From: Thermosulfurimonas sp. F29
GTDB taxonomy: Bacteria; Desulfobacterota; Thermodesulfobacteria; Thermodesulfobacteriales; Thermodesulfobacteriaceae
DNA: 64,000 nt
NCBI RefSeq assembly: GCF_019688735.1
Contig: NZ_JAIFYA010000001.1
Location: 1 to 64,000 of the forward strand
Reading direction: 5' to 3'
This document shows positions 1 to 64,000 of this stretch, one piece after another. The notes below the pieces were generated by a model that saw only the letters and a program-made list of their open reading frames with translations, searched no databases and had not been told where the DNA came from. Position 1 is the first letter of the stretch; the number at the start of each line of letters is the position of its first letter. The position numbers were made by a program, and so were the translations under genes.

Positions 1-371
1 CTCAGAGTGTTTCGGAAGGAGAAGAAATAATTATGGAAATAGCTGATCTAGTAGAAAAGGAGAAACCCAAAAAAGCCAGAGAAATTCGAGAAAAGACAGC
101 AAACTATACGGCATTTTTGAATTATCCTAAAAAAGTGCGCAAACACATCTATACCACCAATCCGGTGGAGGGTTTGAATCGGGGACTGGAGTTGATGAGG
201 TTAGAACTAGGGGGATATTTTCCTTCCCAGGAATGTTTAGAAGTCAACCTGTTTGTTCAAGCCGTAAATTTAGCCGATAAATGGCAAAGGAGGCCTATTC
301 CAACCGTGGCCTCAATGGAGTATGAATTGCGCCAGCTTTTCGTCTTGCGCTACGAAAGTGAAGAGGTATAA
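1..371 (+). CDS. IS256-family (mutator-type) transposase, 3' part
   Basis: The reading frame is open from the left window edge, so the start lies outside and only the C-terminal part is visible. The stretch TTNPVEGLNRGLE matches the C-terminal signature of mutator/IS256 DDE transposases, where a conserved TTN-IE-LNR motif precedes the last catalytic region. The protein ends at a TAA near 371. About 40 bp downstream the sequence changes to a broken IS1634 copy, so this is mobile-element debris. Whether the upstream part is intact cannot be seen. Confidence 0.8.
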   Translation, partial: QSVSEGEEIIMEIADLVEKEKPKKAREIREKTANYTAFLNYPKKVRKHIYTTNPVEGLNRGLELMRLELGGYFPSQECLEVNLFVQAVNLADKWQRRPIPTVASMEYELRQLFVLRYESEEV

Positions 372-409
372 TGGTGGATACCAAGGTCGACACAATCTTA
401 AGGGCCGAG

Positions 410-1123
410 TCACACCTCGTGCCCTATCGGCATCCCCTCTCGCGTCATAAGTAAACCCAATATCACCTGCACCCGGTCCGCACGATGATCCTTCGAAAAT
501 CCATACTCGCAAAACCCCTCCGCCCCTCTCCCCTCAAAATACGTGCTCGTCGTGTCCCAAAAGACCAAATCAAGCTCCAAGTTGAAAAGATCCTTTATCC
601 TCTCGAAAAGCTCTACCTCAATTTCGTCCTTATGATCCGCCAGAAAATCAAGAGCCCTATAAAAATGATGAAGCTCGAGCCTCTCAAACTCCCGCCGATA
701 TACCGTCTCCTTCCACCGGCTAACTCCGAGCTTCGAGGCCGGATCACAGAGCCTATTCAAAACCATGGCAAAAACCGCCTCTTCCACGTCTATGGAAACC
801 TCGGTTTGGGCAAGAAGCTTCTTCAGAATGCTATCAAGCTTAAGATCTTCCCATAGTCTTCTAAAGATCAACGCCGGACCGAGGTCCTTGGCCCGCCTGA
901 CCTCGATGGAACGGGCGCAAGCCTCTATCCACTGCCTCCGGGAAAACTTGGCTAACCCTTCTATCAGCTTGTCCAGTTGACCATCCTGGAGTTTTTCCAG
1001 CCGTCCCAGGTTAGCTACAATCCTCTGGCGCACTTTTCCGTTAACCCGCTTGCCCTCAACGATATAGAGGTAGGTCCTGGTGGACCCGTCTTTATTTTTG
1101 AAGGTTTTGGTACGGATATACAT
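410..1123 (-). pseudogene. IS1634-family transposase, N-terminal fragment (copy A)
   Basis: The 237-residue product matches the first 237 residues of the 542-residue transposases at 48257-49885 and 52468-54096 with scattered substitutions. It stops at the point where those continue into the DDE core. Homology to the full copies begins at about 413 and extends through the upstream non-coding end to about 1310, where the terminal inverted repeat reads CAAACTTGAG instead of CAAACTTGGG. The 3' half and the other terminus are gone, so this copy cannot move by itself. I see nothing recognisable in 1311-1428. Confidence 0.9.
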
Positions 1124-1428
1124 AGCACTAAAATAATAGCATAATTTTCTTATTTGTCAAGATGTAATTTTGGAAGCGTAGCACAACACTTAGAAACGGA
1201 GACAGTGAGTCGTAGGTGGAAAGAGGAAATTAGAGGGGCATTTAGGGGTTATTTCGGGCCGGAAATGCTCACTTCAGATTCACCAGCCCTTTCCGACTGT
1301 CAAACTTGAGTTAGAAAATGACAGCACTAAGTAGAAACCCTAACATTTCAGGTGGTCCAAATTTTGGGGCATATCAGTTTTTTTTGGAAACAACCAAAAT
1401 ATCCATAGCTTCTCTCTTTTCAATGTTT

Positions 1429-4400
1429 TCATGACTTCGTTGTGCTCCAACCGATCAGAATCCACAGATCTTCTAGTCTGTTGGTACTGAAGTAGACTTT
1501 CCATTCTCCAAGGGGACTCTCTGGTTTTACCTTATCCAGCTCACCAATAAGTAGTTTCCCGAGGGAGGGATCCTTCTCAAGGTTGTCTCCTTCAGTACAT
1601 GAATCGTTTGGATATATAGTAATTTGATCATTTTCTTCCATTTTGGCTATCATGTATGCCCTTTTTACTGAACCTAATTTTCCTTTACTCCAGAACGGAT
1701 AGTGCTCTTCTTTTAGATTAAGAGATAATTCATAACATCCGTTGGTTTTGCTTTGAGGGGAGATAAATCTTGCCCATTCAGAGGGGAATTCGTGCCTGAT
1801 ATCAAACAGGCGGGTACAGCCAGGGGCTGTGCCTTCTTGTATTTTATTTTTTAAGTTCTCCATGGCGGCATTCCGTAAAGACTCTCCTCCATCACGGGCT
1901 GTATATCTGATGTGCAGAATCACATCGGTGATAGTGCTATAGTCAAACTGGGCAGGTTCATCTGCAGAAGGATTTGCCGGAAGTTCAATCATCCACTCGC
2001 TTATAACTCCAGAGTTCTCAAAGGGGAGATAGCGCTGGTCGTGAAGGTTTGTCTCAAAAAGTCCACTGTCATTCTGGGCACTGCTTGCAACAACAGACTC
2101 AAGACTGCCCAGGAAATCACTAAAGCGTGGGTCCTCTGGTCCCTGACGGGTATATTCTGGATCAATAGCAGGACTTTTACGGATGCTGCTTTTTAACAAG
2201 GTGAGCTTGCAGTTTATGCCTGTGTAAGGACCTGTCACGCACGGTATTGTTACCGCTACGGTTTTTATCCTTCGGAAGTAATGTCCCGGGCCGTCCATAT
2301 CAAAGAGTTCTTCTGGAAGCTTCACGATGCATCTTCCCGTTTCTCGGAGCTGGATTAGGGCAAGGGGGTCAACCTCACGCAGGCTCACATGTTTTGTAAG
2401 TTCATATTCCCTTCGGTTGTTCTCGTGATAGGCCATCTCCATCCGCTTGATGTCAAGGTATAGTTTTTCTCCGGCAAGCAGGCCTTCCTTTCCTGCAAGG
2501 TAGTCGTATTTGATAAAGCTCAGGTTTGTATCCCCCAGTTCGTGCTGAAGGGCCCTTTCCGCCTTCTTTGCAACATCAAAGGCCATCTGGAAGGCTCTGG
2601 CGTAAAGTCCCTTTGCCTCCCTCTTCATCCATGCATAAAGTGCCTTGTTTGTTTTCTTGCCATACTCCTCAGTGCCTTCTGGATTTAGGAAGCGTTCAAT
2701 CTCTTCAGCATGCTTCATCTGGAGGCGATGAGTTTTGAGTTCCTGTTCGGCTATGGCTTCCCTTATCTGGGCAGCACGGAGCTGTTTTAAAATCTGATTT
2801 ATCTCAGCAGCAGCCAGATTACTCTGGAACGCCCATTCCTGTTCACGGCGGGCATAGGAGCCGATTTTAGCAGCCATTGTGGCTTCGAAGGATAGTCTCC
2901 CCGCAATACCGCGAAAAGCAGCAGCCACTGCAGAGGCCATCTTAGATAGTTGTTCACCACCCGCAACCTTGGCTTTAGCTCCAGCCCCAAAAGGGGCGGT
3001 CAAAATACCGAATGTGGGTAAGAGTGCGAAAACGGAAGAAAGTGTTTCATTTACCGCTGCGAAGTCCTGAAGCCCCTGAGCAGCATCCAAAAGTTCCAGT
3101 TCTTTAGCTTCATATGAGCTTATCACTGTTTTTCCTGATCTCCCCGCTATATCCCTGGCAATATCCACCTCAATCTCTCTCGGTTCAATCTCAGGCTCTT
3201 CCTGGGAATACTCCATATTCTCAAGTTTCTGCTTGTCCAGTTCACCGAAAGCTTTGATTACATCCTGAAGCTGTTCAATAATTTCGTTTTCCTTTCTCCC
3301 AAGCTGGCGCTCGTAGTAGATGTAGCGTGCAAGGGCAAGGGCAAGGGATTTCTCCAGTGCCTCTCTTGATTTTATCGCCTCCTGAAGCTGGTTGTATTTT
3401 ACCTGCTCAACCATCTCCAGCACAGCACGCTCATGCTTTGCACGAAGAATTGCCATCGCCTCAGCATCCTCCTTCTCCATGGCAGAGAGGAGCTGGCTTC
3501 CAAGGGATTTTACCTCCTGGGCTATCTCCAGTGCTTTCTGCACAAGGAAGCTGAACCGCACAAGGGGCAGAGGCTGGTCAAGTCCGCTTATTATTGCTCC
3601 CACATTAAGACCGGCAGCAGCTGCCCTTGCAAGCAGTGCAGGATCAATGGGCGGCGAAAACAGGGGCAGCCTGCGGAATCTGCCCATGATGTCAAGGCTG
3701 TTTCTTATCTTGAATAACCTGTCGGCAACCGTGTCCCAGTAGCCAAGGAGCTTCTCATTCGGTGGGATGCAGAAATAAAGCGTTTTGGCAATGTTCTTGA
3801 CGGTGGTGGATGAGGTGGCTGTTGCTTTATCCTGAGGGGAGAAGAACACAAAGGGAATATCTGCCTCAAGTTCAACCAGGGCATTGCTGAACTCATCCAT
3901 CTCTTTCTGCAAACTTGCATAGGTTTTTGGAGTTACAGTGCCTTTTCTGGGTACAGGCTGAGGCTTTGGGCCGAGTATGTTTGCCGCCATAACATAGATC
4001 TGGACTGCCTCATCCACGCTTTCAGGGGTGTCCTGCCTGAAGAGGAAATCGCCCCAGGCAATCAGGTTGTCAAGATAGGCCATGACAGTCTTGTACATGT
4101 AGGCCCACTGTCTGAAACGGGCGATCAGATGTGGACGGAAGGGATTTTCCCTCCAGGCTTCAATAGATTTAACTGTGTTTTCAGAATCTCTGCCTTTTGA
4201 GAGGTCGGTCAGAACCTTAACAATCCCCTTAGGCTGGTTTCTCTTCTGCCAGAAGGGATAGACCTTCCAGAATCGTTGAGGAGATTCGTCATCACTGTCG
4301 TCTGTGGGGTCAAATATGTAATGGAACCATTTCTGTGCCTCTGCAAAGCGCTGGTTTTTGCTTAAATGAACGGCTATAAGGAAGGGAACATGATAGAAGA

Positions 4401-4773
4401 GCTCCCAGTTATAGACCGAATAAGCACCGCCTGTGGAGAAATCAAGATTCTTTACGGGATAGGGTTTTTTGACGACTTTTTCGTTGGGTCCGTAATCCTC
4501 CTTAAAAAACTCCTCATAGAGCTTTGGGCGGGGGTCACCGTTTCGGAGCCAGAGGATCTTTCCATCTTTATCCCTTTCAAAATCTGTATCAGCATCGAGA
4601 AGCCCCTTTACCCCACCCCTTATCAGTCTCTGTATCAGCTTCCGAACATAGGGGTGCTGGTGGAGATAGAACTGGCATTTCCAGACTTTTTTAGCTTCTG
4701 TGCTTTTTTCCAATTTTGGCGCCCCAAGTATGGGTGCTACAAGCAAATTGTTATGAAAATTTTTGCTGCTCAT
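1429..4773 (-). CDS. Tc toxin A2 subunit (TcA C-terminal half, pore and TcB-binding part)
   Basis: This is the C-terminal half of a split TcA, the pentameric translocation subunit of ABC (Tc) toxins. I chose the ATG at 4773 because GGAGGGAGG lies just upstream; an upstream ATG at 4791 lies inside the IS110 end. From about residue 400 to 560 the chain is helical and coiled-coil-like, as in the TcA shaft. Around residues 600-700 an Ala-rich stretch and a RREQEW motif resemble the pore-forming region. Near residues 775-865 the signature ELTKHVSLREVDPLALIQL, then GHYFRRIKTV and GPYTGINCKLTLL, is typical of the TcB-binding domain. Its length of 1114 residues is comparable to A2 proteins of two-part TcAs such as YenA2. 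It is the last gene of the operon, now separated from A1 by IS110. Confidence 0.92.
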   Translation of the reverse strand: MSSKNFHNNLLVAPILGAPKLEKSTEAKKVWKCQFYLHQHPYVRKLIQRLIRGGVKGLLDADTDFERDKDGKILWLRNGDPRPKLYEEFFKEDYGPNEKVVKKPYPVKNLDFSTGGAYSVYNWELFYHVPFLIAVHLSKNQRFAEAQKWFHYIFDPTDDSDDESPQRFWKVYPFWQKRNQPKGIVKVLTDLSKGRDSENTVKSIEAWRENPFRPHLIARFRQWAYMYKTVMAYLDNLIAWGDFLFRQDTPESVDEAVQIYVMAANILGPKPQPVPRKGTVTPKTYASLQKEMDEFSNALVELEADIPFVFFSPQDKATATSSTTVKNIAKTLYFCIPPNEKLLGYWDTVADRLFKIRNSLDIMGRFRRLPLFSPPIDPALLARAAAAGLNVGAIISGLDQPLPLVRFSFLVQKALEIAQEVKSLGSQLLSAMEKEDAEAMAILRAKHERAVLEMVEQVKYNQLQEAIKSREALEKSLALALARYIYYERQLGRKENEIIEQLQDVIKAFGELDKQKLENMEYSQEEPEIEPREIEVDIARDIAGRSGKTVISSYEAKELELLDAAQGLQDFAAVNETLSSVFALLPTFGILTAPFGAGAKAKVAGGEQLSKMASAVAAAFRGIAGRLSFEATMAAKIGSYARREQEWAFQSNLAAAEINQILKQLRAAQIREAIAEQELKTHRLQMKHAEEIERFLNPEGTEEYGKKTNKALYAWMKREAKGLYARAFQMAFDVAKKAERALQHELGDTNLSFIKYDYLAGKEGLLAGEKLYLDIKRMEMAYHENNRREYELTKHVSLREVDPLALIQLRETGRCIVKLPEELFDMDGPGHYFRRIKTVAVTIPCVTGPYTGINCKLTLLKSSIRKSPAIDPEYTRQGPEDPRFSDFLGSLESVVASSAQNDSGLFETNLHDQRYLPFENSGVISEWMIELPANPSADEPAQFDYSTITDVILHIRYTARDGGESLRNAAMENLKNKIQEGTAPGCTRLFDIRHEFPSEWARFISPQSKTNGCYELSLNLKEEHYPFWSKGKLGSVKRAYMIAKMEENDQITIYPNDSCTEGDNLEKDPSLGKLLIGELDKVKPESPLGEWKVYFSTNRLEDLWILIGWSTTKS

Positions 4774-4787
4774 CTTACCTCCCTCCT

Positions 4788-4984
4788 GCAATGAATTATG
4801 TTATATCCATTCCCGAGATAAAGTTTATAGAGGGACAAGGACTCCATTTTTCGTAGGCTTGGAAGCCTCTATAGGAGTCTGTCCCTCTGTCCCTCAACTC
4901 CCAATTGGTTGGTTGGGCGCAAAAGCCCCTGCCAAACGGGAGGATGGAGCTGAGGGACATATACCTTATCCCAGGAGGTAGCCT
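4788..4984 (+). ncRNA. Candidate IS110 bridge RNA / structured leader
   Basis: The region before the transposase ATG folds into two large hairpin blocks. In block 1, AGAGGGACA plus GGACTCC (4829-4845) pair with GGAGTCTGTCCCTCT (4874-4888) around an inner AGGCTT/AAGCCT hairpin (4855-4868). In block 2, TGTCCCTCA (4888-4896) pairs with TGAGGGACA (4951-4959) around a GGGC/GCCC hairpin (4915-4928). IS110-group elements encode their bridge RNA in this left-end position. The 7-mer AGGAGTC is complementary to GACTCCT at the element's right end, fitting a donor-guide role. Boundaries are approximate. Transcription is inferred, not shown. Confidence 0.6.
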
Positions 4985-6169
4985 ATGTTCTACATAGGTA
5001 TCGATGTCGCCAAAAATTCCTTCCAGTTCTGTATCCTTCACCCACAAAAGGGAAAGCTCGTATCCAAAAACCTCCCCATGTCTTCCAAAGGCTTCGAAGA
5101 CTTCCTCCAAACTCTCTCCGCCTATACCCCAAACCATATCGTCCTTGAATCCTCCGGACGCTTCCACCTCCCTCTCCTCGCCTTCCTCCTGGACCAGGAC
5201 TTCCGGGTATCCCTCCTCAACCCTAAAATGGTTCATCACTTCGTCCGGTTCGTCTCCGCTAACAACCCCTCTAAGTCCGATAAAAAAGACGCCTTCCTCC
5301 TGGCGCTCTTTGCCCTCTCCAATCCCCACCTCCTTAAACCAGCTACCCTCCCCTCCGAAACCAAACTCCTGGCCCGACAAATCCAAAAACTCAAACAGGA
5401 AATCGCCGAGGCCAAAACCCAAATCAAACACTCCCTCGCCGCCCTTTTCCCCGAAGCCGAAAAACACTTCAATGTCTTCTCTCGGGCCTTCCTTGAAATC
5501 CTCAGCCGCTACCCCTCCGCTAAAAGAATTGCCAAAGCCGGTTGGGGAAAAATAGACTATATCCTCTCCCGACTGCCGGGCCGTAAACCTTCCTTCTCCG
5601 CTCAAGACCTCGTGCAGGTGGCCCAAAACTCGGTGGGGATCTCTCATAAAGGCCTGGAAAAAATCCTCCAAATTTACATCCAAAAGATCTTCTTCCTCCA
5701 ATCCATGATCGAAAAACTGGAAAAAGACCTCCAGACGGAGATCGAAACTACCATGAAAACTCAGCTGGAATGCCTCTCCTCCATAAAAGGCATCTCCCGC
5801 GACCTCGCCTCCAGGTTCCTGGCCGAAGTCGAAAACATAAAACGCTTCAGTAACGCCAAAAAACTGATCAAATATGCCGGAACAGATCCCGTGGTCAAAC
5901 AATCCGGAAAATGGAAGGTCCGTATGAACATCTCCAAACAGGGAAATCCTTACCTTCGAAATATCCTCTTCCAGATGGCCGTAGGAACGGTCAAGTGGGA
6001 GAAAACTTTTCAGCATTACTTCCGAAGGAAATACACCCAGTTCAGAAGCTATAAAAAAGCCATGATAGCCGTAGTTAACAAACTGATCCGGGTAATCTAT
6101 GCCCTCTCTACTCGTAATCAATTCTTCGATCCTTCTAAACTTGCTCCTGCGGGGGTGCCCCATGCCTAG
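4985..6169 (+). CDS. IS110-family transposase (DEDD recombinase)
   Basis: A 394-residue protein. The N-terminal GIDVAKNSFQ motif carries the first acidic residue of the RuvC-like DEDD fold. The C-terminal part has the Transposase_20 signature SIKGISRDLASRFLAEVENI followed by KYAGTDPV, including the nucleophile-type serine region. The start is supported by AGGAGG at 4973-4978. It is identical in sequence to the protein at 55555-56739. The protein is expected to act with a bridge RNA to insert the element at a short guide-specified target. The long open frame on the opposite strand is antisense and probably not a gene. Confidence 0.92.
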   Translation: MFYIGIDVAKNSFQFCILHPQKGKLVSKNLPMSSKGFEDFLQTLSAYTPNHIVLESSGRFHLPLLAFLLDQDFRVSLLNPKMVHHFVRFVSANNPSKSDKKDAFLLALFALSNPHLLKPATLPSETKLLARQIQKLKQEIAEAKTQIKHSLAALFPEAEKHFNVFSRAFLEILSRYPSAKRIAKAGWGKIDYILSRLPGRKPSFSAQDLVQVAQNSVGISHKGLEKILQIYIQKIFFLQSMIEKLEKDLQTEIETTMKTQLECLSSIKGISRDLASRFLAEVENIKRFSNAKKLIKYAGTDPVVKQSGKWKVRMNISKQGNPYLRNILFQMAVGTVKWEKTFQHYFRRKYTQFRSYKKAMIAVVNKLIRVIYALSTRNQFFDPSKLAPAGVPHA

Positions 6170-9100
6170 CTATCAATTCCTGATAGTTGACTCCTTAAAT
6201 GAGTAAAACCAGAACCAATTAATCCTTCATGCCCGATAAGGTTAATTCCTCTTTCCCGGATTCCTGTTCTTCCCAGTTCTGCAAAAACCTTTCCTCTCTC
6301 TCCTATGGGTATTCCTCTAAAGTCAAGGACTGTAGCCGGTTTAATCAACCAGTCGCGAGGTTCTTTAATTCTGAATCTACTTCGGGGATCAATCGGAGGT
6401 TTATCAATCGGAGGTATAGCTTTTTCCGGTATAGGAATGAAGGAATTGATGGCCGCCTCTTTTTCTAAGTCTCTAAATCTCTCAATCACGGGAGGGACCA
6501 ATCCTTCAACCCATCTTTCCCAGGCAGGTATCTGAGGCTCTTCATATCCCGGTTCGACAAAGAAGGTGTGCTCGTCATCCTGATAGAAGAAGGGGGTGCT
6601 AAATAAAGCTTCTTGTTTTAAATTGTTTAAAAATAAAAGAGTATAGTTTTTATCATTATCCAAATCTAAAATAGGAGTAGAACTATAAACCATATCGACA
6701 GAAAGAGGGCCTTTAGATTCAGGATGATCTAAAGTTAGATCTCCACTAGTCATCCACTTAGTTTGAGAAGGAATTTTACGGAATAAATTGTAGTAAGGGA
6801 AAACAAGATCCATACCTCTCTTAATAGACGGAGGACTGTTTCGGCTAATCAGATAGAAAGAGTTCTGAAAGTATCCTAAATTCACATACACACCACCTTC
6901 CACTTTATTGCCTTCCTCATCCTTCTTTTCCTCTTTGTAAATCCAAACAAAAATGTTTTTTGGATCAAAATCCTGTGGTATTTTGACTGGGTTGTCATTT
7001 TCATCCTTCAAAGCCTCAAACCCACTCACCTGCGGTGCACTCCATTTCCCTTTATCATAAATACTCCAGTGGAGCTGGGCGTGGAGTTCTTTCTTTCCGG
7101 ACATTTCTGAAATCGGTTTATCAGCCAGATTTCTTATTGTTTCAGATTTATTTTCATCCGAATTTCCAGGAGAAACAGGCTTTTCTATAAAAGTTACCCA
7201 GAAGAGCCAGAGCCTGTCGTGCCAGACAACGGGTGCAAGGTGGTCTCCCTGAATTTCGATGTTCATAGGCTCCCAGGGAGTCCACTCCCCGTGCTGATAC
7301 CTGCGGTAGAAGTATTTGTGGGGCTGGTTGTAGGTGCGACCGAACACATGAAGGATGTTGTTATCGGGATCATCTCTGTATTCGATATGTGCCGCCACGA
7401 TGTCAAGCCTTGCCAGTTCATCAAGCTTTTTCAGGTAGTTAAGGAAGGCGTCCTCAACAAGCTCCTCGGATACATCTCCCTGAAGGAGGGTGCCTTCAAG
7501 CTCCTGAAAGAGGTGGGTCTTGTCGTCCCTGAATTCCGGCTCAAGCCAGTTCTCAGGCCAGAGGAAGATCTTTCTGTTTGCCTCCCAAACCCTGTATCGC
7601 TTCATCCACTCCCATTCCTTTGTGTTTATGGCTGAAGCCGGAACATCCTTTTCAAGATTCAACAGGCAGCGCTGGATGAATAGTTGCACAGAAGCGATGG
7701 CAAGCCTTATCCTTGAGGTCCAGACCACGGGTTCCATGCCCGGGTCTATCAGGAAGTGCTCGTATAGCTGTTCAATCCGTTCATAGCCAAGTTTGTGCAT
7801 CACATAGGCAGACAGCGCATCCCTCTTCTTTTTCCGCAGGCGGTCAGAAATGGGCTGAATAACTTTCAGCCATGTACTTCTTTCAAAACGGGCTTTTATA
7901 GCATTTCTAATCCTTTGGGCAATTTGGGCCCGGTCTTTATCTCTGTCGATTTCTCTCCGCTCTGCAATCTCGTTCTGGTCTTCATCCCTGCTGGCAATCC
8001 CTCTCCAGTCTGCAATCTCCTCAGGTGAAACACCGAAGCGGTGGACAATCTGAAGGGCATCCCAGAGCCTATTTAGTCTTTGGAGGTATTTGTCAAATTT
8101 CTGGAAGGTGTTTGTCTCATCATCTGAAGATTCAAACAGAATATCTGCAGTTTGCTTCACTACATCAGGGTCACGGCGCGTAAGTTCAGCAATCCTGTTG
8201 AGATATGCATCTTTATCCTCTGCCTCAAGCACATCCACAAGGTCCTCCGTATTTCCCGCAAGGTCTTTCTTCAAACTGCTGTACAAGCAAAGGGAAAGGA
8301 ATTTGGAAAACAGCTTTTGAGCTTTATCAACCGATGCCTCTTCGGCACTTACAGGCATCCTGAAGTTGCCAATATGGGTGAGGAGATAGCGAACTTCCCT
8401 TTCTTTAAGCTCAAAGGTCGCAAAAAGCTGAAGGGCTTTGCTCAACAGAACATATGCTTTTTCCGCTTCATCCATCTCCTTTGCAGGATAGAGGGCAAGC
8501 CTGCTGATACTACCCTTTGGCAGATTTTCACCGCGAACAAGAAGTCTGGCCTTTTTGCTCTGAATATTTTCAAGTTCAAGGGTAAATCTGTAAGGGATGT
8601 TTGCCTTAAATTCGGTGTATGCAGAAGTTTCCCCATCTGAATCCATATTTGAGAGAAGTGGTTTGGATAGATGGTCAAACCTCAGTTCATATTTAACCCC
8701 TTCATCCGCCTCAATATAGAATCTGTAAGGTCCGGGCGTTGGGAAAACGATGTAGCACTCAAATCTTGCACTTCCTGCCTGAGTATCTGTCAGGGCAGTA
8801 TCAGCATCATCCACAAGCTTCGTGGTTGAATCCACGATGGCTGTGATTCCTTTTTCTGCAGAGGAAACGAAGTTATCAAGAAGGCTTTTGCTATCGGAAA
8901 GTGAAAGCATATTTTCATCTGTTACAAGCATTTCTACAAGGGAGGAATCAGCTCCTGTTTTTTCCGCCAGGCTCTTTACTACCAGGTCTTTTATCAGCCT
9001 TGCCTGAAGATAAGGGAAGAATGTTTCTGCAATGAGTTTTTTCCTGTCAAAAGTAAAGTCAACCTCTTCATCTAACTTACGAATTCTCAGAATTCTGCCA

Positions 9101-12100
9101 TTGTCCTGAATCTGCCAGAGATTATCCTCTACCTTCTCTATTTTTGCTGTATCATTAAGAGAAATATTCCTTTTTTCAAGTAGAGCCTTGATACTTACCG
9201 GAACATCTACATGTGAATCGTCTATGCTTTCTAAATCTGACTGGACCTCTGACCAGTTCTTTTTGAATGGCAAGCCGAACAGCCATCCGTAATCCCCCTC
9301 TTCAAAGAAACCCGTTGTGGGAATTTCCTCATCCCCTGAGCGTTTAAGCCATGTATCAAAGAAATCCTTTGCCTGATTCTGGATGTCGTTAAGTAATTGG
9401 GAAAAGATGTTCTTTTGTATGTCTGTTAGTTTATTTTCAAATTTAGCTATAAGCTCAGCTTTAGAATCCTCAAAAAGCACACCCCTATAGGTAAGTCTCT
9501 GCTCTCCCTTTACGCTGTCATAAGAAACATCAATGATGGAAGGCTCATCCTTAAAGGTTTCCGGATCAAGTTTGTTGTCTCCATTCGTCTTTATTATTGC
9601 GGTAAACTCTGCCCTTCCCGCAAGCATAGCTAAGAAGCGGTCAACCACATCCGGAGGCAGAATCAGTCCAAGCTTCTGCCTGAGGACATCTTCACTTAAA
9701 GTGGACGGGTCATCGGGGGCAGCATGTTCTGCCCTTATGGAACGAATTCCATCTGCAATTGTCTTTAAGAAAAGCCTTGTTCCTGCCTTATCTGGACGGT
9801 ATTTTCCCGTGGGGTCAAACTGGTGGAGGAAGAGGTAGTTCAGATCCTCCACCTTGAATCCGCTCTCCTTTACCCTCTCAACCATCTCAATGAACCTGAT
9901 GGTCTGGTAAGGGGCATCTTCTTCAAGAGAGTTAAGCGCATTTTCAGAAATTGACATGAAGGGGTCTATTCCCGAAAGCTTTTTCAGGGAAATGAGTTCG
10001 CTTACCGAAATCCTCAAAGCCTTTGCGAGGAGCCCGTAACGGTAAAGGAGGGAAACAGTGCTCAGGGTAAGGAAAGCATTATCAAGGTCGTTATCTTCAA
10101 GGATAAGCCCTATCTCCTCTGCGGTAAGCCCTAAGGCTGCCTGAAGAGCGGGCAGATAAGGCCTAAGGGGATGTATAACATCTCCCTGCAGATAATGCCC
10201 AAGGGGATGGTCAAATACCGGGTATGTATTTACAATATCGGGTTTCAGGAAGAGCTCTGCATAAAGGGAGTGCTCACCGGCTGTGGGTATGTCCGACCAG
10301 AGGGTAAGAATCTTGATGCGTTCATCTTTTCCAAGGTTCAGTTTTTCTTCTAAGGCTTTTAGATGGGCAAGGTAGATTAAGGCGGTTTTTAGCGGCTTTT
10401 GAGAAATATGTGCTTCATTAAAGGGCACATTTTTGGGAATAAAGATCTTTAAGGCCTGGTCAAGCTCCTCTATGCTCCAGCCGAGTTTTTTCCACAGCCT
10501 GACAAAGAGATTGATTTTTATGAGATCAACTGGCTTGAGGGGGGTGCCGTCTGCATACATTACCTTTGTCTTTCCAAAATCACAGGTTGCCTCTTCATCA
10601 GCCAAGACGATGGTCTTTTCAACATCCGGCTTTATTACATCAATGAAACCCGGCAGGTCCAAGTCCGGTATGTGTGGCAAGAAATCCCTGACAAACCTAT
10701 CCACAGGCTTTATTCTTCTGCGGAGCTTCTCTTCTACATTCGTGAGGGTTCCTGGTTCCCTTTCGATAAGTGATCTGTGTTCTGTCCAGAGATACAGATT
10801 TCTTATGCCGATAGGGGGAAAAACCCTGGGTATATCGTAAAAGGGAATGTCGTGGATGCTGACACCAACTCTTGGCAAGACAGGGTTTTCATTGAGCCTG
10901 GGATTGACAAACCATGTCTTGAGAATCTCCACAAGCTCTTTGTAGGTTACACCGAGCCTGCGGGCTAAGGTTTTGGCGCAGAGCGGTTTGGGTGAACCGT
11001 GGTTCTCATCACCGGAGAGGTCCTTCCAGGCTTCACTTTCATTTTCGTATCCGTAAAGCTCATACCAGGTGTTAAGGAGGTTTTCATCTGTGAAGAGCTC
11101 AAATTCTGAAGGGGAAAGGCCAAGCTGTTCCATAAAGATCTTTGAATAGTCGTACGCTTTTGTCTGATCAAAGAGTTCATTAGTTGGTCTGAATACCTCC
11201 AGAAGCCTCCACAGGGGAATTTCAAAGTAGTTGCAGAACTCTCTTGCTGTCTCTATCCAGAGGTCAAAGGGGAGATTTAAGGGATAGCGCTGGTCTTGAA
11301 GGATCTCGTAAGCCTTCGGTTCTATATACTGGGGTTCGGCAATAAGCTCTTCGGAGGTTGCCTTTCCCGTATCATGAGCAGCACCTTCATCAAGCCTGTT
11401 GTGGACAACCCAGTATTCCAGTATCTCGTTTACTATGTCTATGTAGGGCATGGTGGTATAGGTGTTTTCGCAGGTAAGCGGGATGTGGGGAATGTCCGGA
11501 CGACGTTCGGTAAGAACATCGTAGGGCTTTTTGCCATTCTTAACGGTTTCTCCCCACCGTTCAAGTGAATGAAGAAGATCCACAAGGTAGGCAGCAGGGC
11601 TCAGAACAGAATGGCAGTGCTCGCACTCGCAGAAGTCAAGGGAGCCGAAGAGCTTCTCCAAGGTTGGAAGTTCTTTGATAGCCTTATCCCTGGCTTCACC
11701 GAAATTCGGAAGAACATGTATGGGTGGAAGGCTTCCAAGCCAGCGAGCGGTGGTGGCAAGGTTCAAGACAGTGCTTTCCACCTGCTCCGCCTTCCTGTAA
11801 ACAAGCCTTGCCACATTTTTTGGAGGCTTGTCGTTGTGTACTTTCTTGTATTCCGCTTCAAACCTTTTAACAAACTCTTCTTCAGGGATGGCTGTTACCG
11901 CTCGGGCAGAGGTCATATCCAGGTTGTAGAGCACAGGCATGGCCTCGTCTGTTGGCGTGATCTGATAGACCCGGTGCAGCTCCTTGATTTGTGGTTTAAC
12001 TTCTTCAATCTGTTTTCTCAGGTTTCCATCCTGTTTCATGAAGGTTTCAATAGGAGTCTGGCCTATACGGAATCCTTTTTTGGCCAATTGCCTCAGCGTT

Positions 12101-13656
12101 TCAGGAAGTGAGTCATTCTTCACCCCAAAGTGTTCCGGCTTTACCTCGATCATCCTTGCCACAACCTGGGTGGGATAGCTCCGCCTTATCTTTAAGGCCA
12201 GGTCCTTGGCATAGGCCCTGAGTTTCTCTTCGGTTTTTCCTTCATAAATTGGTGGAATTATCTTTTCTATTTCTTCATTGTTCTGGGCTAAATCACGGAT
12301 TGTTTCTTCCCATTCTCCTGGCTTATAAAAATCCTTTTCAACAAGCTCTTCGGGGTCTTCAACCTCTTTCATGAGATGAGAAACAAGGGGATGGCTGTTT
12401 GCCGTAAGAAAGGCAAGCTTTCCCTGAAGTTTTAGCTTCTGAATCTCCTCTTTCCTGAATCCTGCTTTTTCAGCCCTCTTCCAGAGAGATTCTTCATCCC
12501 CTTTGTGCTCAAAGATGAGTGAGATAAATATTTTCTGCCTTTCTCTATCCGCTATCACCTCGCTTACGAATTCTCCAAAGGTTGCCCCTGAGCCGGGTAT
12601 CCGAACCTTAAGTCTCTCTTCTGCTGCAATTTCTGAAAATCTCTTTTTAAATTCTGCAATTTCTCTATCAGAAAGTTTTACGATGTTTGCCTCCTTTGCC
12701 TTCTTAAGCGCCTTTTCCACGGTATGCGCACTCAGCTGAACAAGAAGTTCTTTATCCCTGGGAAGACCCGTTCTCAAAAGGGCATAGACCTTTTCCACAT
12801 CTTCTGAAAGCCTCAGTTCTTCGCTTATCTTCTGCGCATCTGCTGCCAGAGCAATGAGCCTTGCATCCCAGCCTGTTGAATGGCTTAAAAAGCTTAAATC
12901 CTGCCTTTCTTCGTCCTCTCTGGCATCTTTCAGATTTTTTAAGTCTATTTCAAGGGCCCTGATTGCCCTGTGCAGACGGGAAAACTCAGGCTCAAGGGGC
13001 AGAAGATTTGAAGGGGCAACCAGGTTTATTTCAACCTTTTCTTTTTCAGGGAGGGTGATGGGCTTTGAAAGGGATATTTCTTTATTATCTTTGGCCGTTT
13101 TTACTTCAACAATGAGAGCCCTGTTATCCTTTTCAAGCGTTATGCGGTAGTTCCCTTTTTCATTGGTCTTTGTTTCACCAATTTTTACGGATTCCCCAAA
13201 GAGGTATCTGTAAAACCTCAAGGGGATGTTACCCGCAGGTCTTCCATCCTCCAAAATTATCTTTCCATATACTTCCACCATCTTTCTCTCCTCCTTGGTC
13301 TCCAAAAGACCGAGTTCTTTTAGTGCCCTGTTCAGGGCATTTGCGGTTTTTTCGTCCACCTCACCTGTGGGTTCAAGGTGGTGTCTTTTTTGAAAGGCGG
13401 AAACGAGGAGCTTCGTTGTCTTTCCGTAATACTGCCTTGATTTTTCTTTTTTTAGCTCTTCTTTAATCCTTTCCCAGTCCACCGGATGAGGCGGCACGCT
13501 AAACCGCGGACGAACCACAGGCGGTGGAATCGGAGGCCTTGCGGGCAGGGCAAATACCTCCCTTTTTACCTCAATCAACTGCAGGAGTGCCTCCTGCAGG
13601 TCTGCCACCTTCCTTCCCCTTGTCCGGGGTTTAAGGGGATATGTTATTGGGTTCAT
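6166..13656 (-). CDS. Tc toxin A1 subunit (TcA N-terminal part)
   Basis: A 2496-residue giant protein forming the shell and receptor-binding part of a split TcA. The N-terminus (about 1-120) resembles a peptidoglycan-binding-like helical module. A beta-sandwich of about 80 residues follows, with KGNYRITLEKD. Near residue 675 the stretch FCECEHCHSVLSPAAYLVDL is the classic TcA/VRP1 signature. Around 1625 a PA14-like segment (PGPYRFYIEADEG) occurs. Residues about 2035-2150 (WPENWLEPEFRDD, VVWHDRLWLFWVTF) match the neuraminidase-like region. The last residues (SQLSGIDS and stop) are encoded by the inserted IS110. Before insertion the frame would have read HLRREVR then TGA, overlapping the A2 start, so the two were translationally coupled. 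It lies 24 bp downstream of the B/C gene. Confidence 0.92.
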   Translation of the reverse strand: MNPITYPLKPRTRGRKVADLQEALLQLIEVKREVFALPARPPIPPPVVRPRFSVPPHPVDWERIKEELKKEKSRQYYGKTTKLLVSAFQKRHHLEPTGEVDEKTANALNRALKELGLLETKEERKMVEVYGKIILEDGRPAGNIPLRFYRYLFGESVKIGETKTNEKGNYRITLEKDNRALIVEVKTAKDNKEISLSKPITLPEKEKVEINLVAPSNLLPLEPEFSRLHRAIRALEIDLKNLKDAREDEERQDLSFLSHSTGWDARLIALAADAQKISEELRLSEDVEKVYALLRTGLPRDKELLVQLSAHTVEKALKKAKEANIVKLSDREIAEFKKRFSEIAAEERLKVRIPGSGATFGEFVSEVIADRERQKIFISLIFEHKGDEESLWKRAEKAGFRKEEIQKLKLQGKLAFLTANSHPLVSHLMKEVEDPEELVEKDFYKPGEWEETIRDLAQNNEEIEKIIPPIYEGKTEEKLRAYAKDLALKIRRSYPTQVVARMIEVKPEHFGVKNDSLPETLRQLAKKGFRIGQTPIETFMKQDGNLRKQIEEVKPQIKELHRVYQITPTDEAMPVLYNLDMTSARAVTAIPEEEFVKRFEAEYKKVHNDKPPKNVARLVYRKAEQVESTVLNLATTARWLGSLPPIHVLPNFGEARDKAIKELPTLEKLFGSLDFCECEHCHSVLSPAAYLVDLLHSLERWGETVKNGKKPYDVLTERRPDIPHIPLTCENTYTTMPYIDIVNEILEYWVVHNRLDEGAAHDTGKATSEELIAEPQYIEPKAYEILQDQRYPLNLPFDLWIETAREFCNYFEIPLWRLLEVFRPTNELFDQTKAYDYSKIFMEQLGLSPSEFELFTDENLLNTWYELYGYENESEAWKDLSGDENHGSPKPLCAKTLARRLGVTYKELVEILKTWFVNPRLNENPVLPRVGVSIHDIPFYDIPRVFPPIGIRNLYLWTEHRSLIEREPGTLTNVEEKLRRRIKPVDRFVRDFLPHIPDLDLPGFIDVIKPDVEKTIVLADEEATCDFGKTKVMYADGTPLKPVDLIKINLFVRLWKKLGWSIEELDQALKIFIPKNVPFNEAHISQKPLKTALIYLAHLKALEEKLNLGKDERIKILTLWSDIPTAGEHSLYAELFLKPDIVNTYPVFDHPLGHYLQGDVIHPLRPYLPALQAALGLTAEEIGLILEDNDLDNAFLTLSTVSLLYRYGLLAKALRISVSELISLKKLSGIDPFMSISENALNSLEEDAPYQTIRFIEMVERVKESGFKVEDLNYLFLHQFDPTGKYRPDKAGTRLFLKTIADGIRSIRAEHAAPDDPSTLSEDVLRQKLGLILPPDVVDRFLAMLAGRAEFTAIIKTNGDNKLDPETFKDEPSIIDVSYDSVKGEQRLTYRGVLFEDSKAELIAKFENKLTDIQKNIFSQLLNDIQNQAKDFFDTWLKRSGDEEIPTTGFFEEGDYGWLFGLPFKKNWSEVQSDLESIDDSHVDVPVSIKALLEKRNISLNDTAKIEKVEDNLWQIQDNGRILRIRKLDEEVDFTFDRKKLIAETFFPYLQARLIKDLVVKSLAEKTGADSSLVEMLVTDENMLSLSDSKSLLDNFVSSAEKGITAIVDSTTKLVDDADTALTDTQAGSARFECYIVFPTPGPYRFYIEADEGVKYELRFDHLSKPLLSNMDSDGETSAYTEFKANIPYRFTLELENIQSKKARLLVRGENLPKGSISRLALYPAKEMDEAEKAYVLLSKALQLFATFELKEREVRYLLTHIGNFRMPVSAEEASVDKAQKLFSKFLSLCLYSSLKKDLAGNTEDLVDVLEAEDKDAYLNRIAELTRRDPDVVKQTADILFESSDDETNTFQKFDKYLQRLNRLWDALQIVHRFGVSPEEIADWRGIASRDEDQNEIAERREIDRDKDRAQIAQRIRNAIKARFERSTWLKVIQPISDRLRKKKRDALSAYVMHKLGYERIEQLYEHFLIDPGMEPVVWTSRIRLAIASVQLFIQRCLLNLEKDVPASAINTKEWEWMKRYRVWEANRKIFLWPENWLEPEFRDDKTHLFQELEGTLLQGDVSEELVEDAFLNYLKKLDELARLDIVAAHIEYRDDPDNNILHVFGRTYNQPHKYFYRRYQHGEWTPWEPMNIEIQGDHLAPVVWHDRLWLFWVTFIEKPVSPGNSDENKSETIRNLADKPISEMSGKKELHAQLHWSIYDKGKWSAPQVSGFEALKDENDNPVKIPQDFDPKNIFVWIYKEEKKDEEGNKVEGGVYVNLGYFQNSFYLISRNSPPSIKRGMDLVFPYYNLFRKIPSQTKWMTSGDLTLDHPESKGPLSVDMVYSSTPILDLDNDKNYTLLFLNNLKQEALFSTPFFYQDDEHTFFVEPGYEEPQIPAWERWVEGLVPPVIERFRDLEKEAAINSFIPIPEKAIPPIDKPPIDPRSRFRIKEPRDWLIKPATVLDFRGIPIGERGKVFAELGRTGIRERGINLIGHEGLIGSGFTHLRSQLSGIDS

Positions 13657-13680
13657 GGCGTACCTCCATTATATTTGGAT

Positions 13681-16600
13681 TTATCTACATATATTCATGT
13701 TTCTGACTTGGTCAATTGTTCTCCCGACACAATCAACAACCTCTCTCTGAAACTCATTTAATCTCATCTCCCATCTTCCCATAGCATTAATCCAGTTATT
13801 CACTTCGCGTTGAAAATCTTGTAGGTTCATCCCGACCCTACCTCTAAATTGAGGAGGTGGATTAGTTCTAATAAACTCAAGAATAGCAAGACCATGGCTA
13901 CCTTCGTGAAAACCTAAACTTCTTTGACCTCCAGTAACATCTTCTTGTGTTGTTCCTCTTCCATAGGCTGAAGGAGATTGAGCGTTAACATTTCTCCCAT
14001 AGAAAGTTTGTATTGTTACAGTAATTTGAGGCTGCCACCATGTAATTATTCTTATACCGTTATTTCTAAGATACCTGAAATTGATACGGTAATTGACTTG
14101 GAACCTTGTCTCTGCTCTATTTATAAGCCTAAAGTCAACTGCATCCTGTCTGATTATTATCCTTACTCCATTGATTTGTAACTCTGCGTTTCTATTTCTT
14201 CTTACCAGTGCACCCTGTGGAATAGGTGTTGAAATACCTTGTATCCGACGATGAGGTATTGGCCACGCCCACATGGGAATAAGAGCGCTATATTGACGAT
14301 ATAGTTCATTCTCATTCATTTTAAAAGTATTTGCCGCTCTTCTAATCAACATACGTATAGCGAGTATATATTTCCTTTGTAATTGACGTTGCAAGTTTTG
14401 ATCCGCTACAGGAACCCTTTCTATTATTCTGTACCAGTTAGTAATTATCCTTGCAAACCTTTCGTGCGTAAGTCGTACATATGGAGATCTGAAAAAAAGT
14501 GTTGCGGAATTAAAGAAATGAATAATCTCTTGAATGAATTCTTGACGCACTTGATTTTGCTGGGCTTGATGTCCTATTTTATCATTAAACGCCATGGGAT
14601 TATTTCGAACATACCAGTAAACATTCACTCCATCCACCAGCCCCTCTGGATCACAGCTCACCCACCTGCCGAGCCATGTTGCGTAATACCTTGCGGTATG
14701 GTAGTTGAGCCCGCTTTCTTCGTCCCTTTCCATGCCCGTGTATCTGTAGCGTTTGGGGGTTTCGGTCTGACTCCTTACCGCCTGATAGGAGGTGGCACCG
14801 TAAGGGTAGTATTCTTCGTACGATATAACCCTTGCCTCATCATCAAGCTCAAGGACAGAAGAGCCTAAGTGATTCGCAATCTGGTAGCGGATGAGCCTTT
14901 CTGGTGCCTGATCCGTCCCCCTTGTCCTGGTTTCAACAAGGGCTATGCGCTGCCTGTCATCCATCACATGCAGGGTCTCCCGCTCAAGAGTTATGCTGCC
15001 ATCTCCAGCGTATTCCCTGTAAATCTCGAATCCATTGAGGTAAATTCTTTCCTTCATGCGGGTTGGTGAACTTCCGGGAGAGGCCTGGCGCTCCGTGACC
15101 TTCCTTATCCTCTCTCCATCGCTGTTGTAAACGTAATAGGTTGTCTCAGGCGTTCCTCCATCGCTTCTAACCTGCCTTGATGTAGCCTTAAGCCTGTCCT
15201 CATAGTCCCATTCCATCAGGCTTAAGTGGGGCATTGAGGTCATGTTTCCGTGCTCATCGTGGGTGTATCTTTCCACCCTTTCCCCAACCTCTGTTCTCGA
15301 AAGCCGGTTGCTGAATCTATCAGGCTCAAGCAGGCTTTCTTCTTCATAAAAATATTCCCTGGTCCAGCTTCCGTTGCTGTTCGCCTTATGTATCATGCGC
15401 AGAATGTTTCCCACCTCGTCGTATTCATACTGCTCGGTGTATCTTCGCATGGCATTTCCGTCATTGGGATGTGCAAGCTTTACGCGGAACCTGTCGTCCC
15501 ATGAAGAAGGAGCGGGCACTCCAGCCTGACCTATATGCTCTCTCCCATTTGCCTCCACAAGCCTGTAGAGGGCATCGTAGGTGTATTCTGCATCGGGCCT
15601 TACAACGGAGTTTCTGAAGTAAATCCTCTGCTGGGCATCATCCCTTATGTGGGTTATGTTTCCTGCCGGGTCATAGGTATAATAGAGGTCCTGAAATACC
15701 TTTCCGCTCCGGGCTGTTTTCAGATGCCTGAGCCTGAAGGTGAGGGAATCGTATTCGTAAAGGGTTACTGCACCGTTTCCGTATTCTATCCGCTCCCTCT
15801 GCCCCTTTGCATTGTAGTTGATATTCTTTACAAAAACTTTCTTTTCTTCTTCATCACGAAGCCTTACTTCTACCTTTTCCAGCAGATTCGCCTCGTTGTA
15901 GCCCGGATAGGTAATGCTTCCATCAGGGGTTGTGATTCTGATTGCCCGGTTCAGGGCATCGTATTCTGTGAAGGTTTCAAAAGTCTCTTCCTCTAACTGA
16001 ACCTCTCCATTCCAGTCAACTGTCTCTCTGTATTCAACCGCAAGTTTTCTTTCGCTCTGGATCAGGTTGCCCTTAAAGTCATACGCCCGGTTCGTTACGA
16101 CCCCTGCCTGGTCATACTGTTTGTAAACCCTTGTGCGGAGGTTGTTTGCCTCCCCCTGCTCTTCGCCATAAACCGTGCGCTCAACGAGATATTCAACTCC
16201 ATCCTTTGCAACATAAAGATGCGTTTGTCTTCTGAGCTCATCGTAGCAGATTCTGCGGACAAATCCCCTGCTGTCCCAGATGCGGATGGGATTTCCTTCA
16301 ACATCGGGAAGAATCCAGCGCTCACCTGCTTCCATGCTTGCCTGATGGATGAGATGCGCATCCCTTCGTTCTTCGTCCTCATCCTCCTCAGGTCCTGCCA
16401 TGTGGTAGCTGTAGCGCATAACGGTTCTTCCCTTTGCATCTATGACCCCAAGCACATTTCCCTCTATGTCAAACTCGGTAAGGGTTCTGTATTTCTTATC
16501 CCTTACTGTTCCATCCGGGGCTTTGAACCTGTTGTGAGAAACCGTAAGGAATACCCTGCCGAGAACATCAAAATATGAAACAGCAGGAGTTCCCGCATGA

Positions 16601-19600
16601 AGCTCTGTTTTCTCCGCCGCCTGAATCTCCCTGATTCTGGCTTCTGCCTCAGGATAGCGTGCCTCAAAGAGGGATGAATACTGCTGATTTTTTCGCAGCT
16701 GATACCATGTGGGAAGGAACATCTCCTCGGGAAGCCTTTCAAAAAAGCCCCTTACATCCGGGTCATTCAGGGGATTTGTGAGAACGGTATCGTTTACATC
16801 CCAGCTCTCCTGCCTCCAGGGATCAAAGACCACCTTTTCCCAAGTGTGGTCCGGATGGAGTGTTGCCACGACTCTTCCCAGAGGGTCATAGAAAAGGACA
16901 GGACTCACACCGATACTTGCATCAAATTCAAAGAGATGGGTGTCGGTGAAGAACGGCTCAAACTTTCGCACAGGCTTTCCCTTGTTGTTGAAAACAACCC
17001 ATCCTGTTCCTACCCATCTGTGCTCAACGCTATGGTCGGTCATCTCCGGCTGACCGTCAGCTCCGGTAACAATCCTTCCCGCCTCATCCCTTTTCGGAAC
17101 AGGACCGGGTTCAGCCTGTATCTTCTTCTGAATTATCCTTCCAAAACCGTCAGAATAGGAAAAACTAAGCTGAAGTTTCGTTTTCTCACCCGAAGAAAGC
17201 TCGCTTTCATGGGTCTCTCTGGTGATGGTGGCTGAGACCGCTGGCTGAGGCTCATCGTCCTTTGTGCGCAGATATGCAAAAAGGTCGTAAATGAACCGGC
17301 TGGTTGCCTTCTTGAGCAGGGCATGGGGATTGCTGAAGGGGTTATTTATATACTCAAGTATGGTTTCTTCATCAAGGTCAGGCTCAAAGCCTTCAAGAGA
17401 ATCCCCGAGGTCTTCTTCCGGCTTGCCCATAACCGCCTGCCCTACCACCATTCCCAGGGCGTCAAAGGCAACGGCGGTGCGGTTTCTGTTGGCATCACTC
17501 ACAAGCCAGGGCTGAAGAACCCTGTAATCATTTCCATTACGGATTATGTTCCCTTCCCTGTCCCTTTCCCCTGCAGTGGTTTTATTGCCAAGGGCATCGC
17601 AGGTCTCAAGCAAAAGCAGGTCGTAATCATCGTAGGTCACCGTGGTGCTGTTTCCGAAGGGGTCTTCAAACCTGCGGGGGAGGAAAAAGTGGGCAAGAGC
17701 TTCGGCAAGCTCCTTTTCTGGCGTATCCTCTGGATTCGGGGAATAAAAGACTTTTCCCGAAGGAATCCACCAGCAACCGTCCATGAAGATATAACCGCCT
17801 CTGTCCTCTCCCTTGCCTTCAAGAAGTTCAGAGGGGTTCTGGATAAGCAATTCACCATTCTTCTTAAAGACCTTTTCTATAAGGCCGGGTGTAAAGGCAA
17901 GGGTGTAGGTCTCTCCCGGAAGGGCGAGGGATTCAAGCCTTCCCAAGGGCAAAAGACCGGCAAGGTCGTTTCGGCGGTAAAGTGTTTTATGGTACTCTAT
18001 GAGCCTGCGCTGTCTTCCCCCGGTTGGCGTTTCCTCGTAGGGTATCTCGGAGTCGTATATCAGATGCAAGGCGTTGCCGTCAGAGGCTACAAAGTCTTCT
18101 GCCTGAAACCTTTCAGCAGGACCGGAAGGTGTATAACCGATGAGTTCGTAGGTTCTGGTTTCAGCAGGAAGGGGTGCGCGGTAATCGTTTTCCTCATCAA
18201 CGGCATTGGTGTAGAGATTTTCGGTATAGGTGATGAGGGTCTTTGTCTGCTTTTCTCTTTCTTTTTCTTCCAGTTCCTCTGGTGGCTGCTTCCTACCGTA
18301 GGCAATGGCAACTTCTTTTAAAACATTACCAAAATCGTCCACCTCAAGGGTGATGGAGTGCTGAATGCGGGGATCAGACGGGTTTCTTTCATAATGATAG
18401 GTGATGGTCTCCTTCGGGTGGACAAAAAAGACCGCATGGCGGTTCTCCCCTCTTCTCTGAAGGACCTTTATGGCAAAATTCTGCTCCACCACGGTGTAGG
18501 GGTGCTTTTCCTTCTCCGTTCCATCAAGGGCATAGACCTCCTGTCTTAGCATCCTCCCCTTGAGTGCCCTGCATGCTTCTCTCTCCTCTTCAGGAGTTAG
18601 CTCTTTAGGAAGCACCGTATCAGGCAAAAGTAACTCTTTTACTTCTTCTTCACTTAACCCTGGCTCTCTGTAGTATTCATCCTCGTAATAACGGGAAATT
18701 CTTTCGTGGTTTATATAAGCTCCTGTGTGAAACCATGTTTTTGTCAGTACAGGCGGTATGTGTGAGGATTCCTCCCAGTTGTTGCCCGAAGGAAACGCTC
18801 CTTCAAAGGCTCCAAATTCTTCGGTGTCCCATCTTTCCACCATGCCAAAACCACGAAATTCCCTCTCATGACCGTCAAAGTAGCCGTGGTGATAGGCGTA
18901 GCGGGTGACAAAGCGGTTTCTGCTTATGTGGTCGTAGGTTTCCACCCTTTCAACCACATGGACCGGGAAGGGAAGCTTTGTGATCCAGGGTTTTCCGGAA
19001 AGCCTGTCCTGAAGATAAAATTTTGTGGAAGGGGCATAGTAGATCCTCGTCTCCGCCCCGAGGTTATTCCTTATTCCCACAAGGAGGTGGGGTTTTTCCG
19101 CACCCATAAGAGGGACATATCTCACGATGCGGGAATATCCCGGAAGAGGAGATGACCAGACAATACAGGCGGTGCCGTTTCCAAGTAAGTCTATGACCTG
19201 AACATCGGAAAGATTGTCAGATGGTGGAAAAATGTTCAGAACCTTTGGCTTGCTCCAGCCGTTTCCTGACTGGTTGAAGTAAATCCTCACGTCATCCCGG
19301 TGAAGATAGATGATATCCGTTGTGCCGGAGCCATCCACATCCGCAAGCCGGATGCGGGAGGGGTCAAACTGATCGGGGTTGTCAAACCAGGGGGAGTTTT
19401 CCATGGTAACCTTTGCCCCGAACCTCCCAAAGCCAAGATTGGGCCAGTAGCACACCTCACCGTTTCTGATGCGCACAATGTCCGCAAGCCCATCTCCAGA
19501 CATGTCTGCAAGGAAAATAGTTTGAGTTTTATCGGCAAAGACTATGCGCGGGCCCTTTTCCTCATCAAGAGCCTTTGATACTCTTTCTGCCGGTGCAAAA

Positions 19601-21294
19601 CCCACCTCACCAAGGGAGCGATACCATACAAAGGCATCCTCTTCGGTTATCAGGAGGTCGGCTCGTCCGTCTCCGTCAAGGTCGATGAAACGCGCGTTTG
19701 GGTCATGAATCGCCTGATGAAGCCTTGAACTGAAGGAGTTAAAAGGCTTCCACCCTTCCTTTTCATCGTGTTCGTAAAAACCAGGAAGGGATTCCTCAAA
19801 CGAGACCAGATCAATCTGGCCATCCCCGGCAAGATCCATGAATTGAGCACTTCTGACAGCTGAGGGCTTTACGGAAACCTGTTCAACCGGCGCAAACTTT
19901 GCCTTCAAAAATTTATGGCCGTTTTCAATTCTCTCGTTTACCGGGCTTAAGTTCCTCTTGTAAAACCACGCTCCTCCCTGCTCTGTAAGGATTCCGGGAA
20001 CACCTTCTCCGTGAAGGTCGAGCCAGTGATAGAGAGGTTCGTCCAGTCCACCCGGCAGGTTCTCCAGGCTTTCAGGCTCAACCTCCTCCACCCTCTCCTG
20101 GATTTCTGGTCTGCTGTATTCAAATTCAAGAGGGGGATAGCTTTTCTCTGTGTAACCGCTCTCGCTACGTTTGTATCCTTTCTGGGTGATCTTTGAGAGA
20201 AAGGAGTAAACAGGATTTTCCGCACTAAATGGGTCTTCTTCATAGGAATAGGTAAAATCAAGGGACCGAACAAGACCGTCATAGCCCTCTTCTCCCGGAA
20301 TATGATGAAACATCAGGACGCGCTGACAGAGACGGTAGGTTCGCACCTCAAAACCGGACTTGTAGGTGGAGAAGGGGTCGGGTCTTACAGGCCAGGGCTT
20401 ATCTTCTTCTGGTCTCGGAAACCTTTCTTCATGCTCCCCATAATCAAAGACGATCTCAAACATCCAGCCGGCACTGTCAATCTGCTCCCGGGTCAAAAAT
20501 GCTGGTCTTCTTCCTTCTGCATCAAGCAGAGGTGTTCTGTTACCGTACTTTATCCGCTTTATGTACCTGTTTGCTGATCTGCCTTTTTCAGTGCGATTTC
20601 TTTCGTGAAGAAGATGGGTATTTACACCCTCCGAATCTTCGGGCTTGTATTCATAGATTATGGCATTGCCCCTGTCATCCCTTGTTTCTGAAATGAGCCA
20701 GGAAAAGATGCGATTCGGGTCTTCCGGGTCTGCAATACGGGAGTTTTCATCTCTTCCGTAAATTGTGAGTATGTTGTCCTTTGATATAGAGCGCCAGTGA
20801 ATCTCTCCGTCTGAGGTGCGGCTCCAGCGCTCAATCCGGGTGAAAAGACCTTCAATGCGAGGACGGTAATAGCGGACGGCATACTCAACCCCGTTAACGG
20901 TTCTGATTTCTTCCAAGATCTTGCCATCCTCATCCAGAACAGGCACAAGGTCTTCGGCTCCTGAGAGGATGAATACATCCGATTCGTTCGCGTCGTCATA
21001 GTGAGGCAGCCCCTTATCGGTTTTGCGGGTGATTGATGGCAGGGAAAGGCTCCAGCCGAAACCGAAAGGGCCGTTTCCGGAGCCGGAATCATAAGTTAGT
21101 GAGAGTTGGGGAGTAAATCCGGAACGTCTGGAGCTTACCGGTACAGGAATGGAAACCGAAGCAGTGCCCGTGGCAGGGTTAACGGAGAACTTTTCGTCAA
21201 TACCCCGAATCGCCCCTCCACCTTTGGGAAGAGAGATGGAAGGGGCTAAAAAGGTCTTTTTAACTCCCGTCTCAGACTTCTTATTTTGAGGCAT
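13681..21294 (-). CDS. Tc toxin B-C fusion (SpvB/TcdB-Rhs) with metallopeptidase-like C-terminal payload
   Basis: One protein joins TcB and TcC, which together form the hollow cocoon that holds the toxic C-terminus. I chose the ATG at 21294 (MPQNKKSE); an in-frame ATG at 21321 is possible. The N-terminus (KGGGAIRGIDEKFSVNPATG, then SLTYDSGSGNGPFGFGW) is the SpvB domain. FG-GAP-like DGDGRADLL and DVDGSGTTDIIYL repeats form the propeller around 470-680, followed by TcdB middle domains. Rhs/YD repeats run to about 2240 and end in GRWVSCDPEGLVDG and YVRNNPMAF, the conserved self-cleavage region. The last roughly 300 residues are unrelated and more AT-rich. They contain LGFHEGSHGLAIL, an HExxH zinc-peptidase motif (His2463, Glu2464, His2467). 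First gene of the operon. Confidence 0.93.
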   Translation of the reverse strand: MPQNKKSETGVKKTFLAPSISLPKGGGAIRGIDEKFSVNPATGTASVSIPVPVSSRRSGFTPQLSLTYDSGSGNGPFGFGWSLSLPSITRKTDKGLPHYDDANESDVFILSGAEDLVPVLDEDGKILEEIRTVNGVEYAVRYYRPRIEGLFTRIERWSRTSDGEIHWRSISKDNILTIYGRDENSRIADPEDPNRIFSWLISETRDDRGNAIIYEYKPEDSEGVNTHLLHERNRTEKGRSANRYIKRIKYGNRTPLLDAEGRRPAFLTREQIDSAGWMFEIVFDYGEHEERFPRPEEDKPWPVRPDPFSTYKSGFEVRTYRLCQRVLMFHHIPGEEGYDGLVRSLDFTYSYEEDPFSAENPVYSFLSKITQKGYKRSESGYTEKSYPPLEFEYSRPEIQERVEEVEPESLENLPGGLDEPLYHWLDLHGEGVPGILTEQGGAWFYKRNLSPVNERIENGHKFLKAKFAPVEQVSVKPSAVRSAQFMDLAGDGQIDLVSFEESLPGFYEHDEKEGWKPFNSFSSRLHQAIHDPNARFIDLDGDGRADLLITEEDAFVWYRSLGEVGFAPAERVSKALDEEKGPRIVFADKTQTIFLADMSGDGLADIVRIRNGEVCYWPNLGFGRFGAKVTMENSPWFDNPDQFDPSRIRLADVDGSGTTDIIYLHRDDVRIYFNQSGNGWSKPKVLNIFPPSDNLSDVQVIDLLGNGTACIVWSSPLPGYSRIVRYVPLMGAEKPHLLVGIRNNLGAETRIYYAPSTKFYLQDRLSGKPWITKLPFPVHVVERVETYDHISRNRFVTRYAYHHGYFDGHEREFRGFGMVERWDTEEFGAFEGAFPSGNNWEESSHIPPVLTKTWFHTGAYINHERISRYYEDEYYREPGLSEEEVKELLLPDTVLPKELTPEEEREACRALKGRMLRQEVYALDGTEKEKHPYTVVEQNFAIKVLQRRGENRHAVFFVHPKETITYHYERNPSDPRIQHSITLEVDDFGNVLKEVAIAYGRKQPPEELEEKEREKQTKTLITYTENLYTNAVDEENDYRAPLPAETRTYELIGYTPSGPAERFQAEDFVASDGNALHLIYDSEIPYEETPTGGRQRRLIEYHKTLYRRNDLAGLLPLGRLESLALPGETYTLAFTPGLIEKVFKKNGELLIQNPSELLEGKGEDRGGYIFMDGCWWIPSGKVFYSPNPEDTPEKELAEALAHFFLPRRFEDPFGNSTTVTYDDYDLLLLETCDALGNKTTAGERDREGNIIRNGNDYRVLQPWLVSDANRNRTAVAFDALGMVVGQAVMGKPEEDLGDSLEGFEPDLDEETILEYINNPFSNPHALLKKATSRFIYDLFAYLRTKDDEPQPAVSATITRETHESELSSGEKTKLQLSFSYSDGFGRIIQKKIQAEPGPVPKRDEAGRIVTGADGQPEMTDHSVEHRWVGTGWVVFNNKGKPVRKFEPFFTDTHLFEFDASIGVSPVLFYDPLGRVVATLHPDHTWEKVVFDPWRQESWDVNDTVLTNPLNDPDVRGFFERLPEEMFLPTWYQLRKNQQYSSLFEARYPEAEARIREIQAAEKTELHAGTPAVSYFDVLGRVFLTVSHNRFKAPDGTVRDKKYRTLTEFDIEGNVLGVIDAKGRTVMRYSYHMAGPEEDEDEERRDAHLIHQASMEAGERWILPDVEGNPIRIWDSRGFVRRICYDELRRQTHLYVAKDGVEYLVERTVYGEEQGEANNLRTRVYKQYDQAGVVTNRAYDFKGNLIQSERKLAVEYRETVDWNGEVQLEEETFETFTEYDALNRAIRITTPDGSITYPGYNEANLLEKVEVRLRDEEEKKVFVKNINYNAKGQRERIEYGNGAVTLYEYDSLTFRLRHLKTARSGKVFQDLYYTYDPAGNITHIRDDAQQRIYFRNSVVRPDAEYTYDALYRLVEANGREHIGQAGVPAPSSWDDRFRVKLAHPNDGNAMRRYTEQYEYDEVGNILRMIHKANSNGSWTREYFYEEESLLEPDRFSNRLSRTEVGERVERYTHDEHGNMTSMPHLSLMEWDYEDRLKATSRQVRSDGGTPETTYYVYNSDGERIRKVTERQASPGSSPTRMKERIYLNGFEIYREYAGDGSITLERETLHVMDDRQRIALVETRTRGTDQAPERLIRYQIANHLGSSVLELDDEARVISYEEYYPYGATSYQAVRSQTETPKRYRYTGMERDEESGLNYHTARYYATWLGRWVSCDPEGLVDGVNVYWYVRNNPMAFNDKIGHQAQQNQVRQEFIQEIIHFFNSATLFFRSPYVRLTHERFARIITNWYRIIERVPVADQNLQRQLQRKYILAIRMLIRRAANTFKMNENELYRQYSALIPMWAWPIPHRRIQGISTPIPQGALVRRNRNAELQINGVRIIIRQDAVDFRLINRAETRFQVNYRINFRYLRNNGIRIITWWQPQITVTIQTFYGRNVNAQSPSAYGRGTTQEDVTGGQRSLGFHEGSHGLAILEFIRTNPPPQFRGRVGMNLQDFQREVNNWINAMGRWEMRLNEFQREVVDCVGRTIDQVRNMNICR

Positions 21295-21492
21295 GATAAC
21301 CCCTTTAAAGGGACTGTCCACCTTTGTGTAAATTTCATTATAACCGGCCCTCGAAAAGAATGGCTATCTGGCCATATATCTGGAGCCAGCCCCTTATCTG
21401 GGCCCATTTCCTCTCAAGTTCCATAGCCACTATGTATAAGCACTTTAACAGAGATTCCTTCGTCGGAAATACTCGTCACTCGTCTTCCGGCC

Positions 21493-21556
21493 ATCTCCCG
21501 AAAGGCATTCTCCACCCTCCAAAGATCCCTATACGCCAGCGCCACCTCCTCTGCTG
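21493..21556 (-). repeat. Short remnant of an IS1634 transposase gene
   Basis: On the minus strand this segment encodes LAYRDLWRVENAFRE, matching LAYRDLWRVERAFRE of the full IS1634 transposases in this window. The DNA matches the corresponding part of those copies closely over about 60 bp. The rest of 21295-21589 holds no convincing gene. It forms the upstream region of the Tc operon, which has only weak promoter-like sequence. Confidence 0.75.
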
Positions 21557-21589
21557 GGAGTAGCCTAAAAATTTGTGTCTGATAAAAAC

Positions 21590-22807
21590 GAGATCTTTGC
21601 AAAATTAGATTGACAAGTTTTTGTCTCATGTTAAACTCAATCAAAAAACGATCTTGAGCCAAAGGAGGCAACTATGTACAAAGAAAGTCATAACCAGCTC
21701 ACTTTCGGCGAATACCTCCTATATCAAAATCTACCTGACGACATACTAGCTTACCTTAATCGCATCATCGACTGGAAACCTTTCGAACTCATCCTGGCCA
21801 AACTCCACCCTTCTTCCGTAGGTCGCCCGGCCTATAACCCCCTCCTCATGCTCAAAATCCTCATCATCCAGCAAATCTACAAACACTCCGATACCGAAGT
21901 CGAAGTCATGCTCTACGGCAACCTCTTCTCGGCGGCCTCGGTCTCTCCCTTACCGACCCCGTCCCCGATCACTCCACCATCTCCCGCTTCCGTAACGACC
22001 TCCAGTCCATGAACCTCTACCGCCAATGCTTCGAAGAACTCAAACGCCAGCTGGCCGAAAAGGGCTTCGAGCTTAAGGCCGGAAAGATCGTCGATGCCCG
22101 CCTGGTCCCGGCCGCTTGTAAACCTAAAAAAGACGATCCCGATGCCGCCATCACCAAAAAAGGGAATCGGATCGTCTACGGTTACAAGGACCACATCGCC
22201 ATTGATCCCAAATACGAATTCGTCACCGACTTCGTCTGCACCCCTGCCAACATCCACGACTCCCAAATAATCGATGAGCTTCTCTCCGGTGCCGAAAAGG
22301 CCATCTTTGCGGACAAGGCCTACGACTCGAAGGCCCTCAAAAAGTGGTGCCGGGAAAAAGGCATCTATTACGGAGTTCTGGCTAAGGGGAGTAGAAACCG
22401 CAAAATAAGCTCCTCCAAGAAAAAGAGGAATAGGAAACTGGGAGCGGTAAGGCGGAAGGTAGAGAAGGTCTTCGGCATCTTTAGTCTCCACCTCAATCGG
22501 GCTAAGGCCAGGTATGCAGGCCTTATGGCCAATGAGATCCACCTTTTCCTTACGGTCTTTACCTATAAGGCTCTGGTGGCATTTGCGAAGGAAAAGAAGC
22601 GCTGTCATGGCTTAAGCTTTGGAGATAAAGGGGGAAAGTATGTCTAGAGCAAGGGAGAGAGGGAAAAAGAGGCTCACGAGGTATCCTGGAAAGGCAATAG
22701 GGAGAAAGATTTTGGGTATTTCGCATATTGTTCTGAAGGAAATTTGATGTAATGTTCATCTCAGACTTGCTAATACAGACAAAATTGCAGGGTTTTGCAA
22801 AGGTCTC
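21590..22807 (+). mobile_element. IS5-family element with 15-bp terminal inverted repeats
   Basis: The left end GAGATCTTTGCAAAA (21590-21604) and the right end, read inward as GAGACCTTTGCAAAA (22793-22807), form an inverted repeat with one mismatch. Between them lies a frameshifted IS5-type transposase. No clear target duplication flanks it. The right end lies inside the coding region of the outer-membrane protein gene that follows on the minus strand, so this insertion replaced that gene's last residues. The left end abuts an IS1634 remnant. Confidence 0.8.
21674..22647 (+). pseudogene. IS5-family transposase, frameshifted
   Basis: The first frame (from 21674) encodes the N-terminus with GRPAYNPLLMLKIL. 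The second frame (to 22647) encodes the DDE part, with GYKDHIAIDPKYEFVTDF, FADKAYDSK and the C-terminal RRKVEKVFGIF. The frame changes near 21930, after MLYGNLF. Homologues read through a conserved LGLSLTDPVPDHSTISRFR segment, which is present here only in the second frame. A small deletion near CTCTTCTCGGCGGCC explains this. Some IS5 subgroups use programmed frameshifting, but I see no slippery run here, so decay is more likely. Confidence 0.8.
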
Positions 22808-23671
22808 TGAATTCTGTATCGGGTTGTTTTTTTCCATTAATTTTGGTACGGCTGTAAATTTTCTGATCATAGAAGATATTAGCGGAAAATTTTTCATTAA
22901 GAGCGTATGCCATACCTATACTGAAATCCAAACTGGCTCCAGGACGAACCTCTCCATAATCTCTAACTGTTCTTTTAATATTGTAATATTGTAAAAATAG
23001 GTCAAACTTCCGAAAAGTACCGCCGGGTCACTCCGCTTCACTAGAGTGATCCCGCCAGAAATACCCCAATGCCCGTTCCCGGTAGGCAACTCTTCCGGAC
23101 GGCCTCGATCGTCAGTATCTATATGATAGGGATCTTTTCCGGTGTGCGTCTTCACTCTTAAATTCAATACGGCATCCGGCCACGAACCTTTCTCATACAA
23201 AAATTGATAGGAAATCCCGAAAGAAATATCTCCAATGTCCTCATCGGTAACGGTTTTCTCCCGGGTAGCGGAATCTTCTTGCCAGGAGTATCGGTCGTGA
23301 CGATAGAGATAGGGGATCTTACAATCAACCTGCCACCCGTGAGCTAAACCATACCGTAGATTTAAAAAGGTGGTAAAAACATCCTTTTTGGTTACCTCAG
23401 TAGTAATCTGCCCTATAGCAATGGCTTCTAAAATAGTAAATCCGCTGATGGCTATTCTCGCCCGAGAAGTATGAGAATATTGAAATCCCGGTTCCACCAC
23501 AAGTACCCCTCTGGGTAAAAGAACTCCTCCTTTTTCCTGAAGAAGCACTTCCTCTGGGGTGCTACCCTCTCGATAATCACTCCCTTTTTCCGCTTTTGCC
23601 GGAGAAATATTAAAAAAAGCCACAAAAAAGAAAATAACAGAAATAACAACGCAGACAGAATTCATTTTCAT
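22770..23671 (-). pseudogene. Outer-membrane beta-barrel protein of the Fap-like locus, frameshifted and truncated
   Basis: The start ATG at 23671 begins a signal peptide (MKMNSVCVVISVIFF...SPAKA). The body shows alternating beta-strand sequence and motifs such as GISYQFLYEKG and LRYGLAHGWQVDCKIPYL, typical of the MetA_deg/FapF-like transporter barrels. An 8-bp tandem duplication (AATATTGT twice, 22977-22992 on the plus strand) shifts the frame, so translation ends at 22916. With one copy removed the frame continues as DYGEVRPGASLDFSIGMAYA. From 22807 downward the sequence belongs to the IS5 end, so the true C-terminus is missing. As the last gene of the amyloid-like operon it is a candidate for the secretion pore. 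That role is inferred from context. Confidence 0.75.
22977..22992. repeat. 8-bp tandem duplication causing a frameshift
   Basis: AATATTGT occurs twice in direct succession. One unit restores a continuous barrel reading frame on the minus strand. This is a slipped-strand or error signature. Confidence 0.8.
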
Positions 23672-23749
23672 GACAATTCCCCCTATTTCCTGAACTGAAG
23701 CCATACTCCCATATTTTTTTCACGATGTCAAGAAATAGGAGGAATTAAG

Positions 23750-24271
23750 TTAAAGTGAGGAAGGTAAAATCCTGAATAAATTATTTAAGGACCTCCTGAC
23801 AATTTCTTGATTATTAAAGATAGCAATATTGATTGTTAGATGATTTCTAACTATATTTCCTGATCCCGGCACCTGATTAATTTGAAATATACCACTTCCT
23901 CCCTTAAAATTTCCCAAAACGGCCTTTGTTTGGATAGAAGAAGTGCCCGGGGAAGCCGCCACCTCGTTAGAGAGGCTACCCCTTTCAGGGGATTCGTTGC
24001 CGGCTATAATGCGGGCTGAATCCCGGGCCATTCCTGTATTTACCTTTATTTCTGCCCATTGCTGTCCCGTGGAATCCCAGAAACCGCTAAAAATTACCTC
24101 GAAGTAAAAACCTTGATATCCCCCCCTCAATTCTTTTAAGGAGGGCTCGGAGACCGAAGTCCCGAGAGCCTGTAACCCTTGCTTCGTGAAAGGAATGCTA
24201 CCGGCTAAGACCGTACTTCCCCATCCCAAAAGACTTGAAATCAACAGGCATAGCATAAGTTTCCCTTTCAT
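23750..24271 (-). CDS. Secreted Fap-like repeat protein (small amyloid-associated subunit)
   Basis: A 173-residue protein with a clear signal peptide ending at VLAG. Near the C-terminus, GNFKGGSGIFQINQVPGSGN is followed by alternating hydrophobic sequence (LTINIAIF). This is the same motif type as GAKGVFQINQSAGSAN in the protein at 26396-26971 and related to the GNIGVNVAAG repeats of the protein at 25022-26374. It lies between the C39 peptidase and the barrel gene. A role as a minor subunit or anchor of the fibre is inferred from the shared motif and position. I recognise no other domain. Confidence 0.65.
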   Translation of the reverse strand: MKGKLMLCLLISSLLGWGSTVLAGSIPFTKQGLQALGTSVSEPSLKELRGGYQGFYFEVIFSGFWDSTGQQWAEIKVNTGMARDSARIIAGNESPERGSLSNEVAASPGTSSIQTKAVLGNFKGGSGIFQINQVPGSGNIVRNHLTINIAIFNNQEIVRRSLNNLFRILPSSL

Positions 24272-24287
24272 GGTTTATTCCCCCTGT

Positions 24288-24968
24288 TTAAGGTTTAATA
24301 TCAAACGGTTGATCAAGGATCAGAAGATTAGAGATAGCTACATCTTCTAAAGTCCAAACCTTTTCTTTAGTCACTCCGGGTGAACAAAGAGTCCAAACCT
24401 TACCATTAACTCGTTTACCGAATACCGCCAAAAGGATCCCATTCCAGGAACGCTTAAACTCATCTAAAGAAATGATTCTATGTCCCAGGGCCGGATCAGC
24501 TATGAATACTTTATCTTCTTTTACGCCCTTTAATATAACGAAATGTTTATATCCTCGACTATTTAAAAGAATAATCGTAGGCATCTTAAGACGAGACAAA
24601 TTTCTGATAGGCACTTTATATCCTTCCGCCTGAAAACCGAAGCTTTCAGCACTCCTTTTCAGATCTAACATGGAAAAACCATGAGAACGAATCCGCTTGA
24701 TATCACCGTGAGAAAGGATATTCCGGATAATGTCCTCTTCAGAAACATTAGTCCCGTAGTAAAATTTCAAAAGAGAGGCCAGAGCCGCACTTCCACAACT
24801 TAGATCATATCGTTGACGAAAAAGACGACGAAAACGCAACTCTTTAACACTTAGAATCCTCTTACGAATATAACCCCCATAAATTCCCGCCCGGACCTCT
24901 ACCACAGCCGCTCGAGAGGGAGAAAAAAGAGTGAGAACGAGAAAAAATCCTATCAGATACTTCTTCAT
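24288..24968 (-). CDS. Periplasmic C39-family peptidase, FapD-like
   Basis: A 226-residue protein with a signal peptide (MKKYLIGFFLVLTLFSPSRA). The catalytic cysteine motif is QRYDLSCGSAALASLL. The histidine motif is YKHFVILKGV, followed by the aspartate in IADPALGHRIISL, so the three expected C39 residues are present. Stand-alone exported C39 peptidases of this size are the FapD component of functional amyloid loci, where they process or license subunit export. The neighbouring genes, with repeat subunits on both sides and a barrel, fit that setting. The sequence alone does not show which substrate is cut. Confidence 0.8.
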   Translation of the reverse strand: MKKYLIGFFLVLTLFSPSRAAVVEVRAGIYGGYIRKRILSVKELRFRRLFRQRYDLSCGSAALASLLKFYYGTNVSEEDIIRNILSHGDIKRIRSHGFSMLDLKRSAESFGFQAEGYKVPIRNLSRLKMPTIILLNSRGYKHFVILKGVKEDKVFIADPALGHRIISLDEFKRSWNGILLAVFGKRVNGKVWTLCSPGVTKEKVWTLEDVAISNLLILDQPFDIKP

Positions 24969-25021
24969 CGGATTACCCCCTTAAAGAGAGGGGAGGGATC
25001 CCCCTCCCCTCTTGTTAGGGC

Positions 25022-26374
25022 TTATTCGGTTCCACCACCGGGCTGAGGAGTGGGAACCTCTGTGCCGGCATTGGGCACATAGGTAACGGAGAGAGCATTG
25101 ACCTGCATGTTGTTAGTTCCGGCGGCAATATTAACCCCTATATTCCCTACCGCGTTCATGAGCACTTCGCCGCTAAGGGAGGCCGTGTTGATGGAGTCTT
25201 TATAGCGAACGATCTTAACGGGAATGTAGCCGGTAACCGATCCGGTAAGAGCTATCTTCTGAGCTCCCAGAATTCCGGAAAGGGTACCCTTTTCTTTTCC
25301 GCTATAGGATCCACCACCCTCATAATCAGCATCAATCTTGTTGTCGTTATCAAAGGCTATTCCTCCCACTCCATTACGACCCGGATTGGCGATAGCCCCC
25401 TGAGCCTCATTATCAAGATCCACATGTCCGATCTGATTTCCGGAGGTATGGCTCGTACCGGTCCATATATCCGGATAGAAATTATTCGCCTGATAACTCA
25501 TCCCCTTAGAAGTACCGGCAATCGAGCCAGACCCGGAAAAGGTTCCGCCCTCGCTTCCGCTATATCCTCCCCTGAACCTCGTTCCATAAGCGTTTCCTCT
25601 CGCGGAAAGATCGAGATCGACTTTGTACATCACTACCCTTTCCTGCTCAAGCGGATAATTTTCTGTCCAGTTATTGAGTCCTTCCTGCCTTACATAGGCG
25701 GTGGCCACTCCCACCTTAGCCGGAGCAGAAGCCACGGCCAGCTGATTGCTCTGAGCATTGGTAACTCCGGCAGCCACATTTACTCCTATATTGCCCTTGG
25801 CATTCTTAAGTACCGAATCGCTCAGAGAGGCTGTATTCACGGAACCTTTGTTCGATAGTCCGTTACCAATGGTCCTCTGGAAACTGAAAATGGTAGACTG
25901 AGTCATGGAACGCTCGGATTTCCCGGCAGATATGGAAGCGATGTTGCTCTGAGCATTCACATCTCCGGCCACCACATTAAGTCCGATGTTCCCCTTGGCG
26001 TTTCTAAGTACCGACCCCTTAACCGAAGCTGTATTAGTCATACGGGTATTTTCGATCTCGTTTTCCTCCAGAAACTGATCGTTTTTGGAAAGTGCCCGTA
26101 CGAGACCACCTACTCTCATTTCATCATTGATGATGTTTATCCTGGCCGTAATCAGAGAGAAATATCCCTCCAGATCGGCCACCCCCATCACCTGACCATT
26201 TACATCCACATCTCCTTTTACATCAAAAACGATGCTGCACTTCTGGTTGCAGAGTGATGGAGGACTAACCCCCAGAGCCTGCACTCCGGCCGGAACCAAC
26301 AAGGCCGCCGAGAGGGCCAAAGCCCCCGCCCATTTCCCTTTACCCTTTACCCTTTCCACCAATTCCTTAAACAT
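25022..26374 (-). CDS. Major Fap-like amyloid repeat protein (FapC-type)
   Basis: A 450-residue exported protein. I chose the ATG at 26374 because AAGGAGG lies about 7 bp upstream. The signal peptide ends at GVQA. Three copies of a repeat are spaced along the chain: SVLRNAKGNIGLNVVAGDVN (about 120-150), SVLKNAKGNIGVNVAAGVTN (about 185-218) and EVLMNAVGNIGVNIAAGTNN (about 400-436). Each is followed by a Q-x-N and a hydrophobic strand. Gly/Ser/Asn-rich linkers (GSGSIAGTSKG, YEGGGSYSGKEKG) separate them. Asn/Gln-bearing repeats of this kind with variable linkers are the hallmark of Fap fibrils. Two cysteines occur near residues 42-46 (SLCNQKCS). Likely the main fibre subunit. Confidence 0.7.
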   Translation of the reverse strand: MFKELVERVKGKGKWAGALALSAALLVPAGVQALGVSPPSLCNQKCSIVFDVKGDVDVNGQVMGVADLEGYFSLITARINIINDEMRVGGLVRALSKNDQFLEENEIENTRMTNTASVKGSVLRNAKGNIGLNVVAGDVNAQSNIASISAGKSERSMTQSTIFSFQRTIGNGLSNKGSVNTASLSDSVLKNAKGNIGVNVAAGVTNAQSNQLAVASAPAKVGVATAYVRQEGLNNWTENYPLEQERVVMYKVDLDLSARGNAYGTRFRGGYSGSEGGTFSGSGSIAGTSKGMSYQANNFYPDIWTGTSHTSGNQIGHVDLDNEAQGAIANPGRNGVGGIAFDNDNKIDADYEGGGSYSGKEKGTLSGILGAQKIALTGSVTGYIPVKIVRYKDSINTASLSGEVLMNAVGNIGVNIAAGTNNMQVNALSVTYVPNAGTEVPTPQPGGGTE

Positions 26375-26395
26375 AACCAACCTCCTTAAGGTTTT

Positions 26396-26971
26396 TTATT
26401 TACTTAGGGCTCCAGCCCCAAGTAGACTGAAGGAAAAGACATTGGAAATGACATTAGCCGAACCAGCGGACTGATTTATCTGAAAGACTCCCTTAGCCCC
26501 TGCAAGAACCCCGGAGCTCATGACATCCAAACTTATCCCCCTATAAAGTCTGGAAATCGATCTCGAAGGGAAAGCCACCGCTTGAGAAAGAACAGGGCCT
26601 CTTACCCTTGTCCCCAGAGAATTTATTGAAAGTGTTGCTATGTTGGCCTGAATAACCTGGCCACCCGCAGCCTGATTAACTCCAAAAAGCCCTCTAGCTT
26701 CAGCTAATACATATCCTTCCAAAATATCTCTTGAAAATGAAAGATTTAGTCTTCGTACTTCCAAAAATTGTCGAAAAAACATATTGTTTTTCGCTTTTAT
26801 TCCTATCCCCCATAGATTAGCCTGAATAGTATTTTCCCCCGCTGCAATATTGATACCTCCTACTCCTTTTGCTGTTTACAAGACATGGTCTTTGAGAACA
26901 GTACTGAATTCTCCAGCCAGTACAACTTTACTTATTATTATCAAACACACTGAAACCAAGATCTTTTTCAT
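26396..26971 (-). pseudogene. Fap-like amyloid repeat protein with an in-frame TAA
   Basis: The gene starts at ATG 26971 with a signal peptide (MKKILVSVCLII...VLAG). It runs in one frame of 192 codons to 26396, but codon 32 is TAA (26876-26878). The frame right after the stop continues the motif TAKGVGGINIAAGENTIQAN. It then shows AEARGLFGVNQAAGGQVIQA and GAKGVFQINQSAGSANVISN. Thus three repeat motifs of the amyloid type belong to one ancestral protein, broken by a single nonsense codon. Internal restart at MFFRQF would lack a signal peptide. It lies 22 bp upstream of the FapC-type gene and may have been the nucleator-type subunit (inference). Confidence 0.75.
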
Positions 26972-26983
26972 ACTCATCAACTC

Positions 26984-27283
26984 CTATTTTGATATGGTTG
27001 TATAAACCACAGATTTACTTACATTCCCATTCCCGCCAGAGTTTTCTAGATAAGAAACAGAAATATAACGAATCTCATCCCATAAAATAATTTTGCTTTC
27101 TGTTTTTTTCACATTAACATTTAGATTACACAAAAAACCTCCAGTTTGAATGCCAAGAATCCTATCATTAACTTTTTTCCAGGCAAGTATTTTTCTACTT
27201 TTTCTCTTTAAATCAACACCCTGCACATTTGCACTAAAGAGAAAAACAAATAATACAAACAGGACCATTAAACGCCATCTCAT
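26984..27283 (-). CDS. Small exported protein, first gene of the Fap-like locus
   Basis: Starting at ATG 27283, this encodes 99 residues with a strongly hydrophobic signal peptide (MRWRLMVLFVLFVFLF then SANVQG). The mature part is basic and contains a short GGNGNVSKSVVYTT tail. I do not recognise a family. It lies 12 bp upstream of the next gene on the same strand. Position and export suggest a subunit-level accessory (chaperone or minor subunit), but there is no direct evidence. Confidence 0.5.
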   Translation of the reverse strand: MRWRLMVLFVLFVFLFSANVQGVDLKRKSRKILAWKKVNDRILGIQTGGFLCNLNVNVKKTESKIILWDEIRYISVSYLENSGGNGNVSKSVVYTTISK

Positions 27284-27494
27284 TTTAAATCTCCAAAATA
27301 AATTATGCATTCTGATATGCAAACAGGATGCCAAAAGTTCGAAAAGTTAGAGTGGCAAGGATATTATAGAAATAAAGCAGGATCCAACTGTAAGAAATAA
27401 AATGTAAAATTGTTAAACCAGGTGTAAAGGTGTAAAAGAAGGTAGTTAAACTTTGCGGAAACAGGCCTTCTCGTAAAGGAGGAAATCTCTGTGC

Positions 27495-27583
27495 TGGTGC
27501 CCGGGGCCGGACTCGAACCGGCACGGGGTGGGAACCCCAGAGGATTTTAAGTCCCCAGCGTCTACCAGTTCCGCCACCCGGGC
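27495..27583 (-). tRNA. tRNA-Leu (anticodon TAA)
   Basis: Read on the minus strand, the 7-bp acceptor GCCCGGG pairs with CCCGGGC before an encoded ACCA end. The D-arm region (GGCGGAACTGGTAGACGC), the anticodon loop ACTTAAAAT with TAA, a long class-II variable arm (TGGGGTTCCCACCCC) and the T-loop GGTTCGAGTCC are all present. The long variable arm and anticodon identify leucine. Confidence 0.95.
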
Positions 27584-27676
27584 AAAGGGTTGAATAGCCT
27601 GACTTTAAAGGATTTTATCGTAAATACATCTTTCCCGCAAGAATGACACTGGAAATCTAAAAAATAAAGAAAAAAC

Positions 27677-28717
27677 TCACGCTCCCGAGCACCCGCACCG
27701 TGAAGGATCGAGACGCCTCAGAAGGGTCTCTATCACACCTCGCCAGTCTCTTTCCAGGCTACGACAGACCTCCACACGCTTGGAAAGCTCGGCCACCAGA
27801 GCCTCAAGCACCCGAACTCTCTGCTCCAGTGCCTGAACCCGGGACGGCCAATCCTCAAAAGATGTGAGATTGTCCTCCGGCTTGGTGAGGGCTTCTACTT
27901 CCTCAAAAAGGCCGCTCCTCCGACGGTCTTCCGCTACGGCCTCAATCACTTTTCTATCGATACGGGGAAGCTCATCAGCAAACCCATACACCAAAGCCGT
28001 GTCGCACAAAATGTTTATCAGGCGAGGGATACCTCCAGAGTATTCATAAATGGCCTCCAGAGCATCTTCCGTAAAAAGGTGGAGATCTCTGGCTCCGGCT
28101 ACACGCAGACGGTGGCGGACATAGGCCTTGACCTCTTCAACACTCAGGGGTTCAAGATGACAGTAAACCGTGATCCTCTGTACCAGCTGTTTAAGCGAGG
28201 GATGCTGTAACTTCCGTTTGAGCTCCGGTTGTCCCACCAGAATAATCTGCCACAGGGGTTCCTTTTCGGTGGCAAGATTGGAAATCAAACGAATTTCCTC
28301 TAGGGTCTGAAGGGAAAGGTTCTGCGCCTCATCCACAATAAGGATGACCCGGCGGCCGGCGGCATACTCCCTGAAAAGGAACTCATTCAAAGCGTGTAGA
28401 ATCCCGGCCTTATCAAGACCCTCCACAGAAATACTCAGTTCCTGACAAACGAGCCGTAAAAACTGTAAAGGAGAAACGGTGGTATTATAGATATAGGCCA
28501 CCTTGATGGGCCCTCTGATCCTTTTGAGAAAATAGTTCAAAAGAGTGGTCTTTCCGGATCCGATCTCTCCGGTAATGACCACAAAGCCTTTATTCTCATA
28601 AATAGCATAACGAAGGTAGGTATACACATTTTCGTGCTTATTGCTCATAAAAAGATAGTCCGGATCAGGAGAAAGGGTGAAGGGCCGTTTGCGGAAACCG
28701 TAAAAAGATTCGTACAT
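27677..28717 (-). CDS. ExeA-like AAA ATPase of the exopolysaccharide system
   Basis: A 346-residue ATPase. The N-terminal YGFRKRPFTLSPDPDYLF is the ExeA-type opening. Walker A is GEIGSGKTT (about 50-58) and Walker B is VILIVDEAQN (about 128-137). The C-terminus forms a short coiled coil (QALEQRVRVLEALVAELSK). This family sits in exopolysaccharide/XrtA-type clusters, where it probably supports export or assembly at the inner membrane. It is the last gene of a minus-strand operon, 7 bp after the kinase gene. The terminal SRCGCSGA carries two cysteines of unknown significance. Confidence 0.85.
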   Translation of the reverse strand: MYESFYGFRKRPFTLSPDPDYLFMSNKHENVYTYLRYAIYENKGFVVITGEIGSGKTTLLNYFLKRIRGPIKVAYIYNTTVSPLQFLRLVCQELSISVEGLDKAGILHALNEFLFREYAAGRRVILIVDEAQNLSLQTLEEIRLISNLATEKEPLWQIILVGQPELKRKLQHPSLKQLVQRITVYCHLEPLSVEEVKAYVRHRLRVAGARDLHLFTEDALEAIYEYSGGIPRLINILCDTALVYGFADELPRIDRKVIEAVAEDRRRSGLFEEVEALTKPEDNLTSFEDWPSRVQALEQRVRVLEALVAELSKRVEVCRSLERDWRGVIETLLRRLDPSRCGCSGA

Positions 28718-28724
28718 AATAGAC

Positions 28725-29510
28725 TCAGTTTCTAAACTTATTGAGCACTACTCCTATACAAGGCTTCTCCTGCAACATATCTACCGCAGCCTTCACCTCC
28801 TCGGCCGGCGTTCTTTCCGCCTCCACCACCATGAGGATTGCATCCACATACTCGGAAAGTACCATAGGGTCTGCAGAATTGAGAATAGAGGGAGAATCAA
28901 AAATAATAAATCTTTCCGGATACCGTGTCTTAATCTCCTGGAACACGCCTTCAGCAAAAGGGGAACCCAGAAGCTCGGCCGACCCCGAAAGCCTTTTGCC
29001 CGCAGGCATAACTACCAGACGGGGAATATCAGGATTGATCAAAACCTCGGGGATCTGCGCCTCCCGGAGAAGCACATGAGCCAGACCTCGGTCCGGAATC
29101 AGCCCCAGATAAGTGTGCACGGTCGGATTCTTGAAGTTGGCATCCACAAGAAGTACGGTCCGGTCGAATTCCCGGGCCATGCTTATGGCAAGATTTATAG
29201 CCGTAAGAGTCTTACCTTCCCCCGAGCGAGCACTGGTAATCAGAAGGGCATTTCCCCCCAGTTTATCCATTCGATCCAAAATCCGCGTATGAAGAATACG
29301 GAGTTGCTCGGAAAGTCCCTCTTCCTCATCAAAAAAACTAAAAATTTTATTGCGTCGTAGAAGTTCGGAGTCCACAGAAACTACTTTGGTCCGGGTATAT
29401 ACCGGACGAATTTCCTCCCTTCGGGACATCTGAACCGTTCCCCTGGTAAGCTCTATAATCTCCTGCCGGGACTCACCGGCCTTTTCCAGGGCTTTCTTGA
29501 TTTTGCTCAT
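28725..29510 (-). CDS. BY-kinase-like capsule/EPS tyrosine autokinase
   Basis: A 261-residue P-loop protein. Walker A lies in SARSGEGKTLTAINLA (about 93-108), the Walker A' segment in VLLVDANFKNPT, and Walker B in RFIIFDSPSI. These are the three motifs of bacterial tyrosine kinases that pair with a Wzz-type partner, here the next gene upstream. The C-terminus (GVVLNKFRN) lacks the usual tyrosine cluster. Autophosphorylation sites, if any, must lie elsewhere, as in several XrtA-type homologues. Confidence 0.85.
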   Translation of the reverse strand: MSKIKKALEKAGESRQEIIELTRGTVQMSRREEIRPVYTRTKVVSVDSELLRRNKIFSFFDEEEGLSEQLRILHTRILDRMDKLGGNALLITSARSGEGKTLTAINLAISMAREFDRTVLLVDANFKNPTVHTYLGLIPDRGLAHVLLREAQIPEVLINPDIPRLVVMPAGKRLSGSAELLGSPFAEGVFQEIKTRYPERFIIFDSPSILNSADPMVLSEYVDAILMVVEAERTPAEEVKAAVDMLQEKPCIGVVLNKFRN

Positions 29511-29540
29511 TTAAAGACCCCCCTAGGTATAATAACGAAT

Positions 29541-31304
29541 TCAAGACCAAAGGGCGCTTATCTTACGCTCCAGCTTTAACCAGAACAGGTCGAGAGGCAT
29601 CACCATAAAATTAAAGAGAAGAATTGCCGCCACTAACCCCGCCAGAAACACCGCCAAGAACAATAACTTCTTCCTTCGCCGAGCCCTTATCTCCTCCTCC
29701 GTCTCGATATAAGGAAGGGTAGCAAGAAGAGGCACCTGAATAAGGGCCCGCAGTTCTTCGGGACTCTTTATAGAGTGATCCAGGTATTCCATAAAAGCCG
29801 TGGTACCCACTCCGGCTCCCAGAGCCAGAACGAAACCTATCAGCACAATGGCCATCCTTTTAGGTTTATAGGGTTTCTCCGGTAACTGCGCCGGATCAAT
29901 AATGGTAAATCGCTCGCCATGCCGGGATTCCTCAAGCTCCTGAGCAATCCTGGCCTCCATGAGCTTGTTCATCAGTTCGTTGTACTTGCGTCGGGTGTTT
30001 TCATAATCGGTGAGCAGAATGTTATACTCCTTTTCCACCAACGGAGTGTTTTCCAATCTTTTTTGGTATTCCTCTATTTTCTTCATAATCCTTTTCTTCT
30101 CCTCTTCCAGACTCTTTATCTGGACCTCTATAGAAGCAATCTGGGTCTTTAAATTAATATATGCCGGATTATCAGGACGGTTGAGCATTTCCTCGGCAAC
30201 CCTGGCCTTCTTGTTCTCTGTTTTGGCCAGCTCCTCTGAAAGGACCCTGATGTTCCTTTCCAGCTTTATCACATCCGGGTGCTTCGGCCCAAGACGAGAT
30301 CTCAACTCCGCCAGTCGGGACTGAAGCTCATTTAATTGTCTTATTTTCTCCAGAGCTTCATCCGTCTCCCCCACCTGGGATTCTAAGGCCTGAATCTCCT
30401 TCTTCAGTTTTATTATGTCGGGATGTTTGGGAGAAAGGGTCGCCTGCAAACTCAAAAGCTTAAGCCTCAAATACTTAAGCCTTTCCAGCGGAGACATCAC
30501 CGCCTTGCCCTCCTCGGTTTTAACAGGAGCGAGAGGTTCTACCAGAGCCAGTTGCCCTTCCAGATACACCTTTTGTTGTTTGAGAGAACGTATCTGGGTC
30601 TCGAGGTCATCCAGATGCCGCTCAAGCCTTTCTATAGTTTGAAGATTGATGGTAATCATTTCCGGAAGTTCTCCCAAGTGTTCCTGCTTGAATTTACTCA
30701 GCTTGCTATCAAGCTCATTCATATGCTTCCTGAGCTCCTGGAGCTCTTTTTCCAGAAAGGCTGTAGTCCCGGAGGCCTGCTCCTCCCGAGAACGGAGGTT
30801 GTACTCGAGATATAGAGAAGCCAATGCATTGACCACCTTTTGCACCTTATCCGGATCCCGGCCTTCATAAGAAAGAGTAAAGGCTATCGTAGCCGAGGAT
30901 GGACGCCCCGTTCGAGTGTTGGACACTTCAGCATTTATAGTTTCCAGCTTAATGTCTTTGCGCATTCTATCCACGATTTCATCCATGGTATATTTTTTAC
31001 GCATCTCAGGATAAAGATTGAATCGTTCAATCAGATCTATCAAATGGGATCGACTCATAATTTCCTGAGTAATCATCTGTAAACGCTCTTCTACATATCC
31101 GGTCACCGTACTTTTTACATACTCCGGAGGGATCTGCTGTTCCTCAATAAGAATAGTGGTGGTGGCCTGATAAATGGGAGGCAAAAGAAAGGCTATCATC
31201 GTTATACTCGCAAAAACCAGGACGAAAGGGATAAAAAAAGCCTTCTTCCGACGACGAAACACCCGAATGAGGTACCGGATATCCTTCTGTTCCTCCGTGT
31301 ACAT
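29541..31304 (-). CDS. Wzz/GumC-type polysaccharide chain-length determinant
   Basis: A 587-residue inner-membrane protein. A first membrane segment (FFIPFVLVFASITMIAFLL) lies near residue 20-42. A long periplasmic coiled-coil domain follows. Second and third membrane segments (MAIVLIGFVLALGAG; LFLAVFLAGLVAAILLF) are near the C-terminus. The coiled coil includes a repeated motif, SPKHPDIIKLKKEI and GPKHPDVIKLERNI, typical of GumC-type proteins. It regulates polymer length and export together with the kinase and the Wza protein encoded in the same operon. Confidence 0.88.
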   Translation of the reverse strand: MYTEEQKDIRYLIRVFRRRKKAFFIPFVLVFASITMIAFLLPPIYQATTTILIEEQQIPPEYVKSTVTGYVEERLQMITQEIMSRSHLIDLIERFNLYPEMRKKYTMDEIVDRMRKDIKLETINAEVSNTRTGRPSSATIAFTLSYEGRDPDKVQKVVNALASLYLEYNLRSREEQASGTTAFLEKELQELRKHMNELDSKLSKFKQEHLGELPEMITINLQTIERLERHLDDLETQIRSLKQQKVYLEGQLALVEPLAPVKTEEGKAVMSPLERLKYLRLKLLSLQATLSPKHPDIIKLKKEIQALESQVGETDEALEKIRQLNELQSRLAELRSRLGPKHPDVIKLERNIRVLSEELAKTENKKARVAEEMLNRPDNPAYINLKTQIASIEVQIKSLEEEKKRIMKKIEEYQKRLENTPLVEKEYNILLTDYENTRRKYNELMNKLMEARIAQELEESRHGERFTIIDPAQLPEKPYKPKRMAIVLIGFVLALGAGVGTTAFMEYLDHSIKSPEELRALIQVPLLATLPYIETEEEIRARRRKKLLFLAVFLAGLVAAILLFNFMVMPLDLFWLKLERKISALWS

Positions 31305-31313
31305 ATAACCTCC

Positions 31314-32537
31314 TTAAATACCGGATTTATAGGCCGGAGGCTTACCGAACTCAAAAGTCAAAGTTAACCAAATACGGTGACGATCATATTCATGATCACG
31401 AACTTTATCCCGATAATCCGAATATTCATAAAACATACTCAAAGACCAGCGTCTGGTAAGATAATATTTCAGAGATGGTCTAAAAGAGTAAAAAATATTG
31501 TCTTCTTTGTAAGTCTTACCTGATGAAGAAGTAAAATAATAGGAAATTGAAAAAAGAAAAGTCCATCGAGGAGTTAGATAATAAGAAAAGGTTCCATAAA
31601 AATGAGAACGATCCACTGATTCACCGTAAGAACTATAAGCAAGATTTTTATTAAAACCCAGCCTATAAATTGAACGCTCTTTCCTGTAAAACAGGGAAAT
31701 ATCGGTAACATATCCGCTTTCATGAGTAGAAGTTCGTCTTTTTCTTATTTGAAACCCCACATAGGGCCAGGAAGGAAGGGGTACCAGTTGAATATAATAA
31801 AGATAATACAAAGTCTTGGTATATCGCATTCCGGCTAAAAAAGTAAACCCTGAATGAGAAGACAAGGCTCTTTGCCAGCCCAACATAACGCCATAATTGT
31901 CCACTCTGCTACTACTAGAATCTATATTTGTATAATAAAATTTAGACATTAAAACATCTCGCTGATTCTTAAGAGATCTCTGTAAAGTGGCTGAAAAAGA
32001 TAAAAGATCATAATCCACATTATAACGCCAATCATATTCGGTGCGTGAAGAAGTAGCCTGTATTTTAAGAGATGTTATTTGACTGAATAGATATGTTAAA
32101 GAACCAGCCATGTAATAGCGCCGTCGTTTCTCCCGAAAATGTATGATTCCTGTCTCTTTAAGTTCGGATTGCAAAGTAGTGTCCTTTATTATATAACCTT
32201 CACCAGAAATCTGCCAGCGATCCAGCCATTTATAGTTTATTTTTATTTTATAATTTTGATTTACAGTATCTAGCCTATTTTTATCCATATAATCATAAAT
32301 ATCCAGACCGAATTCAGAAGAATATGAAAAACGTTCACTCTTGTAATTCAAAAAGAGAGAAGGGGAAGTAACAGTAAGAAAATCTCTTTCGGGATTATAA
32401 TAAGAAAAAGCCACATTATCGTTATATTCACCCCGAAATTTCAAATATGACGAAAAATAAAAATCCGCAGCATGAAGTAAAGGAGTCAAAAAAATCAACA
32501 TAAAAAAAGAAAACAAACTAAGGAACAACAACCACAT
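31314..32537 (-). CDS. Outer-membrane beta-barrel protein of the EPS cluster
   Basis: A 407-residue protein with a signal peptide (LFLSLFSFFMLIFLTPLLHA). The mature chain is rich in Tyr, Ser and Arg with repeated amphipathic strands (KFRGEYNDNVAFSYY, RWSLSMFYEYSDYRD) and ends in WLTLTFEFG. It resembles the barrel proteins that accompany XrtA-type exopolysaccharide operons. Its start overlaps the end of the Wza-type gene by about 20 bp, indicating co-translation. The DNA is more AT-rich than its neighbours. Confidence 0.72.
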   Translation of the reverse strand: MWLLFLSLFSFFMLIFLTPLLHAADFYFSSYLKFRGEYNDNVAFSYYNPERDFLTVTSPSLFLNYKSERFSYSSEFGLDIYDYMDKNRLDTVNQNYKIKINYKWLDRWQISGEGYIIKDTTLQSELKETGIIHFREKRRRYYMAGSLTYLFSQITSLKIQATSSRTEYDWRYNVDYDLLSFSATLQRSLKNQRDVLMSKFYYTNIDSSSSRVDNYGVMLGWQRALSSHSGFTFLAGMRYTKTLYYLYYIQLVPLPSWPYVGFQIRKRRTSTHESGYVTDISLFYRKERSIYRLGFNKNLAYSSYGESVDRSHFYGTFSYYLTPRWTFLFSISYYFTSSSGKTYKEDNIFYSFRPSLKYYLTRRWSLSMFYEYSDYRDKVRDHEYDRHRIWLTLTFEFGKPPAYKSGI

Positions 32538-33078
32538 CTCCCCGCTTCAGAAGAATGTCCTGATCCAGATTCTTTCCACGGGACACTTCGTCATAATTGA
32601 AGGGAATCTTTATGATTCGGTCTCCCTCGCGCCTCAGAATAATGATCTTCTTGGAAGAAGCAAAAGGGGTAAGGCCTCCGGCCATGGCCAGAATCTGCAT
32701 CACATCCGTGGTTAAGTCTATAGGATATGCCCCCGGACGATTTACCTTACCTATAACATAGGCCTTTAAGCTGTTAATCTGTACAAGCATGACCGTTACC
32801 ATGGCGTCCGGGACATAATCGCTCAGCCGCTCGGTAATAATCTTTCTTAAGTCAGCAACCGTAAGTCCCGTAACTCTGATATCCCCGATAAGGGGATAAG
32901 AAATCACCCCATCCGGGGGAACCACCACCTTGCGATTAAGACGCTCATCCTGCCAGACCGAAATCTCCAGAACATCTCCGGGACCTATCTTGTAAAAGGG
33001 AATATCCGTTCCCCCCCCTCTCGCCATTACCGGGCAGAGCAAGCTTACCAGGAATACAAAGAAAAATAACCTCCCCAT
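32518..33078 (-). CDS. Wza-type polysaccharide export protein
   Basis: A 186-residue exported protein. After a signal peptide, YKIGPGDVLEISVWQDERLN is the Poly_export signature. This is followed by PPDGVISYPLIGDIRVTGLT and an SLBB-type domain (AYVIGKVNRPGAYPI). It is shorter than E. coli Wza and lacks its C-terminal helix, as is usual for XrtA-type exporters. No clear lipobox cysteine follows the signal peptide. Confidence 0.88.
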   Translation of the reverse strand: MGRLFFFVFLVSLLCPVMARGGGTDIPFYKIGPGDVLEISVWQDERLNRKVVVPPDGVISYPLIGDIRVTGLTVADLRKIITERLSDYVPDAMVTVMLVQINSLKAYVIGKVNRPGAYPIDLTTDVMQILAMAGGLTPFASSKKIIILRREGDRIIKIPFNYDEVSRGKNLDQDILLKRGDVVVVP

Positions 33079-33100
33079 CCTCTCACCTCCCAGATCGATA

Positions 33101-35305
33101 TTATTGAACCCCTTCTAATTCTCGAAAAATATCCTCGGCCTCCCTGCGTCCGGGAAAATCCTCCCTACCCCTCAAGGCCGCTCCCAAATACATTGCGGCC
33201 TTTTCCCTTTCTCCCAGCCGATAATATATCATCCCCAAATGATAGGAAATAACCGGATATTTAGTTACATCCTTGCCGAGTTTTTCCAAAAGAGTCTTGG
33301 CAACATAATAATCCCCCTGACGATATTTTATCCAGGCCAGAGTGTCAACCAATTCCGGTTTCTGGGGAAACTTTTTAACCCATGGCTGCACCAGGGCCTC
33401 GGCTCGGGAAAGGTTCTTCGTGGAAGGTTCATATTCGGCCAGATAAAAAGCCAGGTTATTGGCCACAACCCAATTCCCGGGATCTCGACGGAGAATCTCT
33501 CGGTAAAGTCTTATGGCCCTGGAGTACTCACCGGCCTCTCCGTAAAGCTGAGCCAGAATAAGATCATTTACTACCTTACCGGGCTGATGACTCCGCAGTT
33601 TTTCATAGTAAGAAATGGCCTCTTTGAGAAATCCGGTCTTCTTGGCTATACGCCCGAGAGTAAACAGAAGCAGCGGGTTGTAAGGCTGGAGCCTTACCGT
33701 TTCCTCCAAAACCCTGCGAGCAGAGCCGAAGTCCTTTTTTTGGAGATAAAGTTCCACCAGGAGGAGACGATAAGCCGTATTTGATGGATAACGGGTTATC
33801 TGCTTCTTCAGCGTCTCTACCGCTGTCTTCCAATTCCCCTCATAAAGATATAGATTCAGCAATCGCTCCAGAGCTTCCATATCTCCGGGGTTTCGCCGCA
33901 GGACCTTTTCTATTTCCAGTCGAGCGCTATCAATTTTCCCCTTGCGACGGTAAATCTCCGCCAGCCCCAAATGGGCTTCCCGTAGATGAGGATTGGTGGT
34001 AAGAAGGCGTTTGTAAAGATCCTCGGCCAGAATCAAAGATCCGTTTTGGAGATGAGCCCGGGCCAGACGGAGAAGGAGATCTGTCGCGTTGGGCTCCTGC
34101 CTCAAAGCGGAACGATACTCGCTTATCGCTCCCTCGAAGTCCCCCTGAGAGAAAAGAATATCTCCTTTGAGAGTGTGTGCAGCTACATTTTCCGGATTAT
34201 CCCGCAGGATCTCCCCCAACTCCCGTAAAGCCTCCCGTGATCTACCCTCCCGCCATAAAAATACAGCCTTCAGGAACCGGGCCTTTAATTTATAAGGCCT
34301 GGATCCCGTTTCCTTGATGTATGTGTTCAGGAGGGAATAGGCCTTCTCTTTTTTACCGGATATGAAATAATACTCGGCGAGATTTTCCCAGAAAACAAAA
34401 CGATCCGGAAATCGCCGAATCCCTTCCTCAAGCACCCTCTCGAATTTTTTTGCCTCTCCGTAATGTCTATAAAATTTTGCCAACAGAAGATAGGACTCCT
34501 CTGCTGCAGGATATTGAACAAGGAATTCTCTCAGCACATTTTCCGCCCTTTCTCGCATTCCCTCTCGTTCGTAAAATTGAGCCAGTATCAGCCGGAATTT
34601 CCCATTTTCCGGAAATTTGTTTACCAGAGAACGATAAAGCCTCTCGGCCTGTTCGGAGCGACCTTCCCTTTCAAAAAGGCGGGCCAGCATTAGGGTCGCC
34701 TGAGGATGGACAGGATGGCTATCCAGAACCCTCTTTAAATACTGCTCTGCTTTCGTCAACTTATTATGCCTGATGTACATATCGGCCAGAACGAGACAGG
34801 GAGTCACCCTTGAAGATTCTGAGCCGCAAAGATCCCCCAGAATTTTTGTAGCCTCTTCCTCCCTCCTCAGGGAAAGAAGGGCCATTGCCTTAAGAAAAAG
34901 GGCCTGACTCTGACCGCTCTTGCGGGAGAGAATGTATTCCGCCTCCTTCAGGGCCTCATCCGGCCGACGGCTCAGCAGGAAAATTTGTCCCAAAGCCAGA
35001 TGCGCCCCGAGCAGCGAAGGATCAAGTTCGATGGCCCTGGAAAGAGATCCATAGGCCGCCCGAAGCTTACCCTCCCGGAAATAAACCAACCCCAAACGAT
35101 AATAAGCGGGGGCAAAACGGGGGTCTATCTCCAGAGCATTCTTGAATTCCACCGCCGCTCGAGCATAATCACCCTTCTGAAAGAACCGCTCTCCCCGCGA
35201 AAAGAACCTGTCTCGCTTTTCCCGGGGGCTTCCCCCGCATCCCCAGAGTAAAAGTAAACAACCCCATATTAGCAACCACTTCTTCCATAGAACCTTGTCC
35301 TTCAT
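33101..35305 (-). CDS. TPR-repeat lipoprotein of the EPS cluster
   Basis: A 734-residue protein with a lipoprotein signal (LLIWGCLLLLWGCGG, lipobox LLWGC). It consists almost entirely of tetratricopeptide repeats, for example PRFAPAYYRLGLVYFREGK and PSLLGAHLALGQIFLLSRR. It resembles PrsT-type TPR lipoproteins of exosortase-linked EPS clusters, acting as a periplasmic scaffold. Its ATG overlaps the stop of the preceding glycosyltransferase gene by four bases, so the two are translationally coupled. Confidence 0.85.
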   Translation of the reverse strand: MKDKVLWKKWLLIWGCLLLLWGCGGSPREKRDRFFSRGERFFQKGDYARAAVEFKNALEIDPRFAPAYYRLGLVYFREGKLRAAYGSLSRAIELDPSLLGAHLALGQIFLLSRRPDEALKEAEYILSRKSGQSQALFLKAMALLSLRREEEATKILGDLCGSESSRVTPCLVLADMYIRHNKLTKAEQYLKRVLDSHPVHPQATLMLARLFEREGRSEQAERLYRSLVNKFPENGKFRLILAQFYEREGMRERAENVLREFLVQYPAAEESYLLLAKFYRHYGEAKKFERVLEEGIRRFPDRFVFWENLAEYYFISGKKEKAYSLLNTYIKETGSRPYKLKARFLKAVFLWREGRSREALRELGEILRDNPENVAAHTLKGDILFSQGDFEGAISEYRSALRQEPNATDLLLRLARAHLQNGSLILAEDLYKRLLTTNPHLREAHLGLAEIYRRKGKIDSARLEIEKVLRRNPGDMEALERLLNLYLYEGNWKTAVETLKKQITRYPSNTAYRLLLVELYLQKKDFGSARRVLEETVRLQPYNPLLLFTLGRIAKKTGFLKEAISYYEKLRSHQPGKVVNDLILAQLYGEAGEYSRAIRLYREILRRDPGNWVVANNLAFYLAEYEPSTKNLSRAEALVQPWVKKFPQKPELVDTLAWIKYRQGDYYVAKTLLEKLGKDVTKYPVISYHLGMIYYRLGEREKAAMYLGAALRGREDFPGRREAEDIFRELEGVQ

Positions 35306-36702
35306 AAAGCCCCTTTCCGTTGAAGCACCACAACGATGGTTTTGAGCAGAATCTTCAGGTCATCCAGGAAACACCAGTTTTCCAGGTATCGACAGTCCAG
35401 CTCCACCACCTTTTCAAAATCGGTAATCTTATTGCGCCCGGAAATCTGCCAGAGACCGGTAATGCCGGGCTTTATCGAAATTCGCCTCCAGTGCCACAGA
35501 TCATATTTCTCCACCTCCTCGGGCAATGGGGGACGGGTCCCCACCAGACTCATTTCTCCCTTCAAAACATTCCAGAACTGAGGAAATTCGTCCAGAGAGG
35601 TCCGTCGCAAAAATCGCCCCACCCTGGTAATACGCGGATCGTCTTCCAGTTTAAACATAGGACCCTTCATCACATTCCTGGCCATAAGCTCTCTTTTACG
35701 CTTTTCGGCATCCACATACATGGTACGAAATTTATACAGGGTAAAAATGCGCCCATTCTGCCCCACCCGTTTCTGTTTGAACAGGACAGGCCCCGGAGAA
35801 TCAAGTTTAATGGCAATAGCCACAAAAGGATACATCAGTAAAAAGATAAAGGTCCCCACCAGACCCCCGATGATGTCGAGAATCCTCTTATAAAGCAACC
35901 CGGTAGCATTCAGTCCCGTTACCCTGAGGGTAAGAAAGGGAATCCCCTGTATGGATTCCACGCCAAGATGAGGACTTTCTGGTGACCATAGGGCGGGAAG
36001 GATCCGAGCATCCACTCCCATCTTGCGACAGATATCAAGATAATAAGGCAGATCTATTCCCTTATCTCCGCCGATAGCGAAAATAACCTCGTCCACGGGA
36101 TACCTGCGGAGAATTTGGGGGAGATCTTTTAAGGATCCCACTACATCCGGGGAGGTGTCTCTACCGTTTAACAATACCCGACCTATTATCTTATGTCCCC
36201 AGCTGAGCTGCTGCTCCAAGGCCTCAGCAACGATCCTACCTCTCTGCCGATCCCCCACCAGAAGAAGATTACGAGCATGGAGACGACGCCGCGCAAAATG
36301 GCGAAGATAGATCTGTACCGTTATTCTCTCTAAAATCATAAAAAAGAAAGATAAAGAAGCGAACAATAAGAAGAAACCCCTGGAATAATTTGTTTTTTTG
36401 AAAATAAAAATAAACGAGGACAAAAATAGAAAATCTACAAAAACAGCCTTAAATACAGCCCAAATAAGTTGCAAATAGTTCTGAAACTTACGATCACCGT
36501 ACAGACCTATTCGTCCCATAGTATAATTGTTTATAAAAATGACCAACGAAACCGAATAAACGAACAGTTCACCATCGATAGTCCATTTACCTCCGGAAAG
36601 ATAGCGCCGTAATAGGTAAGCCACATAACCGGCCAGAAGGATACAAACGGCATCCAGGAACATGAGGAAGTTATTTATTACCCGAGCCTGCTGCTGAAAC
36701 AT
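35302..36702 (-). CDS. Polyprenyl glycosylphosphotransferase (WcaJ-type)
   Basis: A 466-residue membrane enzyme that transfers the first sugar phosphate to undecaprenyl phosphate. Four N-terminal membrane segments are followed by a CoA-binding-like domain (ARNLLLVGDRQRGRIVAEAL), another membrane segment (IIGGLVGTFIFLLMYPF), and the catalytic region. The latter has FKQKRVGQNGRIFTLYKFRTM, the DEFPQFWNVLKGEMSLVGTRP motif and KPGITGLWQISGRN. It is the first gene of the EPS operon, which needs this priming step. Confidence 0.92.
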   Translation of the reverse strand: MFQQQARVINNFLMFLDAVCILLAGYVAYLLRRYLSGGKWTIDGELFVYSVSLVIFINNYTMGRIGLYGDRKFQNYLQLIWAVFKAVFVDFLFLSSFIFIFKKTNYSRGFFLLFASLSFFFMILERITVQIYLRHFARRRLHARNLLLVGDRQRGRIVAEALEQQLSWGHKIIGRVLLNGRDTSPDVVGSLKDLPQILRRYPVDEVIFAIGGDKGIDLPYYLDICRKMGVDARILPALWSPESPHLGVESIQGIPFLTLRVTGLNATGLLYKRILDIIGGLVGTFIFLLMYPFVAIAIKLDSPGPVLFKQKRVGQNGRIFTLYKFRTMYVDAEKRKRELMARNVMKGPMFKLEDDPRITRVGRFLRRTSLDEFPQFWNVLKGEMSLVGTRPPLPEEVEKYDLWHWRRISIKPGITGLWQISGRNKITDFEKVVELDCRYLENWCFLDDLKILLKTIVVVLQRKGAL

Positions 36703-36827
36703 ACCCCCGCCCCACCGTCAATCCGAAATTTTAACGAAAAATTAACCCGGCGAAACGGCAAGAGTCAAGGCAACCAACCACCAAAAAGCAAGAAATCAGA
36801 CAAGAAGATAGGCCATGAACGCTTTCA

Positions 36828-37910
36828 TCAAAGATTTTCCTTCAGAACAAAAATCTTTTCCTCCGGTAGAACGGCCTCTACCGCAACTCCCTCACGGAGA
36901 GAGAGCTTTTCAAAGGCATAGTCGGGAAGCTCGACCTCAAAGTCCACCTCGGAACCCCGGGGGCGGAAGAGAACCCACCAGCCGGTGCCCCTGGGATGGA
37001 GGGCCACGATTCGGCCGGGAAGGAGATTGTTCTGGTGCGGCTTTCTGTACTTCGGACGCAGGAAGAGGATGTGTTCCGGACGGATACCGAGCCCCAGGGT
37101 CTCCCCCGGACTTGCGGAAATCGGAGACCTTACCACCAGAGTTCTCCTGAGCACGGGGACCTCCACCCGAAGAATTCCCTTTTCCGCCCCCAGCACCCGG
37201 CCCTCAAACAGGTTTTTTATACCGAAGAAAGCGGCCACCCGACGACCGGCGGGATGGTGAAAGACCTCCTCCCGGGAACCACTCTGCTCAAGGCGTCCGT
37301 CTATGAGGACGCTCACCGTGTCTCCCAGAAAGAAGGCCTCCTCCAGGTCGTGAGTCACCAGAAGCACGGCGAGGTTGAACCTTTCCTTGAGATCCCGAAG
37401 AAGAAACCAGAGTTCCCGACGCAATCCCGCATGCAAGGCGGAAAAAGGCTCGTCCAGAAGAAGGTACCGGGATCCCGGGGCCAGGGCCCGGGCCAGGGCC
37501 ACCCGCTGGCGTTCTCCTCCGGAAAGCGTCCCGGGCCTGCGCTTTAGAAGCCCCCTTATGCCCAGAATATCCAGAAGTTCACGGAGAAATCCCTCCGAAG
37601 GGTGGATTCCCCTTATCCGCGGACCGTAAAGGATGTTCTCTTCCACCGTGAGGTGCGGAAACAGGGCCAGATCCTGAGGAAGATAGGCCAGGCCCCTCCT
37701 CTCCACCGGAAGCCGGGTGATTTCCCGGCCCTCAAGAAAGATACTTCCCTCCTCCGGCCGGCGAAGGCCCACCAGGGCCTCCAGGAGAGTGCTCTTTCCG
37801 CTACCGGTAGGCCCCAGGAGCACATGTATCCGCCCTCTCTCCACTCTGAGGGAGATGTCCTTCAGGGCAAAGCTTCCCGCCCTTACCGAGAGACCGCACA
37901 CCTCGATCAT
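36828..37910 (-). CDS. modC: ABC transporter ATP-binding protein, ModC-type
   Basis: A 360-residue ATPase. Walker A is GPTGSGKST (about 34-42), the Q-loop is YLPQDLALFPHLT, the signature is LSGGERQRVALARAL, Walker B is YLLLDEPFSAL, and the switch histidine is in LLVTHDLEE. A C-terminal extension of about 120 residues is TOBE-like, as in anion importers. It energises the molybdate/tungstate permease encoded just upstream, with a 4-bp overlap. Metal specificity cannot be read from the sequence. Confidence 0.85.
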   Translation of the reverse strand: MIEVCGLSVRAGSFALKDISLRVERGRIHVLLGPTGSGKSTLLEALVGLRRPEEGSIFLEGREITRLPVERRGLAYLPQDLALFPHLTVEENILYGPRIRGIHPSEGFLRELLDILGIRGLLKRRPGTLSGGERQRVALARALAPGSRYLLLDEPFSALHAGLRRELWFLLRDLKERFNLAVLLVTHDLEEAFFLGDTVSVLIDGRLEQSGSREEVFHHPAGRRVAAFFGIKNLFEGRVLGAEKGILRVEVPVLRRTLVVRSPISASPGETLGLGIRPEHILFLRPKYRKPHQNNLLPGRIVALHPRGTGWWVLFRPRGSEVDFEVELPDYAFEKLSLREGVAVEAVLPEEKIFVLKENL

Positions 37911-38677
37911 GAGGTGGCCTCTCCCAGCTTGCGCACCCCGTAAAGAAGCGTGAGCCCCAGGGCCACCAGAATGAGGGTGAGGGTGGCCGTGCCCACCAGA
38001 TCCGCGGTGGAAAGACGCATGAAGATGGCGATGGGCAGCGTCTCGGTACGGAAAGGCATGGACCCGGCAAGAGTTATGGTAGCGCCGAATTCTCCCAGGG
38101 CCTTGGCCCAGGTAAGCACGAAGGCCGAAAGGAGTCCTTTCCGGGAGAGCGGGAGGGTCACGGTGAGGAAGGCCCTCAGAGGAGTGGCTCCCAGGGTGCG
38201 GGCCACATTCTCGTAGCGACGGGGAATTTCGTCAAGAGCCGCCTTGAGCAAACGCACCGCCAGACCCGCCGTGGCGGCAAACTGGGCCAGCACTATCCCC
38301 TCCACCGTAAAGACAAAACGGACGCCCCGGGCCTCTATCCAGGCCCCGAGAGGCTGGTTAAAAAAGATGAGAAGCATGGCCCCCAGGGCCGCGGGGGAAA
38401 CTATGAGGGGAAGCTCGAGAAGGGTATCCAGGATCTGTTTTCCCCGGAAGTCGAAACGGGAAAGGGCGTAGGCCGCGGGAAGACCCAGCAGGACGGAAAG
38501 ACCGCTGGCCAGGGTGGCGCAGACCAGACTCAGACGCAGGTTAAAAAGCGTTCGAGGGGAGAAAAGGGTTTCCCAGAATCTGGAACCCTCAAAAAAGTAT
38601 AAAAGAGAAAGGATGAGCCCCAGATAGAAGACCGCCAGGAAGAAAAGCACCGAAAGGGTGGCCGTGCGGAGATTCAC
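37907..38677 (-). CDS. modB: ABC transporter permease, ModB-type
   Basis: I chose the GTG at 38677 (product VNLRTATLSVLFFL), which overlaps the stop of modA as GTGA and gives the usual permease length of 256 residues. The longer open frame upstream runs through modA and is not plausible. The protein has about six membrane segments and the ABC-interacting EAA-type loop AKALGEFGATITLAG, which is the ModB/WtpB form. It acts in the inner membrane with the ATPase downstream. Confidence 0.85.
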   Translation of the reverse strand: MNLRTATLSVLFFLAVFYLGLILSLLYFFEGSRFWETLFSPRTLFNLRLSLVCATLASGLSVLLGLPAAYALSRFDFRGKQILDTLLELPLIVSPAALGAMLLIFFNQPLGAWIEARGVRFVFTVEGIVLAQFAATAGLAVRLLKAALDEIPRRYENVARTLGATPLRAFLTVTLPLSRKGLLSAFVLTWAKALGEFGATITLAGSMPFRTETLPIAIFMRLSTADLVGTATLTLILVALGLTLLYGVRKLGEATS

Positions 38678-39525
38678 GGGTTCTTCACCCCGAGCCATTC
38701 CGGAGGTACCTGATAGGTCCCTCCCACCGGTTTTTCGGCCCCGATCCAGGCGAAGGCCTCCTCCCGGCTCATGAAGTAGTGATAGCGACGGAAGATGGCC
38801 TTTCCCTCGGAGGAGAGAAGAAATCGGATGAATCGTTCGGCGAGATCCCGATGCCGGGTGAACCGGGAAACGGCAATGGGAAGATAACCCACCCTCACGA
38901 TCTCCTCCGGTTTGAGGGGAACCACCTCCAGCTTTTCCGGATTCCAGTAGGCGAAGACCCGCCACCCCAGCACCGCATCCACCGCTCCCAGAAGCACCGC
39001 CGCCGCCGTCTTGGCGCAACTGCCCGTGTAGTTAACCAGGTTGCGTCGAAAGGCCTCCTTTTCCTCGGCCGAGAAATTCTTCTCCACGATTTCCACCGCA
39101 TAGGCTCCCACACAGACCCCCTCCGGATTGGCTATGGCCACCCGAAGGCCCGGACGCAACAGATCCCTGAGGGAGTGAATCCCTCTGGGATTGCCCCTGC
39201 GCACAATAATGGCCGGAACCAGGTAAGCCACCACCCTTTCGGTCTCCGGAATCACGGCCCCTTTCTTTTTGGCCAACTCCATGTAGTCGGAGGAACCGGG
39301 AAAATAAAGATCCCCCTTCCGGGAAAGGAGCATCTGAGAAAGCACATACCCGGACCCTCCGAAGACCAGATCCACCTTAACCCCGGTCTTCCTCTCGAAG
39401 GCCTGGGCCACCTCCTCGGTGGGAGGCCTGGAGGCCGCACCGGCAAAGATCAGAATTCGCGCCCCGAAGACCGCCTCGCTCCATCCGAGGATCAGGATCA
39501 GGAGTAGCGCAAGTACGATTCGCAT
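38674..39525 (-). CDS. modA: Periplasmic molybdate/tungstate-type binding protein
   Basis: A 283-residue exported protein with a signal peptide (MRIVLALLLILILGWSEAVFG). The N-terminal ILIFAGAASRPPTEEVAQAF, KTGVKVDLVFGGSGYVLSQM and GDLYFPGSSDYM follow the ModA fold order, with oxyanion-binding Ser/Gly positions. Later, NPEGVCVGAYAVEIVE and GAVDAVLGWRVF fit the hinge region. First gene of modABC. Molybdate, tungstate or another oxyanion are all possible. Confidence 0.82.
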   Translation of the reverse strand: MRIVLALLLILILGWSEAVFGARILIFAGAASRPPTEEVAQAFERKTGVKVDLVFGGSGYVLSQMLLSRKGDLYFPGSSDYMELAKKKGAVIPETERVVAYLVPAIIVRRGNPRGIHSLRDLLRPGLRVAIANPEGVCVGAYAVEIVEKNFSAEEKEAFRRNLVNYTGSCAKTAAAVLLGAVDAVLGWRVFAYWNPEKLEVVPLKPEEIVRVGYLPIAVSRFTRHRDLAERFIRFLLSSEGKAIFRRYHYFMSREEAFAWIGAEKPVGGTYQVPPEWLGVKNP

Positions 39526-39556
39526 AACCTGCCCCGAACTCTCGATTTTCGATAAA

Positions 39557-41071
39557 TTATACCCCTTCTTTCGGCAAACGGCCTTTCAGGTACTCCCTGA
39601 TCCAGGCCAGGGCCCCGGCGCGGTCTTTAACCCGGCCCTCCATTCGGGCCTCCTCCAGGGCCGAAAGGATCTCCCGAAAAACGGGACCCGGTTTCAAACC
39701 GAAAATCTCGATGAGATCGTGTCCGGTGACCAGGCGCTCCCTTTCCACCCGGGAAACGATTTCCCGGGCGAAACGATGGAGGTCCTCGAAGAGTTCCACC
39801 AGTTTGTCCGGAGTGTCCTTTTCGGAGGCCGGGCCCCGGGCGGCCAGGGCGTCGGCCAGGGCCAGGAGAAACAGAAGGGGATAATCCGGGCAGTCCCTTA
39901 TCAGGCGACGGCGAGCCCTTACCGTGAGACGCCCCTCCAGGTAAAGCTCCAGCAGGAAGAAGGGCCGCATGTGGTGCCGGATGAGGGTTTGAACCTTCTT
40001 GGCAAGCGAGCGCTTCCAGCGCAATCGAGTGGCCCAGGCCTCGAACATCTCCGCGCCCACCTTCTCGTGTTCGTAGAAGGTGATGCGGTCCGATCGTTTC
40101 CCGGGAGGAGCAAAGGTGCGAGCCTTTCCGGCATCGTGAAAAAGCGCGGCGAGCTTGACCGCCACCACCCGTTCGGGATCTTTTAGAACCTCCCGGAAAG
40201 GTTCCCCGGTTCCGAAAAATTTTTCCGGGGCTTCGAGTACCTCCTCGGCCCGCCGGAGGGCCTCGAGGCTGTGCCCCAGCACATCCAGATGATGAAAGGC
40301 AGGCTGCGGCACGCCCCGGGCCTCGGCAAGTTCGGGAAAGATCACAAAAAAAACTTCGTCTTCGGCCATGAGTGAAAAAGTCTCCCCGGCCCGCTTACTT
40401 TTGAGAATGAGCATGAGCTCATGGGCAATGCGCTCCCGGGCCACCCCCAAAAGCCGTTCTCTTTCCGCCGAAAGCCACCTCCGGGTCTCCTCCTCTATCT
40501 CTCCGAAACCGAGGGCATAGAAACGATAGGCCCGGAGGATCCTCAGGGGATCATCTACAAGATTGCGGCGAGAGATGGCCCGGATCAAACCGGACTTAAG
40601 ATCCCGAAGCCCCAGGCAGGGATCAAGAAGAGGCCATTCCGAAGGTGTCTTCTCAAGGGCTTCCGGAAGAGGGACCGCAAGGGCATTAAAGGTAAAGTCC
40701 CTCAACCGAAGATCCTCCTCGATGTCCACCGCTCCCGGACGAAGACCGGAAATGTCCAGACTAAAGCCTCCGTGCGCCACCCGGAAGACGCCGAAATCCT
40801 CGTGAAGCGGAACCAGGGCCCAGGAAAGCCTCCTTGCGGCTTCCTCAGCCACCTCCAGGGGGGAAAGATCTACCACCGTGAGATCCAGGTCCCCTACCCT
40901 CTCCCCCCGCAGGATGTCCCTTACGGCTCCCCCGGTAACATAAACTTCGCCTCGTCCGGCCAGTTCCTGCAAAAAGTCTCGGATCTTGGCCGAAGATTCT
41001 TTCAGCGCCAGGCCCGAAAGGAGCCCTCCGGTCTGCCCTCGGTAACCATCCCCCATGCTCGAACGCTCCAC
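39557..41071 (-). CDS. cca: CCA-adding enzyme / tRNA nucleotidyltransferase with HD domain
   Basis: A 504-residue class-II nucleotidyltransferase. The catalytic motif is VYVTGGAVRDILRGERVGDL followed by DLTV (GGxVRD then DxD). The RNA-binding motif DLRLRDFTFNALAVPL and DDPLRILRAYRFYAL follow. The C-terminal part has an HD domain (LAALFHDAGKA ... YEHEKVGAEMF). It adds or repairs the 3' CCA of tRNAs, or acts as a poly(A) polymerase. The start could also be a later ATG, since the first 18 residues are unusual. It is the last core gene before the integron. Confidence 0.88.
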   Translation of the reverse strand: MERSSMGDGYRGQTGGLLSGLALKESSAKIRDFLQELAGRGEVYVTGGAVRDILRGERVGDLDLTVVDLSPLEVAEEAARRLSWALVPLHEDFGVFRVAHGGFSLDISGLRPGAVDIEEDLRLRDFTFNALAVPLPEALEKTPSEWPLLDPCLGLRDLKSGLIRAISRRNLVDDPLRILRAYRFYALGFGEIEEETRRWLSAERERLLGVARERIAHELMLILKSKRAGETFSLMAEDEVFFVIFPELAEARGVPQPAFHHLDVLGHSLEALRRAEEVLEAPEKFFGTGEPFREVLKDPERVVAVKLAALFHDAGKARTFAPPGKRSDRITFYEHEKVGAEMFEAWATRLRWKRSLAKKVQTLIRHHMRPFFLLELYLEGRLTVRARRRLIRDCPDYPLLFLLALADALAARGPASEKDTPDKLVELFEDLHRFAREIVSRVERERLVTGHDLIEIFGLKPGPVFREILSALEEARMEGRVKDRAGALAWIREYLKGRLPKEGV

Positions 41072-41260
41072 GAAATTATCTCGTCACTAGTTACCCGTTC
41101 CTAGGAGCATTTTGCTAGACATCGACGTTTTTTATCTCCCTCTCTTTCTCTCTTTCACCTTGAAAGTGGAAAATTACTTTTCCCCCTTATAGAGAGAGGT
41201 TGGGAGGGGGTAGCGTCTATTGTTTGTTGTTTGATGACCCTATTAATATCACTGAATTCC

Positions 41261-42499
41261 TCAGCGGTCGAGCGGACTCACCACCCCCGTGATTCTCCGT
41301 CCCACGATATGAGTGTAAATCATGGTGGTGCGCAGGCTTTTGTGACCGAGAAGTTCCTGGATGGTGCGAATGTCGTAGCCGTCCTCAAGAAGGTGGGTGG
41401 CGAAGCTGTGCCGCAGGGAATGCACCGTAGCGGGCTTTTCCACCCCGGCCTTCCGTAGCGCCTTTTTGAAGGCCCGTTGCACCGCACTGGGATGGATGTG
41501 ATGCCGACGCACGGTCTCGGTCCGCGGATCTACGGAAAGATCTTTTGAAGGAAACAGCCAGAACCAGGCCCATTCTTTCCCGGCCTCGGGATATTTACGC
41601 TCAAGCGCGTACGGCAGGTATACCCCGGCCACCCCGGCCCGCCGGTCCTGATGGTAAATCTCTCGGATTTTGGCAAGATGCACCTCAAGCTCCGGCGTTA
41701 ATTTCCGAGGAAACACGGTTACCCGGTCTTTGTCTCCCTTGCCGGAAAATACCGTGATCAACCCTCGTTCAAAATCCAGATCTTTTACCCGGAGTCTTAC
41801 CGTCTCGCTCACCCTCAAGCCCCCGCCGTACATGAGGGCACAGATCAGGTAATAGGTTTCCTCAAGTTCCGAGAGCACGGCCTCCACCTCTTCCCGGCTC
41901 AGCACCACCGGAAGTCTTCGCTTCTCTCGGGCCTTTACGGCCTCTATGTAGGGATCTATGTTTTTCTCCAGCACCTTCCGATAGAAAAAGACCAGGGCGT
42001 TCAGGGCCTGGTTCTGGGTGGCTGGCGCCACATTTCGCTCCACGGCTAGATAAGTCAAGAAATTCTGGAAATCTTCCCCTGAGACTTCTTGTGGTAGTTT
42101 GTATTCTAGGTAGTCCGCCAGTTGTCGAATCCAATCTAGGTAAGTTTTTTCTGTGCGGTAAGAATAGTGCTTACGTCGCAATATTTTCCTGGCTTTTTCT
42201 AGGACTTCAGCCCATTCCGATTCGGCATTTAGGTTTTCTTTTTGGGAAATTGTTTCAAGAAAGTAATTGTAAAGCTTTAGGGCCCTGTCTGCCTGTTCCA
42301 CTTGCCACGGTTCATATTTTTGCGATAATTTTAGAAGATACTGCTTTTTCTGAGGATGCGTAATGTTTTTTCCCGGCTCGAGATCCCATTCTCTCAAGGC
42401 TTGCATTACCCAGTTAACCATAAATGGGATCACTTTTTCTTTCTTTTCCACCTTCAAAAGAAACTTCCTAAATTCTTCCCACAATCCATCTTTTTTCAT
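41261..42499 (-). CDS. intI: Integron integrase (IntI-type tyrosine recombinase)
   Basis: The protein has 412 residues from the ATG at 42499; a GTG at 42511 is possible. The catalytic tetrad is visible: Arg229 in GGGLRVSETVRL, His360/Arg363 in HSLRHSFATH, His386 in LLGHKS and nucleophile Tyr395 in TTMIYTHI. Between them, PSKDLSVDPRTETVRRHHIH then PSAVQRAFKKAL is the extra segment found only in integron integrases, which binds the extrahelical bases of folded attC sites. An N-terminal extension of about 95 residues precedes the SAM-like core, making it longer than the roughly 337-residue IntI1. It is divergent from the cassettes, as in classical integrons. Confidence 0.95.
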   Translation of the reverse strand: MKKDGLWEEFRKFLLKVEKKEKVIPFMVNWVMQALREWDLEPGKNITHPQKKQYLLKLSQKYEPWQVEQADRALKLYNYFLETISQKENLNAESEWAEVLEKARKILRRKHYSYRTEKTYLDWIRQLADYLEYKLPQEVSGEDFQNFLTYLAVERNVAPATQNQALNALVFFYRKVLEKNIDPYIEAVKAREKRRLPVVLSREEVEAVLSELEETYYLICALMYGGGLRVSETVRLRVKDLDFERGLITVFSGKGDKDRVTVFPRKLTPELEVHLAKIREIYHQDRRAGVAGVYLPYALERKYPEAGKEWAWFWLFPSKDLSVDPRTETVRRHHIHPSAVQRAFKKALRKAGVEKPATVHSLRHSFATHLLEDGYDIRTIQELLGHKSLRTTMIYTHIVGRRITGVVSPLDR

Positions 42500-42994
42500 T
42501 TTTATTTGCACGCCAAAGGAAATTCTAGGAAATTATATTACCTCTCTTAATTTTGTCAAAAAAAGTTACTATTCCTTTTCAAAAGATTTATGCTATTTTC
42601 TTGAGATATTTTTAAATAATCTATCAAAATACTGAAATAGCAAAAGTTTCCAGAAAAAATTATTGAAAAAGCTGTTTGACTTTAGTGTAATTCTGATATA
42701 TAGCCAGATTTAATATAGCCTTAGAGGGGGGCTATCTAAGAAAGCATAAAAGATATGTTATAAAAAGAAAATCTCAAACGGATACGCATTCTCTAAATAG
42801 ATCAAGGTAAATGTAAAGGCTGGTGGTTCTCTAATTTAACTTGATTTCAAAGCAATTCTAATGGTAATATTCTTTAGTTCAGAGGTCAGGAGGGAGCCGA
42901 GGTAGAAAAAGAAGTTCTAAAGAGGCAAATCCAAACACTCCAGCAGAAGCCGCAATCAAGCAGTTGTTAAAACAGATAAACCAAAATAAAGAAC
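42500..42994. other. Integron leader / presumed attI region and eroded first cassette
   Basis: This AT-rich stretch separates intI from the first attC. It should contain the intI promoter, attI and the cassette promoter. A hairpin ATAGCC/GGCTAT lies near 42715-42736. No clear attI core can be fixed. A short frame without a start codon, ending QLLKQINQNKELITNRCT, runs into attC-1 at 43014. It may be the tail of a decayed first cassette gene. Confidence 0.45.
42676..42704 (+). promoter_or_regulatory. Candidate cassette promoter (Pc)
   Basis: TTGACT and TATAGC are separated by 17 bp (a TATATA at 15 bp is an alternative). It points towards the cassettes and lies between intI and the first attC, where Pc is expected. 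No expression evidence. Confidence 0.4.
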
Positions 42995-43062
42995 TTATAA
43001 CGAATCGCTGCACCTGACCGAAAATGCTGCCGCATTTTCGGCAGGTGAGTTCAATGTTAAGC
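42995..43062 (+). repeat. attC-1
   Basis: TTATAAC at the left and GTTAAGC at the right are the R'' and R' boxes. The interior pairs CACCTGACCGAAAATGC with GCATTTTCGGCAGGTG. A folded stem of this type is an integron attC. Confidence 0.85.
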
Positions 43063-43082
43063 CTTAAAATATGGAATAAACC

Positions 43083-43886
43083 ATGGCGGATATAACAAAC
43101 TGGTTACCGGCAATAAGTACAACATCTCTCTTTGCCTTAGCTCTGTGGTTATTCCGTTCATGGATTTCCGCAAGGCTTACAAAAAGTATAGAAAATGAAT
43201 TTAATGAGAAAATTGAAAATTTAAAATCAGAATTACGGACAAAAGAATCTACTATTGAATCTCTAAGAAGTGCTGCTATGTCTGGGCTGGTTAGTCGGCA
43301 GGCCAAATTGTATGAACGACAACTTGAAGCAATAGATCAAATTTGGGAGGCTGTAACCGAGCTTGGCAAGGCAAAAGGAATATCAGTGACGATGGCAATA
43401 GTTAAATATGAAGAGGCTGCTAAAGAAGCTGCTGCAAATCCACGTTTCAGACAAGTATTTGAAATCATGGGAGCAGGTTTTGATGTTAAAAATATCAAAC
43501 TTGGTACAGCAGCCAAAGCTCGTCCATTTTTGACCCCACTGGCATGGGCATATTACAACGCATATCAAGCGATAATTCTTCTAGATGTAATGAAATTTGA
43601 AACGTTAAGGCTTGGTCTTGAGTCACCGGAACGTTTTATTAATATAGATGGAGTAAAAGATATAGTAAAAGCTGTGTTGCCCCATCATTCTGATTATTTG
43701 GATAAATTTGGGAGTGGCGGCCTTCATTTCCTGCTTGATGAAATAGAACGTCTCCTACTTGTTGAACTACAGAATATACAAAAAGGCATTATAGCTGACC
43801 AAGAAAATACAGAAAGAGCTGCGGAAATATTAAAAGCATCAAATAAAGTGATTGAATCGATTACTAAAGAGACAAGCAAGGCTTAA
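43083..43886 (+). CDS. Cassette protein of unknown function, membrane-anchored coiled coil
   Basis: A 267-residue orphan cassette gene starting 20 bp after attC-1. It has one N-terminal membrane segment (TTSLFALALWLFRSWI). A charged coiled coil follows (NEFNEKIENLKSELRTKEST). The rest is a soluble helical domain that includes VRHTYPE-free sequence such as LTPLAWAYYNAYQAIILLD. No catalytic motif is evident. The stop TAA lies in the R'' box of attC-2, as usual for cassettes. Membrane-anchored helical proteins like this occur in defence and stress islands, but I assign no function. Confidence 0.75.
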   Translation: MADITNWLPAISTTSLFALALWLFRSWISARLTKSIENEFNEKIENLKSELRTKESTIESLRSAAMSGLVSRQAKLYERQLEAIDQIWEAVTELGKAKGISVTMAIVKYEEAAKEAAANPRFRQVFEIMGAGFDVKNIKLGTAAKARPFLTPLAWAYYNAYQAIILLDVMKFETLRLGLESPERFINIDGVKDIVKAVLPHHSDYLDKFGSGGLHFLLDEIERLLLVELQNIQKGIIADQENTERAAEILKASNKVIESITKETSKA

Positions 43887-43953
43887 CAATGTGCTTCACC
43901 TGACCGCTATTCCGCTGGCGCTTCATAGCGGCAGGTGAGCTTGGTCGTTAGCC
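43881..43953 (+). repeat. attC-2
   Basis: Boxes GCTTAAC and GTTAGCC bound an arm pair CACCTGACCGCTAT / ATAGCGGCAGGTG around TCCGCTGGCGCTTC. It contains the stop codon of the upstream gene. Confidence 0.92.
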
Positions 43954-43982
43954 CTATATATGAATGACGAATAAGGAAGGGT

Positions 43983-44639
43983 ATGACAATAATTGAAGGA
44001 CTGAATCAAGTAGAAAAAGATATTTTGAATGTGATAATAAAATGGGAGAAAGCAAATAATCACCGTGTGCCTTATGGTTTCTCTCATACTCTTCCCTACA
44101 ATGAGTTAGGGACGAGCCGATCTTCAGAAGAAGATATAAAAAGAACTCTAGAAAGGTTGGTTTAAAAGAAAATACTCAATAAAAAAGATGATGGTTCATA
44201 TATATTAACCGAAGAAACTTTCAATGCCTTAATGAAAAAAATGAATGGACATAAGCATAATGCGGATAAACATTATTTTAATGAGAATGTGTTAGCTGAA
44301 ATTGAAAAAGAATTTTCTAAGTGGAAAGAATTTTTAAATATTACTATAGGATTATTTAGTTTTAACTTAGCAATATCATGCCTTGGGACCAAAAATCCTA
44401 AATTATGGGCGCTTGTTTCATTTATATTTGTTGGAATTTTATTAGGTTATGGGAATAAGTACTTTCCTCAAAAAATCAAAGAATTACGAAAAGCGGACCT
44501 GAATAAAATAGATAAATTAACATTAAAAGGTCTAGAAGTGGAATATTTTGGTTTTAAGAATTTTTGGAAGCACTGCCCATTATATTTACTTGGTTTTTTA
44601 TTCTTGGCTTTATTAGCTTTGGGAGTAATTAAGGGCTAA
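43983..44639 (+). pseudogene. Cassette gene with an internal TAA (membrane protein of unknown function)
   Basis: A single frame runs from ATG 43983 to the stop at 44639 in the attC-3 R'' box, except for TAA at 44163-44165 after RTLERLV. The frame continues directly as KKILNKKDDGSYILTEETFN, so this is one gene with a nonsense codon. The N-terminal part looks like a small winged-helix/antitoxin-like domain (NQVEKDILNVIIKWEKANNH). The C-terminal part has two pairs of hydrophobic segments (ALVSFIFVGILLGYG; PLYLLGFLFLALLALGVI). The family is not recognised. Confidence 0.75.
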
Positions 44640-44705
44640 CAATGCGCTTCACTGGACTGGCATTACGCTGCGCTCCATGCCAGCCAGTGAGCTTGGTTGT
44701 TAGGA
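44634..44705 (+). repeat. attC-3
   Basis: Boxes GGCTAAC and GTTAGGA bound the arms CACTGGACTGGCAT / ATGCCAGCCAGTG. The core AATGCGCTTCAC is a widespread attC type. Confidence 0.93.
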
Positions 44706-44719
44706 AATTTAAAATCTAA

Positions 44720-45292
44720 ATGATCAGAACTTACAAAAAACAATTTGAATCTAAAAAGGTAGAAAAGATAGACAACCTAATAAAAAGGATTAAAAGAATA
44801 AAAATGCCAGGTAGTGTTAGTAAATATTATGCTCATGAATTATTATTATGTTTACAAGCGGGCGCTCTACTTGGATCTTTGTGTATAACCTCTGCTCTTT
44901 TAGAGATATTTGTAAGGGAATTAGCAATCAAATATTCAGCTTTAGCTTCATCAAATTCAGATCTTTATAAGAAATTGGCTCTTTTACAAAAACAGCTGGA
45001 AGAAAAAAGAAATTTAAGTTTTAAACAATTAATTAACGGTTTAGCTTCTTGTGGATTATTCTCAGAAGACGATGCTGAACAGGCGAAAGAATTTTATGAT
45101 AGTGTTCGTATTCCTATTCATCACGGATTACCGGCAAGATTTGTCGAAATACAAAACGATATAATAGCAGCTTTAAATGAAATATTTACTTTCCCAATTG
45201 GTATGCACGAATTTGAAGAAGTTATAGAAGATCGATCTTTGGATTTAATTGAAATAGTAATAGGTATTATTGAACGAAATAATTTTAAGTGA
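44720..45292 (+). CDS. Cassette protein, HEPN-like (RxxxxH motif)
   Basis: A 190-residue protein, almost all helical. Near residue 134, SVRIPIHHGL fits the HEPN ribonuclease motif R-x4-H followed by Gly. An earlier helix ITSALLEIFVRELAIKY is typical of HEPN/RiboL-PSP-like folds. No antitoxin gene is in the same cassette. HEPN proteins are common toxins and phage-defence RNases. This assignment rests on one motif and overall helicity, so it is tentative. Confidence 0.55.
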   Translation: MIRTYKKQFESKKVEKIDNLIKRIKRIKMPGSVSKYYAHELLLCLQAGALLGSLCITSALLEIFVRELAIKYSALASSNSDLYKKLALLQKQLEEKRNLSFKQLINGLASCGLFSEDDAEQAKEFYDSVRIPIHHGLPARFVEIQNDIIAALNEIFTFPIGMHEFEEVIEDRSLDLIEIVIGIIERNNFK

Positions 45293-45295
45293 ATT

Positions 45296-45358
45296 GTCTA
45301 ACAACCCGCTTCAGCGGACGGCGCTTTCCAGCGCCGCTGTTGAATTTAGACGTTAGGC
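45296..45358 (+). repeat. attC-4
   Basis: Boxes GTCTAAC and GTTAGGC with arms GCTTCAGCGGACGGCGCT / AGCGCCGCTG. Similar to the 61-bp attC group at 54-58 kb. Confidence 0.93.
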
Positions 45359-45383
45359 ACAACCACACTTGAGGAGGAATTAG

Positions 45384-45851
45384 ATGAGCAAAATTCGTAT
45401 TCGAGTCGGTGACATTGAGATTGAATTTGAAGGCAGTGAAGAATTTATTAAAGAGCAAATTCCTGAACTCCTTCAGGAAATAGCTGATATGAAAGGACCG
45501 TTTACGGTAGAGGAAGAGGCGGAGGAAATGCCTCCAGAAGAACATCAGAAATTTATTGACTTTAGTGTAGCAACTATTGCGGAGAAGATAAACGCTAAAA
45601 CTGGCAAGGAATTGGTAGTCGCTGCAGCTGCTTACCTAACCTTCGTGGAGAACATCCCCTCGTTTTCCCGACGTGAGATTCTTAATGCTATGAAAGCCGC
45701 CTCGCATCACTACCAAAAGAATTACAGCAAAAACTTATCTCGATATCTACAGCAACTTCTTCGTGAGCAGATATTGAACCAAACTTCGTCCGGCACTTAT
45801 ACACTCTCTGCACCAGCTCGAAAGGAATTGGAGCGAAAAATTGTTGGATAA
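45384..45851 (+). CDS. Cassette protein, small acidic protein with a predicted winged helix
   Basis: A 155-residue protein with a good ribosome-binding site (AGGAGGAATTAG then ATG). The N-terminus is a beta-rich RIRVGDIEIEFEGSEEFIKE segment. The C-terminus (PSFSRREILNAMKAASHHY ... SSGTYTLSAPARKELE) looks like a winged-helix fold. It overlaps the next gene by 11 bp, so the pair is translationally coupled. By position it may be the partner or antitoxin of the HEPN-like protein that follows (inference). Confidence 0.65.
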   Translation: MSKIRIRVGDIEIEFEGSEEFIKEQIPELLQEIADMKGPFTVEEEAEEMPPEEHQKFIDFSVATIAEKINAKTGKELVVAAAAYLTFVENIPSFSRREILNAMKAASHHYQKNYSKNLSRYLQQLLREQILNQTSSGTYTLSAPARKELERKIVG

Positions 45852-46584
45852 AACTTTGCTAGTAGATATACTGCAAATATCAGATTTATCAAGAACGGAT
45901 AAACTTTTGCTTTGCTTGGCTGTAGATAGCAAGCGGCCCAAACAAGTTCGTGAGATACGTGACATTGCTTATGAAGCGGGGCTGCGGGAGGTTAAGAAGT
46001 GGAATGTGTCAGACTATCTAAGAAAAGCTGTGCCCTTTGTCGCTAACACTAAGGATGGATGGTGTCTGACCACAGCTGGCCAACAACGTGTGCGCGAGAT
46101 CCTTGAAAATAAGAACCTAGCTCTTTTGCCTCCCAAGGACGTTGCCGTTAATCTTCGCAAAGAATTGGAGCGGATACCCGAAGCCATAACGGCTGCTTTC
46201 GTTGAGGAAGCTATCAAATGTTATGAATACCAACTTTATAGGGCTTTTGTAGTGTTGTCTTGGACTGGCGCTGTCGCTGTATTATACGACCATATACTTT
46301 CTGATTCTGATCGGTTGCTGACTTTCAATGCTGAGGCCCGGCGACGTAATGCGAGATGGAGAGATGCTACAACTAAGGATGACTTGGCGCGCATGAAAGA
46401 AAGTGATTTCTTGGACATCTTGGAAGCTATTTCCGTGATTGGCAAGAATACCAAGCAGCAACTCAAGGAATGCTTGCGGCTTAGAAATGCCTGTGCACAT
46501 CCCAGCACCTTACAAATCGGCCCTCACAAGGTGGCGGCTCACTTGGAGGTTCTTATCTTGAATGTCTTCTCGAAATTCGTGTAA
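45841..46584 (+). CDS. Cassette protein, HEPN-type (RNxxxH), second gene of the pair
   Basis: A 247-residue protein with a TTG start inside the end of the upstream gene. The N-terminal third has a winged-helix-like region (KRPKQVREIRDIAYEAGL then DGWCLTTAGQQRV). The C-terminal half is helical and contains CLRLRNACAHPSTL, a classic HEPN RNxxxH motif. This looks like an RNA-cleaving effector paired with the preceding small protein. No characterised two-gene system is recognised with certainty. Confidence 0.7.
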   Translation: MLDKTLLVDILQISDLSRTDKLLLCLAVDSKRPKQVREIRDIAYEAGLREVKKWNVSDYLRKAVPFVANTKDGWCLTTAGQQRVREILENKNLALLPPKDVAVNLRKELERIPEAITAAFVEEAIKCYEYQLYRAFVVLSWTGAVAVLYDHILSDSDRLLTFNAEARRRNARWRDATTKDDLARMKESDFLDILEAISVIGKNTKQQLKECLRLRNACAHPSTLQIGPHKVAAHLEVLILNVFSKFV

Positions 46585-46658
46585 GCCTAAACGCGTCCGG
46601 CGGACGGGCTTCGCCTCGCTCCGCTCGGCTCCGCCCGCCGCTGACGCCCTCGTTAGAA
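46585..46658 (+). repeat. attC-5
   Basis: Left box GCCTAAA(C) is slightly degenerate; right box is GTTAGAA. The arms GCGTCCGGCGGACGGGC / GCCCGCCGCTGACGC are strongly paired around TTCGCCTCGCTCCGC. Confidence 0.88.
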
Positions 46659-46660
46659 AG

Positions 46661-47044
46661 ATGACTTTTATTTTAAATATAGCCGGTCCACCAGGTTCAG
46701 GCAAAACAACTTTAGCTAAAATTATTGCTAAAGCTTTAAATTGGAAATATATCGCCTATGATAATATAGAATCTACAGATATAGAAAAATTGTTTAAAAA
46801 TCCTAAAATGTGGGCTTTTCCAATGCAAGTTAAATTTCTAATTAGTAAAGTAACTTCCATTTTATTAGCATTAAATGAGAGATGTAATATTGTAATAGAT
46901 CGTTCTGTTTATGAAGATATGGATATTTTTGCGAAGTATTTTTTTCTTAAAGGTTATATATCTGGAAAAGATTATAAACTATATTGTTATTTATCTAATA
47001 TAATTTTAAGGGTGCTCCCAAAACCCCATCTTTTAATATATTAA
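46661..47044 (+). pseudogene. Deoxynucleoside kinase-like cassette gene, truncated by IS630
   Basis: The 5' part of a gene for a nucleoside kinase of the dNK/thymidine-kinase-like family. Walker A is GPPGSGKTT, and the ERS-type substrate motif appears as VIDRSVYEDMDIFAKYF. The protein breaks off after LPKPHLLIY, where the family continues into an LD-containing strand. The TA in this last codon is where the IS630-type element begins. No 3' half is found beyond the element, where an inverted attC follows. Family members are about 200 residues; only 120-127 remain. Confidence 0.8.
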
Positions 47045-48151
47045 TGGGAGCGGAAAATGTATGACAGGGGGAAATTTTTATGGTAAACTAATTTTATGAA
47101 AGATGCTCGCTATTTATCCCCAAAAGCACAGGAAGCCATAAGACTTAGAGCCGTCCGAGCTGTTCTCAATGGCCAGTCTCAAACCCAGGTGGCCAAAACT
47201 TTTGGTGTGGCCAGAGGAACGGTTTCGAGATGGCTCAAGATCTATCGGGAAAAAGGCGAAGAGGCCCTTTTGGCCAAACCTCGCGGACGACCTAAGGGAG
47301 GAAAGCTTTTAGGCTGGCAGGTAGCTACTATTTGCAACCTCATTCGAGATCGTTATCCAGACCAGATGAAGCTTCCCTTTGCCCTTTGGACCAGAGAGGC
47401 TGTGGGGCAGCTCATAGAGAGGGAGTTTGGGATCAAGCTATCGGTATGGACGGTAGGGCGGTATTTGAGGCGGTGGGGGTTTACGCCGCAGAAGCCTTTG
47501 AAGCGGGCTTATGAACAGAATCCTAAGGAAGTGAAGGCGTGGCTTGAGGAGGAATATCCACAGATCAAGCAGAAGGCTCGGGAGGAAGGAGCGGAGATTT
47601 ACTGGGGAGACGAGACGGGAATCAGGTCTGACCATCAGGCAGGAAGGAGTTGGGCCCCTAAGGGGGAGACCCCGGTGGTGGAAGTAAGCGGCAAGCGATT
47701 TCGGTTCAACATGATATCGGCCATAAGCAACCGAGGGAAGTTGAAATTCATGATTTTTGGGGAGCGGTTTAATACGGAGATATTTATCGAATTTTTGCGA
47801 AGGCTCATAAGATCCAACGAAAAGAGGAAGATATTTCTGATCGTTGACAATCATAGGGTGCATCATGCGAAGAAGGTGTCAGAGTGGGTGAGGAGACATA
47901 AAGGAGAGATAGAGCTTTTCTTTTTACCGAAATACAGTCCGGAGTTGAATCCGGATGAATATTTGAATCAAGATGTGAAGACAAATGCAGTGGGAAGGAG
48001 GAAGTCCCGGACGAAAGAAGAATTGATGGGCAACGTGAGGAGCTATTTGATGAGTACGCAGAGGCAGCCGGAGATAGTGAAGAGTTACTTTCGCGCCCCG
48101 GCAGTCAGATATGCCATGTAATGTCACACATTAATTGCTCGGATTAATATA
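47037..48151 (+). mobile_element. IS630-family element
   Basis: The left end TATATTAATGGGAGCG and the right end, read inward as TATATTAATCCGAGCA, form imperfect inverted repeats that continue as ATGTATGACA / ATGTGTGACA. TA is the expected target. It interrupts the kinase gene on the left and abuts attC-6 on the right. The two flanks did not belong together originally, so a deletion or inversion accompanied or preceded the insertion. Ends are accurate to a few bases. Confidence 0.82.
47096..48121 (+). CDS. IS630-family transposase
   Basis: A 341-residue DDE transposase. The N-terminal helix-turn-helix is NGQSQTQVAKTFGVARGTVS. The catalytic residues lie in IYWGDETGIRSD, IFLIVDNHRVHHA and FFLPKYSPELNPDEY, which is the D-34-E type arrangement of IS630/Tc1. 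The frame is intact, so the element may be active. Confidence 0.93.
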   Translation: MKDARYLSPKAQEAIRLRAVRAVLNGQSQTQVAKTFGVARGTVSRWLKIYREKGEEALLAKPRGRPKGGKLLGWQVATICNLIRDRYPDQMKLPFALWTREAVGQLIEREFGIKLSVWTVGRYLRRWGFTPQKPLKRAYEQNPKEVKAWLEEEYPQIKQKAREEGAEIYWGDETGIRSDHQAGRSWAPKGETPVVEVSGKRFRFNMISAISNRGKLKFMIFGERFNTEIFIEFLRRLIRSNEKRKIFLIVDNHRVHHAKKVSEWVRRHKGEIELFFLPKYSPELNPDEYLNQDVKTNAVGRRKSRTKEELMGNVRSYLMSTQRQPEIVKSYFRAPAVRYAM

Positions 48152-48211
48152 TAACGTCTAAAATCAGCGGCCCTCCAGTATTGCTAGGTCCTCTGAAAAG
48201 GTTTGTTAGCT
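48149..48211 (-). repeat. attC-6, inverted orientation
   Basis: On the minus strand, boxes AGCTAAC and GTTATAT bound AAACCTTTTCAG ... GGCCGCTGATTTTAGAC, clearly related to the 61-bp attC group at 54-58 kb. All other attC sites point the other way. It lies between the IS630 right end and IS1634 copy B, without a gene. Confidence 0.82.
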
Positions 48212-48218
48212 TTTTATA

Positions 48219-50072
48219 CCCAACTTTGACACCCCGGGCAAAAAAATTCTCTTGTATCAACGGTTTTCGGGCACACTACCTCCACGTTCCACAACACCTT
48301 CTTCCTCTCCTGCCTCCAGCACCCTTCCCGGCACCCTCATACCCACCGCCCTGAACGCCTCATACGCCCTCCCCTCAAGCTCCGTCCTCACCAAATACTT
48401 CTTCCCGTCAACCGCAACCTCCACCGCCTTGAGCCTCTCAAGATCCCTCATCACCTCCCTGTAAGACCCCTTACATCCCGCCTCCTTAAGCCTCCTCATC
48501 ATCACCACCTCCAGCACAAAGGCCAAAAAGCAAACCATTATGTGGCCCCGTATCCGCTTCTCTGTCCAGTGATAAATAGGCCTCAGCTCCAAACCACTCT
48601 TGATCTCCCGAAAAGCCCTCTCCACCCTCCAAAGATCCCTATACGCCAGCGCCGCCTCCTCCACCCCAAGCTCCGTATTCGTCTCAAGCACATACTTCCC
48701 ATCATACCGCGCCTCCTCCTCCAATACCTCCCGATCTATCGTAACCTCCGCCCCCTTCACCTTCAAATATCGACGATAACCCCTATTCCCTATAAGCCCC
48801 TTAAGACCACCCGCCTTAAGCTTCTCCTCAAGCTTCCTTACCACCTCCTCCCTCGCAGCCCTCTCCCTCTCCGCCTCCTCCGGATTAAAACAAACCAGGT
48901 AACGCCTGCCTTCATGCCAGACCTCTTTTACCCTCAAATTCCCTTTCACCTTCCGGAAACGGCCCCCTCTACCCAAAACCTCCTTCATGGCCCTAAGCTT
49001 CCGCATCCTCACCCCCACCAAATACTCAAGCCCCAAAGCCTCGATCTCCTCCAAAATCTTCCGGCTCACCATCCCACGGTCAGCCACCAAAATCACCCGC
49101 CTCACCCGAAACCGACCCCGCAACTCCTTAAGCACCGCCCAAAATGTCTCTACATCCGCCGTAGCCCCGGGAAACACCTCGTGCCCTATCGGCATCCCCT
49201 CCCGCGTCATAAGTAAACCCAATATCACCTGCACACGGTCCGGCCTCCGGTCCTTCGAATATCCATACTCGCAAAACCCCTCCGCCCCTCTCCCCTCAAA
49301 ATACGCGCTCGTCGTGTCCCAAAACACCAAATCAAGCTCCAGACTGAAAAGATCCTTTATCCTCTCGAAAAGCTCTACCTCAATCTCGTCCTTATGATCG
49401 GCCAAAAAATCAAGAGCCCGGTAAAAATGATGAAGCTCAAGCCTCTCAAACTCCGGCCGATATACCGTCTCCTTCCATCGGCTAACCCCAAGCTTCGAGG
49501 CCGGGTCACAGAGCCTGTTCAAAACCATGGCAAAAACCGCTTCTTCCACATCTATGGAAATTTCCGTCCCAGAAAGAAGCTTCCTCAGAATCCTATCAAG
49601 CTTAAGATCTTCCCATAGCCTTCTAAAGATCAACGCCGGACCGAAATCCTTGGCCCATTTGGCCTCAAGGGATCGGGCACAAGCCTCTATCCATTGCCTC
49701 CGGGAAAACCTGGCCAGCCCTTCTATCAGCTTGTCCAGTTGACCCTCCTTAAGTTTTTCCAGCCGTCCCAGGTTGGCTACGATCCTCTGGCGTACTTTTC
49801 CGTTAACCCGCTTGCCCTCAACGATATAGAGGTAGGTCCTGGTGGAGCCGTCTTTGTTTTTGAAGGTTTTGGTGCGGATATACATAGCACTAAAATAGTA
49901 GCATGATTTTCTTGTTTGTCAAGATGTAATTTTGTAGGCATAGCACAACATTTGAAGGCTAAGAGGATGAGTCGTAGGTGGAAGGAGGGAATTAGAGGGG
50001 CATTTAGGGGTTATTTCGGGCCGAAAATGCTCACTTGAGATTCCCCAGCCCCTTCCGACTGTCAAACTTGGG
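48219..50072 (-). mobile_element. IS1634-family element, copy B
   Basis: The termini CCCAACTTTGACACCCCGG (48219) and, read inward from 50072, CCCAAGTTTGACAGTCGG form imperfect inverted repeats. The transposase gene is intact. The 5-bp flanks (TTATA and CTTGA) do not match, so this copy has lost one original flank by rearrangement. It is inverted relative to copy C and encodes an identical protein. Confidence 0.9.
48257..49885 (-). CDS. IS1634-family transposase (copy B)
   Basis: A 542-residue DDE transposase. The N-terminus is MYIRTKTFKNKDGSTRTYLY. The core has LDLVFWDTTSAYFEG (first Asp), VILVADRGMVSRKIL (second Asp) and the C-terminal YRDLWRVERAFREIKSGLEL (Glu). No lesion is seen. Same protein as at 52468-54096. 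Confidence 0.93.
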   Translation of the reverse strand: MYIRTKTFKNKDGSTRTYLYIVEGKRVNGKVRQRIVANLGRLEKLKEGQLDKLIEGLARFSRRQWIEACARSLEAKWAKDFGPALIFRRLWEDLKLDRILRKLLSGTEISIDVEEAVFAMVLNRLCDPASKLGVSRWKETVYRPEFERLELHHFYRALDFLADHKDEIEVELFERIKDLFSLELDLVFWDTTSAYFEGRGAEGFCEYGYSKDRRPDRVQVILGLLMTREGMPIGHEVFPGATADVETFWAVLKELRGRFRVRRVILVADRGMVSRKILEEIEALGLEYLVGVRMRKLRAMKEVLGRGGRFRKVKGNLRVKEVWHEGRRYLVCFNPEEAERERAAREEVVRKLEEKLKAGGLKGLIGNRGYRRYLKVKGAEVTIDREVLEEEARYDGKYVLETNTELGVEEAALAYRDLWRVERAFREIKSGLELRPIYHWTEKRIRGHIMVCFLAFVLEVVMMRRLKEAGCKGSYREVMRDLERLKAVEVAVDGKKYLVRTELEGRAYEAFRAVGMRVPGRVLEAGEEEGVVERGGSVPENR

Positions 50073-50073
50073 C

Positions 50074-50102
50074 TTGACTTTTTGTACAAATTATGGTATA
50101 AT
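50074..50102 (+). promoter_or_regulatory. Near-consensus sigma-70 promoter
   Basis: TTGACT and TATAAT are separated by exactly 17 bp, starting 2 bp outside the end of IS1634 copy B and pointing towards attC-7 and the DUF2971 gene at 50208. Probably the promoter of a former cassette, now driving the genes downstream. Confidence 0.65.
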
Positions 50103-50133
50103 GATTAAATACGGAGGGGGATATTAGGGGGCC

Positions 50134-50200
50134 CAGCAACAAGTCGCTTGAGCAGAACAGGTCTTCGATCTTTTCTGCTCAGCTGCGGCGTCTGTTAGAA
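50134..50200 (+). repeat. attC-7
   Basis: Degenerate left box CAGCAAC and right box GTTAGAA. The arms GAGCAGAA and TTCTGCTC pair across CAGGTCTTCGATCT, with flanking GTCGCTT / AGCTGCGGC. Different from the neighbouring attC group. Confidence 0.72.
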
Positions 50201-50207
50201 ATATGAA

Positions 50208-51215
50208 ATGAATTACACAATTACACAATTAAACAACACTATGTACAACAAATTAAATGATTTCATCGAAAATACTAAATTTGGTTTTCTCAGAGCTGCA
50301 TGGACTGCATCAAGCGGGTATTTAAAAAAGTATGGAGATATATTTTACTATCGAGGTGATCTAATTTTTCATTATACTGATCTTAATGGTTTAATAGGAA
50401 TTTTAACTAATAAAGGATTCTGGTTGTCTGATGCGAGATATTTAAATGATGCGGAAGAATTATACAATGGTGCTAATTTAGCTAAACAATTAATAAAAAA
50501 GTTGATATCTAAGCAACGTTACAATCATTTCAAAAAAGTCCTTGAAGATACTCTTGAAAAGCTTGAAACTTCTTCTTTTGAAAATCATTACATATGTTCA
50601 TTTACAATGGTTGCAGATACATTAGAACACTGGAGAGCATATGGAGAGAATGGCGCTGGCATATGCATAGGATTTAGCCTAAAACAAAAAACTGAATATC
50701 CACATTTTTTTCTCTTTCCACAGTATTATGTAGGAAAAGTTATATATAAAGATCAGCAAAAAACTGAAATATTGCTTTCCATAATACATAAATATAATCA
50801 CGAATTTATGCGAGATTTAAAAGAGAATAAGTATAATATCAAAATGTATAACGAAGAATATGTTAATGCGATGTTTCATTCATTGTCTTCGGTTTTTGTT
50901 AATTTTAAAAATAAAGCTTTTCAAACAGAGCAAGAAGTTCGTCTTATCGATTCGTCTGGAAATTTAGACTTCTATGAAAAAAAACGTTATAGAGTATCAA
51001 ATGGAGTAATTGTTCCGTACGTATGTACTTATGAAACAAAATTAAAAGACAGTTCAGGAAAAAGAATATATCCTGACAAATTGCCAATTACTAAGATTAT
51101 AGTAGGACCTTTAGCAAAACAAAATATAATAATTCAAAGTATTAAAGATTTTCTTAATGATCTTGGCTATAGCGATGTAGAGATATTGAAATCAAAAATT
51201 CCATATAGAGGTTAA
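50208..51215 (+). CDS. DUF2971-family cassette protein
   Basis: A 335-residue protein. LIFHYTDLNGLIGILTNKGF, the following WLSDARYLNDAEE and later YICSFTMVADTLEHWRAYGE plus GICIGFSLK are the DUF2971 signature. The family is of unknown biochemistry and is frequent in mobile and defence-rich regions. The fold around HYT/SDARYLNDAEE resembles ADP-ribosyltransferase-like arrangements, which I mention only as a possibility. Alternative start ATG at 50241. The DNA is strongly AT-rich. Its own attC (attC-8) follows 7 bp after the stop. Confidence 0.82.
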   Translation: MNYTITQLNNTMYNKLNDFIENTKFGFLRAAWTASSGYLKKYGDIFYYRGDLIFHYTDLNGLIGILTNKGFWLSDARYLNDAEELYNGANLAKQLIKKLISKQRYNHFKKVLEDTLEKLETSSFENHYICSFTMVADTLEHWRAYGENGAGICIGFSLKQKTEYPHFFLFPQYYVGKVIYKDQQKTEILLSIIHKYNHEFMRDLKENKYNIKMYNEEYVNAMFHSLSSVFVNFKNKAFQTEQEVRLIDSSGNLDFYEKKRYRVSNGVIVPYVCTYETKLKDSSGKRIYPDKLPITKIIVGPLAKQNIIIQSIKDFLNDLGYSDVEILKSKIPYRG

Positions 51216-51222
51216 TTAAGAA

Positions 51223-51276
51223 ACCTAACAAATCTTTTCACCCGATACAGCGGGCGGGTGAATTGGGACGTTAGAA
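51223..51276 (+). repeat. attC-8
   Basis: Boxes ACCTAAC and GTTAGAA with short arms TTTTCACCCG / CGGGTGAATT. The shortest attC here, at 54 bp. Confidence 0.88.
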
Positions 51277-51281
51277 TAACA

Positions 51282-52199
51282 ATGTATAAAATAGAATGTC
51301 CTTTTAAAATTATTGCTTCCCATTGTATTGAAGAATCTGGTTTTATTGGGTCAAATTATATAGAATTACGTGTTCCTCATACAATAAGCAATCCTTTTGG
51401 ATTAACTAACACAGAAGTTAATATAAATAAAACTTATGAAGATTCATACAAATTTTCCATTATTTCTAGCTCTTTATGCACCAAAGAAGATCAAATAAAT
51501 TTTATAGATTGTTTAGCAAAATTTTTTTCATTTTATATTAACGCTACAGAACCAAATCCTCATTATGGGACCTTTTTTATTAAAATTGACTGGTTTCATC
51601 TTAATATAACAAATACGACAAAAAATTTTCAAAATACTATATCGCTACGAGATGGTTTATCGATAACTACTAAAAGAATCTTTGATTTGTCAGTAGTTCC
51701 TTGGTCCATAAATCTGAATAATGATATATTAAATGACTTATTGCACTTTTATTATTCTGGTTCGAAAGAAGAACATGAAAAATCTAAATATTTTCATTGG
51801 TTTTTAATTTTAGAATATTTAGAACATACAAATAAATACAAAAAAATGTTTTCTGACCCTTTATTTGAAGGAATAGAAAAAATCAAAATAGAAAAACTTG
51901 CAGATTTTATGAAAGATGATAGAAAAAAGAGTATAATCAAAGGATTATTAAGGTACACTAAAAAGAAAAGAAGTGAAAAATTATTAGAATTCTTGAAATA
52001 CCTTGGCATCATTAAATATAAATCTTTCGATAAAATTCTTAAACTTAACGAACAAATTGTTAAAGAATTGATTGATGAACGTAATAGAATATTCCATATA
52101 GGAGAAAGTGTATCAAAAAGTTTGTTGTGGGGGCATCTATTTCCTATTGTAACAAAAATCCTTGAAATAGTATCTCTAAATCCAGAATTGTTGCTATAA
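51282..52199 (+). CDS. Cassette protein, Apea-like HEPN (RNxxxH)
   Basis: I chose the ATG at 51282, just after the R' box of attC-8; an upstream ATG at 51258 lies inside the attC. The 305-residue protein has a beta-rich N-terminal half. A helical C-terminal half follows, with HWFLILEYLEHTNKYKKMF and IDERNRIFHIGESV, which holds an RNxxxH HEPN motif with His-Ile-Gly after it, as in Apea-like HEPN proteins. These are often effectors of abortive infection. The stop TAA falls in the 5-bp target duplicated by IS1634 copy C, so the gene itself is intact. Confidence 0.75.
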   Translation: MYKIECPFKIIASHCIEESGFIGSNYIELRVPHTISNPFGLTNTEVNINKTYEDSYKFSIISSSLCTKEDQINFIDCLAKFFSFYINATEPNPHYGTFFIKIDWFHLNITNTTKNFQNTISLRDGLSITTKRIFDLSVVPWSINLNNDILNDLLHFYYSGSKEEHEKSKYFHWFLILEYLEHTNKYKKMFSDPLFEGIEKIKIEKLADFMKDDRKKSIIKGLLRYTKKKRSEKLLEFLKYLGIIKYKSFDKILKLNEQIVKELIDERNRIFHIGESVSKSLLWGHLFPIVTKILEIVSLNPELLL

Positions 52200-52361
52200 C
52201 CCAAGTTTGACAGTCGGAAGGGGCTGGGGAATCTCAAGTGAGCATTTTCGGCCCGAAATAACCCCTAAATGCCCCTCTAACCCAAGTTTGACAGTCGGAA
52301 GGGGCTGGGGAATCTCAAGTGAGCATTTTCGGCCCGAAATAACCCCTAAATGCCCCTCTAA
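52200..52361. repeat. 81-bp tandem duplication of the IS1634 left end
   Basis: Two consecutive identical 81-bp units, each beginning CCCAAGTTTGACAGTCGG and ending GCCCCTCTAA. Copies A and B have only one unit. Confidence 0.93.
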
Positions 52362-52467
52362 TTCCCTCCTTCCACCTACGACTCATCCTCTTAGCCTTCA
52401 AATGTTGTGCTATGCCTACAAAATTACATCTTGACAAACAAGAAAATCATGCTACTATTTTAGTGCT

Positions 52468-54096
52468 ATGTATATCCGCACCAAAACCTTCAAAAACAAA
52501 GACGGCTCCACCAGGACCTACCTCTATATCGTTGAGGGCAAGCGGGTTAACGGAAAAGTACGCCAGAGGATCGTAGCCAACCTGGGACGGCTGGAAAAAC
52601 TTAAGGAGGGTCAACTGGACAAGCTGATAGAAGGGCTGGCCAGGTTTTCCCGGAGGCAATGGATAGAGGCTTGTGCCCGATCCCTTGAGGCCAAATGGGC
52701 CAAGGATTTCGGTCCGGCGTTGATCTTTAGAAGGCTATGGGAAGATCTTAAGCTTGATAGGATTCTGAGGAAGCTTCTTTCTGGGACGGAAATTTCCATA
52801 GATGTGGAAGAAGCGGTTTTTGCCATGGTTTTGAACAGGCTCTGTGACCCGGCCTCGAAGCTTGGGGTTAGCCGATGGAAGGAGACGGTATATCGGCCGG
52901 AGTTTGAGAGGCTTGAGCTTCATCATTTTTACCGGGCTCTTGATTTTTTGGCCGATCATAAGGACGAGATTGAGGTAGAGCTTTTCGAGAGGATAAAGGA
53001 TCTTTTCAGTCTGGAGCTTGATTTGGTGTTTTGGGACACGACGAGCGCGTATTTTGAGGGGAGAGGGGCGGAGGGGTTTTGCGAGTATGGATATTCGAAG
53101 GACCGGAGGCCGGACCGTGTGCAGGTGATATTGGGTTTACTTATGACGCGGGAGGGGATGCCGATAGGGCACGAGGTGTTTCCCGGGGCTACGGCGGATG
53201 TAGAGACATTTTGGGCGGTGCTTAAGGAGTTGCGGGGTCGGTTTCGGGTGAGGCGGGTGATTTTGGTGGCTGACCGTGGGATGGTGAGCCGGAAGATTTT
53301 GGAGGAGATCGAGGCTTTGGGGCTTGAGTATTTGGTGGGGGTGAGGATGCGGAAGCTTAGGGCCATGAAGGAGGTTTTGGGTAGAGGGGGCCGTTTCCGG
53401 AAGGTGAAAGGGAATTTGAGGGTAAAAGAGGTCTGGCATGAAGGCAGGCGTTACCTGGTTTGTTTTAATCCGGAGGAGGCGGAGAGGGAGAGGGCTGCGA
53501 GGGAGGAGGTGGTAAGGAAGCTTGAGGAGAAGCTTAAGGCGGGTGGTCTTAAGGGGCTTATAGGGAATAGGGGTTATCGTCGATATTTGAAGGTGAAGGG
53601 GGCGGAGGTTACGATAGATCGGGAGGTATTGGAGGAGGAGGCGCGGTATGATGGGAAGTATGTGCTTGAGACGAATACGGAGCTTGGGGTGGAGGAGGCG
53701 GCGCTGGCGTATAGGGATCTTTGGAGGGTGGAGAGGGCTTTTCGGGAGATCAAGAGTGGTTTGGAGCTGAGGCCTATTTATCACTGGACAGAGAAGCGGA
53801 TACGGGGCCACATAATGGTTTGCTTTTTGGCCTTTGTGCTGGAGGTGGTGATGATGAGGAGGCTTAAGGAGGCGGGATGTAAGGGGTCTTACAGGGAGGT
53901 GATGAGGGATCTTGAGAGGCTCAAGGCGGTGGAGGTTGCGGTTGACGGGAAGAAGTATTTGGTGAGGACGGAGCTTGAGGGGAGGGCGTATGAGGCGTTC
54001 AGGGCGGTGGGTATGAGGGTGCCGGGAAGGGTGCTGGAGGCAGGAGAGGAAGAAGGTGTTGTGGAACGTGGAGGTAGTGTGCCCGAAAACCGTTGA
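52468..54096 (+). CDS. IS1634-family transposase (copy C)
   Basis: A 542-residue DDE transposase identical in sequence to that at 48257-49885, with the same FWDTTSAYFEG, VADRGMVSRK and RDLWRVERAFREIK motifs. Intact frame. Starts about 107 bp inside the inner copy of the duplicated left end. Confidence 0.93.
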   Translation: MYIRTKTFKNKDGSTRTYLYIVEGKRVNGKVRQRIVANLGRLEKLKEGQLDKLIEGLARFSRRQWIEACARSLEAKWAKDFGPALIFRRLWEDLKLDRILRKLLSGTEISIDVEEAVFAMVLNRLCDPASKLGVSRWKETVYRPEFERLELHHFYRALDFLADHKDEIEVELFERIKDLFSLELDLVFWDTTSAYFEGRGAEGFCEYGYSKDRRPDRVQVILGLLMTREGMPIGHEVFPGATADVETFWAVLKELRGRFRVRRVILVADRGMVSRKILEEIEALGLEYLVGVRMRKLRAMKEVLGRGGRFRKVKGNLRVKEVWHEGRRYLVCFNPEEAERERAAREEVVRKLEEKLKAGGLKGLIGNRGYRRYLKVKGAEVTIDREVLEEEARYDGKYVLETNTELGVEEAALAYRDLWRVERAFREIKSGLELRPIYHWTEKRIRGHIMVCFLAFVLEVVMMRRLKEAGCKGSYREVMRDLERLKAVEVAVDGKKYLVRTELEGRAYEAFRAVGMRVPGRVLEAGEEEGVVERGGSVPENR

Positions 54097-54254
54097 TACA
54101 AGAGAATTTTTTTGCCCGGGGTGTCAAAGTTGGGTATAACTCATATTGGAGACAAAGTTATCTTTTTAGATAAAAATCAAAAAAATTTTATTCTTTATCG
54201 AGATAAAAATATAAAATCCATCTCAATCGTAATAGAAAATAAGATGCATGAAAA

Positions 54255-54315
54255 TTCTAACAAACCTCTTCAGCGGACCGGCGTATCCGCCGTCCGCTGA
54301 GTTTGGACGTTAGAA
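54255..54315 (+). repeat. attC-9
   Basis: Boxes TTCTAAC and GTTAGAA. Arms CTTCAGCGGACCGGCG / CGCCGTCCGCTGAG. A member of the homogeneous 61-bp group. Confidence 0.95.
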
Positions 54316-54339
54316 GTAAAAATAGAGCGATAATCAATT

Positions 54340-55203
54340 ATGATCATAAAAGATCGTGATTCAAGAAAGAGAGATATTAGAGAATTAAAAAAATTATTGT
54401 CTTTTTATAACCTTTCTCCAAAGCAAAGATTTCTCATAGAACGTGAAATATATGCAATTAAAAGAGGAGAATCAGGAGAAGAAGATTCTGCTTATTATAT
54501 TAATTTTTATTACGGCGACTCTAAAAATTGGGCTGTTATACATGATCTAAGAATAGAATTTAATGGAAAAGCCGCACAGATTGATCATATTCTAATAAAT
54601 CGCTTTTTCGATATATATGTATTAGAATCAAAAAATTATAGGTACGGCCTTCGAATAACAGAATCAGGAGAATTTGAAGTAAAATATAAGAATTACTATA
54701 TTGGAATTCCATCTCCAATCGAACAAAATAAGCGTCATATAGAATTACTTTCAAAGTTTATAAAAGCCCAAAATCTTTTACCAAAAAGAGTTGGAATAAA
54801 GATACAACCTCGTTTTTTTAATTATATATTAGTATCTCCAAAAGCAATAATTAGGCGTCCCAAATCAAAAAAATTTGATTTTTCCAATGTCATAAAAGCT
54901 GATATGTTAGCTACTATTATAGAAAAGAATACTGAAGAAATAAACACTTTAGATACTTTTAAATATGTCTTTAAAATGAGTTCTTTTTCTATAGTAGAAG
55001 AATTTGCTAAAAAGCTAGTAGCTTATCATAAACCTATTACTATAGATTGGATAAAAAGATTTGGCATTAAAGATGTAAAAAGATATTTTTGTTTTAAATG
55101 CGGTGCAATGATTTCAGAAAATGAGGCCAAATTTTGCTGGAATAATAAAAAGAAATTTAAAGGTAAGGCTTTTTGTTTCAAGTGTCAAAAAGAATTTTAT
55201 TAA
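54340..55203 (+). CDS. NERD-domain nuclease-like protein with C-terminal zinc ribbon
   Basis: A 287-residue cassette protein. The NERD domain starts near residue 45 with GESGEEDSAYYINFYYG. It carries the catalytic-type stretch GKAAQIDHILINRFFDIYVL followed by ESKNY, where the Asp, Glu and Lys correspond to the D-ExK nuclease core. The C-terminus has FCFKCGAMI and FCFKCQKEF, a four-cysteine zinc ribbon. NERD proteins are presumed nucleases, found in DNA-processing and defence contexts. The last codons overlap a small palindromic element, and the stop TAA lies in its left terminus. Confidence 0.85.
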   Translation: MIIKDRDSRKRDIRELKKLLSFYNLSPKQRFLIEREIYAIKRGESGEEDSAYYINFYYGDSKNWAVIHDLRIEFNGKAAQIDHILINRFFDIYVLESKNYRYGLRITESGEFEVKYKNYYIGIPSPIEQNKRHIELLSKFIKAQNLLPKRVGIKIQPRFFNYILVSPKAIIRRPKSKKFDFSNVIKADMLATIIEKNTEEINTLDTFKYVFKMSSFSIVEEFAKKLVAYHKPITIDWIKRFGIKDVKRYFCFKCGAMISENEAKFCWNNKKKFKGKAFCFKCQKEFY

Positions 55204-55297
55204 TGGGGTCATCAAAGAGTCGACATTTTATGCGTCCCCAAAGCCTTGATATTTAAAGGATTCCAATGTCGGGAAAAAGATGCTCCCATTAATAAAA
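55195..55297. repeat. 103-bp palindromic MITE-like element
   Basis: TTTTATTAATGGGGTCATC at the left and GATGCTCCCATTAATAAAA at the right form an inverted repeat of 19 bp with two mismatches. A second pair CGACATT/AATGTCG lies inside. The terminus TATTAATGGGAGC is shared with the IS630 element at 47037, which suggests a non-autonomous relative. It contains the stop codon of the NERD gene. Confidence 0.6.
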
Positions 55298-55302
55298 GAA
55301 TT

Positions 55303-55363
55303 GCCTAACAACCCGCTTCAGCGGATCGGCATAACCGCCGGCCGCTGAGTTTGGGCGTTAGAA
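55303..55363 (+). repeat. attC-10
   Basis: Boxes GCCTAAC and GTTAGAA. Arms CTTCAGCGGATCGGC / GCCGGCCGCTGAG. Member of the 61-bp group. Between it and the IS110 copy (55364-55528) no gene is visible; a GC-rich hairpin lies near 55420-55449. Confidence 0.95.
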
Positions 55364-55554
55364 AAAAAATATAAAATTTGGCTTTTCCCTGAAGTTCGGT
55401 AATATTTTAGAAAGGAAAAACCTGTGGGGGCATTGATTGGCCCCGCAAAAATAAAAAATAAAAGGGACTAGTTCGTTCGGGGGGAATGCCTCTAACAGAA
55501 AGGAAATAGTTAAATTCTCTGATTAAACAGGAGTCAACTATCAGGAATTGATAG

Positions 55555-56739
55555 CTAGGCATGGGGCACCCCCGCAGGAGCAAGTTTAGAAGGATCGAAG
55601 AATTGATTACGAGTAGAGAGGGCATAGATTACCCGGATCAGTTTGTTAACTACGGCTATCATGGCTTTTTTATAGCTTCTGAACTGGGTGTATTTCCTTC
55701 GGAAGTAATGCTGAAAAGTTTTCTCCCACTTGACCGTTCCTACGGCCATCTGGAAGAGGATATTTCGAAGGTAAGGATTTCCCTGTTTGGAGATGTTCAT
55801 ACGGACCTTCCATTTTCCGGATTGTTTGACCACGGGATCTGTTCCGGCATATTTGATCAGTTTTTTGGCGTTACTGAAGCGTTTTATGTTTTCGACTTCG
55901 GCCAGGAACCTGGAGGCGAGGTCGCGGGAGATGCCTTTTATGGAGGAGAGGCATTCCAGCTGAGTTTTCATGGTAGTTTCGATCTCCGTCTGGAGGTCTT
56001 TTTCCAGTTTTTCGATCATGGATTGGAGGAAGAAGATCTTTTGGATGTAAATTTGGAGGATTTTTTCCAGGCCTTTATGAGAGATCCCCACCGAGTTTTG
56101 GGCCACCTGCACGAGGTCTTGAGCGGAGAAGGAAGGTTTACGGCCCGGCAGTCGGGAGAGGATATAGTCTATTTTTCCCCAACCGGCTTTGGCAATTCTT
56201 TTAGCGGAGGGGTAGCGGCTGAGGATTTCAAGGAAGGCCCGAGAGAAGACATTGAAGTGTTTTTCGGCTTCGGGGAAAAGGGCGGCGAGGGAGTGTTTGA
56301 TTTGGGTTTTGGCCTCGGCGATTTCCTGTTTGAGTTTTTGGATTTGTCGGGCCAGGAGTTTGGTTTCGGAGGGGAGGGTAGCTGGTTTAAGGAGGTGGGG
56401 ATTGGAGAGGGCAAAGAGCGCCAGGAGGAAGGCGTCTTTTTTATCGGACTTAGAGGGGTTGTTAGCGGAGACGAACCGGACGAAGTGATGAACCATTTTA
56501 GGGTTGAGGAGGGATACCCGGAAGTCCTGGTCCAGGAGGAAGGCGAGGAGAGGGAGGTGGAAGCGTCCGGAGGATTCAAGGACGATATGGTTTGGGGTAT
56601 AGGCGGAGAGAGTTTGGAGGAAGTCTTCGAAGCCTTTGGAAGACATGGGGAGGTTTTTGGATACGAGCTTTCCCTTTTGTGGGTGAAGGATACAGAACTG
56701 GAAGGAATTTTTGGCGACATCGATACCTATGTAGAACAT
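55555..56739 (-). CDS. IS110-family transposase (copy 2)
   Basis: A 394-residue DEDD recombinase, sequence-identical to the product of 4985-6169, with GIDVAKNSFQ at the N-terminus and SIKGISRDLASRFLAEVE near residue 262-280. Intact. Confidence 0.92.
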   Translation of the reverse strand: MFYIGIDVAKNSFQFCILHPQKGKLVSKNLPMSSKGFEDFLQTLSAYTPNHIVLESSGRFHLPLLAFLLDQDFRVSLLNPKMVHHFVRFVSANNPSKSDKKDAFLLALFALSNPHLLKPATLPSETKLLARQIQKLKQEIAEAKTQIKHSLAALFPEAEKHFNVFSRAFLEILSRYPSAKRIAKAGWGKIDYILSRLPGRKPSFSAQDLVQVAQNSVGISHKGLEKILQIYIQKIFFLQSMIEKLEKDLQTEIETTMKTQLECLSSIKGISRDLASRFLAEVENIKRFSNAKKLIKYAGTDPVVKQSGKWKVRMNISKQGNPYLRNILFQMAVGTVKWEKTFQHYFRRKYTQFRSYKKAMIAVVNKLIRVIYALSTRNQFFDPSKLAPAGVPHA

Positions 56740-56936
56740 AGGCTACCTCCTGGGATAAGGTATATGTCCCTCAGCTCCATCCTCCCGTTTGGCAGGGGCT
56801 TTTGCGCCCAACCAACCAATTGGGAGTTGAGGGACAGAGGGACAGACTCCTATAGAGGCTTCCAAGCCTACGAAAAATGGAGTCCTTGTCCCTCTATAAA
56901 CTTTATCTCGGGAATGGATATAACATAATTCATTGC
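56740..56936 (-). ncRNA. Candidate IS110 bridge RNA, copy 2
   Basis: Same structured leader as at 4788-4984, with the TGTCCCTCA/TGAGGGACA and AGAGGGACA/TGTCCCTCT pairings. Assigned by identity and position only. Confidence 0.58.
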
Positions 56937-56948
56937 AGGAGGAAATAA

Positions 56949-57164
56949 ATGGAAGTAAGGTATGACATTTTATTGGAAAATATTAAAAAACTGCCCCTAT
57001 CTGAAAAGGAAGAACTTAAAAATTTAATAGAAAAATACATTATAGAAGAAAAACGAGAAAAAATTTATGAAAATTATTTGAAAAGTCTTAATGAATATAA
57101 AGAAAATAGATTGCAATTTTCTTCTGATATAAATGAACTTAGAAAAAATATGGAACTTGAATGA
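56949..57164 (+). CDS. Antitoxin of a RelE-type pair
   Basis: A 71-residue, highly charged helical protein (LPLSEKEELKNLIEKYIIEE). It starts 8 bp downstream of AGGAGG, and its end overlaps the next gene by four bases (ATGA). Size, charge and coupling to a RelE-like toxin identify it as the antitoxin of a type II system. The family is not recognised more precisely. IS110 lies directly upstream, so its original promoter has been displaced. Confidence 0.75.
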   Translation: MEVRYDILLENIKKLPLSEKEELKNLIEKYIIEEKREKIYENYLKSLNEYKENRLQFSSDINELRKNMELE

Positions 57165-57430
57165 TAGAAATATCATTTAGTTCATCTTTTAAGAGAGCTT
57201 TCAAAAAGAGAATAAAAAGAAATAAAGAATTAGAAGAGATATTTTGGAAGAAATTAGAGAAATTTATAGAAAATCCATTTGCTAAAGAGCTTAGAACTCA
57301 CAAATTAACAGGGAAATTGAAAGATTTATGGAGTTTTAGTTTAGAATATGATTTAAGGATTATATTCTTTTTTGCTGAAGATAATAAAGTTGTTTTGATT
57401 GATATAGGAACTCACGAAGAAGTTTATTAA
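57161..57430 (+). CDS. RelE/YafQ-type toxin
   Basis: An 89-residue basic protein. ISFSSSFKRAFKKRIKRNKE at the start and HKLTGKLKDLWSFSLEYDLR followed by IIFFF and IDIGTHEEVY at the end are the RelE/YafQ (mRNA interferase) pattern. It has the catalytic-type basic residues and a C-terminal His in THEEVY. It cleaves ribosome-bound mRNA when free of the antitoxin encoded just upstream. Addiction modules are typical stabilisers of large integrons. Confidence 0.85.
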   Translation: MIEISFSSSFKRAFKKRIKRNKELEEIFWKKLEKFIENPFAKELRTHKLTGKLKDLWSFSLEYDLRIIFFFAEDNKVVLIDIGTHEEVY

Positions 57431-57442
57431 AGAATAGATTTT

Positions 57443-57503
57443 TTCTAACAATCCGCTTCAGCGGATCGGCGGATACGCCGGCCGCTGATTTTAAGCGTTA
57501 GAA
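57443..57503 (+). repeat. attC-11
   Basis: Boxes TTCTAAC and GTTAGAA. Arms CTTCAGCGGATCGGCG / CGCCGGCCGCTGA. Member of the 61-bp group. Confidence 0.95.
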
Positions 57504-57526
57504 AAAATTAAATTTGAGGTATGAAT

Positions 57527-57745
57527 ATGAAAGTTACAGTGATAATAGAAAAAGATGAGTTTGGATATTATGCTTATTGTCCTGAATTAAAAGGCTGTCA
57601 TACACAGGGAGACACTTTAGACGAGGTTCTAAAAAATATTAAAGAAGCTGTAGAATTATATTTAGAAACTTTGGATGAGGAAGAAAAAAGAATTTTATTA
57701 AACAAGGAGATTTTGACTACTTCTTTAGAGGTAAAGGTTGCCTAA
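57527..57745 (+). CDS. hicB: HicB-type antitoxin
   Basis: I chose the second ATG (57527) because GAGG lies 7 bp upstream; the first ATG is at 57521. The protein has a HicB fold with VTVIIEKDEFGYYAYCPELK and GCHTQGDTLDEVLKNIKEAV (residues 3-42). It is a short form (72 residues) without the C-terminal DNA-binding domain. It overlaps the HicA gene by 8 bp. Confidence 0.9.
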   Translation: MKVTVIIEKDEFGYYAYCPELKGCHTQGDTLDEVLKNIKEAVELYLETLDEEEKRILLNKEILTTSLEVKVA

Positions 57746-57902
57746 ACTGCCAAGATTAACTGCTGTTGAAGCCGAAAAGTTATTATTACAAGCAGGTTTT
57801 AAATTGATCAGGAGTAAAGGAAGTCATAGGATTTACATGAAAGAAAACAAACGTTTTGTTTTACCCTTCCATATTGGTAAAGAAAAAGAAAGTTTAATCT
57901 AA
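57738..57902 (+). CDS. hicA: HicA-type toxin, TTG start, shortened C-terminus
   Basis: A 54-residue protein starting at TTG inside the hicB end. AVEAEKLLLQAGFKLIRSKG followed by SHRIYMKENKRFVLPFH is the HicA double-stranded RNA-binding fold, with the catalytic His of GSH. Typical HicA proteins continue for about 10 residues past the PxH motif with a conserved LRKAGL-type helix. Here the stop TAA lies in the R'' box of attC-12, so that helix is missing. It may be inactive, or a natural short version. Confidence 0.8.
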   Translation: MPKLPRLTAVEAEKLLLQAGFKLIRSKGSHRIYMKENKRFVLPFHIGKEKESLI

Positions 57903-57957
57903 CAACCCTCTTCAGCGGACCGGCGTAACCGCCGGCCGCTGATTTTGGGCGTTAGAT
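57897..57957 (+). repeat. attC-12
   Basis: Boxes ATCTAAC and GTTAGAT. Arms CTTCAGCGGACCGGCG / CGCCGGCCGCTGA. Member of the 61-bp group. Contains the hicA stop codon. Confidence 0.95.
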
Positions 57958-58014
57958 TGAAAAATTTTTCCAAAATATTAAAATGGAACTCAAAAAAACT
58001 TTGGAGAAATAACC

Positions 58015-58237
58015 ATGCTTGAATTATCCTTAAATAACATAGAACAAAAACTTTCAAAGCTTACTAATAGAAGAGTTATTAGAGCTTGAAGAAAAAATAT
58101 TAAAGACAATAAAAAAGAAAATTAAAGAGGAAAAGCCTGAAGACTGGAAAAAAGATTTTTTAAGTATTTCAGTATGGGATCATTTAGAAAATAAGTTTGA
58201 AATAAAAATAAATAAATGGAAGATAGAAACATTTTAA
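58015..58237 (+). pseudogene. VapB-type antitoxin, frameshifted
   Basis: The frame starting at ATG 58015 (MLELSLNNIEQKLSKLTN, preceded by TTGGAG) stops early at a TGA. In the next frame the protein continues as EELLELEEKILKTIKKKIKE and KDFLSISVWDHLENKF, ending at 58237. One extra A after ACTAAT (near 58067) explains the break. Position and overlap with the PIN-domain gene identify it as that toxin's antitoxin. Confidence 0.65.
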
Positions 58238-58616
58238 TTGATACTAGCATAATAATAGAATTCTTACGAAAGAAAGACAAACGAAATACTTATTTATGGA
58301 AAGTAAAAGAAGAAGGTTTTAACTGTTTTATTTCAACTATTACTGTATTTGAGTTGTATGCTGGAGCTATAACAGATAGACATAAACAAGATTTAGAGAA
58401 GCTATTAAGATGGATCGAATACCCTTTACACAAGAAATAGCTAAGCGTTCGGCGGAGATTTATAAAAGATTAAAAGCTAATAATCAGCTGATAGAATTTA
58501 GAGATATTTTTATAGGAGCAACTGCTTTAGAAATGGAGCTTCCTCTAATAACATTAAACGAAGTTCATTTTAATCGGATTAAAGGAATCAAAATATATGA
58601 TAGAAACAATCTCTAA
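58216..58616 (+). pseudogene. VapC-type PIN-domain toxin, frameshifted
   Basis: The first frame gives ILIDTSIIIEFLRKKDKR and TITVFELYAGAI, holding the first two acidic positions of the PIN nuclease. After RWIEY the frame shifts near 58425. The continuing protein reads IPFTQEIAKRSAEIYKRL, then EFRDIFIGATALEMELPLIT and LNEVHFNRIKGI, with the remaining PIN positions. The gene is therefore VapC-like but split. The stop lies in the attC-13 R'' box. Sequencing error must be excluded because the antitoxin is also frameshifted. Confidence 0.75.
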
Positions 58617-58671
58617 CAAACCTCTTCAGCGGACCGGCGAAACCGCCGGCCGCTGAGTTTGGGCGTTAGGA
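58611..58671 (+). repeat. attC-13, last site of the array
   Basis: Boxes CTCTAAC and GTTAGGA. Arms CTTCAGCGGACCGGCG / CGCCGGCCGCTGAG. Member of the 61-bp group. Beyond it starts the ribosomal operon downstream region. Confidence 0.95.
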
Positions 58672-58756
58672 AAAACGGTGGAACCACCGGCCGCAAACAC
58701 TTTCAAACCTTCGGCCGGCCGACCATCCTGAGAAGCCCGGATAGACTTCTAAGAAA

Positions 58757-58782
58757 GGGGCCCGGAGGAATTCCCGAGCCCC
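58757..58782 (-). terminator. Rho-independent terminator of the ribosomal operon
   Basis: On the minus strand GGGGCTCGGGAATT is followed by its complement CCTCCGGGCCCC and then TTTCTT, 18 bp after the rplQ stop. It ends the spc/alpha operon just before the integron. Confidence 0.75.
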
Positions 58783-58799
58783 GGAGGTTGATCCAAAAG

Positions 58800-59435
58800 T
58801 TAGGAGTGGGGCTCCTCGGAAGAGATTTCGGAAGAGGATTCCGGACTCTCACCGGACTCGGAAGAAACAGAAGTCTTGTCCTTCTCCGGGGCCTCTTCCG
58901 TAGCCGCGGTTTCGGCCTCGGAAGTTCCCTCCGGGGCCGCTTCCCGGGGCCCGGACGCCTCCTCGGCGGGTTGGGTTTCCTCCGCAGGTTTGGGCTCTTC
59001 TCTCTTCAGGGCCTCGCGAATCTCTTTTTCGGCCTTCCTTTCCCGCTCGATCTTTTTCCTGGAACGCCTGTGCTGAAGCTTCTCCTCCACCAGCTCCACG
59101 ATGGCCATCATGGCCGCATCCCCGCGCCGGGGGCCGATCCTCACGATCCGGGTATAGCCCCCGGGACGATCCATGTACTTCTCCCGCAGCTCCGTAAAAA
59201 GCTTCCTAACCACGGCCTTGTCCCGAATGAAGGCCAGCGCCCGCCGGCGTGAGGCCAGATCCCCCCGCTTGGCCAGGGTGATCATCCGGTCCGCCACCCG
59301 GCGTAACTCCTTGGCCTTGGCCAGGGTAGTGGTAATCCGTCCGTAGCGCAGAAGATCGGTCACCTGGTTCCGCATTAAAGAGATGCGATGCTCCCACTTG
59401 GTCACCAGCCGACGACTTCTCTTCCGGTGTCTCAT
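58800..59435 (-). CDS. rplQ: Ribosomal protein L17 with long acidic C-terminal tail
   Basis: The first roughly 120 residues are a normal bL17 (MRHRKRSRRLVTKWEHRISL, TTLAKAKELRRVADRMITLA, GGYTRIVRIGPRRGDAAMMA). A tail of about 90 residues rich in Glu, Ala, Pro and Ser follows (EETQPAEEASGPREAAPEGT), low-complexity and negatively charged. Most L17 proteins are 115-130 residues, so the tail is notable. Last gene of the operon, 3 bp after rpoA. Confidence 0.95.
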   Translation of the reverse strand: MRHRKRSRRLVTKWEHRISLMRNQVTDLLRYGRITTTLAKAKELRRVADRMITLAKRGDLASRRRALAFIRDKAVVRKLFTELREKYMDRPGGYTRIVRIGPRRGDAAMMAIVELVEEKLQHRRSRKKIERERKAEKEIREALKREEPKPAEETQPAEEASGPREAAPEGTSEAETAATEEAPEKDKTSVSSESGESPESSSEISSEEPHS

Positions 59436-59438
59436 GGC

Positions 59439-60449
59439 TTACTCCTTTCCCCCTTCTTTTTCCTCCGGAGGTTGCCATTCTATGGGTATACCGAAATCCA
59501 GCCCCATCTCGTGCAAACGATCCCGGATCTCCTCCAGCGACTTCCGCCCGAAGTTCTTGATCCGGAGCATCTCGGCTTCGGTACGGGTTACCAGATCGCC
59601 GATATACCTGAGACCGGCATTGAGGAGACAATTGAGCGACCGGGAGGATATCTCCAGGACCTCGATGGGCTTGTTGAGGTGTTCCTCCAGGGTGGAACGG
59701 GCCTTTTCTATTTCGGGAGGAATCTCCTCCGGCTCGGACCTCTCTTCCCCGAAAACGGCAAGCTGTTCCCGGAGGATCCCCGCGGCCCGCTTGATCGCCT
59801 CCCCGGGATCTATGGTCCCGTCCGTCCAGACCTCCAGCACCAGGCGGTCGAATTCACTGCTCTTCCCCACCCGGGTCTGGGTCACCGAAAAGTTGGCCCG
59901 TACTATGGGCGAGAAGACCGCGTCCAACGGAATAATCCCGATCTGGTGTTTCTCCCGACTAAACTCCGCGGGCACATAACCCCGTCCCATCTCCACCTGA
60001 AGCTCCATGGAAAGCACGCCGTCCTTGTTCAGAGTGGCGATGTGATGGTCGGGATTCACCACCTCAGCCAGCCCGTCGGTCTCTATGTCCCCGGCCTTCA
60101 CCTCGCCCTCGCCCTTCTTTTCCAGCCGGAACACATAGGGGCCTTCACCCTTGAGCTTGAATCGAACCCCTTTGAGGTTAAGCACGATGTCCGTCACATC
60201 CTCCAGAACCCCCGGAATGCTGGTGAACTCGTGAGGAGCCCCCTCTATGCGCACCGCCGTTATGGCCGCCCCGGGAATGGAGGAAAGCAGGATCCGCCGC
60301 AGGGCGTTGCCAATGGTTATCCCGAATCCCCGCTCAAAGGGCTCTATGATGAACTTTCCGTAATAGGGCGGACGGGAATCCCTGTGGGTCTTGATTCCCT
60401 CGGGCCTGATCAATCCGATATTGCCTATCCTTTCCCTCAAAGTGTTCAT
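59439..60449 (-). CDS. rpoA: RNA polymerase alpha subunit
   Basis: 336 residues. The N-terminal domain has PFERGFGITIGNALRRILLS and SIPGAAITAVRIEGAPHEF. The C-terminal domain has SSRSLNCLLNAGLRYIGDLV and GRKSLEEIRDRL. Both domains and the usual length are present. It lies between rpsD and rplQ as in most bacteria. Confidence 0.98.
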   Translation of the reverse strand: MNTLRERIGNIGLIRPEGIKTHRDSRPPYYGKFIIEPFERGFGITIGNALRRILLSSIPGAAITAVRIEGAPHEFTSIPGVLEDVTDIVLNLKGVRFKLKGEGPYVFRLEKKGEGEVKAGDIETDGLAEVVNPDHHIATLNKDGVLSMELQVEMGRGYVPAEFSREKHQIGIIPLDAVFSPIVRANFSVTQTRVGKSSEFDRLVLEVWTDGTIDPGEAIKRAAGILREQLAVFGEERSEPEEIPPEIEKARSTLEEHLNKPIEVLEISSRSLNCLLNAGLRYIGDLVTRTEAEMLRIKNFGRKSLEEIRDRLHEMGLDFGIPIEWQPPEEKEGGKE

Positions 60450-60470
60450 ATCTCCACCCCGGATCTCTTT

Positions 60471-61103
60471 TTAGCGGGAGTAGAACTCCACGATCAGGCT
60501 CTCCTGAATGGGCATGGTTATGTCTTCCCTGGTCGGAAGGGCCTTGACCACCCCGCGGAAGTTTTCCGCGTCAAGCTCGAGCCACTGCGGCACCCCTCTC
60601 CGCACCACCGCCTCCAGGTTCTCCTGGATCTGGGGATTGTTCCGGTACTTCTCCTTGAGTTCGATAACCTCCCCCGGATCCACCAGGTAGGAGGGAATGT
60701 CCACGGTGCGACCGTCCACCTTGAACCAACCGTGGGCCACCATCTGCCGGGCCTGGGCCCGGGAGGCCGCAAACCCCAGACGGTAAACCACATTGTCCAG
60801 ACGGCGCTCCAGCAACTGAAGCAGGTTGTGACCGGCCTGCCCCTTCATCCGGGTGGCCTTCTCGAAATAGCGCCGGAACTGCTTTTCCGAAACTCCGTAC
60901 ATCCGCTTGACCTTCTGTTTCTCCCGAAGCCGAATCCCGTAGTCCGAAAGTTTCACCCGGAGCTGGGCCTGACCGTGCTGTCCCGGGGGATAACTCCGCC
61001 TTTCAAAGGCGCACTTGTCCGTATAACAACGCTCCCCCTTCAGGAAGAGCTTCATCCCCTCCCGTCGGCACAAACGACATCTGGGTCCGGTGTATCTCGC
61101 CAA
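60471..61103 (-). CDS. rpsD: Ribosomal protein S4
   Basis: 210 residues. [20 protein letters not shown] contains a zinc-type CxxC with two further cysteines (RCYTDKCAF), the C+ form. The S4 domain is [20 protein letters not shown] followed by [11 protein letters not shown]. Confidence 0.98.
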
Positions 61104-61126
61104 GGCTATCCCTCCCTACATGATTT

Positions 61127-61513
61127 TTATACCCGCCGTCTCTTGGGCGGACGGCAGCCGTCGTGGGGAATGGGAGTCACATCCCGAATGAAGGTAATCT
61201 TGAGACCCGCGGCCTGAAGGGCCCGCAGGGCCGCCTCCCGACCGGGCCCGGGCCCCTTGATGTAGACCCAGACCTTCTTCATCCCCTGTTCCATGGCCTT
61301 CTTGGCCGCGGCCTGAGCCGCAAGCTGAGCCGCATAAGGAGTCCCCTTCCGGGTGCCCTTGAACCCCTCGGTACCCCCGCTGGCCCAGGCAATGGTGTTG
61401 CCCTGCCGGTCGGTAATGGTCACGATAGTATTGTTAAAGGTGGCGTGAATATGCGCGATCCCTTCCGGGACATTCTTTTTAACCCGTTTCTTCTTCCGTC
61501 CTTTACGCGCCAT
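61127..61513 (-). CDS. rpsK: Ribosomal protein S11
   Basis: 128 residues with [20 protein letters not shown] and the C-terminal [18 protein letters not shown] signature. Confidence 0.98.
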
Positions 61514-61528
61514 AAGTCCTCACCCCTC

Positions 61529-61903
61529 TTACTTTTTCTTGCGGCCCCTGAGAGAGGACGGCCGCGGTCCCTTCCGCGTCCGGGCGTTGGACCGGGTCCT
61601 CTGCCCGCGCACCGGAAGCCCCATCTTGTGCCGCAACCCCCGGTAGCAACCGATATCCATGAGGCGCCGAATGTTCTGCGCCACCTCGCGCCGAAGATCG
61701 CCCTCCACCTTGTACTCCTTCTCAATGATCTGCCGGATCCGCGTAAGCTCCTCCTCCGAAAGCTCCCGCGTCTTCTTGAACCAGTCCACCCCGGCCTTGG
61801 TCAGGATCTTCTGCGCCGAGGTCCGCCCGATCCCGTAAATGTAAGTCAGCGCGATCTCCACCGGCTTGTTGTCCGGAATCTCTACCCCTGCTACCCGTGC
61901 CAC
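61529..61903 (-). CDS. rpsM: Ribosomal protein S13
   Basis: 124 residues with [20 protein letters not shown], the [14 protein letters not shown] helix-two-turn-helix and the C-terminal [20 protein letters not shown]. Confidence 0.98.
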
Positions 61904-61914
61904 CTTATCACCTC

Positions 61915-62028
61915 CTAACCCTGACGCTGTTTGTGGCGGGGATTCTCACAGATCACCCGCACCACACCCCTGCGCCGAATGATCCGGCACTTGCGACAAC
62001 GCCTCTTCACCGAAGCCGAAACCTTCAT
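61915..62028 (-). CDS. rpmJ: Ribosomal protein L36
   Basis: A 37-residue protein, [20 protein letters not shown] then [17 protein letters not shown], with the Cys/Cys/Cys/His zinc-binding pattern (C11, C14, C27, H32). Its ATG overlaps the infA stop as TAATG. Confidence 0.97.
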
Positions 62029-62267
62029 TACCTACCTCCCCTGTCCTTTTTGGAGCCCCTGTACACTATACGCCCCCGGGTAAGATCGTAGGGCGAAAGC
62101 TCCACGATTACCTTGTCGCCCGGAAGGATCCGGATGTAGTGCATCCGCATTTTCCCCGACACATGAGCCAGAACCCTGTGCCCCGTCTCCAGCTCCACCC
62201 TGAACATGGCGTTGGGCAACGCCTCCACCACCGTCCCTTCCACCTGAATGTGATCTTCCTTCGGCAT
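62028..62267 (-). CDS. infA: Translation initiation factor IF-1
   Basis: 79 residues; [40 protein letters not shown] and [12 protein letters not shown] are the IF-1 OB-fold signature. Followed directly by rpmJ. Confidence 0.98.
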
Positions 62268-62276
62268 ACCCCTCCC

Positions 62277-63068
62277 CTAAACCCTGGAAAGAATTTCCGG
62301 CCCCCGGGCCGTGATGGCCACCGAGTGCTCGAAATGGGCCGCAAGCCCCCCGTCCTCCGTAACCGCCGTCCACTTATCTTCAAGGATCTTCACCTTAGGA
62401 CTTCCCGTAACCACCATGGGCTCGATGGCCAGCACCATCCCGGCCGCAAGCCGGGGCCCCTTTCCGGGTCTCCCAAAGTTGGGCACCTCCGGCGGCTCGT
62501 GCAGGGAACGCCCCACACCGTGCCCCACGAAGTCCCGAATCACCGAAAAACCGGCCCCTTCCACATGGCGCTGAATGGCCGCCGAAATGTCCCCCACCCG
62601 GTTGCCCACCCGGGCCTTCTCTATCCCCAGGTAAAGGGCTTCCTCCGTCACCTTCATGAGTCTTTCCGCCACCTCCGAGACCTTCCCCACCGCCACCGTA
62701 AGGGCCGCATCCCCTATGTACCCCTCGTACTCCACCCCGAAATCGTAGCTCACTATGTCCCCCTCCCGGAGGACCTTGTCCTCCCGGGGAATACCGTGAA
62801 TGACCTCCTCGTTAACGGACACGCACAGCGCATAGGGATACCCCCGGTATCCCTTAAAGGCCGGCCGCCCACCCCGCTTGCGACAAAGGGTATCGGCCAG
62901 AACCTCGAGATCCCAGGTGGACACCCCGGGCTTCGACTCCTCGGCCAGCCGCAAAAGCACCTCCATAACAATAGCATTGGCCCGCCTGAGAAGTTCAATT
63001 TCCCAGGGGGCCTTGAGTTTTATCCTCTTTATTCCCGAACCCGCGCTTACCCGCCGCACTAAAATCAA
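62277..63068 (-). CDS. map: Methionine aminopeptidase, type I
   Basis: 263 residues from a TTG at 63068; later starts (for example GTG at 63059) are possible since the first residues are not conserved. Metal ligands are seen in IVSYDFGVEYEGYIGDAALT (two Asp), FVGHGVGRSLHEPPEVPNFG (His), VLAIEPMV (Glu) and AHFEHSVAITARGPEIL (Glu). It removes N-terminal Met from nascent proteins. Confidence 0.95.
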   Translation of the reverse strand: MILVRRVSAGSGIKRIKLKAPWEIELLRRANAIVMEVLLRLAEESKPGVSTWDLEVLADTLCRKRGGRPAFKGYRGYPYALCVSVNEEVIHGIPREDKVLREGDIVSYDFGVEYEGYIGDAALTVAVGKVSEVAERLMKVTEEALYLGIEKARVGNRVGDISAAIQRHVEGAGFSVIRDFVGHGVGRSLHEPPEVPNFGRPGKGPRLAAGMVLAIEPMVVTGSPKVKILEDKWTAVTEDGGLAAHFEHSVAITARGPEILSRV

Positions 63069-63710
63069 TTATCCCAGAATCTTAACGATCCGCTCAAAAA
63101 TCTCGTCAATGCTCCCCATTCCGTCCACCCGGTGAAGCACGCCCTTCTTCTCGTAATAATCAATCAGGGGAGCCGTGGACTCGTGATATACCTTGAGACG
63201 GTTCCTTACCGTTTCCTCGTTGTCGTCCGCCCGCTGATAAAGCTCTCCCCCGCAGGCGTCACACTTCCCCTCTACCTTCGGGGGTTTGAATATGACATGA
63301 TACATCATACCGCAATTCTTGCAAGTGCGACGCCCGGTGAGCCGCTTCACCAGCTCCTCGTCCGGCACCTCAATGGCAATGGCGTAGTCGATCTTCTTCC
63401 CCCACTTGGCGAGCATCTCGTCCAGGGCCTCGGCCTGAGGCACCGTGCGCGGAAATCCGTCCAGAATAAAGCCCTTCTCGCAATCCGGCTGCTTAAGCCG
63501 TTCCTCCACCATCCCGAGCACGATCTCGTCCGGCACGAGCTGGCCCTTGTCCATGTATTCCTTGGCCTTCTTGCCGAGTTCCGTGCCCTTGGAGAGATGC
63601 TCCCGGAACATGTCCCCGGTGGAAATCTGGGGAATACCGTAGCGCTCCGTGATACGCTTGGCCTGCGTCCCCTTACCGGCACCCGGCGGTCCCAGAAATA
63701 CGATGTTCAT
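63069..63710 (-). CDS. adk: Adenylate kinase with zinc lid
   Basis: 213 residues. The P-loop is [16 protein letters not shown]. The NMP motif is [11 protein letters not shown] and the LID has [20 protein letters not shown] followed by CDACG, a four-Cys zinc site often found in thermophilic and Gram-positive-type enzymes. [13 protein letters not shown] is the conserved core. Confidence 0.97.
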
Positions 63711-63732
63711 GACCCCCTCCTTTTTTGATTTT

Positions 63733-64000
63733 TTACCGTCTGCGGCGCAGACGGCCCTCCCGCACCAGACTGTCGTAACGCCTGGTGAGGAGGTGGGCCT
63801 CTATCTGGGCCATGGTGTCCATGGCCACCCCCACCACGATCAGGAGAGCCGTGCCCCCAAAGTAAAAAGGCACATTAAATTTCACGATCAAAAGCGTGGG
63901 CAACACGCAGATGGCCGCCACATAAATGGCCCCGATAAGGGTCACCCGGTTGAGCACCCGATCCAGGAACTCCTGAGTGGCCCGACCGGGACGAATCCCC
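63733..64000 (-). CDS. secY: SecY protein translocase subunit, C-terminal part
   Basis: The frame is open to the right window edge, where it reads [20 protein letters not shown]. The end contains [18 protein letters not shown] and the last membrane segments ([20 protein letters not shown]). This is the C-terminus of SecY, upstream of adk as usual; the start lies outside the window. Confidence 0.96.

What the first reader, a model, noticed from the sequence alone, without database searches (positions are those of the whole stretch)
41261..58671. Large chromosomal integron in a probable thermophile, inserted between cca and the ribosomal operon
An IntI-type recombinase with the integrase-specific segment between its catalytic Arg and His is followed by thirteen attC-like sites spaced by AT-rich ORFs, many with stop codons inside the R'' box. 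This is the architecture of a sedentary integron. It lies directly between a CCA-adding enzyme and rplQ. Integrons are known mainly from mesophilic Proteobacteria; a multi-cassette array in a lineage that looks thermophilic would be unusual.
Basis: partly seen in the sequence, partly recalled or inferred. Interest (0 to 1): 0.85.

Follow-up and report, generated by a model that had tools for sequence, protein, structure and literature searches.

The report
Sedentary integron in a likely thermophile
The chromosome of this likely heat-loving bacterium holds a complete-looking integron, a gene-capture platform with an integrase gene and a row of 13 hairpin-type sites; it probably still captures and shuffles genes at high temperature, although its predicted hairpins look no more heat-resistant than those of other integrons.

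Summary
Confirmed: a sedentary chromosomal integron between cca and rplQ. The integrase passes the curated integron-integrase model (422 bits, cut-off 265), fails those for XerC and XerD, and keeps the catalytic residues and the IntI-specific segment. A covariance model built from 10 attC sites of other organisms finds 10 of the 13 sites at E<=8e-5 and an 11th at 0.02; at E<=0.01 it finds nothing outside the array in the 2.35 Mb genome. Two sites are atypical, one is inverted. An attI is predicted by comparison with two other genomes. The host is related to Thermosulfurimonas and encodes full-length reverse gyrase. 'Unusual in thermophiles' is not supported in this phylum: IntI occurs in 5 of 16 sampled genomes with reverse gyrase and 103 of 281 without. 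The integrase falls in a 13-row clade whose four named members are Thermosulfurimonas, Thermodesulfatator or Thermodesulfobacteriaceae. Ordinary in kind, uncommon in setting; activity untested.

The parts
41261..42511 (-). intI, 416 aa integron integrase from the GTG at 42511 (start codon uncertain: one database entry of this protein has 381 aa); predicted catalytic residues R233, K258, H364, R367, H390, Y399; IntI-specific segment about 302-338; about 100 residues before the SAM-like domain
42532..42559 (-). predicted intI promoter, TTGACA-16-TATAAT
   Evidence: 12 of 12 consensus matches
42676..42704 (+). predicted cassette promoter Pc, TTGACT-17-TATAGC (weak -10); a TTGAC box lies 164-185 nt from the assumed intI start in 4 of 5 loci compared
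42722..42763 (+). predicted attI; insertion point G^TT at 42757/42758; motif shared with T. dismutans (L020) and G292 (L092), sequences diverge after the core
   Evidence: (L092 motif seen by eye in the printed sequence)
42996..43061 (+). attC c01 (marginal model score); cassette 1 (42758-43056) has no plus-strand ORF of 60 aa or more
   Evidence: (E=0.02)
43083..43886 (+). cassette 2 ORF, 267 aa, no Pfam family; best relative 74% (metagenome), 59% Desulfobulbus, 50% Aeromonas, 47% Pseudomonas
43882..43952 (+). attC c02
   Evidence: E=2.4e-7
43983..44639 (+). cassette 3: one reading frame with an in-frame TAA at 44163-44165, then a 135 aa ORF
44635..44704 (+). attC c03
   Evidence: E=8.6e-7
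44720..45292 (+). cassette 4 ORF, 190 aa, unknown
45297..45357 (+). attC c04
   Evidence: E=2e-10
45384..46584 (+). cassette 5, two ORFs (155 and 247 aa); relatives in the same order in a Chloroflexi locus that also encodes an IntI (L078)
46582..46660 (+). attC c05, atypical (R'' TAAACG), not hit by the model
46661..47044 (+). cassette 6 ORF, deoxynucleoside-kinase-like, cut by IS630
47044..48147 (+). IS630-family element (transposase 47096-48121); ends read by eye, approximate
48150..48210 (-). attC c06, inverted, between IS630 and IS1634
   Evidence: E=8e-5
48214..50077 (-). IS1634-family copy, identical inverted repeat of the next copy
50128..50203 (+). attC c07, degenerate R'', not hit by the model
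50208..51215 (+). cassette 8 ORF, DUF2971, 335 aa; weak match to candidate defence PDC-S31 (best 8.7e-07)
51224..51275 (+). attC c08
   Evidence: E=1.7e-8
51258..52199 (+). cassette 9 ORF, 313 aa, weak HEPN-like match, under the Pfam cut-off
52276..54139 (+). second IS1634-family copy; flanked by TATAA (by eye), with an 81 nt end duplicate at 52200-52280
54256..54314 (+). attC c09
   Evidence: E=4.5e-10
54340..55203 (+). cassette 10 ORF, NERD domain, 287 aa; relatives in T. dismutans (84% over 67%) and Thermodesulfatator indicus (60%)
55304..55362 (+). attC c10
   Evidence: E=2.8e-10
55555..56739 (-). IS110-family transposase (element ends not determined)
56949..57430 (+). 71 aa ORF without a Pfam match and a YafQ/RelE-like toxin ORF, arranged like a toxin-antitoxin pair
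57444..57502 (+). attC c11
   Evidence: E=1e-9
57521..57902 (+). HicB/HicA-like cassette; HicA shorter than its T. dismutans relative; same cassette in T. dismutans (92.7% over 439 nt) and G292 (82.5% over 508 nt)
57898..57956 (+). attC c12
   Evidence: E=1e-10
58216..58616 (+). PIN-domain ORF split over two frames (frameshifted)
58612..58670 (+). attC c13, the last recognisable site, 129 nt before the rplQ stop codon
   Evidence: (E=8.5e-11)
58800..59435 (-). rplQ (ribosomal protein L17), chromosomal neighbour at the far end of the array
39557..41071 (-). cca-type nucleotidyltransferase, chromosomal neighbour at the integrase end

Best explanation
This is a sedentary chromosomal integron with an intact integrase gene and 13 attC-like sites (one inverted, two atypical), which likely captures, excises and reshuffles gene cassettes at a predicted attI beside the integrase. 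Shown by sequence: the integrase family, its catalytic motifs and IntI-specific segment, the sites, the one-way array of small AT-rich ORFs, four IS copies inside it, and the location between cca and rplQ. Inferred: IntI binds the folded bottom strand of attC, cuts at G^TT and joins a circular cassette to attI at 42757/42758, where a predicted Pc would transcribe it; older cassettes would lie towards rplQ. Inferred: the host grows hot (reverse gyrase, relatives), and there the GC-rich inner stem of attC should stay folded while the AT-rich R box is mostly open, so the protein would have to hold the R box. Inferred: the far end of the array is an old chromosomal anchor at the 3' end of rplQ, because two congeners have an attC overlapping the rplQ stop codon and a third has a weak relic there.
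For: IntI. attC by an external model; against shuffles. attI: motif shared with T. dismutans and G292, divergence right after the core. Promoter of intI 12/12. The HicBA cassette is shared with T. dismutans, whose integrase has other neighbours (92.7% over 439 nt), and with the array of G292 (82.5% over 508 nt; its chromosomal neighbours were not inspected). Thermophily; reverse gyrase also over the cut-off in 4 of 5 other genomes of the order picked for their IntI (the fifth, G008, is 64% complete and shows pieces). IntI clade of 13 rows, SH-aLRT 100. rplQ anchor: attC overlapping the rplQ stop in G027 and G024, weak relic in G028. Stem behaviour.
Against: No recombination, expression or growth data. 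The array shows decay: 2 of 13 sites atypical, one inverted, four IS copies, a nonsense codon in cassette 3, a cut kinase gene, a frameshifted PIN gene, a shortened HicA. Pc is weak in the window (-10 TATAGC) and no TTGAC box was found within 420 nt of intI in G292. The rplQ anchor is absent in 2 of 6 genomes of the genus (G025, G026), and in G026 rplQ and cca lie side by side (115 nt between the matched stretches) without an integron. The G028 relic is found only when that stretch alone is searched, not at E<=0.1 in the wider search. Hairpin energies above about 55 C are extrapolations, and the R-box pairing values rise again at 75 C, which is not physical.
Confidence: 0.9

Rival explanations
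1. A fossil integron: the structure is real but cassette movement has ended, and the array is being eroded by insertion sequences.
For: Four IS copies, an inverted attC, broken cassette genes; the T. dismutans integrase has lost most of the IntI-specific segment in frame; 6 of the 12 genomes of the order with attC sites gave no IntI at E<=1e-60.
Against: The window's integrase is open and keeps all six catalytic residues and its promoter; 10 of 13 attC sites are well formed; the integrase-proximal attC c02 resembles DNA in the G292 array (89.7% over 68 nt) and near the Brocadia integrase (86.4% over 66 nt), as expected of capture from a shared pool.
Confidence: 0.25
2. The whole integron is a recent arrival from mesophilic bacteria and not a long resident of the thermophile lineage.
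For: IntI at E<=1e-60 is in only 4 of 30 genomes of the family, the window's included; integrase neighbours differ between species (glutamine amidotransferase in L009, acyl-CoA dehydrogenase in L010, cca here); cassette 2 relatives include mesophilic Proteobacteria.
Against: The integrase falls in a 13-row clade (SH-aLRT 100) whose four named members are Thermosulfurimonas, Thermodesulfatator or Thermodesulfobacteriaceae; attC sites or a relic lie at rplQ in 3 further congeners; attC sites are in 12 of 41 genomes of the order. Movement between thermophiles is not excluded.
Confidence: 0.1
3. Not an integron: a Xer or phage-type recombinase beside chance hairpins.
For: Other tyrosine-recombinase-like matches are many in this genome.
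Against: XerC and XerD models score under half their cut-offs, the integron model far above its own; 0.025 sites per shuffle; no attC hit elsewhere in the genome at E<=0.01.
Confidence: 0.01

Closest known systems
Sedentary chromosomal integrons (IntegronFinder 'complete integron' with more than 10 attC; Vibrio superintegron type)
   Same: IntI with its specific segment, attI beside it, divergent intI, one-way cassette array, over 10 attC, chromosomal; the 10-attC threshold is from PMC9024848, section 3.1 (read)
   Different: Host with reverse gyrase; about 13 cassettes; heavy IS load; far end at rplQ (recalled: Vibrio integrons lie near another ribosomal gene, rplT)
Integron of Thermosulfurimonas dismutans S95 (contig NZ_LWLG01000017)
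   Same: Same integrase clade, attI motif, attC type, and one shared HicBA cassette
   Different: Other chromosomal place; integrase lacks about 52 residues with most of the IntI-specific segment; 8 attC hits beside it
Integrons of Thermodesulfatator-type genomes (G228, contig length equal to the T. indicus DSM 15286 record; G292)
   Same: Same order, reverse gyrase, intI plus attC arrays
   Different: G228 integrases are 56-57% identical and were not in the tree; a T. indicus integrase that NCBI names 'integron integrase' (P0029) falls outside the 13-row clade; G292 is inside it
Archaeal integrons and a hot-spring Spirochaetota integrase (PMC9668308, passages read)
   Same: Integrons outside the usual mesophilic Proteobacteria, one host from a hot spring
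   Different: Other hosts; the words thermophil and hydrothermal have 0 occurrences in its main text

Membership tests
Integron | IntI of the integron subfamily with the additional IntI segment | tested here: met
   TIGR02249 422.3 bits, cut-off 265; segment aligned to 2a3v
Integron | At least two attC sites beside intI | tested here: met
   10 of 13 at E<=8e-5 with an external model
Integron | attI next to intI with G^TT core | tested here: inconclusive
   predicted by comparison of three loci, no recombination assay
Integron | Cassette promoter Pc | tested here: inconclusive
   TTGACT-17-TATAGC; TTGAC box at like distance in 4 of 5 loci
Integron | Cassettes that move (attC x attI recombination) | not testable with these tools
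   indirect only: HicBA cassette in three genomes
Integron | attC folds on the bottom strand with extrahelical bases | tested here: inconclusive
   stems with bulges predicted; bulge identity not tested
Sedentary chromosomal integron | Chromosomal place, more than 10 attC, no transposon or plasmid carrying it | tested here: met
   11 model hits plus 2 atypical sites; rplQ/rpoA and cca as neighbours; no test for a carrying element beyond the ORFs seen
XerC/XerD | Equivalog score above cut-off | tested here: not met
   157.5 of 335.15 and 156.5 of 329.6 bits
Thermophile host | Full-length reverse gyrase | tested here: met
   1171.9 bits, cut-off 471.7; of 14 control genomes 4 are over the cut-off: T. 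maritima, M. jannaschii, S. acidocaldarius, Thermus composti
SOS-regulated integron | LexA box in the intI promoter | not tested
   LexA motif of this group not known to me; passages of PMC3108266 say that delta-group LexA recognises divergent motifs

The most novel reading that the evidence does not exclude
A thermophile lineage of integrons works near 70 C on single-stranded attC hairpins that have not been strengthened for heat: only the GC-rich inner stem is folded, the invariant AT-rich R box is open and must be closed by the integrase, and the array is tethered to the chromosome at the stop codon of rplQ, where the terminal attC core supplies the TAA and may outlive the integron as part of the ribosomal operon.
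Probability: 0.3. Interest if true: 0.75.

Novelty: new member of a known kind. Interest (0 to 1): 0.5.

Why it matters
Integron recombination depends on a folded single DNA strand (recalled). A lineage that carries integrons together with reverse gyrase makes it testable whether this chemistry works near 70 C and whether the protein, rather than the DNA, was adapted. It also offers a likely thermostable IntI family of about a dozen sequences for structural work, and a chromosomal anchor at a ribosomal gene's stop codon that can be followed across species.

Tried and rejected
Heat-adapted attC hairpins: not seen. 13 window sites plus 25 sites from T. dismutans, G292 and G228 against 30 sites from other integrons: folding energy at 70 C p=0.76, Tm p=0.96, paired GC p=0.86. 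At 37 C the window's sites are nominally stronger (median -18.0 against -13.4 kcal/mol, p=0.07; window plus thermophiles p=0.15). Dropped before the count: 13 of the 38 matches (9 duplicates from L124, 2 reverse readings, 1 partial match, 1 site of Desulfothermus, L073). The 30 come from the 44 loci that I gave; the growth temperatures of their hosts were not checked; several of the 30 and 1 of the 25 are seeds of the model.

Model seeds: 10 of the 15 candidate sites outside T. dismutans printed; five (L033, L051, L053, one of L058, L071) dropped by eye as odd or of unclear direction. One seed (L095) is from G228, of the same order as the host.

A textbook R-box pattern found only c12; it was loosened to the boxes seen in the array before the shuffle test.

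Integrons rarer in reverse-gyrase genomes: not seen, 5 of 16 against 103 of 281, p=0.79; without the window's own genome 4 of 15, p=0.58.

A fourteenth attC overlapping rplQ in the window itself (58748-58804): only 2.5 bits, 3.0 on the other strand; not counted.

Base-by-base empty site: G026 has rplQ and cca side by side, but the stretch between them gave no alignment with the window. Rfam at gathering thresholds has no match in the array. IntegronFinder could not be run. The cassette 2 protein could not be folded (tool off).

Papers: no hits for Thermosulfurimonas with integron, chromosomal integron with Thermodesulfobacteri, or attC with rplQ and integron. One hit each (a sul4 paper; a TatC paper), seen as listings only. 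Searches were wider; only listings seen apart from the papers cited. The main text of the T. dismutans genome paper (PMC4911364) has 0 occurrences of 'integron' or 'integrase'. Only open-licence PMC papers were searched and no supplements; complete Thermodesulfatator genomes may stand in published integron survey tables.

Tree: 54 of 59 rows used; five dropped before building (short integrase rows L022, L030, L033, L073 and one own recombinase). Quick method, SH-aLRT only; one Xer outgroup on a very long branch; the 13-row group was named before building; L010 and P0006 in it are the same sequence or nearly so.


Full report
What is there. Between cca (39557-41071, -) and rplQ (58800-59435, -; Pfam) lies about 17.7 kb of DNA with cassettes of 29-48% GC against 60% in both flanks. 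At its cca end an integrase gene is read on the minus strand (41261-42511); the rest holds small ORFs read on the plus strand, apart from insertion sequences, separated by attC-like palindromes.

The integrase. It scores 422.3 bits on NCBI's integron-integrase model (cut-off 265) and under half of the XerC and XerD cut-offs. Its best solved relative is the integron integrase 2a3v, E=1.1e-82, aligned through the segment ALERKYP...VRRHH. By motif the catalytic residues are R233, K258, H364, R367, H390 and Y399 (which motifs are catalytic is recalled). The start codon is uncertain: one database entry for this protein has 381 aa. In a tree of 54 rows it sits in a 13-row clade with SH-aLRT 100; the four named members are Thermosulfurimonas (two), Thermodesulfatator and a Thermodesulfobacteriaceae bacterium. 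Members are 73-86% identical to it where compared at full length. Apart from partial members of that clade, the other relatives in the list are 51-59% identical.

The sites. Thirteen sites were taken from the sequence. To avoid circularity a covariance model was built from 10 attCs of other organisms, none of this genus, one from G228 of the same order. It finds 10 of the 13 at E<=8e-5, all in array orientation except c06, and c01 at E=0.02; c05 and c07 are missed. The other 8 matches at E<=1 in the 64 kb are reverse-strand readings of the same sites. In the 2.35 Mb genome it gives 10 matches at E<=0.01, all in the array. A pattern-and-fold finder, loosened after a textbook pattern found only one site, gave 7 plus-strand sites, all in the array, against a mean of 0.025 in 40 shuffles.

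attI and promoters. The sequence CTAAGAAAGYATAAAAG..ATGTTA is shared by the window and T. dismutans on the array side of intI, and a like motif (ATCTAATTAAAAGATATGTTAG) is in G292; sequences diverge after it, as expected of an attI/cassette joint. This puts the insertion point at 42757/42758. intI has a 12/12 promoter match. Pc is only suggested: a TTGAC box 164-185 nt from the assumed intI start in 4 of 5 loci, with a weak -10 in the window; one of the four is cut short by its contig, and G292 has none.

Cassettes. Families found include DUF2971, NERD, a YafQ/RelE-like toxin beside a 71 aa ORF, HicB/HicA, a frameshifted PIN gene, a weakly HEPN-like protein and a cut deoxynucleoside kinase; defence-library matches are weak (best 8.7e-07). 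Several are broken: a nonsense codon in cassette 3, the frameshift, the shortened HicA. Stop codons lie in R'' for 4 of 13 sites. The HicBA cassette recurs in T. dismutans (92.7% over 439 nt) and G292 (82.5% over 508 nt). The c02 attC is 86.4% identical over 66 nt to DNA about 1.6 kb from the integrase of Candidatus Brocadia pituitae and 89.7% over 68 nt to the G292 array. IS copies: one IS630, two identical inverted IS1634-type, one IS110.

The host. The genome encodes full-length reverse gyrase and a 16S rRNA of 63.8% GC. T. dismutans was grown at 65 C (PMC4911364, one passage). The host's own name is hidden; strain F29 (named in PMC12998232, passages) is a guess only. No growth temperature was measured or found for the host.

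How common. IntI at E<=1e-60: 4 of 30 genomes of the family, the window's included, and 108 of 297 of the phylum sample. Reverse gyrase: 16 of 297. Both: 5 (G000, G133, G180, G228, G292), so IntI in 5 of 16 against 103 of 281 (Fisher p=0.79). attC sites in 12 of 41 genomes of the order; 6 of these 12 gave no IntI at that threshold (G013, G016, G021, G024, G027; G271), some of them incomplete genomes. Integrons in this phylum are already in print (Desulfobacterota named in PMC9668308, passages); a vent-microbiome paper that used IntegronFinder has 0 occurrences of Thermosulfurimonas or Thermodesulf in its main text (PMC10295459, passages).

Heat and hairpins. With DNA parameters, window sites have a median folding energy of -8.8 kcal/mol at 70 C, other thermophile-order sites -8.0, other integrons' sites -8.3 (13, 25 and 30 sites; p=0.76). 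At 37 C the window's sites are nominally stronger (-18.0 against -13.4, p=0.07). The inner stem stays paired (median 0.95 in the window at 75 C), the R box does not (0.62 at 37 C, 0.19 at 55 C, 0.30 at 75 C); the other two groups behave alike. Values above 55 C are extrapolations. This speaks against DNA-level heat adaptation; that the protein compensates is inference.

The rplQ end. In congeners G027 and G024 an attC on the opposite strand overlaps the rplQ stop codon: the model match covers the last 5 nt of rplQ, and the TAA is the complement of the R' core. G027 has three attCs before its contig ends; G024 has one at this place, followed by a cobalamin riboswitch and cbiK, and three more on another contig. 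G028 has a weak relic at the same place (14.3 bits, E=0.0015 when 321 nt were searched; not at E<=0.1). G025 and G026 have none; in G026 rplQ and cca are side by side, 115 nt between the matched stretches. In the window the last good attC ends 129 nt before the rplQ stop. So 4 of 6 genomes of the genus have an array, a single site or a relic at rplQ. An old anchor there is the simplest reading; G024, G027 and G028 are close relatives by rplQ (86-98% identity), so these are not three independent cases.

Verdict. It is a member of a known kind in an uncommon setting. Rarity among thermophiles is not supported within this phylum. Activity is untested.

Noticed in passing
L020 9974-11077 (T. dismutans S95): Its integrase lacks about 52 residues (window residues 273-324), including most of the IntI-specific segment, in frame; probably inactive, while the attC array remains.
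   Followed up: partly
L136 1070-1128, L137 787-854, L138 837-873: attC, or in L138 a weak relic, overlapping or directly after the rplQ stop codon in three congeners; in L137 it is a single site followed by a cobalamin riboswitch and cbiK.
   Followed up: yes
window 48150-48210: Inverted attC squeezed between an IS630 end and an IS1634-type end; by eye the left IS1634 copy shows no target duplication while the right one is flanked by TATAA.
   Followed up: partly
window 52200-52280: 81 nt tandem duplicate of the IS1634-type end, also complementary to 49992-50072.
   Followed up: no
window 50074-50102: TTGACT-17-TATAAT promoter-like sequence just outside the left IS1634 copy, pointing towards cassettes 8 and 9.
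   Followed up: no
G013 contigs C7 and C11: 13 attC matches in a reverse-gyrase genome of the same family with no integrase at E<=1e-60: cassette arrays without an integrase.
   Followed up: no
L078 4009-5026: The two-gene cassette 5 has relatives in the same order (37% and 48% identity) in a Chloroflexi locus that also encodes an IntI; attC sites there were not checked.
   Followed up: no
window 43083-43886: 267 aa protein without a Pfam family; 15 positions (several Trp, Arg, Pro) invariant in an alignment of 28 sequences; named hosts of relatives include Desulfobulbus, Thiodiazotropha, Aeromonas and Pseudomonas.
   Followed up: partly
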